From positions 6,621,556 to 6,685,555 of the forward strand of contig NC_135187.1 in NCBI RefSeq assembly GCF_041146795.1: 64,000 bases of DNA. The letters are read 5' to 3'. The stretch is from Maylandia zebra. Its lineage: Eukaryota > Chordata > Actinopteri > Cichliformes > Cichlidae. The notes beneath the pieces were generated by a model. That model ran no database searches and was not told where the DNA came from. It saw only the letters and a list, made by a program, of their open reading frames with translations. Position numbers and translations under genes: made by a program. Below, in pieces: positions 1-64,000 of the stretch (position 1 is its first letter; each line of letters opens with the position of its first letter).

Positions 1-3000
1 TGGAGAACCTGCTGAAGGTGTACAACGAGGAGATCTGCCGCCTGCAGCAGGCTGAGCTGAGTCTCACTGACATGGAAGCGGAGGACTCGTTATACATCCA
101 GGAGCACAAACTCAAACGCAAGGTCAGCCTCCAGTGTGGTGCAGCTCGGTGGCTTCCACTCTCTAATACAGACATTAAAGCTGTAAAATGTAAATGTTTA
201 CGACAGCCTGAGTGGCAGCTGCTCACACCTCCCTCACGTGTCCTCCTCCTTTTTTTCCAGATGATGAAGATTTATGAAAAACTGTGTGAACTAAAGGGCT
301 GCAGCACACTAACAGGCCGAGCCATTGAACAGAGAATCAGCTACAAAAGCACTCGTTACCCTGAGATCAACAGGAGGGTGAGCTGCACGTTGTTGGGGCT
401 ACTTTCTAACCCGAGGGGTGGATTAAGACGCATCTGCAACAGAGCCAGGCTTTTTTTGCATTAACTGCCTCATTGAAACCAAATACAGTTATGATGACTG
501 TGGTTCTAAACTTTGCCTGTTAACTCTGGTTTTACACTTCAGTCTCTGCGCATGCTCACATTTATGTGCTGCTTTACTCGTAGAAAATTCCAGGCAGACA
601 TTATCAGCAGAAGATTAAAGGGCTGTAAAGAAATCTTAAAATCAAACAAAAAACATTAAACAGCAAAGGCAATGCCGTGTTTATACACTGTTGAAAAAAC
701 ATGACAGTAAAAAAGCAAGGGGATGTCCAATAGTCCCGGTATAACACAAAGTCACTAAGGCCTCCTCATGTAACAGCTCGTCTCCCATGATCTCCTCCAT
801 ACTTGAAACTATGCTGGGAGATGAAGCAAACCTCCTTATGACTGCATGTGTGGATGTGACATCATGGAGAAGCTGGACTGCCTGTGCAGCCTGAAGGTGC
901 TGCTTCAAGCTGCCACCAGTGACAAAAAGCAAAACTAGAGAAAAGTCATTAAGGATGAGGAGACGGTCTGTGGCACCACGTCCTAAACCCTCACATCTCA
1001 GTCAGCGTGTTCAGCAGATTTATTTATACAGCGCCAAATCACAAAGACAACAGACAACCCTAACAATCATGTGACCCACTGAGCAAGTGCTTTGGAGACA
1101 GTGGGATGAATGCTATAACTCAAGAATGCAGTGACGTAGGATTTTAACATTTTTATAATAGGTGAAGTTAATAGGAGGCTGAGTGGGAGCTCTGATGGCG
1201 GTTAGTATTTTTCCGATTGCCTGAAAAGATGCCTCTCCAGTCCTCCGGTTGACACTTTCATTTGAAATAAAGCAGTTGAAATGGATTCACATCTGGACTG
1301 ATTGATATTCCTTAATTTAAATGACTTGATCTTACACTGCAGTGATCCAGTGTTCCCTTCATTCTTTGAACATTTGTTGTTCTGCTCTGTGTGCTCTCAG
1401 GACTGCTGTTTATTTTGAGCTCTTCTGAACTCTGTAGCATTTAAACTTGATTCTAATTCAGGTCTGATGCTGTCGTATAATCTAATGAAACATTTGGGTT
1501 ACATTTTAGTTCGTGACTAATTCAGATTTACTGATAAAATATTTTTGGTTAAACTGATAAGGTTTCTAATTTAACATTAACTGTGAGCATCAGTGTAAAA
1601 GATATTAGGCCACAGATCAGGACCAAGCATAAAAACATTATTGGTTTCTTGCTGCTATTAATGGTTTCTGTCTGAGGTTTCTGAACTATTTGAAGTTCTT
1701 TATAAAACACAAACTGGCAGAAACACACAGCGATCACACAGAAGAGATTTGTATCTGTGGTTATTTAATTTCATGGAGCTATATTTTCATTCGAGTTTTG
1801 TCCTCTGTGTTCCTCCCTTTGTCAGATCGAGCGTTTCATCAACAGTCCCGAGGTACGACAAAACCCTCCTGATTACCAGGACATCCTCCAGCAGGTGTTG
1901 CGTGCCAACGATCGCCACAACCTCTGCTTGACCAGGAAGCATATAAACCAGATCGCCCAGGAGGCGTTCAGAGAGACCGGGAGCCGCATACAGGACCGCC
2001 GTCACCTGGACCTCGTCTACAACTTTGGCTCTAGCCTCACCGACACCTATAAGCCTGGTAAGATAATAAAGAGAAATGCTGCTGCTCGTGCGGGGCTTCA
2101 CTGTCTGACTGCACACTGAAGTGTTTCTACTCACAAATCTGATCGTCGATTTGAATTAAAATATGAATATTTGTTCATTAATTTACTTTAACGTTTGCTC
2201 CACACTTTCATTTCCTCACTGCTGACATTTTTGCTCTCATCCTCTTGTCTCTCCGCCTCCCTCTTTAGCCACAGACCCGGCTCTGAAGGACCCATCACTA
2301 CTGAAGAAACTGCGGTCGAACCGAGAAGTTGCTCTAACTAGCCTGGAGGAGGTCATCAAGAAGTACGCTGTGAAACAGGACGACACGGAGGAGAAGGAGA
2401 GGAGCAAACGACTGCAAAAAGACAGGAAGGACAAAGAGGTAACAGAGGAACATCATCACAGTGATAGGTTTGTAGCTTAAACCTATTCGCTGGAACGTTG
2501 AAGACAATTTAATTACACAGCAAAGTAAGACACGAGTAGGCAAAGTTCTTTATGTTCCTCGTGCACGGGAGAGAACTGGACAAACGCCGTTCCTTCGCTT
2601 GACCCCAGTTGCTCTCGTCCGCTCCCCCGTAACACTGCTCTTTTATTGAGGTTACATGAATATACATAGGTTCATTAACATATGACGTCTACCTACACAC
2701 AAAGAGTACCTTGCCTGTGCGTTGTGTAAGTGTGTGTGTGTGTGTGTGGGGTCAGAGTGTGACCCGATAAGCGACTTCCCTAAACCTGCTGGTCTGGAAG
2801 TCCAGCAGTTCATCTAAACAAAAGGCACTTAGACTAAAACAGACATAGCTACGTTTATCCTACCACAAAACAATAAAAGAAGGTACAACCTCCCCCATGC
2901 TCCCAGGATGTGGGTGTGAATGCCAGAGCACTCTGGAATGCACACAAGTCTTTGCAGACTATTAGCTATTAACACTATTAACTATGACATTGATTATAAA

Positions 3001-6000
3001 ACTCTAAGCATATATGAGTAGATATTTCTAAGCATAAATGACAATCAACAATATAAACCTGACACACAGCTGTTTGGTTTTATTTTTATGTGTGAAAACA
3101 TTAGATTTTATGTCTTTCTGTTTTTCTGAGAGGTCGTTCTCCATCACGATGGGAAAATATTCCTCTTCTTCTGCCCGTCTCCGCTGTGGTGTGCCCCAGG
3201 GCTCGGTACTGGGTCCTGTGTTGTTTTCTCTGTATATGTTGCCCTTGAGCTCCATTTTTGAAAAACACAATGTCTCTTTTCACTGTTACGCTGATGATAT
3301 TCAAATCTACCTTCACCTGACTGGGGATGCTTTATCCTCACCACATCCTCTGTTTGACTGTCTGAGTGATGTCAAGGACTGATTATCACGTAACTTTCTT
3401 ACTTTAAATGGAAAGAAGACAGAAATTATTGTTTTTGACCGAAATATGCCTCTGGGACAATTGACTGGCACATTGGGGCCTGTTGCTAACTACCTTACTG
3501 ATACTGCCAGGAATCTTGGAGTTTTCATGGATAGTTCCTTCAAACTTGACAAACAGGTCTCTACTGTGGTAAAAACTAGCTTTCATCAACTACGCCTAAT
3601 CTCTAAGGCTAAACCCTACATACCACACAAAGATATGGAGAAACTCATTCATGCTTTCATTACATCAAGTCTGGACTATTGTAACTCACTCTACTTGGGT
3701 CTACAATCTTCTCTTCTGCAGCGTCTGCAGCTGGTCCAGAATGCCGCAGCACGTCTCTTGACCGGCACTAGAAAGTTTGACTCTATCACCCCTGTTCTGA
3801 AAAATTTACACTGGCTTCCTATCAAATATCGAATTGATTTTAAAATTCTATTGTTTACTTATAAAATTTTAAACAATATGGCACCTGACTACTTAGCTGA
3901 TCTCCTCTGTCTGTACAGCCCTCAGAGAGCACTAAGATCATCGGGCCAACTGCTCTTGGTGCAACCTAGGTCTCGGCTGAAGACCAGAGGAGACCGTGCC
4001 TTTGCCGTTGCTGCACCCAGGCTATGGAATACTCTCCCTCTTCATATTCACGCGTCAGATTCCATTCAGTCTTTTAAATCACGTTTAAAAACGTATTTGT
4101 TTGATCTGGCATTTAAGGCGAATTAGGGTAATTTACATCTGGCTCTGTATTTAGATTATGTAATTATCTTATATTTTATATATTTGTAATTTATATTTTA
4201 TTGTGATTTTATTTGTACTGCGATTTTACCGGAAAGCACTTTGGTGTACTTTGGTCTTAAAAATGTGCTATATAAATAAATTTTGATTGATTGATTGAAC
4301 ATCAGTCTGCTTTATTTCTTAAAAAGAATTAAGGTCAAAATTTGTGGTACATCTTGTGTATTGAATAGCAATATATTTTACAGTTTAATCTTATAAAGCA
4401 GAGGAAGAAAGTATTTTAATCACACAGGACTGTAAAAGTACCAAAGTAAAGAAGTAAAAATTTAACTCAGGTTTTACCTTTTCTATTTATTTATGTTCTG
4501 ATGAGGTATGTTGGAGTTAATAAATAAAAAAATTGTCAATGTCAGTAAAATTTGCTGGCTCAGAAATATAAAATACATAGTGGGGAGGAAAAATTGTAAT
4601 GTGACAAAGAAAAACATTTATAAACCTGTGAGTCGTGTTTGGGGGAAAACAAAGAAACTGGAGTGTTTATTTGTTTCACTTAATCCCAAAAGTTTTGTCT
4701 CATATTAATCTGAAATTATGAGACTATAAAAGATTTTAGTTTTGTGCTTGTTTGTGCGATCGTGCCTCAAGAGTTGGCAGTTTGTCTTGTAATCGGAAGG
4801 TTGCCGGTTCGAGCCCCGACTCTGTCGTTGTGTCCTTGGGCAAGACACTTCACCCATTGCCTACTGGTGGTGGTCAGAGGGCCCGGTGGCGCCAGTGTCC
4901 GGCAGCCTCGCCTCTGTCAGTGCGCCCCAGGGTGGCTGTGGCTACAATGTAGCTGCCATCACCAGTGTGTGAATGTGTGTGTGACTGGATGTAGTGTAAA
5001 GTGATTTGGGGTCCTTAGGGACTAGTAAAGCTCTATACAAGTTCAGGCCTTTTACCATGTGTTTGTGTTCTGAATCTTGTTTAATTTCCTTTGCTGCGTT
5101 TCAGGGCCACACGTCAGGAAAAAAAGTGGAAACTGAAGAGATGAATGGCGTGTCTGAGGAGGAGGAGGAAGAGGATGAAGATGATGAATCCTCAGATCCA
5201 GACATAGAGGAAGAGATCCAGGCCAGCACTCAGCAGGATGGACCAGGTTAGACCAAATAAATGTGGTTATATTGAAGCAACATATTGGCTGACAAGCATC
5301 AAATTAGATATAAATCTAATTTCATTGTTCACCACAAAAGCTGCATGTATGGAACACAGGAGTTTGCATCTAGGTAACTGCCCTCTGCGGTCTGTACCAG
5401 GATCTAAATATTCTTATTTTATGAAAACATAACTGAGTTTCTGAGATTTTAAGTCACCGCTAGGACTGCTGCTAAGGTTAGCCACACTGTGCTGATAATG
5501 TGTAACGTATGATTTAATCATTGAACAGAATGATTAACAATTTAATGTGACTCATAAACACACAGAGAATTCATACAGACAATGTTTAAACTCATCCGTC
5601 AGATTGGGCTCAATTAAAGACTGTTTTTCTTCCCTTTAGGCTGTTATTTAGTCTGTTTTTTTTCTCCCTTTTAAACAACGAATACATTCATACAGTCAAA
5701 TAAGTGTTATCAGATTTCAAAAACTGTGACCAGATGAAGGGGGCAGAGATAAGAGAAGAAAATATTTATGTGCCTTTTTTGCTTCTTTCTTTAGATGAAG
5801 AAGACAACGAGGAAGACGACATTAACGAGGTGGAACAAGCGAGCGAAGGCACCAACAAGGAGGATCAGAACGATGATCAGATTGCACACGTTTCTGCAGG
5901 CGAAGAAGGAAGCTTGAAAGATGAGGACGAGCAGGTTACGAGTCCTGCTTCTGATGAGACAAAGTCCCAGATCTCGCCGCTGTCTGATATCCCCTCCCCC

Positions 6001-8389
6001 GCAGAAAGCCCCAGCCAATCAGAGCCCATGCAGACTGATGACCAGAGGCCGTTATCGAATGGTGACCACAAGAGCTTACAGGAACCTGCAGATTCTTCCA
6101 GTCATGAGTCAGTCGTCCTGTCAAACTACAACCAAGGCAAAACGGGCCTCACAGCAGCAGCCAATGGGAAAGCATCTCCGTCATCGCCAGAAGACGGCGT
6201 GGAAAGGTGCGGCACGCAGACAAGCAATGGCACGTCTCCACCGCCCAGCCCCAGAACCACGAGGAGCCAGAAGAGGAAGTGGGAGGAAAGCAACTCGCAG
6301 AGTAGAAAGAACCTAATCATCCACGACAGGTGAGGCTGTCGCTGAGAGGTCAGGAGTCCACGATGAAAATGTGTTTGTGAGATAATTAATAATACAAACA
6401 AACAAATAATGACTTATTTCTCAAAGTCAATGTGAATGTATTTGATGCTCTTTAGCTTTGTAACTTTTATAACTGTTCAGAAGGCAGAAGCAGGTGTTAT
6501 AATGTGTTTATAGTAATATTTAAAACTGTAGGAGAGCAGCATGGAGGCCTGCTGCTCTCAGGAGGAACAGTTTTACGCCTCCACCGTGAAAAGCTGATGA
6601 GGCTTTGTTTCCACTCTGCCGGGCGGCGTGAACACGATAGTTCAAGATCGACGCAACGGAGCATTTTCAATTTGAAACCATCAGTGCGTCTACTGGGACG
6701 CTGAGGCCTTTCACCTTTTGAATACGATGAACTTAAATAGTTTTAATAAACAGAATGTGAAAGGTTTGACTAGTTTTTAATTAAATAACCAAATTTGTGT
6801 CAGGATGAGAAATTCAGGCTTAATTAAACTTCTTGGTGGTGATTTGACCTCAGAATAAGTGTGGCAGTGTGAAAACACTCATGTTTAATTACCAGTGAGG
6901 TAACAGTTGAACTGGAAATTAATAATGGTATCCTAAGACGAGCTCTAAAATCATTTCTCTTGCTTGTATCAAGAGTTACCAGATCATTTCTGTTGTGTTC
7001 ATCACTTCATAATCTGAGACTCTCACTGACTGTGTCTAATAGACGAGGCTGCATTGAAATGTGTGACTTCTTTGAAAATGTCCAGTTATCGAAAATCCTG
7101 CTCTCATTTAAATTGTAGTTTCAGCTCTTTGAACTTGAGTTCATGGTTTTATTTCTCTGGGTTCATTTATTCTCTGTATGTTTGTTGATCTTGGCTCTTT
7201 CATTCTCCTCAGTGATGCGGACATCCCTCTGGATATGGGCGTTGTGACCTGCAACTCTCCAGAGACCACTCGAGCAAACACGCCAACGCAGGAAGTGGTC
7301 AGCAGCTCGCAGTCGACACCGCCACCGAAGAAAAACAAGGTGGGGCAAATAGAGTCATACCAGAGGAGCTGAGTTTCAGGATAGAAACGATGCAGTGAGG
7401 ACGACACTTTGAATAAAACACCTCACGTGTCTGAATTTACAGTTATTTTGTCATTTTGACAAACTGTATCAACACAATGGACCTAAAATAACACACAAAA
7501 ATAAAACCTCAAAGTGGTGAAAAGTGAAATAGGTTTTGCAAAATATATTTAAATGTTTAACAAATAATTTTTATAGCTTGAAGTCTAAATATACATACAT
7601 GTAAAAAAAAAAATTTTCTTTTACAAATTTTGTAAACAGGTTTATCCAACTACTTACATTCAGAAGTGTGTATCTGTTCACACAAATTATTTGTGCCACT
7701 CTGAAAACTAGTTCCTGTTGCCCACAAGACAGAGGGGCACATCACAGGCCTGACAACAGGATGTGTATCACTCCTCCTGTTGTCCACCTGGAGACGGTGT
7801 TTACATTGAAGGCTGCCTTTGGTGTTTTTTTTGTCCAGCTGTAGCTGCGTCGTTGTTTTGACAGACACACAGAAAAAACCCCACTTCACTCCAAACGAGC
7901 TTAATGCCACAAATCTCAAAAATTGCTGTTCTCGCAGCCATTTTCTCAAAACTTTCGTCTGTTACTAAGCAACCAAATGGTGTGTTGCCATATAATTTTG
8001 TGATAGGCTGACAAGGTGAATTTTTCCATGAATAGTAAAGGGCGTTGAAAAGCATGGCGTGAATTATCATAACTCTGGTGTTATTTGGCCTCTCAACACT
8101 AAAAACTGGAACGTAGTTGAAGTCTTCACTTTTAACACAAGTTAACAACTGAGGCTCAGCGAGGGTGCGTCTTGTTGCCACGTCACCTTAAATTGGTCAT
8201 GTGATGTGGGCACACCGGTACGTCTGTCAACAGCATCAACATGTTTTTAAAGATGTTTTTATTCTGCTGATACTCCGAGTGTTTCTCCAGAAGAGTAAAT
8301 ACTTTATGCTGCTGTCTGTGTGATTGCAGGTCAACGTGGCGACACAGTGTGACCCAGATGAGATCATCGTCCTGTCAGACTCAGATTAA
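1..8389 (+). CDS. daxx: Death domain-associated protein Daxx, 3' part (5' exons outside window)
   Basis: Daxx is a nuclear histone H3.3-H4 chaperone that works with ATRX and binds SUMO-modified partners in PML bodies. Exons read from splice sites and continuous frame: 1-122, 261-377, 1826-2057, 2269-2438, 5105-5246, 5795-6329, 7213-7339, 8330-8389. The first three encode the helical histone-binding region, with motifs such as RYPEINRR, NDRHNLCLTRKHINQIAQEA and RRHLDLVYNFGS. A basic coiled-coil stretch follows, then long acidic runs (EEEEEEDEDDESSDPDIEEE at about 5155-5213), a Ser/Pro-rich linker with a basic patch near 6270, and the hallmark C-terminal SUMO-interacting motif DEIIVLSDSD directly before the stop. 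Introns 5105-upstream and 378-1825 hold repeats. The N-terminal SIM and DHB domain lie upstream of the window. Exon boundaries are inferred; identity is very likely. Confidence 0.93.
378..1825. other. daxx intron, no gene; reversed LINE-tail scrap near 1020-1070
   Basis: AT-rich intron between the exons ending at 377 and starting at 1826. A short stretch near 1017-1070 (TTTATTTATACAGCGCCAAA) resembles the reverse complement of the 3' tail of fish L2-type LINEs. The small reading frames in it have no recognisable protein motifs. Nothing else was seen. Confidence 0.4.
2439..3037. repeat. daxx intron segment with (TG)n microsatellite, possible old LTR-like DNA
   Basis: First part of the 2.67-kb daxx intron. 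A (TG)n run lies at about 2727-2749. The GC-rich stretch 2570-2650 followed by CTTTTATTGAGG (a reversed AATAAA) could be a minus-strand LTR remnant, but I found no terminal repeats or target-site duplication. No coding region was seen. Confidence 0.3.
3038..4310 (+). mobile_element. L2/CR1-group LINE, 5'-truncated, reverse transcriptase 3' half and tail
   Basis: A single open frame from 3038 to 4126, broken only by TGA at 3380-3382 where related elements have Trp, encodes the end of a non-LTR reverse transcriptase. Visible motifs are GVPQGSVLGPVLFSLYM (motif B), CYADDIQIYL (catalytic YADD) and the C-terminal thumb-like block around DYCNSLYLGL, QNAAARLLT and LHWLPIKYRI. The 3' tail, GTGCTATATAAATAAA followed by repeated TTGATTGA at about 4267-4300, is the usual ending of fish L2-like LINEs. 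The copy is 5'-truncated and probably dead, although the YADD box is intact. It sits in sense orientation inside the daxx intron. Confidence 0.85.
4756..5057 (+). mobile_element. tRNA-derived SINE, AFC-like
   Basis: The 5' part is tRNA-like: GCGATCGTG...CAAGAG start, and a B box in GGTTCGAGCCCC. A long conserved body follows (TCCTTGGGCAAGACACTTCA, GCCTCGCCTCTGTCAGTGCG) and the end resembles a LINE tail (GGTCCTTAGGGACTAGTAAA). From memory this matches the African cichlid AFC SINE, which is the reason for suggesting a cichlid. It ends 48 bases before a daxx exon. Family name is inference; SINE nature is clear because four related copies occur in the window. Confidence 0.75.
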
Positions 8390-8445
8390 CCTTTAACCTC
8401 AGAACTCTGACTAGAGTCAGCAGAGGAAGTCTGAGGTTTGAAGCA

Positions 8446-8567
8446 AATAAAAGCCAACACAACTGTTTTTGTAAAGAACTGGAATGAAATGTTTGTGATT
8501 CAATGTGTATAAACGCCAGCTGAGGCAGCAGGTTCTGGGATGCCCCTGCTGTGCACTACAGAATAAA
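8446..8567 (+). terminator. daxx: daxx polyadenylation signals
   Basis: Two AATAAA hexamers, at 8446-8451 and 8562-8567, lie 57 and 173 bases after the daxx stop codon and are the likely 3' end signals. Confidence 0.6.
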
Positions 8568-8569
8568 GT

Positions 8570-11500
8570 TTTCATTTGATCCGAGCAGGGAAACTCGAGC
8601 TGACGCTGACCTCGGCTGCTTCTTGCACTTTGGGTACAGAAACTAACCGCCACTCATTGTGTCGCTAAAAATAGTGAAATACATTCTGTTTTTTTACTGC
8701 TCTGAAGCTGAAAATACTTCACTGGGATTCTTTTTACTCGACCTGAACGCTGATTTGTGGTTGGTGTGTTTTTAGGTAACAATCAGTGCCTGATTAAAAT
8801 TGAACTGAGCAGTCAGACGTGAGGCCCAGATGTTGAATTTCACTGGACATGGCTGCTCTGGCAAACTTCCAGTTTGTTTACATTTTTATATTTCAAATCT
8901 GTTTTCTTGACAGAGCAGGCGGTGAGGTGATGTTCTCTATTAAAGTCTTTCTATTGATGTTGTTTTATTTGCTGCTATTTATGATCTGAGCGAGCTGTGC
9001 CGTGGTTTCAGTTGCAGCAACGACAACAGGAAAACATTTACACTGCTTAGATGTTTCCTCTCACAATTTCGATTCAAAATGAATTCGGTTAAAAGGTTTA
9101 AAATAAAGTAATTTACCTACTGAGGCAGGTGCTGGTGAGGCTGCAGGAACAGCTACAGGAACGGAAACGCTGAAAGTTCTCTTAGCAAACCCCACAAAAA
9201 AACAATCCCCCACCCCCCCCAAAAAACTGCAACAAAGTCTTCCTGCTTAAACATGTTGTTGTGCTGCATCACTCACAGGAGACAAAAGCATTATTCTGAA
9301 CTAACCAAATCACTTTTGAGTCATATGTGGGACTTTTGTTGATTTAAAAACTAAAACACACCAGTGAGCCACAATTTTCAACCTTTTGAGGATTTTAAAA
9401 TAATGCTACACTCACAGAATGTATTAATCCTCGTCTGAAAAGTAGTTCTAAACAAATCCGCTCCTCCTTTTGGAGTAGCGTATGCTGAAAACTACATGCC
9501 CAGCTGTTTTAAGAAATAACTGCATATTTATGAGCCTCATTTCCAGCCGTCTCTAATCATAACCAGCAGTAAAGCGCAGGAAGTTATGACGCGTACCGCT
9601 TGTCGAGGGGTCTGTTGACACTGAAATATAAATAACAGCAGTCTTATCTTTAAAGCGGTCAAATTTCATCCCAAGACAGACGAACTCTACCTCTGCCCGC
9701 AAGTGTGCGTAAAAGATGGATGTAGTCGACATCATCCATTTGTTCCTTAAGTCCTGATATGTCGAGCTGAATGTTTTGGCGAGGTCACGCTGAACCCCCT
9801 TTAGGTAGTGACCTGTCAATCATGAAGTAGGCCTGTTTTTCACCGGGTGCATTTGTTTGTCCTCGTTTTTCTAACGAGGATCATAATTTACTAAATAAAC
9901 GTCAAATTCAAGAAGACCCAAAAGCAGCGACTGAGGCCATAAAGTCTTAACAGCTCATAGGTCGATGCAGATTTTTATAGGCTGACATCTTTGCAAGTAA
10001 TCGCTCCCTGCTGGCCGTTAGAAAGATTACATGGTGCTTCCACGCTGGCTTTACTGTTATTATACAGTAATAACAGTCTGAGCGCCTCTGCGTGATAACC
10101 ACGTTCTTTCTTCCTGCTGCCAAAGCTCACCTCAGCCAAAACTAAACATGAACACAAAGATCACTGCAGGTCTGTGGACTCTGCGTTTGGGTCCCTTTAG
10201 AGATCCTGAACACCTTTAATTATAAATACATTCTGTACTTTATTCAAGGTTTGTTTTGTCTTTTGTGTTTTTGTTCTCGTGTCGGTGCACTGGGCATTGC
10301 GGAAAATTGAGAAATACTTTTTAAAAACCTTTGTTGGGTTGTTTTTTTGTTTGCTTTATGCAGGCTTGGAGTTCAATTGTTTTTCTTTCTTTTCTTTTTT
10401 TTCTTTTTTTGTAGTAGCAGATCGCCTCACAGGTGAAACGATGATATTTTGGGGTAAAAGCTCTTTTCAGAGTTAATAAAATGCCTGGAATGTTACCTTT
10501 GCTGCGATCTATTAGGCCTCATTTATGCAGAGGAACGTTTCGTCATTCACTATGAATTTGTTCATTTTTTTTTTCATTTTTGATATTAAAATAAATACTT
10601 TTGTCATAAAAGACTCTGCTTCTGATTTTTACTTGTAGAATTAAAATATTTTAATGTCAGTTTTTCAAAAGCTGCAGATTGGTTTTTATGTCTTTCTTTC
10701 AGGTACTTTATCAGCTGGTTTATGTCATGGCGTTAGCTCAAACCCACAGATGTTGCTTCATGTTGTTTGCCCCTTGAATAATTTACAAAAATCTGAATGT
10801 TTCATTTAGTCTTTAACAGCTTCATTTAATTTTGAAAGCAGTGCAAATAATTGTTCTGTATAATGTTTCAGAGGAGTGGTGTAATATTCAATGTAAGAAA
10901 CAAATTATTAAATTATTATTAAATTATTAACGTAAAGCAGCAGAAAAAACATGAAAAGAAAGATCGAGAGACAAACGTCTTCTCCTGGACAGGTGAGCTG
11001 CTTCCTTTTCCCATGATGCCTATTGTTACACCCTACTTAAAAGCAAGGTTGTATCTGGGGTGGGGTGTGACACAAAGTGAAAAGAAAACTATTAACTATT
11101 AAAACTATTAACTGCCACAAAGTTAACGTGGCAGTTAAAACTATTTCAACACAAACGACCCAATGAGGCCCAAAATCCACTGTGGTTCACAATTATCTCT
11201 GTAAAGGCACACCTTTTTTGCCCGAACCACTGTAGCACATCCCAGAGAAAAGCAAAGGAAAAGGGGGCGTGGCATTTTGAGGCGGCAGTCTTGATGCAGT
11301 GCTGACGAGCTGCACCACATCTCAGCTGCAGCTTGTGAGACAGACCTGGAACACAGAAGGAGGAGAAAGAGCTCTCTCACACGGGGAGACCCCCGGTCAG
11401 CGACCAAAACACCTATCAACAAACTTATCTTTGCTGTATGTGGCTAATAGCTTAGCATTCTGCTAACTATGATCACTAGAGTCTCGAGCTTCACTTGTAC

Positions 11501-11850
11501 AGAGACGCCAATAATAAAGTTTTTCCTCAGCTGGTTTCTCACCATGTGGGGAAAATCGATTTAAAACATGAACATGTTGGTGGTGCGCAGAGAACTTCTG
11601 TTTCAGATGGAGTTTTGTCCTCACCATCACTGTGAGGAAAAATTATATCTCAGGATGTGAAAAAATAACACAATTTAGTTTCATCTTTAGGAGAAAAGTG
11701 AGGGAGCCGGACCCTAGATAAAGTGTCTCAGGTACATGGATGCAACGAGTCAGTCATACGAGGTAGTGGTGTAGCTGGTGGACGGTTTTGTGTCTATGTT
11801 AAAATGAGACCAAACCTACACCCTGTTTAGCTCCTGGTTGATTCGGAGCT
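8570..11850. other. Intergenic DNA between daxx and the zinc-finger gene, no gene seen
   Basis: AT-rich sequence with short poly-T and poly-C runs (for example 9205-9227). Open frames at 9553-9819 and 11141-11422 (both minus strand) have no recognisable domain, splice context or repeat copy in this window. I see no supportable gene. Confidence 0.4.
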
Positions 11851-11853
11851 TCA

Positions 11854-13202
11854 TCAGTCTGCGGAGCAGCTGATGTTCTTTCCTGTGATAAATGACTTTC
11901 TCACGTGAGTCGTCATGTGCTTTTTCACATGTGTGACGTTATAAAATCTTTCCCCACACAGCGAGGAGCTGAAGGCTTTCTCTTCAGCGTGACTCTTCAG
12001 ATGCTGTTTGAGACTCCGGCTGTGAGTAAATCTTCTCCCACACTTGGAGCAGCTAAAAGCTTTTTGTCCCGTGTGGATCAACATGTGAGAATTGAGGTCA
12101 GCGTTGCGGCCGAATGTTTTGCTGCACCTGGAGCAGCTGTAGGGTTTTTCTCCCGTGTGGATGCACAGGTGTTGTTTCAGATTCCCGCTGTGTGTGAACG
12201 TTTTACTGCAGAACTTGCAGCTGAATGGTTTCTCCCCCGTGTGAGTCCTCCGGTGGTTTATTAGCGTTGTCTTGTCTTTAAAGCTTCGTCCACACTCAGA
12301 GCAGCTGAACGGTTTCTTTTCCGTGTGAATCCCCATGTGTCTCTGCAGGTTTCCACTGTCCACAAATCTTTTTCCACACTGAGAGCAGCTGACAGGTTTC
12401 TCTCCTGTGTGGGTTCTCAGGTGTCTGCTCAGATTTCTGCTGTGACCAAATTTTCTCCCACAGACAGAGCAGCTGAATGGTTTCTCATCAGCATCACCTG
12501 ATGCCCGAGGCGCTGCAGGTTCACGGCTCTGCTCACACTCATCAGAATCACTGACGTCTGTGTCTGAAGAGCCTGAAGTTTTCCCGTCAGGCTGTAGATC
12601 TGGATCAGGCTCTGGTCCTCCCACAGAGTCACTGACCTCCTCAGTCCGTCTGTGATAAAGCTGTAAGGATTCAGGTTTCTCTTCACCCTCCTCACTCTTC
12701 ACAGGGGCAGGGCTGGAAGTGAGCTGGGCGATGACAACCTCCTCCTGTTCGTCTTTAATGTCTGGGTCCTCCCGGTCCATACTGGAGCTCCACTCCTGCT
12801 CCTCTTTTTCACCAATGACCACTTTTTGGACACCCAGAGGTAAACCTGAAACACAAACATTAATATTGAGTTCATTTTGTCCTGAAACCAGAAAATTTTC
12901 ACAAAGTGACAGTTACTTTTTGTGGATAATGAACATATTTTTACATGACCATGACAATTAATATGACTTTTAGGGGTATATATATATATATATAGCTCGT
13001 ATTTATTCAGGACTTGTTTTCAGTTGATCAGCTTTTCTCCTGTCTCCTCACCTGCTCTGTGCGCTGGTGGGAGGAGCTAAGTGGAGGTGACATACCATCA
13101 GAGAGAAGCTAGCGTCATGCTAGTGTTAGCTTATCATCAGCAGCGAATCTGTTTCCAGCAGCAGCAATAAAACTCACCTTCTTTTCTCGGTTCCAGTTCC
13201 AT
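11854..13202 (-). CDS. C2H2 zinc-finger protein (two coding exons)
   Basis: Probably a DNA-binding transcription regulator. Exon 1 is 13202-13178 (ATG, MELEPRKE, donor GTGAGT); exon 2 is 12845-11854 (acceptor TTTCAG). The phase-1 junction restores a Gly codon and gives 338 residues. The first 110 or so residues are acidic and Ser-rich (SDTDVSDSDECEQSREP). Six standard fingers follow, each with C-x2-C...H-x3-H and TGEKP-type linkers, then a seventh (start FSSSLC) in which the first zinc Cys is Ser, so it is degenerate. No KRAB, SCAN or BTB domain is visible. A longer first exon at 15399-15288 has the same splice phase and would give 367 residues, so the true start is uncertain. It resembles the many lineage-specific teleost zinc-finger genes; no orthologue is assigned. 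Confidence 0.8.
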
Positions 13203-13241
13203 CTTTAAATCAACTTCCGGTGGTTCACAGTGTCGGGCCAC
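13026..13241 (-). repeat. Duplicated first-exon/promoter block, proximal copy
   Basis: Matches 15136-15345 with small differences (shared GATCAGCTTTTCTCCTGTCT and the GGAGGAGCTAAGTGGAGGTG stretch). It holds the short exon 13202-13178. Similarity stops at about 13241, where the distal copy continues into 5' coding sequence, so this copy has lost the upstream half of the exon. Confidence 0.75.
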
Positions 13242-13917
13242 CTATATGTGTACTTTTAAGGAAAAAACGACACAGTAGGAGTAGGTATTGATTTATAAAT
13301 ACTACTGTGTTTATAAACTAAGCTGTAGTGTTTGCACAAACCAAACACTAAATAAGAACTCATCACTGTGCAATAGACATTTAGCGGAACCTAGTTCTAT
13401 CTAACTGTCTGTATGTCTCTAACTAACTTGGCAGCCTGTTCTCTTTGTCTTGATAATACTTTCTTTAACGATTGAAGACATTTTGGGGTCAACGTAAAAG
13501 AAAGGCAGATGTGAAATGTAAAATTTAGGTCAGAGGTTAAATGTGACAAGGTTTCTATTTATTGACAACAAACACTTCCAAGAGTCATAGTTTCTGAGTT
13601 ATAAGGCTTTTTGTCAGTTGTTTGTCAGTCCTTTAAGAGTCTCTAAAAAAGCCGATGTTTCAAGACTTCCCCCGTGTCCTTAGACATGTTTTAGGTTTCA
13701 TATCTTTCAATATCAAAACCAATCCTACAATGTCAGTAGGTAATGAATCAGTAAAACATTGTGTCTTTTACAACAGGATAGCAGTGTGTTCACCCTGCAG
13801 TGTTTGGTCATAAAGTACATTTTTGTTATGTCCTGTCCAGCTTTTGAAGGACATATTTTGCTCATCATTAGGCAAGATTAATTTATATTTTCTGAGCTAT
13901 TAACTGGAATTACAGGT

Positions 13918-14329
13918 TCTAGAACAAAGTTGTAGTTTATTTTGTGAATACAGCAAAGCAAAAATGTGCTCAGTGTCACTCTTCAAAACACCAGGAGGAA
14001 ATATTTAACAAATTAACCAAGTCAAAAAAAGCAAGCTCTGTGCAGTTTGGAAAGGCCCAGAGCCAAAACATTTGTCACTAACTGAGAGAATCATCACACA
14101 GATGCTACAGGCAGGACCTTTCAAAATAAAGCTCCAAGTGGCAGCACTACCAGGTAATCCAAACTCAAAGAGATTCTAAGAGTCAGAACAGGTTCATTAA
14201 ACATTGAAAGAGATTAAATAATTTTAATTATTTTCTATTAAATAAAGAATCAAAAAACCTGATAGTCTGTCATCATCAGTCCACCTGACAGGTGTCTGAC
14301 TGCAGTTCCTGACCCAAGCGCCCATAAAT
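13918..14329. repeat. Duplicated block, copy 1 (pairs with 16577-16991)
   Basis: Begins TCTAGAACAAAGTTG and ends CGCCCATAAAT in both copies, which are nearly identical. With the first-exon block it shows that about 1.3 kb upstream of the zinc-finger gene was duplicated as a larger segment, later expanded by insertions in the distal copy. Confidence 0.8.
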
Positions 14330-14575
14330 AACAAGTAAGGAGAGAGAATGTGCTGGTTTCTCAGTGACAAACTACATTTTTTCAGTAAAATAAATGAATA
14401 AAAGCCTCCACCAGGACCTTTGAGCGTGACGAAATATTTTATGGAAGAAAAGAATCTACACCAGGAGACCCCAGAGGAGCGGACACTGAGGAGTACACGC
14501 CCTTCACCTTCAGCTACAGGGACTAGCTGCTACTGGCAACTGTTGTCCAGATTCAGTGATTCACCTGCTTATTAC

Positions 14576-14885
14576 TAGGGGTGGGTTTTTATAATCAATT
14601 TATCAATTAAAATCGATTCTGGCTTGGATAACGTGAAATCGATTCATTAAAATCCTGAATCGATTTTTTAATATAAATTTATTTTGCCCGAAATGCCAGA
14701 ATCTCAGGTGAAACCTCACAAAATTTCAACAACCACCAAACAGCTAAGACAGTAAATGAGAGCAGAAACACGGATTCTGCACAAAGATGTAAACACACAG
14801 TGCGGAATCGTGGATCGAATCGATTCGGGACCTTGTGACTCGGAAACGAATCGATTCTAGAAATGAGTGACGATACCCAGCCCTA
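14576..14885. mobile_element. hAT-type MITE
   Basis: A 310-bp element with imperfect terminal inverted repeats TAGGGGTGGGT / TAGGGCTGGGT and a flanking 8-bp duplication with one mismatch (CTTATTAC left, GTTATTAC right). The inside is rich in AATCGATT motifs and has no transposase. Eight-base target sites and this terminus are typical of non-autonomous hAT elements in fish. It sits between the two halves of the duplicated zinc-finger upstream block. Confidence 0.7.
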
Positions 14886-15135
14886 GTTATTACTCAGTTA
14901 TTTGATTACAGGTGCTTCATACGGTCTTGTTAATGTTTTATTTGTTTACATGTTTAGATGTGTGTACGAAGCTGTTTGCATGACCTTTGGCCTCTGAGAA
15001 AAACATCTTTACAAAAACCGAGTAGCCGTTTGTATTCTTTATTATTTTTTAATTTAATGCATGTTGATCATTTATTTATTTATTTATTTTTACAAAAAAA
15101 ACTCGTCGTATTTAGTCAAGGGTTTGGTTTTTGGC

Positions 15136-15345
15136 GATCAGCTTTTCTCCTGTCTCCTCACCTGCTCTGCGCGCTGGTGGGAGGAGCTAAGTGGAGGTGA
15201 CATACCATCAGAGAGGACCTAGCGCGATGCTAGCGTTAGCTTATCAGCATCAGTGAGTCTGTCTCCAGTAGCGGGGAGTAAACTCACCTTCGTTTCTCGG
15301 CTCCAGTTCCGTCTTTAAGTCAACGTCCGGTGGTTGACAGTGTCG
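15136..15345 (-). repeat. Duplicated first-exon/promoter block, distal copy
   Basis: Second copy of 13026-13241. It contains the donor half of the longer candidate first exon of the zinc-finger gene. Confidence 0.75.
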
Positions 15346-15399
15346 GTCCAGCTCAGCTCTGTCCACAGAACCGGACTTTGGAGGACTTTCTGGATCCAT
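15288..15399 (-). CDS. Alternative first coding exon of the C2H2 zinc-finger gene
   Basis: ATG at 15399-15397 opens 112 coding bases (MDPESPPKSGSVDR..., ending LKTELEPRNE) and stops at a GTGAGT donor at 15287, in the same phase as the shorter exon at 13202-13178. The short exon begins where this one reads LKTELEP: there an ACG Thr codon is ATG, so a new start codon may have arisen after duplication. Joining this exon to 12845-11854 keeps the frame. It may be the ancestral start of the gene, an alternative promoter, or a leftover of a second gene whose finger exon is gone. Confidence 0.55.
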
Positions 15400-16576
15400 T
15401 TGCTAACCGAGCGCATAATCAAGTCCACTAAAATAAGCGCTGCCACTTCCGGGAAACATTTCAAAATGAAATGATAACAAGCAGACAGATTTACTTCCGA
15501 TATGCTCCATCAAAATAAAAAATTTTATTTTGGAGTCAATCCCTTAGGTAAATTACCTTTACCTAAATGTAAAAGTCATATTTGCTCCACTCTAGCATCT
15601 ACAGTCCTGTCCTATTACACTGCAGTGCTCCACTACCTGGTTTAGTCACTCAGGTAGGTAAATCAGAATCCCTAAATGTTCCTCTGACACAATGAGATAG
15701 AGAGTCACACATTTCACCACTCTACCATACACAGAAACCATAATTCAAGTGAAAAATAATATGATTTTTGCAAATGTAATGAAACTTTTTTTGCGTTTGT
15801 TAGTGTCCAAGAATAATTCAGAGTGAATAATCAGAGATTTCAATCTAATCCACCCGTTTTAGGGCGAATTCTTTAGTTATCAAACATGAGGCAAAGGCTC
15901 GGGCGTTAAAGGAATTAAAGAACAAAGCATCTGTGACAAAGCAGATAAGATGAAAACCATCGAAACATTATTTATTAATTAATATTAGTTCAGTGTCTTC
16001 ATCACATAGAGGCAGCTCACCAATTCATTCAGCCCTTAAAGTAGCATTATTCAGTACACATACTAGAAAATCACATTGCTACTACACCGACCTGCACACA
16101 ATGCAAACTGGTAATAGAGTTGTTTTGAATGGATCGTTAATATAACACCACTTGACAGCCCCACATGCGTGGCACTGTGTAAAAACTGATAAAAGCAGAG
16201 CCATTGCGGTAATGACACAATGAGAAAGTAAAAATTATGTGGGATGTTGTGAAATTGTGATGTGCTCATCATTAAGAAAGATTAATTTATATTTGCTGAG
16301 CTTTTAACTGGAATTACAGGTTCTGATAAAATCTAGTTAATGTTTACAAAGTGCTACATCAATCAACTATTCTTAAAATATTTAACCCACATAAAGTGAG
16401 TTAAAGAAGAAGCAACATTACTCGTGACTGCAGGATTGAGTGGTTTAACACAACAAGATAGAGAAGAGGAAAACTTTCCTGTGCACCAAAACAACACTGA
16501 TCTCAGTCGATGATGTTCCAGATGTCTAAGGGTAAGGGGAGAGAGACTGCAGCATTACAAAAGCATCCTGTGAAAG

Positions 16577-16991
16577 TCTAGAACAAAGTTGTAGTTTATT
16601 TTGTGAATACAGCAAAGCAAAAATGTGCTCAGTGTCACTCTTCAAAACACCAGGAGGAAATATTTAACAAATTAACCAAGTCAAAAAAAGCAAGCTCTGT
16701 GCAGTTTGGAAAGGCCCAGAGCCAAAACATTTGTCACTAACTGAGAGAATCATCACACAGATGCTACAGGCAGGACCTTTCAAAATAAAGCTCCAAGTGG
16801 CAGCACTACCAGTTAATCCAAACTCAAAGAGATTCTAAGAGTCAGAACAGGTTCATTAAACATCGAAAGAGATTAAATAATTTTAATTATTGTCTATTAA
16901 AAACAGGATCAGAAGACTTCCTGATAGTCTGTCATCATCAGTCCACCTGACAGGTGTCTGACTGCAGTTCCTGACCCAAGCGCCCATAAAT
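16577..16991. repeat. Duplicated block, copy 2 (pairs with 13918-14329)
   Basis: Nearly identical to 13918-14329. Shorter related stretches (16262-16330 with 13860-13925) extend the match on the upstream side. Confidence 0.8.
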
Positions 16992-17039
16992 GACGAGTTA
17001 TTTATAATATTTTGTAGTAAAAAATAAATAAATAATTAC

Positions 17040-17086
17040 CTTAAGATTGAAATCAGGTGTGTCTGGCTGTTTTTCTTCAAATGATC
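17040..17086 (-). CDS. Possible small upstream exon (47 bases)
   Basis: On the minus strand TTTTATTTCAG precedes 47 bases that read FEEKQPDTPDFNLK in one frame and are followed by GTAATT. The pattern QPDTPDFNLK vaguely recalls the QPPDVDLK part of the zinc-finger first exon. It could be an exon of the same gene family, but it is short and unsupported by a second copy. Confidence 0.2.
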
Positions 17087-17140
17087 CTGAAATAAAAATA
17101 AGCCAAAGTTAGAAACATTGATGTTGATGAAGTAGTTATA

Positions 17141-19175
17141 GGCAGAGGCGGAGCCAGACATTTGAAACACCCGGGGCTTAGCCCTGAAGGGTAGTATGCA
17201 TGTGGATTTTTTTTTCTTTTTTCTTTTTTTTTGGGGAGGGGGGGGGGGGGGTGTAGAAATGACTGAAAGATTAATTGGCTCTGTTTTGAGTTTTGTTCAA
17301 AAAAGAATGACTTCATATAGGGAAAAAAAGATATCACATATACAGGACACCTTAAACTAATTTTTTAATTAAGCAGCAAGGCAGAACAAGGTCAGGGCTG
17401 TATCAAGACACGAGGACTAAACCCCAATTCAACCAGACCCAGAACTGATCCGGAATTAAAACAGGACTACAAGAGTTCAAAATCAGGACTGAGGACTTAA
17501 CCAAGACAGAACCAGAATCAGAACTAGATGATAGTAGCACTAAAAATCATCATAGACCTGCACTACACTTATTTTTTAATTCTACCAAAGTACACTATTT
17601 AGATTGAGAAAAGTTTATATAATTATTTAGCCTTGTTGTGCAAACAAGCCTGCATAACTTAATAAATATAGAATTTGAAAAATAACAAACCTAAAAAGAA
17701 ACACTAGGTACGAGATACATGAGGACCTATGATACGGTGATACTTTTGGTAAACAACCATTTGACTAACATGTGTGTCTCACCTGCTCTTGTTCATCTCT
17801 GTTCTGTCCTGTCTCCTCTCTCTCCCTCTCTGTTCCTCTCTCTCCCTCTTTGTGCTGACAATCATCAAATATACAGTTGAAACCAGATATTTACAAACTC
17901 TTCAGATAAAAACACAACACTTTTATAATTGTAACATCAAATCAGACTAAATGTTTATTTTTTTAGATTGATAAATATAAAAAACATATTTGTTAACTTT
18001 AAGAGTAAAGAGAGAAACTATCTGTATTTCTTAATTGCAAATGGCACCAAATTGTATTCAAACTGAGCCACACTTATGGAGCTCCACAGTTCTTTTCCTG
18101 GTGTTTTGGTTGACATCTCTTGATTTTCCCATGTCACAGAAACAGGCTCTGTGTTTTGCCTTATATGCATCCACAGCTGTGCCACCAACTTACTCACATG
18201 GACTCTACGAACCAATCAGAAGCTTCTTCAGCTCAGAATGGAATCATCTGGAGTTTCTTATTAATTAACAAACTTAGTGTACATGTACTCCTACATTTGA
18301 TGAAAGTGATAAAAAATAGAAGCTCTGTCTCTCTTTATTCTGACATTTAACTAATTCAAAAGATATTTCGATATTTATCTAAAACAAAAGTTTACTCTAA
18401 ATTGATGTTGTACAGTAAAAATGTTTTATGTTTTCTCCCTAAAGTGTATGTAAATATCTGGTTACAAATGTGAACATCCTGCTGTGTACTGAAATCCCTC
18501 TTGTTTTGCATAGAAATATACTGAACAACATACAAAGCATAATATATAAAATAACATTTACCTGAGTTTTTTCTTTGAAAGAAGCCTCTAATGTCCATTC
18601 TTATATTTCAGTACATAACTGAAACCGATTTAGTCGGGGAGGGTAAGAACTGAAAATATGAAATAAACACACGTAAGATAAGACTCTATTAAAAAAAAAA
18701 AAAGCATTTGTTCGGCTTTTCATTTCGCCATTTGTTGATTCACTTGAAGAGCAAGTAACGTAATATTGGTCAAGTGATCAGTTTGATATCAATCTTTCGT
18801 GATTCACCGTCATTTGTACGGTATGAATGGTTTGCTTTGGTACCTGGTCAAACTTAAGCTCTCCTTAGTATGGCTGGCTCCGTTACTCCAACAGCGCACT
18901 CACAGGCACAAGAGCACCTGGCTGCAGCCCCGCCCCCTCGCTCAGTTGCTTAGTGCCTGAGCTCGGATCATACCAATATCAGGGGGGATTCACGCACAGT
19001 CGTAAATTCCCACTGTGTGCATTATGTGCTTCGAATATTGTGTGTACTTTTTGTTTTATACAGTTGTCAGCCAGGCATCTAACTATGAAAAAATTACACT
19101 CCAAAAGACCCCGGGCTTCTGACAAAACAACCCGGGCTTAAGCCCAGTAAGCCACCCCCACGCTCCGCCCCTGCC
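17141..19175. mobile_element. Degraded TIR DNA transposon with nested insertions
   Basis: Ends are inverted repeats: GGCAGAGGCGGAGC at the left and the complement of GGCAGGGGCGGAGC at the right, followed inward by related GGGCTTAGCCC / GGGCTTAAGCCC motifs. No target-site duplication or transposase was recognised. A Tc1 remnant lies inside, and the left arm has a poly-T and poly-G run at 17206-17252. Confidence 0.55.
17874..18466 (-). mobile_element. Tc1-like transposon remnant
   Basis: The left end, CAGTTGAAACCAGATATTTAC, preceded by TA, and the right end with the reverse motif GTAAATATCTGG are Tc1-type terminal repeats. The minus strand contains the fish Tc1 landmark CATGGGAAAATCAAGAG and an open stretch near 18215-18018 with the fragment TWENQEMSTKTPGKELW. 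Most of the transposase is deleted. Confidence 0.65.
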
Positions 19176-19246
19176 GGTGACAAACATTTACCTGAACGAT
19201 CTGACGGCAAGTAAGAGACACTTAAGAAAGATCTGTTTGTTTTTGC

Positions 19247-19364
19247 TATAAACAGTGGTTTTACATGGTTTTACTTTGATTTAAGGACATTTGGCGACAG
19301 TGTCCAAACACCAGTTCTCTACTAAAACTGAATCAGACAGTTTGGGAACACCAAAACAGCAAAG
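19247..19364 (+). promoter_or_regulatory. TATA box and untranslated exon of deaminase copy 1
   Basis: TATAAA at 19247-19252 is aligned with TATATAAA boxes at the same place in the other three copies. The segment up to the donor at 19364 (GCAAAG, then GTGAGT) is conserved among copies and has no useful ATG frame, so it is taken as the 5' untranslated region. The transcription start is inferred. Confidence 0.5.
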
Positions 19365-19934
19365 GTGAGTAGTGACCACATTTGAGTCTTAAAGCCTTTA
19401 TTGACGATTTTACAAGCGCTCTTTAAACGACTGTAACTCGGAGTCTTATATATCCTTTATTAATGCAGTTAGAAAAAAGTCCAGGCGGCTTAAATGATGC
19501 TTGGTCAATAAAGGGTTAATTTTATTTAAATAAATTAACTTTAGTCTGACATTTGAAGTGTCTCATATCAAGCTCCAGATGTGGACACCTGTCCATGCAA
19601 ATCAGGGTCAGCTGATGTTAAATCACACAGTCAAAGATCTTTTGGTAACAGCCAGTTAAATATATTTATTTTTCACAGCAAAAAGCTCCGGTTTGAATGA
19701 GAAGGCGGCATTCTTCTTTCACTTTAACCCAAATCTCAGCATTGATTAGAAGGATCTATACACATGTTTTCATTGTGTTTTTACTGTGTGGATGATAAAT
19801 GAACTACTGATGGTGTATACAGATTACTGAATGAGTGAAGAAAAGCTGATGTGAGAAACAGCCTGTGTAGATGTCAATAACTCTGCTCTGTTAAGAAACT
19901 CTGATTGCAGACGCCCCTTCTCTGGTGGATCACT

Positions 19935-22900
19935 ATGACGATGGTCTTCAATCTGTCTGCTGGAAGTTTGGCTGTAATAAACCAAAAGAAGCTTGCAGAA
20001 CTTATTGAACAGATAAGCACAAGTATCAAAGACAGGTAACTAAGCATCCTCTACAGCATGCCTATTCAACTACGAAGTTAGTTGGGCCAGATTTTCAAAC
20101 CGAGGAATTTATCTGGGCCAGATATTTTTTTTAAGCCAGTAAGCAGCAGATCATGATCAATTTCAAACCCACACAACTGTACTGAAAAACAAGTATTTTT
20201 TTAATTCCTTTTCCCCTATAAATCTGGTGGTGACCTCTCACAAATGCACACCAAAAGGTCCATTTAAAAAAAAGGGAGCTATAACTAAACTATTTTTTGC
20301 ACATTTGAAATAATAATAATAATAATAATAACAAAAAACATTTTGATAATTCCCTTTCAAATTAAAATAAATATTTCGCTGACCACTCACTTTTCCTGCC
20401 ATGGATGGAGCCCCATCCGTCACAAGTATACAGACACGCTTCATATCCAGACCATTTTCCTCAAAAAGAGCTTAAATCTCCTCAAACATCATTTCGCCAG
20501 CTGTGTGTCCCTCTAACGGTAGTAAACCGAGCAATTTCCCATTCAAAAAACGGACATATACGCACAACTGTGCATGATCAGTTCTGTCTGTGATCTCCTG
20601 CTATAGACATTACATCAGTTTTCTTCAGGTCATCTAACAGCATTTCAAACTCGTCTGACGCCCGAACTTCAATTCTACGAATATTTGAACTGTCCTACAG
20701 GGGTACGTTTTTAATAGCAGATGTCACACTCACTTTTCACCGCATCCACCACGGCCAGCATGCAGTATTTCATTGTTTCAGAATCTGTGAAAGGCCTTTT
20801 CTTCTTCGCCAAGAAGCAAACACGAAGGGAAGCTGCTGCAGCTCTCTCTTGGGCTGTACAGGACCCTCACCATGGTAGTACAACTCCTGTTGTAAGATTA
20901 TTAAACTCGGTAAAATGAATAAGTATTTGTCAGTCCAGGCAGGGTTAAACCGACAGTTTTCATTGTCAATTTTGCGCTTTTGGAGTGAGAAAGACATGCT
21001 GTTGTCGCATCATATATTACGATGATTGTTTAATATGTTTACATTACGGTGCATTGTGGGTTAAATATTGCTAGGCTACTAGGAGTGTTGCATTCAAAGT
21101 CTACACTACGCTGTAGGAATTTTTTATTTTTATTTTTAATTAATTAATGAATTCATTTTTTGCGTTTTCTCTGTGTTTCTGCCAGGACCACAGGCAGGGC
21201 CACTCGCAGGTTGCTTCTGGGCCGCCATTTGAATAGGCTTGCTCTACAGTCTCTGAAACTAAACATTTTTTGTTATTTGTTTTCATATGAATTCTGTTTG
21301 ATAAGCTCGGCAGAGCTGAGCTATGTAATAAGGTGGTGACATATGGTTACAAGCAGCGTTATTATAGTTAAAACTAAACTAAAAACTAAAACCAAATGTG
21401 GAAAAAAACTAGTTAAATAAAATAAAATAAAAATAAAAATAAAGAACTTCACTTAAAAAAATATCACTGAAATGATTTTGTGAATTTGGAAAACTAACTA
21501 AGATAAAAATCAAAATATGGAGCATTTTAATCATGTCCCTACATCCTCCATACAATAATAACTAAAAACATTAGATCACCATGTTGCATGTAATGATGTG
21601 TCTCTGTAACTATTGTTGATCTGATAATGAATTTATCCTCTCTCAGTTCTTATTTCCTGCTGCTCTTTGTCTTTTCACTCTGCTTTCTGTAAATATATAA
21701 AGTTCTACATAAATAAAGCTGATATAAGAGAGCAGTGATGTGGAGAGGACTACAGCTCCATTACTATCCAGTCTAGCTTTGTTTCTGAGGAAATGTTCAG
21801 TACCTCACCTTTCTGAACTGAATGATATAATTCTATAATTATTATAATGATATATTTATATCTAAACTTTGTATCACTTAATTCTTGTTATATTGTTCTT
21901 TATGTAAAGGGGATTCCCCATAATAATGCCATCAATAACAACAGTATACATGTAATAACATACATCTGGTATGTTAGCCATCTTTATGAGCTGTCATTAA
22001 GCCCTCTATACACAATTTTAATGTGTATATTTGTGTGTGTCTGTGTTTATTCTTTCTTGTGACAGGTACAACATTGAAGAAATGTATGCAGTGGCCACAA
22101 GTGTTCCGAAGGATGAAGACCAAGTTTCTTATGACTTCACAAAGGTGACGCCAAACCAACAGACAGAATTGAATGACGGCATCCTCAGGTCTCCGAGACT
22201 TGTGGTAGCCACAAAGAAAAAAGTCTACAATAAAAATGGGGACTGTCTATATACTGAACATGCAGAGTGGCGTGTTCTTCAGAATCTTAATCTTGAAGGT
22301 CAGGATGGTGATTTGTTGGTCTTCTTCTCTCATGCCAGTCCATGTGCCGAAAAGTGTGCAGATCCAGATGGAAAATACAGGATCACTGATCAGCTCAGAC
22401 GTCTCTTTAATGGATGTGAGTGGGGTGCAAAGGCGTTTGTATTTAACGTTTTATTCAGGCCACCTAGGCAGGACATTAATCCAGACAGGATAAATTTTGC
22501 CCTGACAAATATTGGAATAGCCATTGATCACGAAAACTTATTTCGCTGTAACGAAACTAATAATGGCGATTTCCATTGCATCAAATGCTTTAATGGTAGT
22601 CAGATAAACCCAAATGCCTACAAAAGGAGCTGGAACAGGAAGCTCCAGGCGGTGCACCGTTGGTCAGATGAACAGTCAAAGTCTACCCAAATCATCAACC
22701 ACATGGTCCTGGATACGATACACCCCCTCCAGTTTGCATACCGCCCCAATCGATCAGTTGATGACGCAACAGCATTTGCCCTGCACCACAGGGCATTAGC
22801 ATTAGCCCTGCACCACACTCTGCAACATCTGAAGAGTAGCAGCACGTATGTCAGGATGCTCTTCCTGGACTACAGCTCTGCTTTCAACACCATCCGCCCA

Positions 22901-23215
22901 GGCAAGCTGATCGAGAAACTGAGTGACGTCAACATCCCAACTCTCACTTGCAACTGGATCCTGGACTTTTTGACAGAGAGACCACAGGTGGTGAGAATTG
23001 GAGGACGCGTGTCTGCTGAGCTCACCATCAGCACTGGATCTCCACAGGGCTGCTGCCTCAGCCCTAAACTCTTCACCCTGTACACCCATGACTGTGTCTC
23101 CACCCAGGAAAACTCCATCATCATCAAATACGCTAACAACACCACCATCCTGGGGCTCATCAACAGGGGGTACGAGTCTGGGTACAGAACTCTACACTGT
23201 TCCAAAAAATATTAA
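19935..23215 (+). CDS. Secreted AID/APOBEC-like deaminase, copy 1; start-shifted and fused to LINE RT (possible pseudogene)
   Basis: Exons 19935-20035 and 22066-23215 join in phase 2, giving a 416-residue chimeric frame. The catalytic half has H99-A-E101-W and S-P-C127-x3-C131, the zinc ligands and catalytic Glu of the cytidine deaminase fold, followed by [11 protein letters not shown] and a CIKCFNG end, all as in copies 2 and 3. Two defects are visible. The codon after the splice acceptor, ATG in the other copies, is ACG at 19911-19913, so translation would start eight codons later at 19935 with a shortened signal peptide. Around residue 220 the normal end (after QINPNAY) runs in frame into a non-LTR reverse transcriptase. 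The deaminase domain itself has no stop. It may be a dying gene or a still-expressed variant. Intron 20036-22065 carries a hAT insertion. Confidence 0.6.
20057..21241 (-). mobile_element. hAT transposon remnant with 8-bp target duplication
   Basis: Terminal repeats CATGCCTATTCAA and CAAGCCTATTCAA (inverted) are flanked by a perfect 8-bp duplication CTCTACAG (20049-20056 and 21242-21249). Deaminase copies 2 and 3 have the empty site at the same place in the intron (CATCCTCTATGG / CATCATCTATGG). On the minus strand 20444-20238 reads [17 protein letters not shown], a hAT transposase block; the rest is broken. Confidence 0.8.
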
Positions 23216-23659
23216 TGTCAAACTATCTTACTGTATATTTTACAGTTTTGTACTATCTTTCTAGGATATCATTAAATTTACATAAGTAGACTGTGATCTT
23301 ACATGTCAAAGGTAAAATAACGTAACAGCTCTGTAAATATAGTAAAACACAATTTACTTGTTTTTTAAATATATTTTTTTGTACATATGCATATTTAGAT
23401 TGTAAAAATACATCCAGAAATGTATCATAATTTCACGAATATTTGTCTGTTATGTGAGAGAATGATCTGTTAAATTCAAATGTAATACTATGGAAAAATA
23501 TATAAAATGATCGAAAATTAATGAGAATAATCAATAATTAAAGGAGTATTTGAATTATAATTTTGCTGAAAATTTCATGTCACCTAGGTCTGATTCAATA
23601 ATTAAGAGGTAACAAGTGAAAATATAATTAATAGAAATAAAAACTAAAAAAAATCATAT

Positions 23660-23996
23660 TGTGGCGTGTTGGGGGAACAGCTAGTTCTCTCCCATCATGC
23701 CTTGAGACATGTGCTGCTGTTTAGATGTTCTTGTTTTATTGTTTATGGTTACGTTACTTTTAACTGTTATCTTGAATGTTGTGTTTACGCCGTGGTGCAG
23801 CGTCACTGACAGCTGTTGTTTTGTAGAGAGAGTGCTGTACCATGAGGGACTTCTGTTGTGCTGTTGTTCAAGCTTGAGGCACATCGTAGCAACAGCAAGT
23901 GTTTTAATAAAGAGCGCTCCCTTCCAGCTTGGGGTTGAATAACAAGTTCAACCTGTCTCTGTAAGCTTCTTTGTTAAGATTCCTTTGTATGCCACA
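23660..23996 (+). mobile_element. Probable solo LTR
   Basis: Starts TGTGGCGTG and ends ATGCCACA (TG...CA with a short inverted repeat), with an AATAAAG polyadenylation-like signal about 90 bases before the end. No clear target-site duplication, so the call is moderate. Confidence 0.45.
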
Positions 23997-24576
23997 ATGT
24001 GCTAATTATAAATTTTGAACAAAGAAATGTAGAGTTAGGAATTGCAATTAATATAAATCTCAGGACAGAAATAGGCCTCTGCACCTGGGGTGAGGGTGTG
24101 GCCATGAAAACAATGTGACATTCCATTGGATGTTGGGACACATAATAACATGACGCAAAGCATCGGCCAATGAATGTGAAATAACAACAACCAGGTCGCG
24201 GGTAGGGCTGCGACCGTAGGAAAAAATCCTAATATGAAGGTATATTTTACTGTGCATTTTACAGTAATGTTCTGTTCTTCTAGAATATCATTAAAGTTAC
24301 GTAGACTTTGACTTCACATTTCAAATGTAAATTAACGTTAAATCACTGTAATGTAATGAAACATAATTTTCATGATTATTAAATGTATCTGTCTGTACAT
24401 ATGCATATTTAGATTGTTAAAATACATTCACAAATGTATCACGGTTTCACAAATATCTGTCCGTTATTTGAAAGATTGAACTGTTGAATTCAAATGTAAT
24501 GCCATGGAAAAGCATATAACATGATCCCTATAAGCTTGTGTTACATCACATAAGTATTGTTATCATTGCTATTTAG

Positions 24577-24900
24577 GGCGATCGTGGCTCAAGAGTTGGC
24601 AGTTCTCCTTGTGATCAGAAGGTGTCCGGTTCGCGCCCTGGCTCGGACACTCTCCGTCGTTGTGTCCGTGGTCAAGACACTTCACCTACTGGCGATGGCC
24701 AGTACAGTAAAGTAGTGCAATTCATCCTGATCGGTGATTGGTCTAGAGTGAAAGGAGAGGCTAATGATTGGTGGAAAATGTGCAATGAAGAAGCCTTCTT
24801 TTATTCATTCAGTCTGTTGTCTGTTTTTTCTTTATCAGGTGATGTTTCCAGCTCTGGTGCGATATGACAGCCTCGCCTCTGTCAGTCTGTCCCAGGGCAT
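24577..24900 (+). mobile_element. AFC-like SINE, interrupted copy
   Basis: GGGCGATCGTGGCTCAAGAG and the B-box region (24577-24700) match the SINE in the daxx intron. Unrelated sequence (about 24705-24868) separates it from a short 3' piece, CAGCCTCGCCTCTGTCAG. Confidence 0.6.
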
Positions 24901-25302
24901 GCAATCCATTATTATTTAAACCAACGGTTAACTGTATATTTCTGTACATTTACGTATTATGATTCATATTGCCACATTCATTGACCTTGTTTATAGGTAA
25001 TTTCATTGTTTGATCACGTTAAAATGTTCCTAATTTAATGTCTAAAAGCACTTGGAAAAGGCAGAATCATGTAAAATTAGCGCAACAAACTCTATTTTCA
25101 TTACTGAAAATGACCGTATTTTTATGGGACAGTTATTTTCTGTTATTTCACGGTCGTATTTTGGTGCCCCAGCTGCCGGAATATTACCGTTGTTTTAGGA
25201 TGTTTTTTTAACAGTGTAGTAGACAACGTTCTTGTCTATGGTGAGGAAAACGACCTCATCCTCAACACGGACAAGATCAAGGAATTAATACCGGACTTTA
25301 GA

Positions 25303-27387
25303 ATAGACAGAATAGACAGTAGCCAGTAACAGTCTTTTACACATATGTAAACTGCTCAGAAGAACACAGAAATAATTATTCCTTCTTGATGAAAATGCAT
25401 CACTGCGTTTCTTTGCAGGTCTGAATTAATTTGATGTTTCTTTAAAAAGTGTCTGTCAGACACAGCATTTTATTCAAAGACACAAACACTGCTCTGCTGC
25501 TCAGCAGCTTGAAAGTTGACAAGTCATCAGCTGAAGTTGTTGCAGATTTGAGCTACACTGTGTATTTTTTAGCACACGATGGCAGCTCTGCCACAAAATT
25601 GTTGTAAAGTAAGAACAACTGAGAGAAGGCTGCAAAAACAACACAAGAGTCAGAGAAGGAGGACAGTGGAAATTTCACTTTGAGCTCTGTTTGCATGTTT
25701 TTATTTGATCTGCTTGTACTGGAATAATAGAAACACTCTGAGAGTGCAAACCTCCACCGAGGCCGCTCAGTCTCTGGGCAGTATAGGGAAACATGACAGA
25801 GTAGAAGTATGTAATGAATAATAGGTATTGATTTATAAATACTACAGTATATTTTTAAATAACTAGGCAGCTTATTCTTCTTCTCCTGACAATACTTTCT
25901 TTCTTTAAAGCTTTAAGACATTTGGGGTCAACATAAAAGAAAGGCAGGTTTGAAATGTAAAATTGAGGTCAGAGGTCAAATGTGACATGATATTTTCTAT
26001 TTATTGACAACACACAAACTTATAAAAGTCATAGTTTCTAAGTTATAAGGCTTTTTGTCAGTTGTTGCATATAAATCTTTACGTTGACATGAAGCATACG
26101 CTGGATGTAAGACAAACTTTGATGGATTGTTAACATGACACCACTCGACACCCCCACAAAGTTTAATCAGGATTCATTCACAGCTTTTTAAGTTATTGTG
26201 TTTAGAGTCACAATGACTTACATCTATGCAAACACACAGACACAAAATATAATTATCACTCCTACATTTCAACCACAGGTGCCAGGTTGCAGCACTGATG
26301 GAGTCATGAAAACAGGAAATGATTAGACATGTTGTGGTGTGCTGTTGTTGAATACTGCATCATTATAAAGGAGGAGCGTGGAGCGTGGAGCGTGTCCCTC
26401 TGACTGCTAATGTCAGTCCAAATCTTTAGTGAAATAAAGAGTCTGGATTACTTTGGATTCTTCAGATGATTAAACTGCTCGCTGATAAATTTCTGCATTC
26501 TTCTGAGCAGCTCACAGCACCTACATGCCTGCATATGTATAAAACACTGTAATTGGTTACAATTTATTCTGCACAGGATTATTTGCTGAAAAGCCTCTTG
26601 TTTTGTAGCTGAGCCACCCGGGGAAGAGGAAGTCAGACCAGTGGTTTAAGCCTGAAGTCGTCCATTTTGCAAATGTCTTGTTTTATCTTATCAGCACACA
26701 GCAGAGAGTTCACAAGAAATACAGAGGAAGAAAAACCACTGTGGAATTTCCACTATGATATCTTTGTGTATGACACAATTTTTATATTATCCGCCTGTAC
26801 TGGAATAATAATAATAATCATCATTGCTACATGTAAGTACACATGACACAGCATGAAAACAGATCAAATGTAGAGTCACTGTGGTAACGACACAAGAAAA
26901 AAAAGAAACCTGACACCCTGAAATACAGCTGCCTTTAAGAGCAGACATTTCAACACTTGCTCCTTGTTCTTAGACATTTTTAGGTTTCATATCTTGAAAC
27001 ATCAAAATCCGTCCTTGAATATCGACAGATATTGAAATTTGTATAAACAACCACAATCTATTTCCCTCTTCCTTTTGTTGCAATAAAACAAACCCAAACA
27101 GCAATAATAATAATAATAATAATAATATCTCCTGCTCACGTGTAAACTCAGGCACGACTTCTCTTATAATCTCCAATAAACATAATAAAGTTGGTGGCTT
27201 TAAAGAAACCAAAGAAAGGATTCTTAAATGTATGAGAGGAGATTTCCAGACAAAAATACAAATTAAAAACAGACTGATGAAGATGTTGTGACCAAGGTGC
27301 TTTGAGAGCCACAAAAATGTCGTTAAATGAACAATAAAAAAAAAGACACACACTAGTAGCAGCTTTTTTCTAAATAAGATCATGAAT
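25303..27387. other. Repeat-derived intergenic DNA, no gene seen
   Basis: 25795-26065 is a diverged copy of 13278-13620 (shared GGTATTGATTTATAAATACT and GGGTCAAC...AAAGAAAGGCAG). 26278-26660 is an old copy of the module found at 30476, 39966, 47369 and 53338, here with TATAAAG at about 26365. Simple AAT repeats lie near 26806 and 27100-27126. The minus-strand frame 27383-26970 has no recognised domain. Confidence 0.4.
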
Positions 27388-29711
27388 ACCAGAATTAAAT
27401 GTAATTAAAACATCATGTTAAACAAAGAGGGACGTGTGGTCACGTGAACGAGCAAAGATGCCTCGTCTGGGAGAACAAGCACGTCCTCACACATGTATGC
27501 GCAAAAAACAAGCCAGTCTATTACTACTTACATTTAAAAAGAGTAACGACCGAGGGCATCAAAAATATTATGAAAGGTTGTTTATCCCATACAGTCCAGC
27601 CGAGATAACCACGGTCACTCTTAGAGAGACGCCGAGCAGACGCCACACAGACAGGGCCGAGCCAGCTTCCTGTGAGGAGACACTGCACCAGTGTAACGCA
27701 CACTGTACAGACAATAATGACAAAATTAATATAATTATTAGATGATTCACTCGTGTTTGAAATCAATTAATGCAGCTTTAAATGTTCCATAACAGCAGAA
27801 AAGAAAACGACTTAGAAAGGTTGGTGATGCAGCACGTCTGTTTACATGCAGCCTGATGAAAGTCATCAAAGAGGAGTAAAATGATCCGGTCGTCAAACAA
27901 AGGTTGTTTTCACCAAATAATTTATTAATCCATCATTTCGTTACATGTTGGAGGACAATACTGATGTACTGTAGTTTAATACATTATTAGTACCACTCAG
28001 GATTTACACGTCATTTTCTGTTATCACTGTTCAACAATCAGCTGGTCAGTCAGAGGACACCAAGGAAGTTTCATGTATGAAAATAACAAAAATACTAAAG
28101 TCGGGTTTTCAGCAGCAACTCTGAGATTCTTCCATCGTTTCTTTTCTCTCAGTAAAAATATTTTGAGCTCCTTTTTTTCATGTGATGGAGACTGATGGTT
28201 TTTAGTTTCAGTACAGTTTAACGGTGAAAGCTGCAGGAAACAGAATAATAACATCTACACTCATCATTTCAACCCAGGCAGTAAAGGCATCGAGATCTGC
28301 TCAGACCCGTCACGCACCGGAGGGTCGAAGCTGATAAATACTGTGAACCATCTTTGGTCTGGAACCTGTTTTGTTTTCAGAGGAAACAAATCTGCATTTA
28401 AAGATGTTCAGGTGACAAAAGAAGGTCGAATTATCAGAGCGGTCTGAGCAGCTTTCAGGAACAAACACGTCCATGCAGAAAACATGTTCTTCAGGTTTTA
28501 TCTTCTTCTTTGTCACATTATGAATTATTTTCAAAGCAGCTTTACCTTTTGTTAAAACACACATATCTTATTTAACACATACTTTATCAGATACACACCC
28601 ATATTTGACCTTCCTGTATCAGTTTACACCACATGGAAACATTAACTCTGACGTCCTGAACATAATCCAACATCAACGACTCCCGAAGTAAAAATTACCG
28701 TCAGTACAAACAGGTTTAAACAGGTTTAAACAGGTTTAAACAGGTTTAGTTTCTGTGAACATAAAACTGGATGAATAAACAAACAAATGAACTACTTGTT
28801 TTGGTCACATGACCATCGTGTGTAAAGTGTTCAAATGCATTAATCTCCACATTTAAGCATGAAATCATCATATTTAGACGTCTCTCACACAGTCGCTGAG
28901 TTTTCTCTGCAGCCGTTCAGCAGTTGACAAAAACAAACAGGATCAAACCCAAACAACCAAATCTGAGTCATACAGGAAACTCTGGAGGTCAAAGGTCACT
29001 GTACAAAAGCCAACAGTCTGCACCGAGTCTGAGCTCCAAACCTGCGTATAAAACATCTAAGCTGAGCCTTCACAGAAGGTAAAACATTCACTCTGAATCT
29101 CTTTGAGCTGGAAAACATCTCTAAAGGCTAAATATTCATGAGGTCACCAATAACTGCTCTGTGCTGCACGTCTGATTTTCATAAACACACACAACTATCA
29201 CACTGCTGCAGATGTGTGTAACAGTAACACCTGTATGACCAGAGGGCGGCACAGCTCTTTGAAAGGAAAGTCACTCAGAAAAGAATGACTTATTGATAAA
29301 CATAATAACACACCTTCCATCATGGAAAACGTTTCTCTTTAATTGCACTCATTTTGTATTTATCACTGTAATTTTCTCTTTTATCTTCACTCTAGCACAG
29401 ACCTGAAAACCTTTCAAAATAAACTAAACGATCAACAGAATGTGAATAAAAAGCTTCAAAACATCTGGGTCTAAAGCATCTGCATACTCATCCTGCAGAC
29501 TGGGCTGTTCTTCAGTGCAATACCAATTCGTACCACAAGATGGCGCACTGACTCAACATTAACTTTATTTGGGGAGGTAAGCCATAAAGATTCCGTTCTT
29601 TTTATAATAGTGGTCAGAAAAAGGTAAAATCTTCGAGGGTAAATGGGATTCAGGCTGAAGAACTGCTCACCTGTGGTTTAATACACCTGTCTGTGTTCTC
29701 AGCAGCAATAA
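27388..29711. repeat. Segmental duplication X, copy 1
   Basis: Nearly identical to 55225-57346 in the same orientation; that copy lacks about 200 bp corresponding to 27465-27660. It contains a perfect tandem array of a 10-mer, CAGGTTTAAA, about four units at 28706-28748. A 76-residue minus-strand frame (28254-28024) is intact in both copies but has no known motif. The function of the segment is unknown. Together the two copies bracket the ERV and the two intact deaminase genes. Confidence 0.85.
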
Positions 29712-30475
29712 AACGGTCCCTAAACTTGAAGCCAGTCAGTTAAATTAAACAACAGACCTTTATTCCATGTCAGCAACATCAGACCATACAAGCCAGGTCT
29801 CCACGGCTCTACACTGTCCGTACATGCATGTGCGGGGATCGGTAGTCGCCGCCGCCAGGCCGTTGCAATGATGAGGTCTGTCCTGAGAACAGAACATGAG
29901 CAGCATGTAATGGCGGCCACGCTATACTCACACACCCCCTAGGAGACTCCCACCCCTAGTGGTGCTATAAAACAATAAGGGTTGTTACATCACGTTATTA
30001 CATTAATGCGTGTAAGGTGAACTAGCAAACACCGTCGTAGTTACATGCAGCTGTCTTCTTGTTTGATAGCAGATACTCCCTTCACCCTGGCCAAAAAGGC
30101 TAAAATGACCAAAGAAAAAGTGGAAAACAGCTAAACATGAGAGGTTTTTGGACAAAGTTTGTGTTTTTTTCCCCATTGATTAAGCACTGCTTCCAGCCAA
30201 GAGTGATGCCATAAACCCCTATAGCTGCAGAAAAGGCTAACATTGTTATCTTTTTACAAAAAAACAGCTGAACATGAGAGGCCTTGGACCAATTTTGTGT
30301 TCTCCATTCTTTAAGCACCGGTTTGAGCACCGTTTAAGCACCGGCACCGTTTCAAAAGTACCGGTTTGGTACTGGTATCGGATAAAACCTAAACAATACC
30401 CATCCCTACCCCTGACTCCTTCAGTGAGGTGATCTGATGGCTCTGCTTTGGCACAGGGTCAGCTTTTGTGAAAGG
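29712..30475. other. TE-derived segment, possible LTR and hAT-MITE end
   Basis: Copy X ends at 29711 and different sequence begins. 29712-29990 has a reversed AATAAA (CCTTTATTCC) and a GC-rich stretch, suggesting a minus-strand LTR, not proven. 30340-30412 (ACCGGTTTGGTACTGG...ACAATACCCATCCCTA) resembles the end of a fish hAT MITE. Two direct repeats of an AACAGCT(A/G)AACATGAGAGG motif occur near 30127 and 30264. Confidence 0.35.
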
Positions 30476-31447
30476 TGCCAGGTTGCAGAACCCATAGAGT
30501 CATGAAAACAGAAAATGATTAGACATGATGGGGTGTGCTGTCGTTGAATACTCCATCATTATAAAGGAAGAACATGAAGCGTGCGCTTCTAACTGCTATT
30601 GTCAGGCCAAAGCTGCAGTGCAAATAAAAATTTGAATTACTTTGAATTCTTCAGATGATTAAACTGTTCACTGATAAATTTATCTATTCTGAGCAGCTAA
30701 CAGCGCACCCCTTGTTTATCTCAGCAGGCCTAACCGGAGGACAAGAGGTGGTAGCCTTGGCAACGGAAGTGCTTATAATTGGAGCATATTTGTCTTCTCT
30801 CTCTCATAAAAAACAAACAAACACCACTCTCACATTGTGCTTCTCATTCAGCGACCAGCAACGTGGCTTCATTTAAGCCTCCTCTGCCTGTCCTCCTGCC
30901 CACCCCGGAATCACCTCCACCTCAGATTGAAAAGAAAAAACTCTGACAGCTCATCAGCCTGCCGTTCACCTGGCCTGTTTCCTACCTGAAGCCAGAATTC
31001 ACTGCACTAGGATTAAGATCTTTTTTCCCTTCCCCTCCACTTACATTCTCCCTTTTATGTTACAGAGTCTCCCGGCCCCGTCTATTCCTGTTCCAAGCCT
31101 GTGTCGTGAAATGCTACTCCAGCCAGAGAATAATCATTGGCAAATCCTGTATTATTCCCCGCTTCACTCATTTAATAAATTGTGCTCTGTTTCTGTCACA
31201 ATAAAACTTAAATCTGTGTGTGTTTTGGTATCTGAACTTGGGTCCATCTCTCATGCTGGCCTCTGGGTCCTGTGACAGTTTTCTCTGAATAACTATGACT
31301 GATGAATTTGTTTTTCAGGTGAAATATGAGATGTTTGTGTGGCAGAGTGAGAAAAGGCATGAATCTCTGACTGACATGTATGCTCTGTCTCTGCAGCAGC
31401 AACAGGAGGAGGCAGCTCCTTCTCCATTTGCTTTATCTCATGCCTTG
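30476..31447. repeat. Array module (left part), split by the ERV
   Basis: 30595-31447 closely matches 40030-40898, and continues after the ERV at 39681-39828, matching 40899-41034. The module precedes each later deaminase copy. It contains TATAAAGG and AATAAA motifs (30561, 30624) and a CTTGGGTCCATCTCTC...GTGACAG tail at about 31240-31278 that recalls fish LTR-element ends. Confidence 0.65.
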
Positions 31448-32108
31448 TGTTAGATATTTTGATACCACGGTAAGCATTTACAGGATATTGTTTTATACAG
31501 GAAAACTGTTACTCAATAAGGCCAATCTACTAGTTGTTTTTCTCTTTCTCTGTGACCCAAGAATTAATGTGTAAGACTCACAAGCTGGTACCAGAAGGTC
31601 AAAAACACCACAGAGATGAGACCACTTCCTTACTCCCATCCTCCCTTTTTCTTTATCTCCTGGAAAAGGCTCGTTAAAGGCTAGGTGGTTTGTTTCAGAA
31701 TTCACTGATGAAAGAACTCTGTATTCTATGTCTAGGAGTGTATTTTGCTGGGATGATCATAAATTGTAGCTGAACTGATAAACTACACAAGGGATACTTT
31801 GCTCAGAAGGCAGGAAGACGTTTCCTTATTTGGTCTGTACCGGTTTGAACTGGGAAAGCTGACACACGAACCTTTTTTCATCTATATAAACTGCTGTGTA
31901 TCAAATAAACCTTTGAGTCGATTTGGGAAGACAACCTGAAGCAGTCTGTGTTTCCTTGTTCTCCCAAGCTGCTCCCGACGTCGTAACTAACCCAGCTGAA
32001 TGGCATACCTGAGTGTTACTTTAAATAATTAGGAATCTTATAAGGAAAGGACAGAACTCTGCTTATCGCTCACGCCACGGAGGAAACCCGGGAAGGCAAT
32101 TTCCTTCA
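31448..32108 (+). repeat. 5' LTR of the endogenous retrovirus
   Basis: Begins TGTTAGATATTTTG and ends AATTTCCTTCA (TG...CA). A TATA box (CTATATAAACTG, near 31882) and an AATAAA signal (near 31908) give U3, R and U5 in the usual order. Confidence 0.92.
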
Positions 32109-32112
32109 ATCT

Positions 32113-32130
32113 TGGTGTCAGAAGTGGGAT
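32113..32130 (+). promoter_or_regulatory. Retroviral primer binding site, tRNA-Leu type
   Basis: TGGTGTCAGAAGTGGGAT starts four bases after the 5' LTR. It is complementary to a 3' end of the form ATCCCACTTCTGACACCA, as in Leu tRNAs. Confidence 0.8.
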
Positions 32131-32309
32131 TACTGACAGAAGGTAAATATGCGTCTTTCATATTTATATAAAGACCTATTATACCTCTCTCAGTGATCGA
32201 TCCATAAAAAAACGGGATATGCTGACGAAGTTTCACTTAGTGATCCAGAGAGATACACTGACTGACTTCCTCAGTCCCCGAATAAAGTAAATTAACCCTT
32301 GTGTGGTGT

Positions 32310-32660
32310 TGGTGGACACAGGAAGTTGCCTGTTGTCTTGAATATTTTAATTTTGTTTAAGTTGCTCACTCAGAAAGAGTGACACAGGAAGTTGCCTGTT
32401 GTCTTAAATACTTCTCGTTAAGTGAGAAGTTGCTCACCAAAGAGTGACACAGGAAGTTGCCTGTTGTCTTAAATACTTCTCGTTAAGTGAGAAGTTGCTC
32501 ACCAAAGAGTGACACAGGGAGAAGTTGAACGGGTCTCACAGACCCGATTACCATACAAGGGTTAAAAGCAGTAAATTAAAAGCAGAAAGACACAGGAAGT
32601 TGCCTGTTGTTTTACGAGAAGTTGCTCGTTAAGCGAGAAGTTGCTCGCTAAGTGAGAGTT
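32310..32660 (+). repeat. Tandem repeats in the retroviral leader
   Basis: Units of about 70 bp built on GACACAGGAAGTTGCCTGTT and GTTAAGTGAGAAGTTGCTCA, at least three near-perfect copies plus degraded ones. GAAGTTGCTC repeats could fold into hairpins. This may be packaging or untranslated leader sequence. Confidence 0.65.
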
Positions 32661-32776
32661 GCTCACACAAACAAAAAAATTGCTAGCAATAAATTTAAAG
32701 TGACCTCAGCTGTGCCGCAGCGAAAATACTAACCTAAATCCTCCTAGCGTGTAAACCCCTCTGGAAATCACTGAAC

Positions 32777-34040
32777 ATGGGTCAGAATTATTCAAAGACC
32801 ACAGACAGGTCCGATAAAAAATCTAAAGTACCTGTAAAACCAAAAATTAATAAAATACAAAATAAAGTCTCAAATAACGGCTCAGTATAACTCCCATTTC
32901 CGGTTACGTGTAACCTACGTCCGCGAATCGGTGAAGACGTCCATGATCACGTATCCAGAACATGCGGGAGTGCTTATGTGACTGACTTTGTTTACAACTT
33001 ACGGACTGTAATTCAATGCATTCTAATTTATTTCCGGAGCCTTATCCCGAACGATTATCGCCAGAAAACAGGTCAGTAGAAATGTTGAATATCATTTGTG
33101 ATAAGAAAAGTAGTCTGCTTAAAAAGTCCTGTAGAAAATACATGACAGAATGCCGCGACGTGATACATCAAATGTTACCACTATGGACAAAAGGACCGGA
33201 ACCAGGTGTAGATACTTTTACATCAAATAAAACTAGTGCAGGCTCCAGCATAGAAAATAAATCTGCTGCGGGAAAAGCTAGTCTTGCATGCTCAGCCATT
33301 CAGCCCACAGCCCCGCCGCCTTACGAAGATGAGACCGAATTAATAGTTGCTGCAGCAGCTGCACGCAAACAATGTCAGCATTCTGATCCAACCAGCTCAA
33401 AAGAAAGCGACAAAAAACCTGAATCACATGCAACGGATCTTAGCCATCTCTTTAAACAGGATCAGGAAAAACAATATATACGCCGCGAGGAAGAATTAGC
33501 AGAACATAGAAAGAGAGAAAAACGTTTGAAAGAAGAATGTGAGGAACTTATGAAAAACAATTTAGACGTCTATGAAGAAAAACTTTTGCATCAGGCAGTG
33601 TCCACAATAGACACCCACATGAAACGCCACGATATCGTAGCTAGAGGTTTAGAGGTAGCTAAAGAAATACCTGTTACCCGAACTTTAATAAAGACTTATC
33701 TAAAAGGAAAAAAGGAAAAACAAAGCCGGAATGACAAAGGTCCTCACGCCAACACTCGCGGTAGTAAACAAACAGACCCAAAGCATGATAAAGCATCCAC
33801 AACTGCAGAGTTTTTGTGGGTAAATAATGACAAAGTCGCCGATTTCTTTAAGAATCTAAAGAAATTCCTGCTAACAATGTCCAGAGACAAAATTGACTTA
33901 AATGCAGTAACTATGTGTAAACAGAAGCCTGATGAATCCATCCTAGTATTCATAAAACGCTTTATGCACTGTTGGACAAGCTAGAGGTGCAAATTTAGCT
34001 CAGTTTTCCAGCAGCCGCAGACACCCAAAGCAAAAATGAA
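32777..34040 (+). pseudogene. Retroviral gag remnant
   Basis: An ATG at 32777 opens MGQNYSK, the N-terminal Gly context for myristoylation seen in retroviral Gag, but the frame ends at 32894. A second open frame, 33016-33984, carries the overlapping late-domain motif PTAPPPYE at about residue 93, a charged coiled-coil stretch (about residues 150-185), and a capsid major-homology-like block QKPDESILVFIKRF just before its stop. The nucleocapsid zinc knuckle was not found. The frames are out of register, so the gene is broken. Confidence 0.75.
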
Positions 34041-34071
34041 TTTGTGTATTTAATTTAACATAAAGGGTGAA

Positions 34072-36951
34072 ATGTTTGCTGACACTGATAACAGCTTATG
34101 TTTTCTCTGCCCTATGTACCGACATGATGGAGAAGGAACATCCTCTGTGTCAGCTGGACCCTCAGCAGAGAATGAACTCAACATCCTTTTTGTCCGGTAC
34201 TCTATGTCACACACTGTGCCAAAAAAACGTGTACAGACGCCACTAACAGGTAATCCCATGACTGGGAGCAACACTTTTGTTTCTCTCACACTGTTCAACA
34301 ACATGATAACTGCTCACACAAGTGAAGGTCAAACAGTGATTTTGTTACATAACTCAGACATAGGTTACGAAATATGTCGACACATAGATCTAACCTACCC
34401 TATCCACTGTACTATTTCTGCAGTTACATTGCCAGCTGAATACCAGAATATGACATTGTGGTCTAAAAGTGAGAATGATATAGGATTTATTGACTGTACA
34501 CTTTATCACGTACACCTATTAAAACATAAAAAAGCAGTATATGTCAAGCAACATCCCAGTTCCACGGAAAAAGCCGCAGCCCTAGATGTCATGATAGGAG
34601 ATTTATTGACTACAGGAGTAATAAAGCCCACACTCCTGTCAATCCTGTGCCAAAGCCTAACAAACCTGGCGTATGGCGTTTCATACAAGACTTAAGGCAA
34701 ATTAATGCAGTCAACATTCCTCTGCCACCTCTCGTTTCAGATGTTCACAGCATATTGACATGCATTGCATACACACTTTACCGTGGTGGATTTCAGTACC
34801 TGTGCATGAAGACACACAGCCGTTATTTGCATTCACACATAGAAATAAGCAGTACACTTGGACTCGTTTGCCCCAAGGCATGATAGACAGCTCTGCTGCT
34901 TTCTCAATGGTGCTTCACTCCTCCAGGGCTGCACCCTGATCCACATGTGGATGACCTCCTCCTCTGTGCTGAAAGTGAAAAACTATGTCAAACTGCTACA
35001 CACATGCTTCTCCAGCACCTCCAAAAGACTGGCCACAAAGCATCAGCAAAGAAAATGCAGTATTGTCAGACTTCTGTTCAATATTTGGGATTCACACTGT
35101 CTCACGGAAAACGTTCCATGACTGCAGACAGGGTCAAAGCTGTGACCTCCGTCCCTCGTCCCACTACACAGAAGGAAATGTTGTCCTTCCTAGGCATGGT
35201 GAACTATTGCAGACAGTGGATACCAGACTGTTCTTTTCATGACCACATTCTGCGTGACTGTTGTAACAAAAAAAAAGACAAGCCTCCTCGAATACTGTGA
35301 TCCACAGAAATGACTGCCTCTTTCAATGCATTACAGGGAGTGCTGACCTCCGCCACTCAAAGGTGCTGCCTGAATTGTTCAGGAATGCCGGCCTGCCTGA
35401 GGGCAGTAGCAGCTTGCTCTATCATGATAAGGGACTGCGAGAAGCTTACACTCTCACATGACACTATTCTACACACCAATCACCAGGTTACGACCATTCT
35501 AGCAAACATAACTACACAAGATATGCAAATCTCACTATAAAAGCGAGCAGCACACCTGATTCGCCATGACATTTATTGATACTATTCTGTGTTCTTCTGA
35601 CCGACAGGATGGCTCAGACAGGCTTGACGTTCATGACTGCATGACACGTATACAGGAATCCACAGCACCATGTCCAGATTTAGAGCAAACACCTATCTCA
35701 GACTCAGCCACGGTTTATGTGGACGGGTCCTGTTCAAGGCCGAATGACAACTCATTTCTTTGTGGCTATTCAGTGGTAACAGTGCCTGACATCATACTAG
35801 AGGCTCACTCATTACCATTTCACTCAGCACAAAAAGCAGAGCTCATGGCTTTAATACGCGCCTGTGAGCTACATTTGGATAAGCATGTGACGATTTACAC
35901 AGACAGCCGCTATGCATTTGGCGTTGTGCATGACTTTGGCACATTGTGGAGACAGAGAGGATTTAGATCTGCTGATGGAAAATAAATTGCTAAATTCTGA
36001 TTTTGTTAAAAGACTTTTGCAGGCTATACAGCTGCCATCGGCCGTTGCAGTTGTAAAAACGAAAGGACACAGTACAGCTGACACAGACGAAGCAACAGGT
36101 AATGCTCTAGCAGACGTGACAGCCAAGGCTGCAGCTGCATCACAGCTCCCACCTCCGCAGGAAGTATTGTCTGTGCCCCTACAGCTGCCACTTGTTACAC
36201 TCCCAGACTATTTAGAAACAAATGTTGATTTAAAATTCATACAAGAGCAAGCCTCTGCATAGAATAATGACTGTACCTTAGATGACAGAGATGGCTTATA
36301 CAAAATCTTAAGGGTTTGATTGCCCTCCCATATTCCCTGATGCCAGTCCTTGCCCGACATTTTCACTGTGTGAGTCATGTCGGACAAAGAGGGGTAATAG
36401 GGGCAATAAAATTAAGATTTGTAATTGAGAAAACATCACATGCAGTAAAAAGCATATTAGCAACCTGTCTAACATGTGCGCGAACTAATGTAGGTAGCTC
36501 AAAAGCAAAACATCAGCATTTACCACAACCAGATTTTCCATTTCATACATTACAAATTGATTTTATACATATGCCAGCACAAGGAAGCATCAAGTACTTA
36601 CTGGTAATAGTGGATCAATTTAGTAAATGAGTAGAAGCTTATCCAACCTCAAAAGAAACTGCAGAAGTAGTCTGTCAAAAGTTGAGCAATGAAATAATAC
36701 CCAGATTCGGAATACCTCACCAAATTAACAGTGCTAGAGGACCTTCATTCACATGAGAAGTAATTAAAAAATGTGCTAAAACTTTAATGACCTGGGTCAA
36801 ATTACTTACTCAAGTCCTGTGTGAGATTAGAATGACTCAATCTGAAGTAACCAAATTATTTCCATTTGAAATAAGACTATTTCCAAGACCATGGTCAGCT
36901 TCCAGAGGGGCACCGCTAGTAGAAGGTGATGTATATTGCATTGTCCACTGA
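34072..36951 (+). pseudogene. Retroviral pro-pol remnant (RT, RNase H, integrase)
   Basis: 34072-34695 spans a protease-like region and the RT start (GDLLTTGVIKP); WRFIQDLRQINAV follows in another frame, then HVDDLLLCAESE, the RT catalytic box, in 34947-35300. RNase H is at 35566-36262: YVDGSC, AELMALIRA, YTDSRYAFGVVHDFG, then in another frame KTKGHSTADTDEATGN. Integrase has an H-x3-H...C-x2-C zinc site (36350-36480) and the first core Asp in LQIDFIH; it is cut by TGA at 36628 where DQFSKW is expected, and again near 36755. Several frameshifts and a loss in the RT palm make it non-functional. Confidence 0.85.
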
Positions 36952-37421
36952 TGTTCACAACCTGGTAGAAAAACTGAATAATAACTATCAGAAAGTTTGT
37001 CTCTCTCAGCTTTTCCCCTCCACAGTTCCACCAGTGGAGACAAGGAGACGCATGTTGGAGAAGCCACTAAAACCAAGGACACTCTGGGAGGCCGCGTTTT
37101 CCAGCCCCCAGGCTTTACTGGCAGTGACGAAGAACCAGCATCCTCACAGACGGACAACCTCAGTGGATTCATGCCAGCAGGGTTAAGACCAGCCCAATCG
37201 GACCATCTCAGGCGTCGGATCAAGCAGATGACATCTCCGGCGAGCCAGCGCCCGGAACTAGAGCAAATAAACACACACGGGTAGATGACATCTCAGGCGA
37301 GCCAGCGCCCGGATCCAAAAGTTACATACACACACACAATCACTGATTAACACACAACGTCTGAAAGAACAACAACAAGGTACTCAAACATCCAGCAGGA
37401 ACAGAAAGCCAAAAGTACCAC

Positions 37422-38904
37422 ATGATGTCTAACCTGATAAAGCTAGACTCATTTCATCCTGATAATGGAGAAAATGAAATGCCCATTGTCATCATACGAC
37501 GCTTATTCTGTGTCTCTCGAACCTGGGACCAGGCCAGGAGACAACTGAAGAACTGTTTTTCTTATATACTTTCTTATATATTTAGGTTATTTATTATATC
37601 TATCGCATTAACGTTAAGATTTCTCTTTGCTATTTTGTATTGTAAACTGCAACCATGTTCACATTTCTGCAGGTCATATTTTGCTGACTATACCTCATGC
37701 TCCATTTTGCAAGACACCTACTTAATGCACTCCTCACGTTCCCTAAAATCAGTAAATAGCAACATAGACGCCACTAATAAACCATCTTATGCGCCCTCTA
37801 GAACAGGAGCTAACGCCTGGTATGAAAATGCCAGAACAGCCACTCGTGATTTAGGAAACAGTAACTGTTATGTCTGTTCAAAGGCTAATCCAGAACAGGT
37901 AATAGTAGGATACCCCATATCCGGTTTCCCCCTCACTGAGGGACTAGAGAAAATCAGCGGAGATAATGCTCTCTTTAAAAACGCTTTACAGTTGACTCTG
38001 AGCCCTCTCGACTGCTTACTTAGACACACACACACACACGAACTAACCCTGAGACTCCATTAGGCGAATTATTGAAGTTATCTAATGACACCGCAGGGAC
38101 CTGCGCCCCAATGAAACGCCCTAAGAATAGGTTAAAGCCCTCACTGCCCTTAGGACAGATCCCTCTCCATTTTAATACTAGTATGATATGTCTGCGCAGA
38201 CTAAAGTTAACTGGCCCAGACACACACATAGATTATACAAAGGATAACTATACATTCTTCTCTGACTCCCCAGGTGCACGCTGTAATGAGACATGGCTAG
38301 CTGTCTCTGTGGCTGAAGTTGTATCATATCTGGAGGAACACACACACAGTTCAAGTTCGAGCAGAGAATCGATCATTGTTCCCCCAGACGGTGCATTAAA
38401 TGACACTGACTGGGGGGAGTTAGTTAAATCACACATGGTCACGCGCCTAACTAGACCAATCCCACGTGCTTATTGGTTGTGCAATAATACCCTTAGATTA
38501 GCTTTACCTGTTAATTGGACCGGTACCTGTGGTCTAGTAACCGTTGATGTATGCTGTACTTTCATTCCCAATAATACCGCCCCTAACGGTTCATTCACAC
38601 AAGCTATGAATAATCTTGAAGCATTGAAGATAGAACTAATTGCCAATGCAGGTCACGGTCAGTGGCTACATAAGTGGCTACAGGACACGTTTGGAAGATG
38701 GAAGGAACTAATTGTAGCCTTTGTAACCGTTGCAGCATGTTTTTGATGATTATTGTCTGTTGTGTGGTACCCTGTGTACGTTCAATGATAACCCGTATAG
38801 CTACTAGTACAGCTACTTCAATGTATTTGCAATTGGCACAAATTGACCCAGATTATGTGTCAGATGTCATCAATGATGTTCCTGATGTGTATATTGAACA
38901 TTAG
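37422..38904 (+). pseudogene. Retroviral env remnant
   Basis: Three overlapping frames (37422-38063, 38072-38746, 38674-38904). The first has a hydrophobic leader-like stretch at about residues 45-70 (YILSYIFRLFIISIALTLRF). The second ends in a transmembrane-subunit pattern, QWLHKWLQDTFGRW, followed by a hydrophobic span that a frameshift near 38743 cuts. The third holds the rest of the span (IIVCCVVPC) and a short tail. No CX6CC or clear cleavage site was seen. Env identity rests on position and this TM end. Confidence 0.65.
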
Positions 38905-39000
38905 GTTGTGAACTATTACATTTTATGATTTGCTTTTTATATTATGTTATTACATTTGTGATTTTTCCTTTCTATTTGAGTTATTATTTTTAAAAAATAA

Positions 39001-39014
39001 TAAAAGAGGGGAAC
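39001..39014 (+). promoter_or_regulatory. Polypurine tract
   Basis: AAAAGAGGGGAAC lies directly before the 3' LTR, the normal position of the plus-strand primer. Confidence 0.75.
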
Positions 39015-39675
39015 TGTTAGATATTTTGATACCACGGTAAGCATTTACAGGATATTGTTTTATACAGGAAAACTGTTACTCAATAAGGCCAATCTACTAG
39101 TTGTTTTTCTCTTTCTCTGTGACCCAAGAATTAATGTGTAAGACTCACAAGCTGGTACCAGAAGGTCAAAAACACCACAGAGATGAGACCACTTCCTTAC
39201 TCCCATCCTCCCTTTTTCTTTATCTCCTGGAAAAGGCTCGTTAAAGGCTAGGTGGTTTGTTTCAGAATTCACTGATGAAAGAACTCTGTATTCTATGTCT
39301 AGGAGTGTATTTTGCTGGGATGATCATAAATTGTAGCTGAACTGATAAACTACACAAGGGATACTTTGCTCAGAAGGCAGGAAGACGTTTCCTTATTTGG
39401 TCTGTACCGGTTTGAACTGGGAAAGCTGACACACGAACCTTTTTTCATCTATATAAACTGCTGTGTATCAAATAAACCTTTGAGTCGATTTGGGAAGACA
39501 ACCTGAAGCAGTCTGTGTTTCCTTGTTCTCCCAAGCTGCTCCCGACGTCGTAACTAACCCAGCTGAATGGCATACCTGAGTGTTACTTTAAATAATTAGG
39601 AATCTTATAAGGAAAGGACAGAACTCTGCTTATCGCTCACGCCACGGAGGAAACCCGGGAAGGCAATTTCCTTCA
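39015..39675 (+). repeat. 3' LTR of the endogenous retrovirus
   Basis: Same length and, by eye, same sequence as 31448-32108. Followed by the target duplication CCTTG. Confidence 0.92.
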
Positions 39676-39828
39676 CCTTGTGTCCTCATCATTTTATGCC
39701 CTTTGTTGGAGTGCTTTAGGTCGTCCAGATCAACCTGCTTTGCACCACCATTGCTGGGGTACCGCCCATTGTTGAGTTTTTTGGACCAATCAAGACACGC
39801 CAGTGTTAACTTAGACCTGACCGCTCGG

Positions 39829-39965
39829 TCAAGGAGTTTTCAAGGAGTTATGTAATGTTATTTTCACTGTTGTCATGAAATAAATCACTTGTGTTAAATT
39901 ACTGAGCTCACTGTGTCTGCCTTTGAGTCCTTCCCTTCTGTGGCGGCTACTGGCCGCTGTGACAA
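39829..39965 (+). repeat. 3' part of a solo LTR at a duplication junction
   Basis: Matches the last 140 bp of the solo LTR at 46977-47368 (from CGCTCGGTCAAGGAGTTTTC to GCTGTGACA). Array sequence ends abruptly at about 39828 (CTTAGACCTG), so a duplication or recombination breakpoint falls here. Confidence 0.75.
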
Positions 39966-41158
39966 AATGATTAGACATGACGTGGCTTGTGATGATGGCA
40001 CTATCATTATAAAAGAGGAACATGAAGTGTGCACTCCTAACTGCTATTGTCAGGCCAAAGCTGCAGTGCAAATAAAAATTTGAATTACTTTGAATTCTTC
40101 AGATGATTAAACTGTTCACTGATAAATTTATCTATTCTGAGCAGCTAACAGCGCACCCCTTGTTTAACTCAGCAGGCCTAACCGGAGGACAAGAGGTGGT
40201 AGCCTTGGCAACGGAAGTGCTTATAATTGGAGCATATTTGTCTTCTCTCTCTCATAAAAAACAAACAAACACCACTCTCACATTGTGCTTCTCATTCAGC
40301 GACCAGCAACGTGGCTTCATTTAAGCCTCCTCTGCCTGTCCTCCTGCCCACCCCGGAATCACCTCCACCTCAGATTGAAAAAAAAAACTCTGACAGCTCA
40401 TCAGCCTGCCGTTCACCTGGCCTGTTTCCTACCTGAAGCCAGAATTCACTGCACTAGGATTAAGATCTTTTTTCCCTTCCCCTCCACTTACATTCTCCCT
40501 TTTATGTTACAGAGTCTCCCGGCCCCGTCTATTCCTGTTCCAAGCCTGTGTCGTGAAATGCTACTCCAGCCAGAGAATAATCATTGGCAAATCCTGTATT
40601 ATTCCCCGCTTCACTCATTTAATAAATTGTGCTCTGTTTCTGTCACAATAAAACTTAAATCTGTGTGTGTTTTGGTATCTGAACTTGGGTCCATCTCTCA
40701 TGCTGGCCTCTGGGTCCTGTGACAGTTTTCTCTGAATAACTATGACTGATGAATTTGTTTTTCAGGTGAAATATGAGATGTTTGTGTGGCAGAGTGAGAA
40801 AAGGCATGAATCTCTGACTGACATGTATGCTCTGTCTCTGCAGCAGCAACAGGAGGAGGCAGCTCCTTCTCCATTTGCTTTATCTCATGCCTTGTGTCCT
40901 CATCATTTTATGCCCTTTGTTGGAGTGCTTTAGGTCGTCCAGATCAACCTGCTTTGCACCACCATTGCTGGGGTACCGCCCATTGTTGAGTTTTTTGGAC
41001 CAATCAAGACACGCCAGTGTTAACTTAGACCTGCAGGAAGGATGCTCTGCTGTAATTGGCTCTTAAGACAACGGTATGTTGGTCAGACACAGACAGGAGT
41101 GTTTCAGATGTCTTGTTGCCTGTGAGAAACAGATATCTGAGTAATCCTGCCCTGAAAC
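39966..41158 (+). repeat. Array module upstream of deaminase copy 2
   Basis: Second, uninterrupted copy of the module at 30476-31447 plus 39681-39828. It leads without a break (TTAGACCTGCAGGAAGGATG, then CTGCCCTGAAAC) into the site of the long-TIR element. The same order occurs at 48641-49033 and 54610-55003. Confidence 0.75.
40742..40933 (+). other. Conserved short frame repeated in every array copy
   Basis: From 40766, after GTTTTTCAG (acceptor-like), the frame reads VKYEMFVWQSEKRHESLTD, then MYALSLQQQQEEAAPSP, and stops at 40933. The same stretch follows the same acceptor at 48642-48809 and 54611-54778, and begins again at 31319, where the ERV splits it. It looks like a captured terminal exon of an unknown gene, but no upstream exon or start is evident in most copies. 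Confidence 0.3.
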
Positions 41159-43053
41159 TATGGCGTTATTTTTGTGCCACTATTCTGAGCGCACGTAAAA
41201 AAAATTTGCAGGTGCAAGTGTTGCATTTTGAGGAGAAATTTATTTTGAGCGAAGAAAAGCTGAATTTGAGTGAACAAAATTCATTGCTGCATGCAAAAAA
41301 TGTATATCCGTGTTTGCTATTATCCATATACACACGCACAATAGCAGCCCCTCTCGCTCAGTTTTTGCACTTGCGCTCGCTCGCAATGTGTCGCTCGCGC
41401 TCTCAACATTTCAGCCCGTGCGCGCTCAACTCGTTCTGTACACCGTTATATTTGTGCCACAAAACCAGCCAATCACAGACTTGGATGCAAAAAAAATCTG
41501 ATTGGCTGTTTTCGTCTCCAACCAGCTCGAAATGACGAAATGCAATATCCCAGAATCCATTTCGTCCAAAACTCAAACGAGGCAGTGGCGGAGGAACACA
41601 GAGTGGCGGAGTTTGAAATATTACTCTTTGTGGGTCACAAAATAAACTTTTAAGATATTTTCATGCGAGAATGGTGCTGTGTAAACTTCTAATATCTGCT
41701 CGATTTATCAAGACATCACATATTTGCATAAGTGCTCTAACGTTTTTGGAGATGCCTGTTACCCACCAGCTGACCGAATACCTGGACTGGCCATTGGGCA
41801 TTTACCCGGCATTTGCCCGGTGGGCCAATGGTGATTTTTCATTTTTATGTTAGTTTGTTTGTTTTTGTAATGGTATAAACAATGAAAGGTGGTGGATTAG
41901 CCAACTGGTAATAATCAACTCTGGGCTGGACCAATTACAATACATCCGTATTGAGGGGAAAAGACTTCAGCGAGAATAAAAAAGACACAAAGCTGGAGTT
42001 ATTCTGTGTCTTAGCTGCCTCTTCTCTCCTCATTCTCCCTCCCTCTCCTGTTGCTACTTCAATCATGAAACTGATCAATGATCAGCTGATCGTCTCTCTT
42101 GTTTGTTTATCTCCCACTTTGCGCCAGAAACAGGAAACCAGCGGATGTTGCGCTAAACAACAACAGCAGCACGTTCAAAATTGATCAGCTGTTGTTAGAA
42201 TTTATTTAAAATTAATTTCTAGTATCAGCTGATGTTTGCTGGAGCCACAGCTGTAAAGCTGGAAACATGAAGGTGATACAAATCATACATATATACCAAC
42301 AAAACAGTGTACATCACTGTCACAACAGCGTTTGTTTTCGTTCAAAGGCTTTATGGTTTTTCCAATAATACCTGGTGGTGTAGTCGGTGATTTTTTTGTC
42401 AGTTCAGCCTTATATATTATGTTTAACCCGAGTTCCCACCCGGTCAGCTGGTGGGTAACAGGCATCTCCGAAAACGTTGGAGCACTTATGCAAATATGTG
42501 ATGTCTTGATAAATCGAGCAGATATTTGAAGTTCACACAGCTACATTCTAACATGAAAATATCTTAAAAGTTTATTTTGTGTCCCAGAAAGAGTAATATT
42601 TCAAACTCCGCCACTCTGTGTTCCTCCGCCACTGCCTCGTTTGAGCTTTGGACGAAATGGATTCTGGGATATTGCATTTCGTCCTTTCGAGCTGATTGGA
42701 GACAAAAACAGCCAATCAGATTTTTTTGCATCCAAGTCTGTGATTGGCTGGTTTTGTGGCACAAATATAACGGTGTACAGAAAGAGTTGAGCGTGCACGG
42801 GCAGAAATGTTGAGAGCGTGAGCGACACATTGCGAGCGCAAATACAAAAACTGAGCGAGAGGGGCTGCTATTGTGCGTGTGTATATGGATAATAGCAAAC
42901 ACGGATATACATTTTTTGCATGCAGCAATGAATTTTGTTCACTCAAATTCAGCTTTTCTTCGCTCAAAATAAATTTCTCCTCAAAATGCAACACTTGCAC
43001 CTGCAAACCTTTTTTACGTGCGCTCAGAATAGTGGCACAAAAATAACGCCATA
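41159..43053. mobile_element. Long-TIR transposon (about 0.62-kb inverted repeats), 1895 bp
   Basis: Starts TATGGCGTTATTTTTGTGCC and ends with its complement. The arms, about 41159-41795 and 42440-43053, are inverted copies with scattered differences. Both sides carry a 6-bp duplication TGAAAC (41153-41158, 43054-43059), and array copies 3 and 4 have the empty site (CTGCCCTGAAACCTGACTGC). The 640-bp centre has no transposase. Long arms recall MULE or foldback elements, but a 6-bp target is unusual for them, so the superfamily is open. Confidence 0.85.
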
Positions 43054-43098
43054 TGAAACCTGACTGCAGGTAAGAGACAAAGATCAATTTAGTTTTGC

Positions 43099-43222
43099 TA
43101 TATAAACAGTGTAAGTTTTTCACATGTGTGCAATGTTTTTTAGGATATTTGTTGATAGTTTCCAAACACTGGTTTTCCACTAAAACTGAATTCTTTTGGG
43201 GACAAACAGAAAAAAAGCAAAG
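43099..43222 (+). promoter_or_regulatory. TATA box and untranslated exon of deaminase copy 2
   Basis: TATATAAA at 43099-43106, conserved in all array copies, lies 46 bases after the end of the long-TIR element. The following stretch ends at a donor (GCAAAG, then GTGAGT at 43223). Confidence 0.55.
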
Positions 43223-43442
43223 GTGAGTAGTGACCACGTTTGAGTTTTACTCAAAGCATTTTATTTTATTTTGAATAACTTAACTTTAGTCTGACATTTA
43301 AAGTGTCTCACATCCAGCTCCAGATGTGGACACCTGTCCATGCAAATCATGTGCAAATGAATGAAGAAAAGCTGATATGAGAAACGGCCTCAGTCCAAAT
43401 GACCTCTTACTAACAATATCTGTTATGAAACTCTGAGTGCAG

Positions 43443-44169
43443 ATGGCTGGTCTCTGGTGGATCACTGTGACGATGGTCTTCTGTCTGTCTGCTGGAAGTT
43501 TGGCTGAAATAGACCAAAGCCAGCTCGCGACACTCATAGGTGTTCTAACAACAACAGTCAGACACGAGGAGTAAGTCAGCATCCTCTATGGTCTCTGAAA
43601 CTAAATATGTTTTAAAATTTGTTTTCTTGTGCAGTCAGGGCTGTTTGCTAAGCTTGGGAGAGCTGAGCTATGTTATAAGGTGACATATGGTTACACGCAG
43701 AGTTATTATAGTTAAAACTAAACTAAAAAAAGCTAGTTCAATAAAATAAAATTTTAATTAAAAACTAGACTTAAGAAAAAGAAAACTACCTGACATGATT
43801 TTGTGAATTTGAAAATCTAACCAAAAATAAATAAATAAATAAAAAATGCAGAGGAAGCATCTGTAATGATTTCCCTACATCCACCATACAATTATAACCA
43901 AAAACATTAAAACTGACACTAAAACTATCAAAAAATAAACTACAGCTAAACATTTTCAAACAATAAAAACTAACCTGAAACAAGAAAACTCACTTTGAAG
44001 TGAAATGAAACAAAACTAAACCCCAAAAAAGTCAAAATGGAATAAAAATAAAACTGGAAAATAAGAAACTTTGACACCTCAACATGAGGAATGCTGCTAC
44101 AGATTTCTTTGTATTACGTCTGACATGTACGTTAGCCATCTTTACCAGCTGTCACAAAGCTCTCTATTA

Positions 44170-44257
<88 letters not shown>

Positions 44258-44869
44258 GTGTGTGTGTGTGTGTTTCTTTTTTGTGACAGGGAAAGATCAA
44301 TGTATGCTGTGGCCGTAAGTATTCCGAAGGATGGAAACCAAGTCTCTTATGACCTAAGTCGAGTGACGGAAAACGAAGAGCTACAATGGGATGACGGCAT
44401 CCTCAGGACTTCTAGCCTTGTGTCAGCCAGAATAAAAAAAGTAACCATTAACAAAAGGGTCTATACTCAACATGCAGAGTGGCGTCTTCTGCAGAATCTA
44501 TATCTTAAAGGTCAGGATGGTGATTTGTTGGTCTTCTTCTCTTACGCCAGTCCATGTTTAACAAGCTGTGCAGATCCAAATCCAAATAAACCCTACAGGA
44601 TCACTGATGAGCTTAAAAATCTCTTTACTGAACACGAGTGGGGAGCAAAGGCATTTGTGTTTCAAACTGTATTCCAGCCAGGTCAGACGAACATTGATTC
44701 AGATAAAAAAAGAGAAGAAATAAAAAGCAGTACAACAGAGGCCCTGACAAATATTGGGGAATTCATTGGCTCTGAAAACATATTTCGCTGTTACAGACGT
44801 GTTAATCTTGGTTACAAATGCATTAAATGCTTCGATGGTGATCAGATTGAGCCAAACTGTATCTCATAA
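43443..44869 (+). CDS. Secreted AID/APOBEC-like cytidine deaminase, copy 2
   Basis: Exons 43443-43570 and 44290-44869 join in phase 2 to give 235 residues. The ATG is the first codon after the acceptor TGCAG. Residues 1-21 are a signal peptide (MAGLWWITV, hydrophobic core, AGSLA cleavage site), so the product should be secreted. The catalytic core is H104-A-E106 and, 24 residues later, P131-C132-x3-C136: the zinc ligands and proton-shuttling Glu of the deaminase fold, with AID/APOBEC-type spacing. A WGAKAFVF strand and a C-terminal Cys cluster (C210, C220, C223, C233) follow and may form disulfides. The fold and secretion fit the SNAD group; substrate (free nucleoside, DNA or RNA) is unknown. 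Flanks are shared with copy 3. Confidence 0.85.
44171..44273 (+). repeat. (TG)n microsatellite next to the splice acceptor of copy 2
   Basis: About 100 bases of TG, with a short CG-rich part (TGCGCGCGCG), end 16 bases before the catalytic exon. TTTCTTTTTTGTGACAG follows directly. Copy 1 has only a short, impure run here. Confidence 0.95.
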
Positions 44870-46976
44870 TGCACCAACTCGTTTATGCAGGAAGGAACAT
44901 TTAAAAAAAATAATTTAAAAAAATTGCTGAACATTATTAATGATTCGTTTTCATTTTAAAAGCTGAAGTACTTTCTGCCTCCCTCACTTTCTGCCTGTAA
45001 CCTGGAATTTTTTGTCTAAGTGATGACTCAGCAATTTAAAGTCCAGCTACATTTATATTTGTCTTTGCTAACTGATACAAACCATAAGTCGCTTTTTAAA
45101 TTCTCTTTGAAATTTAATGCAGCTCAGTTTAGTCCCAAAACTGCTCGTGGTAGTCGTGCTGAATTGAATTTGACTTTAACAAAATGATATCAAATCCAAA
45201 TCCTTTTAACTTACAGATCTATTTATAAAATAATATGTATTTATAATAATAATAATACATTTGATTTAAAAGTGCCTTTCAAGACATCCAAGGACACTTA
45301 GCAATAGAATAAAACACATAGTAGAACAATGACAAAACAAAAAACCCCACAAGATAAAATCAACAAACAATAAGATCACATTTAGATTAAGGCTACGGCT
45401 GAAATTAAGCAAAAAATAGTAAAAATGTAATCTATTTGTCATTTTTTAATAATAACTTTTGTAATACACGCCTCAAGTCCATTGTCTACAAAATGATATA
45501 GCTCTCAATTTACTGCTAAAACATAACAAAATAAAATACCCACTGTGTGATTATCACGGTGACGTGATGTTTGCTGAAGTCAAGAAAAAATCAGTCAAAG
45601 GTCACAGTCAAATAAAAAACAACAACAACAGTCAAAGTCAAATATAACTGTTATTTCAGTTATATTTGCATGTTTGAAATAAAATTCTATCTATCTAGTT
45701 GTTCGTTTTTTAAGCTCTGGATTTTTCCAACAATTACAATTATTTAAAAAAAAAACAACTTCAATGGAAAAAAATATTAGATTTAATAAGAATTTATTCA
45801 TTCTAATTTATATCAGCTGCTAATTGGAAGACTTTTTGATATTTGAGTTGGTAGCAGTTTATGATTCGAAACAGATTCAGGACGATTATCGCAAAGCTAC
45901 AACAGATGTGAATGTAATAGTTTGGAAGTGGTTAATGAAACCTGTGTGTTTCAGATAAAAGCAGTATGTGGATGGTTATTGTGAGGCTGAAAAAGAAGTT
46001 TTTGCGTTAAATAATGAATGTAAAGTTGGCCGATGGGGTGGCAGAGCCATAAATCACAGTGTGCCTGGAGAGCATTTATGTGCTATTTCACTCACTGTTC
46101 ATGTTTATGTGACTCCCCGAGGATTAGAACAAACAACCACAAACTAATTACATACTTATGAATCAATTATAGCGTTAAACATTATTCATTTATTGTTTTG
46201 TTAGCAGTAATAATCCATCAGTTTGCTGTTTATTAAGAATAATTGTTATGAAGTGTTACTTTTGATGTGTTTGTTGGTGCTTTTATTTTGAATGAGTTTC
46301 AGCTTTACTTTGAGTGACACCTGAAACTGAACCTGTAATCTTATTGTTAGCTGAAGAAAAGGCTGATAGAAAACTGCAGTCTGTATTAACTGTAATACAT
46401 CATTTTAATTGAGAATAGAAGTTTTCACAGCACTTGTGTGTTTGTATAAAGTTCTGTGCTTCTTTAAAGCCTGATGAAATCTCTGATTAAAGCTTCGCTC
46501 AGCAAACATTCACGTGTCTGCATGTCAGTCATTACAAACCGGCTTTAACCTTCATGATTTCACTGAGCCCAGCTTTCTGCAGGTGTAGCTGCTCTTGCAG
46601 TGAATGTTGTGGCTTTTTAAATCCAGTGTAGACTGAGTGTTCTTAAGTGTCCAGTACACAACAACGATGGTAAAACCACAGTGTTGCTTCATCATCCTCC
46701 AGTTATCGATTACTTTCTCAATTGAAAACCTCCAAAAAATGCTTCAGATTATTATATTATAATGCTAATCAGATTATTTTGATAACTGATTGTTATTGTG
46801 GTTTCTTTTGTTTTACCTCATTCAATTTCTTTAAATATATAAATAAGAGAACACAGATAAACCCCTGAATCCTTCAGTGAGGCGATCTGATGGCTCTGCT
46901 TTATAGTTGGCACAGGGTAGGCTTGTGTTAAAGGTACCAGGTTGCAGCACCCATGGAGTCATGAAAACAGAAAATG

Positions 46977-47368
46977 TGTCACAATCCAAGTGAGTGGGGG
47001 GGTGTTCTGGAGGCTGGCAGCAGTTTTCCGCTTGCACTTAAACCCAGCCTGGTCAACTCTCCTTCGCCAGCCCGTCAGCTACTCAGGCCGCGTACCTCTG
47101 TGTTTTCTACAGGTCGAGAGTTTGCCTTACCAGTTTCTTCCTGTGTCTACATCTTACCTCTTTGTTCTCACCGTCACTCCGTTGACAGCCTCCAGCCAGA
47201 AATCCTCACTTCTCCTCTACAGCCTCGCTCGGTCAAGGAGTTTTCAAGGAGTTATGTAATGTTATTTTCACTGTTGTCATGAAATAAATCACTTGTGTTA
47301 AATTACTGAGCTCACTGTGTCTGCCTTTGAGTCCTTCCCTTCTGTGGCGGCTACTGGCCGCTGTGACA
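46977..47368 (+). mobile_element. Solo LTR, 392 bp
   Basis: TGTCACAATCC...GCTGTGACA with the 5-bp duplication AAATG on both sides (46972-46976, 47369-47373). The empty site is seen at about 30510 (AGAAAATGATTAGACATG). An AATAAA lies near 47283. Confidence 0.85.
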
Positions 47369-47749
47369 AAATGATTAGACATGACGTGGCTTGTGATGAT
47401 GGCACTATCATTATAAAAGAGGAACATGAAGTGTGCACTCCTAACTGCTATTGTCAGGCCAAAGCTGCAGTGCAAATAAAAATTTGAATTACTTTGAATT
47501 CTTCAGATGATTAAACTGTTCACTGATACATTTATCTGTTCTGAGCAGCTCACTGTGCCTGTATCCGTTATTTTTATCTGCTGAAAGGCCTCGTGGTTTT
47601 TAGCTGGGCCACACAGAGAAGAGGAAGTGCAGTTACTCTGATACTAACAGACATAAACAGAGAGAAGCTGCCTTCTCCATGGATTGTGGCCAAGGCCATG
47701 AATAAGGTGCTGTTATGGAATCTTCTGACCAATCATGTTAACATTCAAA

Positions 47750-48039
47750 TGGCCTGTATTTTTCTAAAGCGCTTTACTAGTCCCTAAGGACCCCAAAGCG
47801 CTTCACACATTCAGTCATCCACCCATTCACACACACATTCACACACTGGTGATGGCACCCTGGGGCGCACTGACAGAGGCGAGGCTGCTGGACACTGGTG
47901 CCACTGGGCCCTCTGACCACCAGTAGGCAACGGGTGAAGTGTCTTGCCCAAGGACACAAGGAACGAGACTGTCCAAGGCTCGAACCGGCAACCTTCGGAT
48001 TACAAGGTGAACTCTCAACTCTTGAGCCACGATCGCCCC
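47750..48039 (-). mobile_element. AFC-like SINE (minus strand), unit 1
   Basis: Reverse complement of the SINE type in the daxx intron: GCGATCGTGGCTCAAGAG head at 48039, B box in GGTTCGAGCC near 47984, and tail GGACTAGTAAAGCGC near 47770. Confidence 0.75.
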
Positions 48040-48243
48040 AGTTTCTGTGACCTGCAATAAAAAGTGTTTACTGCCTGGTTGCAAAAGCCTTGGTCTCTGA
48101 GCCACAGAGACCAAGGTTCACTGTGCCATGTAAAGCAATTTGAAATTCTAAGGGTTTTGATAATAAACTGTAAAAACTTATAATTGGAGCACATTTGTCT
48201 TCTCTCTCTCATAAAAGTACCCAAACACCACTCTCACTATTGT

Positions 48244-48362
48244 TGTCACAATTAGCGGGGTTGACTGTGTGTAGAGTGAAAGGTGGACCCAAATGCAGAT
48301 GAAACAAAACGTGAAACGTGACTTGAATAACCAAAAGCGACCCAGAGACCCAGCCTGTGACA
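48244..48362. mobile_element. Short TG...CA element with 5-bp duplication
   Basis: 119 bp, TGTCACAATTAGCGGGG...GCCTGTGACA, flanked by ATTGT (48239-48243, 48363-48367). Termini match those of the 392-bp solo LTR, so it may be a deleted LTR or a very small LTR-type element of the same family. Confidence 0.65.
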
Positions 48363-49073
48363 ATTGTGCTTCTCATTCAGCGACCAGCAACGTGGCTGCA
48401 GCATGGCTGCATTTAAGCCTCCTCTCCCTGTCCTCCTGCCCACATCAGTTTGAAAAAAAAAACCAAACTCTGACAACTCATCTGCCTGCCGTTCACTTGG
48501 CCTGTTTCGCACCTGAAGCCAGAATTCGCTGCACTAGGATTAAGCTCTCTTCTTAGTCTGCCCCTCCCATTTTCTGAAATACTTTCCCCTCCAGTTACAT
48601 TCTCTCTTTTATGTTATAGAGTCAATCAATTTGTTTTTCAGGTGAAATATGAGATGTTTGTGTGGCAGAGTGAGAAAAGGCATGAATCTCTGACTGACAT
48701 GTATGCTCTGTCTCTGCAGCAGCAACAGGAGGAGGCAGCTCCTTCTCCAATTGCTTTATCTCATGCCTTGTGTCCTCATCATTTTATGCCCTTTGTTGGA
48801 GTGCTTTAGGTCGTCCAGATCAACCTGCTTTGCACCACCATTGCTGGGGTACCGCCCATTGTTGAGTTTTTTGGACCAATCAAGACACGCCAGTGTTAAC
48901 TTAGACCTGCAGGAAGGATGCTCTGCTGTAATTGGCTCTTAAGATAACGGTATATTGGTCAGACACAGACAGGAGTGTTTCAGATGTCTCGTTGCCTGTG
49001 AGAAACAGATATCTGAGTAATCCTGCCCTGAAACCTGACTGCAGGTAAGAGACAAAGATCAATTTAGTTTTGC

Positions 49074-49197
49074 TATATAAACAGTGTAAGTTTTTCACAT
49101 GTGTGCAATGTTTTTTAGGATATTTGTTGATAGTTTCCAAACACTGGTTTTCCACTAAAACTGAATTCTTTTGGGGACAAACAGAAAAAAAGCAAAG
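49074..49197 (+). promoter_or_regulatory. TATA box and untranslated exon of deaminase copy 3
   Basis: TATATAAA at 49074-49081; donor GCAAAG, then GTGAGT, at 49198. Here the upstream array sequence is uninterrupted. Confidence 0.55.
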
Positions 49198-49415
49198 GTG
49201 AGTAGTGACCACGTTTGAGTTTTACTCAAAGCATTTTATTTTATTTTGAATAACTTAACTTTAGTCTGACATTTAAAGTGTCTCACATCCAGCTCCAGAT
49301 GTGGACACCTGTCAGTGCAAATCATGTGCAAATGAATGAAGAAAAGCTGATATGAGAAACGGCCTCAGTCCAAATGACCTCTTACTAACAATATCTGTTA
49401 TGAAACTGAGTGCAG

Positions 49416-50151
49416 ATGGCTGGTCTCTGGTGGATCACTGTGACGATGGTCTTCTGTCTGTCTGCTGGAAGTTTGGCTGAAATAGACCAAAACCAGCTCG
49501 CGACACTCATAGGTGTTCTAACAACAACAGTCAGACCAGCCACACGGGAGTAAGTCAGCATCATCTATGGTCTCTCAAACTAAATATGTTTTAAAATTTG
49601 TTTTCTTGTGCAGTCAGGGCTGTTTGCTAAGCTTGGGAGAGCTGAGCTATGTTATAAGGTGGTGACATATGGTTACACGCAGAGTTATTATAGTTAAAAC
49701 TAAACTAAAAAAAGCTAGTTCAATAAAATAAAATTTTAATTAAAAACTAGACTTAAGAAAAAGAAAACAACCTGGCATGATTTTGTGAATTTGAAAATCT
49801 AACCAAAAATAAATAAATAAATAAAAAATGCAGAGGAAGCATCTGTAATGATTTCCCTACATCCACCATACAATTATAACAAAAAACATTAAAACTGACA
49901 CTAAAACTATCAAAAAATAAACTACAGCTAAACATTTTCAAACAATAAAAACTAACCTGAATCAAGAAAACTCACTTTGAAGTGAAATGAAACAAAACTA
50001 AACCCCAAAAAAGTCAAAATGGAATAAAAATAAAACTGGAAAATAAGAAACTTTGACACCTCAACATGAGGAATGCTGCTACAGATTTCTTTGTATTACG
50101 TCTGACATGTACGTTAGCCATCTTTACCAGCTGTCACAAAGCTCTCTATTA

Positions 50152-50247
<96 letters not shown>

Positions 50248-50838
50248 CTTTTTTGTGACAGGGAAAGATCAATGTATGCTGTGGCCGTAAGTATTCCGAA
50301 GGATGGAAACCAAGTCTCTTATGACCTAAGTCGAGTGACGGGAGCCCAAGAGCTACAATGGGATGACGGCATCCTCAGGACTTCTAGACTTGTGTCAGCC
50401 AGAATAAACAAAGTAACCATTAACAACAGGGTCTATACTCAACATGCAGAGTGGCGTCTTCTGCAGAATCTATATCTTGAAGGTCAGGATGGTGATTTGT
50501 TGGTCTTCTTCTCTTACGCCAGTCCATGTTTAACAAGCTGTGCAGATCCAAATCCAAATAAACACTACAGGATCACTGATGAGCTTAAAAATCTCTTTAC
50601 TGAACACGAGTGGGGAGCAAAGGCATTTGTGTTTCAAACTGTATTCCAGCCAGGTCAGATGAACATTGATTCAGATAAAAAAAGAGAAGAAATAAAAAGC
50701 AGTACAACAGAGGCCCTGACAAATATTGGGGAATTCATTGGCTCTAAAAACATATTTCGCTGTTACAGACGTGATAATCGTTACGATTGCATTAAATGCT
50801 TCGATGATGGTCAGATTGTCGAAAACTGTATCTCATAA
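49416..50838 (+). CDS. Secreted AID/APOBEC-like cytidine deaminase, copy 3
   Basis: Exons 49416-49549 and 50262-50838 join in phase 2, 236 residues. Same signal peptide as copy 2, catalytic H106-A-E108 and P133-C134-x3-C138, WGAKAFVF and C-terminal Cys cluster are all kept. Exon 2 ends with two extra codons (RPATRE against RHE in copy 2). The catalytic exon differs from copy 2 by 21 base substitutions and one codon deletion; all 21 change amino acids (17 residues), and none touches the zinc site. Neighbouring introns and the 3' flank are about 99 percent identical, so coding change has outpaced background change. Likely active. Function is inferred from the fold. Confidence 0.85.
50153..50245 (+). 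repeat. (TG)n microsatellite next to the splice acceptor of copy 3
   Basis: Pure TG run of about 93 bases, ending 16 bases before the catalytic exon with TTTCTTTTTTGTGACAG after it. Length and purity differ from copy 2. Confidence 0.95.
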
Positions 50839-52945
50839 TGCACCAACTCGTTTATGCAGGAAGGAACATTTAAAAAAAATAATTTAAAAAAATTGCTGAA
50901 CATTATTAATGATTCGTTTTCATTTTAAAAGCTGAAGTACTTTCTGCCTCCCTCACTTTCTGCCTGTAACCTGGAATTTTTTGTCTAAGTGATGACTCAG
51001 CAATTTAAGGTCCAGCTACATTTATATTTGTCTTTGCTAACTGATACAAACCATAAGTCGCTTTTTAAATTCTCTTTGAAATTTAATGCAGCTCAGTTTA
51101 GTCCCAAAACTGCTCGTGGTAGTCGTGCTGAATTGAATTTGACTTTAACAAAATGATATCAAATCCAAATCCTTTTAACTTACAGATCTATTTATAAAAT
51201 AATATGTATTTATAATAATAATAATACATTTGATTTAAAAGTGCCTTTCAAGACATCCAAGGACACTTAGCAATAGAATAAAACACATAGTACAACAATG
51301 ACAAAACAAAAAACCCCACAAGACAAAATCAACAAACAATAAGATCACATTTAGATTAAGGCTACGGCTGAAATTAAGCAAAAAATAGTAAAAATGTCAT
51401 CTGTTTGTCATTTTTTAATAATAACTTTTGTAATACACGCCTCAAGTCCATTGTCTACAAAATGATATAGCTCTCAATTTACTGCTAAAACATAACAAAA
51501 TAAAATACCCACTGTGTGATTATCACGGTGACGTGATGTTTGCTGAAGTCAAGAAAAAATCAGTCAAAGGTCACAGTCAAATAAAAAACAACAACAACAG
51601 TCAAAGTCAAATATAACTGTTATTTCAGTTATATTTGCATGTTTGAAATAAAATTCTATCTATCTAGTTGTTCGTTTTTTAAGCTCTGGATTTTTCCAAC
51701 AATTACAATTATTTAAAAAAAAAACAACTTCAATGGAAAAAAATATTAGATTTAATAAGAATTTATTCATTCTAATTTATATCAGCTGCTAATTGGAAGA
51801 CTTTTTGATATTTGAGTTGGTAGCAGTTTATGATTCGAAACAGATTCAGGACGATTATCGCAAAGCTACAACAGATGTGAATGTAATAGTTTGGAAGTGG
51901 TTAATGAAACCTGTGTGTTTCAGATAAAAGCAGTATGTGGATGGTTATTGTGAGGCTGAAAAAGAAGTTTTTGCGTTAAATAATGAATGTAAAGTTGGCC
52001 GATGGGGTGGCAGAGCCATAAATCACAGTGTGCCTGGAGAGCATTTATGTGCTATTTCACTCACTGTTCATGTTTATGTGACTCCCCGAGGATTAGAACA
52101 AACAACCACAAACTAATTACATACTTATGAATCAATTATAGCGTTAAACATTATTCATTTATTGTTTTGTTAGCAGTAATAATCCATCAGTTTGCTGTTT
52201 ATTAAGAATAATTGTTATGAAGTGTTACTTTTGATGTGTTTGTTGGTGCTTTTATTTTGAATGAGTTTCAGCTTTACTTTGAGTGACACCTGAAACTGAA
52301 CCTGTAATCTTATTGTTAGCTGAAGAAAAGGCTGATAGAAAACTGCAGTCTGTATTAACTGTAATACATCATTTTAATTGAGAATAGAAGTTTTCACAGC
52401 ACTTGTGTGTTTGTATAAAGTTCTGTGCTTCTTTAAAGCCTGATGAAATCTCTGATTAAAGCTTCGCTCAGCAAACATTCACGTGTCTGCATGTCAGTCA
52501 TTACAAACCGGCTTTAACCTTCATGATTTCACTGAGCCCAGCTTTCTGCAGGTGTAGCTGCTCTTGCAGTGAATGTTGTGGCTTTTTAAATCCAGTGTAG
52601 ACTGAGTGTTCTTAAGTGTCCAGTACACAACAACGATGGTAAAACCACAGTGTTGCTTCATCATCCTCCAGTTATCGATTACTTTCTCAATTGAAAACCT
52701 CCAAAAAATGCTTCAGATTATTATATTATAATGCTAATCAGATTATTTTGATAACTGATTGTTATTGTGGTTTCTTTTGTTTTACCTCATTCAATTTCTT
52801 TAAATATATAAATAAGAGAACACAGATAAACCCCTGAATCCTTCAGTGAGGCGATCTGATGGCTCTGCTTTATAGTTGGCACAGGGTAGGCTTGTGTTAA
52901 AGGTACCAGGTTGCAGCACCCATGGAGTCATGAAAACAGAAAATG

Positions 52946-53337
52946 TGTCACAATCCAAGTGAGTGGGGGGGTGTTCTGGAGGCTGGCAGCAGTTTTCCGC
53001 TTGCACTTAAACCCAGCCTGGTCAACTCTCCTTCGCCAGCCCGTCAGCTACTCAGGCCGCGTACCTCTGTGTTTTCTACAGGTCGAGAGTTTGCCTTACC
53101 AGTTTCTTCCTGTGTCTACATCTTACCTCTTTGTTCTCACCGTCACTCCGTTGACAGCCTCCAGCCAGAAATCCTCACTTCTCCTCTACAGCCTCGCTCG
53201 GTCAAGGAGTTTTCAAGGAGTTATGTAATGTTATTTTCACTGTTGTCATGAAATAAATCACTTGTGTTAAATTACTGAGCTCACTGTGTCTGCCTTTGAG
53301 TCCTTCCCTTCTGTGGCGGCTACTGGCCGCTGTGACA
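52946..53337 (+). mobile_element. Solo LTR, unit 2 copy
   Basis: Duplicate of 46977-47368 with the same AAATG flanks, so the insertion predates the 5.97-kb duplication. Confidence 0.85.
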
Positions 53338-53718
53338 AAATGATTAGACATGACGTGGCTTGTGATGATGGCACTATCATTATAAAAGAGGAACATGAAG
53401 TGTGCACTCCTAACTGCTATTGTCAGGCCAAAGCTGCAGTGCAAATAAAAATTTGAATTACTTTGAATTCTTCAGATGATTAAACTGTTCACTGATACAT
53501 TTATCTGTTCTGAGCAGCTCACTGTGCCTGTATCCGTTATTTTTATCTGCTGAAAGGCCTCGTGGTTTTTAGCTGGGCCACACAGAGAAGAGGAAGTGCA
53601 GTTACTCTGATACTAACAGACATAAACAGAGAGAAGCTGCCTTCTCCATGGATTGTGGCCAAGGCCATGAATAAGGTGCTGTTATGGAATCTTCTGACCA
53701 ATCATGTTAACATTCAAA

Positions 53719-54008
53719 TGGCCTGTATTTTTCTAAAGCGCTTTACTAGTCCCTAAGGACCCCAAAGCGCTTCACACATTCAGTCATCCACCCATTCACA
53801 CACACATTCACACACTGGTGATGGCACCCTGGGGCGCACTGACAGAGGCGAGGCTGCTGGACACTGGTGCCACTGGGCCCTCTGACCACCAGTAGGCAAC
53901 GGGTGAAGTGTCTTGCCCAAGGACACAAGGAACGAGACTGTCCAAGGCTCGAACCGGCAACCTTCCAATTACAAGGTGAACTCCCAACTCTTGAGCCACG
54001 ATCGCCCC
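53719..54008 (-). mobile_element. AFC-like SINE (minus strand), unit 2
   Basis: Duplicate of 47750-48039 with a few substitutions in the head (CCAATTACAAGG against CGGATTACAAGG). Confidence 0.75.
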
Positions 54009-54212
54009 AGTTTCTGTGACCTGCAATAAAAAGTGTTTACTGCCTGGTTGCAAAAGCCTTGGTCTCTGAGCCACAGAGACCAAGGTTCACTGTGCCATGT
54101 AAAGCAATTTGAAATTCTAAGGGTTTTGATAATAAACTGTAAAAACTTATAATTGGAGCACATTTGTCTTCTCTCTCTCATAAAAGTACCCAAACACCAC
54201 TCTCACTATTGT

Positions 54213-54331
54213 TGTCACAATTAGCGGGGTTGACTGTGTGTAGAGTGAAAGGTGGACCCAAATGCAGATGAAACAAAACGTGAAACGTGACTTGAATAAC
54301 CAAAAGCGACCCAGAGACCCAGCCTGTGACA
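54213..54331. mobile_element. Short TG...CA element, unit 2 copy
   Basis: Duplicate of 48244-48362 with the same ATTGT flanks. Confidence 0.65.
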
Positions 54332-55013
54332 ATTGTGCTTCTCATTCAGCGACCAGCAACGTGGCTGCAGCATGGCTGCATTTAAGCCTCCTCTCCCTGT
54401 CCTCCTGCCCACATCAGTTTGAAAAAAAAAACCAAACTCTGACAACTCATCTGCCTGCCGTTCACTTGGCCTGTTTCGCACCTGAAGCCAGAATTCGCTG
54501 CACTAGGATTAAGCTCTCTTCTTAGTCTGCCCCTCCCATTTTCTGAAATACTTTCCCCTCCAGTTACATTCTCTCTTTTATGTTATAGAGTCAATCAATT
54601 TGTTTTTCAGGTGAAATATGAGATGTTTGTGTGGCAGAGTGAGAAAAGGCATGAATCTCTGACTGACATGTATGCTCTGTCTCTGCAGCAGCAACAGGAG
54701 GAGGCAGCTCCTTCTCCAATTGCTTTATCTCATGCCTTGTGTCCTCATCATTTTATGCCCTTTGTTGGAGTGCTTTAGGTCGTCCAGATCAACCTGCTTT
54801 GCACCACCATTGCTGGGGTACCGCCCATTGTTGAGTTTTTTGGACCAATCAAGACATGCCAGTGTTAACTTAGACCTGCAGGAAGGATGCTCTGCTGTAA
54901 TTGGCTCTTAAGACAACGGTATGTTGGTCAGACACAGACAGGAGTGTTTCAGATGTCTTGTTGCCTGTGAGAAACAGATATCCGAGTAATCCTGCCCTGA
55001 AACCTGACTGCAG

Positions 55014-55224
55014 GTAAGAGACAAAGATCAATTTAGTTTTGCTATATAAACAGTGTAAGTTTTTCACATGTGTGCAATGTTTTTTAGGATATTTGTTGAT
55101 AGTTTCCAAACACTGGTTTTCCACTAAAACTGAATTCTTTTGGGGACAAACAGAAAAAAAGCAAAGGTGAGTAGTGACCACGTTTGAGTTTTACTCAAAG
55201 CATTTTATTTTATTTTGCCAGAAA
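55014..55224 (+). pseudogene. Truncated deaminase copy 4 (promoter and untranslated exon only)
   Basis: TATATAAA at 55043-55050 and the untranslated exon with its GTGAGT donor are kept. Similarity stops at about 55217 (CATTTTATTTTATTTTG), where segment X begins, so the signal-peptide and catalytic exons are missing. The promoter could still start a transcript running into segment X. Confidence 0.8.
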
Positions 55225-57346
55225 ACCAGAATTAAATGTAATTATAACGTCATGTTAAACAAAGAGGGATGTGTGGTCACGTGAATGAGCAAAGATGGCT
55301 GTCTTCCTGTGAGGAGACACTGCACCAGTGTAACGCACACTGTACAGACCATAATGACAAAATTAATATAATAATTAGATGACTCACTCGTGTTTGAAAT
55401 CAATTAATGCAGCTTTAAATGTTCCATAACAGCAGAAAAGAAAACGACTTAGAAAGGTTGGTGGTGATGCAGCACGTCTGTTTACATGCAGCCTGATGAA
55501 AGTCATCAAAGAGAAGGAGTAAAATGATCCGGTCGTCAAACAAAGGTTGTTTTCACCAAATAATTTATTAATCCATCATTTCGTTACATGTTGGAGGACA
55601 ATACTGATGTACTGTAGTTTAATACATTATTAGTACCACTCAGGATTTACACGTCATTTTCTGTTATCACTGTTCAACAATCAGCTGGTCAGTCAGAGGA
55701 CACCAAGGAAGTTTCATGTATGAAAATAACAAAAATACTAAAGTCGGGTTTTCAGCAGCAACTCTGAGATTCTTCCATCGTTTCTTTTCTCTCAGTAAAA
55801 ATATTTTGAGCTCCTTTTTTTCATGTGATGGAGACTGATGGTTTTTAGTTTCAGTACAGTTTAACGGTGAAAGCTGCAGGAAACAGAATAATAACATCTA
55901 CACTCATCATTTCAACCCAGGCAGTAAAGGCATCGAGATCTGCTCAGACCCGTCACGCACCGGAGGGTCGAAGCTGATAAATACTGTGAACCATCTTTGG
56001 TCTGGAACCTGTTTTGTTTTCAGAGGAAACAAATCTGCATTTTCAGGTGACAAAAGAAGCTCAAATTATCAGAGTGGTCTGAGCAGCTTTCAGGAACAAA
56101 CACGTCCATGCAGAAAACATGTTCTTCAGGTTTTATCTTCTTCTTTGTCACATTATGAATTATTTTCAAAGCAGCTTTACCTTTTGTTAAAACACACATA
56201 TCTTATTTAACACATACTTTATCAGATACACACCCATATTTGACCTTCCTGTATCAGTTTACACCACATGGAAACATTAACTCTGACGTCCTGAACATAA
56301 TCCAACATCAACGACTCCCGAAGTAAAAATTACCGTCAGTACAAACAGGTTTAAACAGGTTTAAACAGGTTTAAACAGGTTTAGTTTCTGTGAACATAAA
56401 ACTGGATGAATAAACAAACAAATGAACTACTTGTTTTGGTCACATGACCATCGTGTGTAAAGTGTTCAAATGCATTAATCTCCACATTTAAGCATGAAAT
56501 CATCATATTTAGACGTCTCTCACACAGTCGCTGAGTTTTCTCTGCAGCCGTTCAGCAGTTGACAAAAACAAACAGGATCAAACCCAAACAACCAAATCTG
56601 AGTCATACAGGAAACTCTGGAGGTCAAAGGTCACTGTACAAAAGCCAACAGTCTGCACCGAGTCTGAGCTCCAAACCTGCGTATAAAACATCTAAGCTGA
56701 GCCTTCACAGAAGGTAAAACATTCACTCTGAATCTCTTTGAGCTGGAAAACATCTCTAAAGGCTAAATATTCATGAGGTCACCAATAACTGCTCTGTGCT
56801 GCACGTCTGATTTTCATAAACACACACAACTATCACACTGCTGCAGATGTGTGTAACAGTAACACCTGTATGACCAGAGGGCGGCACAGCTCTTTGAAAG
56901 GAAAGTCACTCAGAAAAGAATGACTTATTGATAAACATAATAACACACCTCCCGTCATGGAAAACGTTTCTCTTTAATTGCACTCATTTTGTATTTATCA
57001 CTGTAATTTTCTCTTTTATCTTCACTCTAGCACAGACCTGAAAACCTTTCAAAATAAACTAAACGATCAACAGAATGTGAATAAAAAGCTTCAAAACATC
57101 TGGGCCTAAAACATCTGCATACTCATCCTGCAGACTGGGCTGTTCTTCAGTGCAATACCTATTCGTACCACAAGATGGCGCACTGACTCAACATTAACTT
57201 TATTTGGGGAGGTAAGCCATAAAGATTCCGTTCTTTTTATAATAGTGGTCAGAAAAAGGTAAAATCTTCGAGGGTAAATGGGATTCAGGCTGAAGAACTG
57301 CTCACCTGTGGTTTAATACACCTGTCTGTGTTCTCAGCAGCAATAA
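55225..57346. repeat. Segmental duplication X, copy 2
   Basis: Pairs with 27388-29711. About 200 bp are missing near 55300, and a few bases near 56040. The 10-mer CAGGTTTAAA array is kept at about 56344-56382. It closes the deaminase array on the zbtb22 side. Confidence 0.85.
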
Positions 57347-60300
57347 TTAATCAAATAATTATTTTTTTAATAATTGCATCAAACCAGTTAGTAACATTTA
57401 AAAACCACACTGAGGAAAATATCCGAAAATTAAAATGAAAGCACGACTCACTGCAGACCTCTACATTATGTTTTAAATACTATTAGGTTCTTCTACATAT
57501 AGAGATCCACCAAAGATGTAAAGTAAGTATATATAGATCAGCTTCCTCCCTATGAGCTCAATAACAACTAATATTATTATGTTTTTATGGTAGCCTGTTA
57601 ACTTTAAGGGTTAAGCAGTACAGCAATGATGTCATTGTTCCCTCATCAATGTGCAACATTTTTAGAATGAAGCTCCAAAATCTAATCGTCTACTCCCAAA
57701 AACAAAAATTATTAAATTATGTTTTATAATTGTGCATCTCAGATCATTTGAATATCACGACTATCAAATTTTCATATATTCCATGTTCATATTCATTACA
57801 CATAAAGTGAAATATTGGAAGCGTGTTTTCAAACTGTGATGATTATTATTAAAGTTCAGGCTGCTTTGCTGGCGCTCTTCAGCTCGTGTGTTTCTCATCT
57901 TTCTCTTGATGATTCTCCATTAACGCCAAATTCAGGTGAGCTCGAGGACCAATCAGAGAACAACGTGGTCAACAAATCATTCGGGGCTGCTCGAAAAGAA
58001 AATTGACATCGCCATGAAGCTCTTCATCAGATGGAAGCTGACGCTGTGTAGATGACAGATGACATCATTCCTGGTAATATGCTTCCATATAGGCATGAAA
58101 CATTACATGTAATGAATACAGAATATGTGAAGATTTTCCCCATTTGAATTATGAAAAAATAAACTTTTTAATAATATTCTAATTTTTTGAGATGCACTGG
58201 TATAACGCAGTCTACTAAAACCTTCATTTACAAACTTTCCTCAAAGAACCTTTAAAGAAATTTTAAATTTAATTTAAATTTTAAAAAGGCAGAAAAAGTG
58301 TGATAATAATAAAAATATAATTAAAGACAGAAATCTCTCTTCATAACAAACAGAATTAAGGATATTTGACTCTCAGTGTGCAGAACAGCTGCTGAAGATG
58401 AGGTTCAGTCTTTACCCGCCTCCATAACTTTATCTAAATGTGCTGTGAGACACTCAGAGGAGGTACACTGTGTAGCTTAGATAAGACCTCAGTGAACTAA
58501 ACATTACTGAACAGATGGCTGCAGGGTAGGAGGGTAGAGAAACTCTCACAGACTTTGTCCTCTGAAAAATCAGATCAAACAACATCTGCATCTAAACGTC
58601 GCTCCTGGCCTGATGAATAGATGATGTATATTTCTATATATTTACACCAATAAGAATATTTTATACTCCTCAAAGCCCCAAAACTCTGCAAACAACAAAG
58701 TAATAAAGTGAAAGCAGCAGCAAAACAGTAAGTTAGTCGCCTCCAGCTATAAAAGCTCCAGAGGGGAAGTGATCAGTTACAGGTAGTGTTTGTGTAGAGC
58801 TGAAATAAATTTAGCTTCGACTTTTGAACTTCTACACGCGAACATGTTCGAAAGTCACTTCAGTCAGGCTCGAGCTGTACACGTCAATAAATGAGCAGCC
58901 TAAAGAAATATTCCTCCCTTCATGCATGACTGAGATCAACGGGCTTCCCTTTGTGACGGCGCTACTGAAGCTTCAGCTAAAATAAAGAACCACGTGTAAA
59001 TCCAACACAGGCTTAAAGTCCAGTTTGCATTTTGTTGCTACAGACTTAAACTTTAATGGTGTAACTGTGGTTTGTGCTGGATGTTTCAAAGCTTTTATTT
59101 TGTAGTGTATTTGCTGATGTTTGCTGAGCTTCAGTTTGAGGCCAGCAGGTGTTTTACACCCTGAGCCCAGTGATCTGCAAACTATGCAAGAGCGCAGTTT
59201 ATTATTTATTATCATTTATACCAAACGGAAAAGCCCGGGCATGAAATGCAGGTTATTTCAGAGATGGAATAAACATGTCAAGGCCATCCACCCATTTTTT
59301 GCTGCCTACCTGGGTCTAAGCTGAGTTCAGTCACCTCCTCAAGCTCATCTGGTTCTGCCCCGAGGCCTCCTCCCAGCTGTTTGAAGCCTGGTACAAAGTT
59401 ATCTTGCCCTCTATTAATATTTCCCCCTTCATATCAATTGTACTCCATATAACTCCCTTCATTAGATTTTACAGTCCCAAAGTTCGATGTGTCTCCCTAA
59501 ACTGACGGTACTGACTGTAGCTTACAGGCCTCACATCATCTGAGTGAACTGTGTTTATGAAGCATTTTTAATGGAAGCATCAGAGAATTAAATAATTTAT
59601 CGTATCTTCAATTATTAGTCTGTTATGAGTCTAACTAGCAGAAATCTGTGCCTATTTATATATACGGTTTCCTGGTGTATGGTGTGTTCCATAGTCAGTA
59701 GTTGGAGTAGCTAGAACATGTCATGGTGGCTGTGTCCATCTTCTACATACAGTCTATATGCTACACGTGGCTCTTTGTTTTCTCGGAGCTGAATCCTCAG
59801 GCTGGGCTTCAAACTGGTGCCAGCAGCATCATCTGAAACAACATGGCAGTGCTGAGTTTGGTCTGTTTTGTGGGTCTGAGGCAGGAAAGACTGCAGGGCT
59901 GCTGCTGCTGTGAGGAAAGTTTGAAAAAACACAAATCTGCATTTTTCTTGGTTCAAACAAACGTTTAGCGTCTGATTAAGTCAGCTGAGAGTTTCATGAA
60001 CCCCGGAGCTTTAAAAAAAAAACATATTTTTTTCAGGTTCAATTTGTTTTTGCAGATTTATGTTTTTTACTCCAATCGTAGCAAATATATCACAAAACAA
60101 TATTGCAGAAAGTCACAGCAATTCAGAACAGCCATTTTTCTACTCTACTGAGACTATAATGTCCCCACAGAACGGTTAGAGAAGCGCTGTCTTTTAGTTT
60201 TTGGTTTCCTCCGGACGCACGCGCATATTCTTCACTCAGAATAAACTAATCGTCTCAGGCGTTTTAAACAAATACTCAGAGACAGAAGGTCCGCTTCTAC

Positions 60301-60596
60301 CAGGCCACGATTCAGAGTATTGTGAACTGCGGACAACAACAAGTTTCACACGTTTGTCTCAGAAACACCACAGCAGATGAGTGGAAGTCAAAGTCTCGTT
60401 TCCCTGGAGGTCCTTCAGGTTGTGCGCGTCCAACGGGAGCCTCGCCTGTTTTTTACTCGACCTCTGTTTGAAACCTGTCGGCAGTTAAAAGAGTTTCAGA
60501 GTTTCTCACTGAGCTTCTTCTTTTCAGAGCAGCAGCAGGAACCAGCAGCTGTTTGCTTGGAAAGAGGCGCCCGTTGGATTCGACACACATTTTGGT
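57347..60596. other. Intergenic DNA downstream of zbtb22, no gene seen
   Basis: AT-rich, no recognisable coding exon or repeat of the array. Part next to 60596 should be the zbtb22 3' untranslated region. 57815-58006 and 59121-59324 (plus strand) are open but featureless. Confidence 0.4.
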
Positions 60597-63500
60597 TTAA
60601 GTCACGCTACTTTCATTGGCACTGACCTCGCACACGTCTTCCTCACACGCACCCCGACCCAACCCCAGACCGCCAAACATCACAGATCCCTGACCCTGGC
60701 TCTGGGAGATCGCCCCGAGGAGCGCCCCTGCAGCAGCGGCCATGTTGTTGCTCAGAGCGGCACTGCTGCTGTTACTCATGCTGCTGTTACCGCCGCCACT
60801 TCCTGCGGCTGAGAGGCCGCCGTGCTGCGGGGACAACACTGACGTTCCTCCCCTCGCGCCACCTCCCAGGACGCCTCCCTGCCCACCCTCACCTGCAGAC
60901 AGGAGGAGGTGAGGGGAGGAAATCAGATCTGGACCATCCTCGCCTCCTCCTCCACCTCTCCTCCCTCCGTCGCTGCCGCTTCCACCTTCGCCGCTCTCTC
61001 CCAGCCCGCTGCGCCTCTCGCAGTGCGAGCGGTGCCTCATGAAGCTGTCGCGCCACATGAACTTCTTGCCGCAGCCGAGGCAGTCATACGGCTTCAGGCC
61101 CGTGTGCGTCTTCATGTGCTCGGTGAGGTGATGCTTCATCTTGAACTTCTTGGCGCAGACGGGGCAGTGGAAGGGCCGCAGGTCCAGGTGCATGTTAATG
61201 TGGCGGTCCCTCATGCTCTTGTGGGTGAACGTCTTCCCGCAGTGACACATGAACACTTTCCCTGAACCCCCAGAGCCGCCGCCACTGTTGCCGCCTCCGC
61301 CTCCGATTCCTCCGCTCTCTGCGCCATCCACCCCCAAACCACCCTGCACCGACAGGTGGACCGCACCGTGCTCCATACTGGGACCTTTGAAGGACGACCC
61401 TCCGATCATACCGCCTGCCATCCCCAGAGGCGGCGCGCTAGCATCCAGCGGGAGTCCGGAGGCCTGGCTGTACAGCAGGATCTGGTTTCCCTGCATGTCC
61501 AGTGGGAAGAGCTGAGCCCGGGCCGAGGCTGCAGACTGAACCTGACCCAGCAGCGCCGAAACCGCCCGGTTAGCGTTCTGGTTCTGACCTGCAGCGCCGT
61601 CGTGAAGGTGTTGCGCTAAAGTTTGGTCCATGAGACTTCCTTCAAACTTGAGGTAGTCCTCTGAAGACTGGCAGTAGTCGACCTACACACAGGGAAACGT
61701 ATTAGAGGTTAAGATTATATAAAAATATCTGTCAATCAAGTTTATTTGTAGAGCAGATGCACAAATCAAGAAAGTTTTCAGTTAAAAATGATGTTTTTTA
61801 CACATTCTGGTTGCTGTAACTTATTTCAACTAAAGATAGAAATTTCTAAGTTAGAAATTCTTTGTGTGACGTTTTAGCGCCCTCTACTGGTCATATGCAA
61901 AACCACCACAGCACCAGCTTACAACAGGTCTGCGTCATTATTTCTACAAAGCAAACCGCCCCTCAGCTACTGTCAGGATAATTAAAGCTGTAATCTGATT
62001 ACACTACAGTTCCAGCTCACCTGTGACTCCATATCGTTCTCCGCTCTGCCCCCGAGCTCGCCTGAAAGGCTCCTGACGTTTGAGATGTTGAAGTTGCTCC
62101 TTTCCCGCTCTCGTGCCAGCTCCATCTCCCTCTCATCCTCATCCTCCTCGTCTTCTCCTCCTTCCTCCCCGGAGACCACGATCAGGTCGTCATCCTCTCT
62201 CCGTTCGGTTTTCACCACCACCCACTGCTTGCGAGGCATGATGCTGGGCTGGCTGTAGGTGGGACGCTTCTGCAGCGGCAACGCAGAGTCCTCTCCGTCC
62301 TTTTATTGAGATATTTCACATTATGTACAGAAAACACAGGATACAAACAAACAAACTGTAAACACTAACTCGATTATTAAAGTTCAACTTTTCTTTCAAA
62401 ATAAAAGCTCTTCATACAAATTAAAGGTCGACTATCTTCAGGTTGCTCAGACCTCACCTGATAGGATGAAACCCCAAAGCTGTCGCTGACCCCGACCTCC
62501 TGCTCTGACACTGAGCTCATCTTCTTCCTCCTCCCGCTGCCTCCTCCTCCTGTGCTTCCTCGTTTCCTTTGATGGTACAGCACCTCCTCCTCTTCCTCCT
62601 CGGCTTCCTCTTCCTCCTCAATAAGGAAGGCTTCTTCGCCTCCTGATGGAGTGCAGTAGCTGGGGGTGTTGTTAGCCCCGCCTCCATCTCCAGAAGCTCC
62701 CGTTGCAGCCGCGCCACCTCCCCCAAAGCTGCTCCCATCCCTGGGGCTGAAGTAGTTGGTGCTGCTGGGTGATTGGCTCTCGCTCACCGACGGGCGGCTG
62801 GGAGGCTGGGAGGCTCGCGGGGGCTCGTTAGACTCAACAACCTGGACTTGACCAACACTTCCAGCACCAGCAGCTCCATTACCACCACCTGCTCCACCGT
62901 CACCATTGCTGCTGCTACAGCCAGAGTTGGCTGATCCTCCAGCTCCACTTATTCCATCCTGCACAGCCCCACCTCCTCCACCTCCGCCGCTCCCTCCTGC
63001 CGCCGCGGCTCGGCCCTCCTTCAGTAGCTCCGTGCATTTGTCCACAATGTGCCACATCTGCAGGACGCTGCCCACTGTGAGGTAGTTGACGATGTCATCG
63101 CGGAGCATCTGGAGCTGACCCGTGTAGGCGCAGCTCAGCACGCTCTCAAACGCCAGCGGGTCCATCACTGCCGGGATGGAGACCGTGGACATGTTCTTCA
63201 GTAGTACCTGGAGGCGGATGGAGATCACAACATCACAGTAATGAAGCTTTTTCATTTTGTAACGATCCCTCCTGCCTCCTCCTCCTCTCCCTCATCACAC
63301 TGCAACATTACCCACATGGTCAGAGTCCAGCTCCAAGTGATTTTCTGGTGTACACAGGCAGTAAATCTGTCTGCCAGCCCCTCAGACAGGTAACAGGGGT
63401 CTGATGAAACCTCCCACCAGTTTCACTAAGCAGATATTTGGCAGATGACTGAGGCTCTCTCGAAAACCAATTATTACAGCATAAAAAAGCACAAGTAAAG

Positions 63501-64000
63501 TGTTTGTGTGAGGCTGCTGTCACACAGTAGGTCTTTATTATCTTCTAACTCTGAGCTCCCATATAATTAACCTGCGTGACTGTTCACATCTATTCTGTCT
63601 CGCCTCGTTTATTCTGTTTTTCTGAGGTAGAAATAAGAAGCGGCAGATGGCTTCAAACCCAGATTCACATTTTATGTCTCCGGCGTGTCAAAGACACAGA
63701 TCTTGTGTTAGCAGAAACTGGGAGAAAATGCAAACAAGCTGCTGATTACACAACCGACTGAAAATATCTGTAAGACCAACTAATCCTGTCACCTGTCTGT
63801 CTTTCTATAGGCAATCTAATGTTCTAAAGTTTTGCTCAGGCACAAACTGCGACAGCTATTCTTGTCTGACGCTAATAAAGATCCAAGGCTGAGTGAGAGT
63901 CAGTGTGTTCATCCACCTGGTCGTGGAAATAAGGCGAGGACGCAGCCAGGACGCAGCGGTGGGCCTTGAACACTTGTCCCTGGACATGGATGGAGAGGTC
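60597..64000 (-). CDS. zbtb22: Zinc finger and BTB domain protein 22, 5' end outside window
   Basis: Nuclear BTB zinc-finger transcription factor. Minus-strand exons: 64000-63917, 63207-62458, 62299-62021, 61682-60597, all joined in phase 0 (732 residues seen). The first two carry the BTB/POZ domain: HVQGQVFKAHRCVLAASSPYF, then FESVLSCAYTGQL and VGSVLQMWHIVDKCTELL. Long Gly/Ser and acidic low-complexity linkers follow. Three C-terminal fingers begin CHCGKTFTHKSMRDRHINMH, then FHCPVCAKKFKMKHHLTEHM and a third ending MWRDSFMRHRSHCERR, the arrangement I recall for ZBTB22. A Gly/Ser-rich tail ends at 60597. In human, ZBTB22 and DAXX are neighbours, which supports the name. The N-terminal BTB start lies beyond 64000. 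Confidence 0.92.

Follow-up and report, generated by a model that had tools for sequence, protein, structure and literature searches.

The 64,000-nucleotide stretch of DNA analysed here (the window) holds a cluster of SNAD1 genes of the cichlid fish Maylandia zebra, which adjoins immune-region genes and comprises four copies, C, A, B and D, on the forward strand. On its left lies daxx, recognised from a forward-strand reading frame with the histone-binding-domain exon (1769..2119) that matched the DAXX histone-binding domain in Pfam (PF20920, E=8.3e-16) and chains named 'Death domain-associated protein 6' in PDB sequence searches (E about 5e-21). The linkage of a SNAD-like family to daxx proposed in an earlier note on this DNA is supported. 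On the right lies a reverse-strand gene (60597..63291) with a C2H2 exon (60597-61682) and a BTB exon (within 62377-63291), in which Pfam detected BTB (E=2e-9), zf-C2H2 and zf-H2C2_2 domains. The earlier note had named this flank zbtb22; a BTB/C2H2 gene is indeed present, and the name itself was inferred, with no direct match used, from these domains and from the gene order TAPBP-DAXX-ZBTB22-KIFC1 given in a published account (PMC1971071). The interval between the two flanking genes is full of transposons and also contains a broken provirus.

The sequence TATAAA occurs at 19247, 43101, 49076 and 55045 (copies C, A, B and D, respectively) and is followed in all four cases by the same first exon, ending in ...AAAG|GTGAGTAG. 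In copy A, the TATA box (43101-43106) and untranslated exon (together 43101..43222) precede a putative signal-peptide exon (43443..43570), of which the ATG is the first codon, and a SNAD1 catalytic exon including the stop (44290..44869; Pfam SNAD1 E=1.2e-16). Copy B is built in the same way, with its TATA box (49076-49081) and untranslated exon at 49076..49197, a putative signal-peptide exon with six additional bases (49416..49549) and a catalytic exon including the stop (50262..50838). Splice sites read directly from the sequence give both copies a predicted three-exon gene with a TATA promoter and one untranslated, one putative signal-peptide and one catalytic exon, and three exons are also found in zebrafish SNAD1 genes (PMC11004436). 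Both frames are open to the stop and encode 235 (A) and 236 (B) residues, in agreement with the earlier claim of two intact copies. The N-terminus of copy A, a putative signal peptide, is hydrophobic (best 9-residue mean of 2.5, then SAGSLA).

Copies A and B sit in two tandem units of about 5.97 kb each (43054-49034 and 49029-55003, together 43054..55003 on the forward strand), with 98.9% likeness across an alignment of 6205 bases. Such likeness would also be expected if A and B were two alleles set in tandem by an assembly error, an explanation that we regard as very improbable given that they are followed by another, incomplete unit (copy D), that only copy A has a 1.9-kb insertion upstream, and that all three units lie on one contig. 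Copy D (54998..55217, forward strand) consists of the promoter, the untranslated exon (to 55166) and the start of intron 1 only, identical to copy A at 220/220 bases, and is a stub. Hence the proposal that all four copies share the TATA box and the untranslated, signal-peptide and catalytic exons stands for A and B, holds in altered form for C and fails for D beyond the untranslated exon.

The TATA box (19247-19252) and untranslated exon (19247..19364, last base 19364, donor GTGAGTAG) of copy C are supported by blastn to copy A. Its signal-type exon (19911..20035, forward strand) has ACG at 19911 instead of the ATG present in A and B; the first in-frame methionine is residue 9. The SNAD1 catalytic exon (22066..22615, forward strand) is homologous to that of copy A beyond chance (tblastn, E=1.1e-62) and is without the last codons (NCIS-stop); its reading frame continues into part of a LINE reverse transcriptase (22616..23215, forward strand; RVT_1 E=2.1e-16), so that the fusion of one copy to a LINE seen earlier was confirmed, with a boundary that is approximate, being set where similarity to copy A ends. 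The reverse-transcriptase part carries YANN in place of the usual YxDD. An annotated, uncharacterised protein of Simochromis diagramma (LOC120726733) is identical to the SNAD1-reverse transcriptase reading of copy C at 413/416 positions. A second uncharacterised protein from that species (LOC120726734) is a SNAD1 in which the signal exon is the same; it is only 166/239 (69%) identical to copy A and at most a putative orthologue. Consecutive LOC numbers and contigs of equal length suggest that the two genes are neighbours. Selection on copy C was considered and not upheld, absence of stops being unsurprising under random changes: the probability of no stop was 0.29, 0.11 and 0.06 for 40, 70 and 100 changes in the SNAD part, and fell from 0.84 to 0.09 for 5 to 80 changes in the reverse-transcriptase part. 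Copy C is probably a decayed or modified copy that a LINE has captured.

The catalytic exons of A, B and C scored 61.8, 59.9 and 62.7 bits, respectively, against the Pfam SNAD1 profile (PF18744), compared with a curated cut-off of 25. We aligned the three window exons with 13 homologues (P0001-P0013), and all 16 sequences matched this profile at E up to 1; four further homologues found later (P0014-P0017) lie outside all counts out of 16, and one match listing in the analysis showed 120 of 2735 matches. In the exon numbering of copy A, the zinc motif reads H61-A-E63, 24 residues, P88-C89-x3-C93, with HAE in the copies, PCLTSC in A and B and PCAEKC in C. The HAE triplet, the PC pair and the final C of the motif are invariant in 16/16 rows, as are the C-terminal cysteines C167, C177 and C180. 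The motif agrees with the AID/APOBEC definition H-x-E ... P-C-x2-4-C, and a C-terminal cluster of three cysteines is a published feature of SNAD1 (PMC11004436), for which the published form of the second zinc motif is CVxxC. With E values of 1 or lower, 11 of the 16 members matched SNAD2 (PF18745), the best at 2.1e-7. Copy C scored 31.4 bits, above the cut-off of 25; for copies A and B the Pfam search returned no SNAD2 match. SNAD2 was rejected as best family, since SNAD1 scores far higher for A, B and C. The general deaminase profile was weak (dCMP_cyt_deam_1 in 4/16 members, best E=0.044). No deaminase was found among solved structures by PDB sequence search (best unrelated match E=0.0015, without a passing stretch) or by searching PDB with the 16-sequence profile (best unrelated match E=0.76); because the latter found none, the putative deaminase fold is identified through Pfam. 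Viral contigs, when scanned, gave 36 pattern matches and no confirmed relative, and thus no sign of viral origin. Judged from sequence, the assignment of the three catalytic exons to SNAD1 is supported: the profile search suggested in the earlier note returned SNAD1 as best, and a profile match to some unrelated family was sought without success. The family named in the note is therefore right; the mutator or nucleoside-modifying defence role that it proposed is putative. The study that defined SNADs is reportedly that of Krishnan et al. 2018.

Copies A and B diverge far more in the enzyme part than in the surrounding DNA. Differences were found at 20/577 sites of the catalytic exon compared with 21/5261 non-coding sites (P=2e-10). 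Counting changes that lie within 6 bases of each other as single events leaves 12 in the exon and 17 in non-coding sequence (P=8e-6). Against nearby non-coding sequence only, the comparison was 20/577 to 13/1480 (P=8e-5; merged P=0.008); the merged tests allow for clustered changes, not for a conversion tract over the whole exon. The whole coding sequence differs by 26 non-synonymous changes and 1 synonymous change (Fisher P=0.011), and with 12 merged events the shortage of synonymous changes is only slightly surprising (P=0.033 for zero, P=0.17 for one or fewer). The 18 residue differences all spare the zinc-site and C-terminal cysteine positions. The changes, viewed by eye, were of mixed type, and a deaminase-type mutation pattern is not claimed.

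The excess in the catalytic exon may have arisen not by positive selection but by gene conversion involving diverged SNAD1 copies of cichlids or by recent homogenisation of the flanks, to which we give a little less than an even chance. This explanation would account for the finding of 13 of 17 B residues in other cichlid copies among the 13 homologues (5.0 expected for random changes), with both states present at 9 of the 17 positions, for changes that come in runs, such as four adjacent bases at 44850-44853, and for the copy B tail IVENCIS, which is that of P0002 (LOC120726734) and P0006. It also fits the absence of differences in 45435-47996 compared with 13/1480 in non-coding 43254-45453. 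However, converted tracts are expected to bring synonymous differences, and only about 0.5 of the 21 exon changes are synonymous; an excess of shared states is also expected where only tolerated residues survive.

Comparisons with copy C gave dN/dS values of 0.83 (A/C) and 0.92 (B/C) and therefore make no case for strong purifying selection. The A/C value near 1, the damage to C and D and the transposons and broken provirus in the interval would all fit a cluster that is mostly dying, in which SNAD1 fragments are amplified by transposon-rich DNA, with A and B as recent duplicates lacking any special role. We consider this improbable, as A and B retain complete frames, their splice sites and every zinc-site residue, and catalytic-exon indels among A, B and C preserve the frame.

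The enzyme class behind antibody mutation and antiviral editing has a secreted branch, the SNADs, for which we know of no demonstrated function. On sequence grounds, we think it probable that the products of A and B are secreted zinc deaminases that act on pathogen nucleic acid and have diversified between tandem copies. The protein would be exported, as suggested by its N-terminus and by published accounts that place SNAD1 in the plasma of carp and nurse shark; two reports describe SNAD1 as a plasma protein that infection induces (PMC11004436; PMC9207270). From the motif, zinc would be held by H61, C89 and C93, with E63 as the proton donor, and cytidine would be deaminated in accessible viral, bacterial or parasite nucleic acid, which is the least certain step. 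Unequal exchange giving tandem duplicates, transfer of short stretches from copy to copy and selection favouring protein change could together keep the exposed parts of A and B different; the changes are observed, their cause is putative. A less likely, though serious, alternative is that the secreted proteins are not nucleic-acid editors but nucleoside deaminases, or binding or scaffold proteins on a deaminase fold. Little nucleic acid is available as a substrate outside cells, measurements of SNAD activity are lacking in print (PMC11004436), and two papers state that no activity is known (PMC11004436; PMC8201067), yet the catalytic glutamate and zinc ligands, invariant in 16/16 rows, speak against a purely structural role.

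Under the preferred reading of A and B as secreted deaminases, this young pair, differing mainly in the enzyme exon, would offer near-identical tools for comparison on the same substrates, and the MHC-linked SNAD1 locus could be typed in the many cichlids already sequenced to look for links with infection. A bolder proposal, which we hold to be unlikely, is that cichlid SNAD1 moved into the extended MHC and there became a separate polymorphic immune locus, its secreted editing enzymes diversified by selection and inter-copy exchange as MHC genes are, with one copy becoming a lasting SNAD1-reverse transcriptase chimera in at least two cichlid lineages.

Compared with classical AID/APOBEC proteins, the copies have a similar zinc motif and no PDB sequence match to any of them, and SNADs are by published description secreted rather than intracellular. 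They resemble known SNAD1 proteins, such as zebrafish si:dkey-96g2.1 and carp Cap31, in profile, zinc motif, C-terminal cysteines, putative signal-type N-terminus and three exons. Their location differs: SNAD1 lies on chromosome 15 and daxx/znf297 on 19 in zebrafish, SNAD1 on chromosome 17 and MHC class I on 18/14 in trout, and SNAD1 on chromosome 9 and MHC class I probably on 27/14 in salmon, whereas here SNAD1 is flanked by daxx and a zbtb22-type gene. SNAD1 is thus a known family in an unreported setting, the daxx/MHC-side location being unreported in zebrafish, trout and salmon; new here are SNAD1 beside daxx, a tandem pair of about 5.97 kb diverged in the catalytic exon, and a SNAD1-reverse transcriptase reading near-identical to a Simochromis diagramma protein.

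Four stretches of the SNAD1 family (Pfam PF18744, secreted AID/APOBEC-like deaminases) lie between daxx on the left (Pfam E=8.3e-16; PDB DAXX chains matched) and, on the right, a minus-strand gene with Pfam BTB and C2H2 domains that we took as zbtb22; the order TAPBP-DAXX-ZBTB22-KIFC1 is common to fish and human (PMC1971071). Copies A (43101-44869) and B (49076-50838) each consist of TATAAA, an untranslated exon, an ATG-starting exon with a hydrophobic stretch and a single catalytic exon, with predicted products of 235 and 236 residues, respectively. The promoter and three exons that the earlier note had ascribed to four copies thus hold for A and B, but copy C (19247-22615, LINE directly after) has ACG in place of ATG and copy D (54998-55217) is only a stub. 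The deaminase family had been named correctly, the SNAD1 profile scoring 61.8, 59.9 and 62.7 bits for A, B and C, respectively (cut-off 25). Other deaminase profiles matched copy A weakly on the same motif (XOO_2897-deam, E=0.052; SNAD4, E=0.18). With the copy A exon as query, 13 proteins matched at E<=1e-3; an alignment-based search, which scored the 8000 candidates sharing most words, gave 17. The named relatives are cichlids (Simochromis diagramma, Neolamprologus brichardi and Oreochromis niloticus), one homologue (P0008) carrying a second label, mammal, in one source; the closest protein matches thus suggest that the window comes from a cichlid or a near relative. H61, A62, E63, P88, C89, C93, C167, C177 and C180 (copy A exon numbering) are invariant across 16 aligned sequences. 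Long GT repeats of unequal length in intron 2 of A (44171-44270) and B (50150-50260), just 5' of the catalytic-exon acceptor, could affect splicing.

The next in-frame Met of copy C is residue 9, and from ~22616 its frame continues into a reverse transcriptase (RVT_1, E=2.1e-16), ending at the stop codon 23213-23215. In place of the YxDD motif the RT has YANN and is therefore probably dead. This SNAD1-RT reading is identical at 413 of 416 residues to S. diagramma LOC120726733 (SNAD1, SNAD2 and RVT_1 domains), so either the chimera would be older than the split from S. diagramma or the source of the window would be closely related to that species. The S. diagramma model of the putative protein also starts at the internal Met, which shortens the hydrophobic stretch. 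Copy D stops past the start of intron 1; a 2-kb repeat (98.8%; 27666-29711 and 55303-57346, one each side of the A/B units) begins again shortly afterwards, perhaps marking a duplication breakpoint.

Between daxx and copy C, a 352-residue open frame encodes a C2H2 zinc-finger array (11854-12912, minus strand). An LTR element of ~8.2 kb (31448-39675), flanked on both sides by a 0.94-kb repeat (97.7%; 30512-31450 and 39964-40897), has two 100% identical LTRs of 661 bases and hence inserted recently; its RT, RNase H and integrase domains fall in separate reading-frame pieces, so its pol is broken. A 1.9-kb stretch between inverted repeats of ~615 bases (95.6%) at 41159-43053, where the copy B unit is continuous, ends 48 bases 5' of the copy A TATA box and may have altered that promoter; six overlapping bases (49029-49034) are consistent with a target-site duplication.

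The tandem A/B units (~5.97 kb; 43054-49034 and 49029-55003) differ at 21/5261 non-coding, 4/128 signal-exon and 20/577 catalytic-exon sites, part of the signal-exon changes being alignment-dependent, as they adjoin a 6-base length difference. The catalytic-exon rate exceeds that of all non-coding DNA (P=2e-10; 8e-6 with changes <=6 bases apart merged) and of nearby non-coding DNA (13/1480; P=8e-5; merged likewise, 0.008). Nei-Gojobori counts gave 26 non-synonymous and 1 synonymous change over the whole CDS (dN 0.049, dS 0.0066, ratio 7.3, Fisher P=0.011), and 20.5 and 0.5 in the catalytic exon alone. Under neutral simulation, <=1 synonymous among 20 changes had P=0.028; with 12 merged events, none had P=0.033 and <=1 had P=0.17. 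Thus dS is as expected from the non-coding DNA and dN is unusually high, although independent events are few. The A and B products differ at 18 residues, including one deletion, and all of these lie outside the zinc site and the terminal cysteines. For 13 of 17 substitutions, other cichlid copies carry the residue seen in B (expected 5.0, P=2e-5); at nine of the 17 they carry both residues. Such sharing is expected from exchange between copies, and also if survival is limited to tolerated residues; most likely, selection and exchange acted jointly.

Published positions place SNAD1 on zebrafish chromosome 15, trout 17, salmon ssa09 and several carp chromosomes, none numbered 19 (PMC11004436, Table 1). 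Zebrafish daxx, znf297 and kifc1 are on chromosome 19 (PMC1309616; 2004 draft), and MHC class I regions on trout 18 and 14 and probably salmon 27 and 14 (PMC1971071), so that, taking the numbering schemes to agree, SNAD1 does not adjoin daxx in these species. In a limited literature search, covering few subscription journals, no paper connected SNAD1 with either daxx or the MHC region; 'daxx', 'zbtb' and 'synteny' are absent from PMC11004436 and PMC13402138. Within the literature covered, the daxx-zbtb22 interval is an unreported place for a known kind of gene, and two features merit follow-up.

SNAD1 is present in carp seminal plasma and blood, changing with infection and temperature (PMC11004436), and in nurse shark plasma (PMC9207270). 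SNADs are described as having no known activity (PMC11004436, PMC8201067); for A and B, gene anatomy and family membership are therefore shown, while secretion, zinc chemistry and target of their products are putative. Fast SNAD1 evolution at substrate loops has been read as pathogen-driven, after Krishnan et al. (PMC9207270), so the idea itself is not new; the novelty lies in having measured it between two young tandem duplicates, with their own flanking DNA as the reference.
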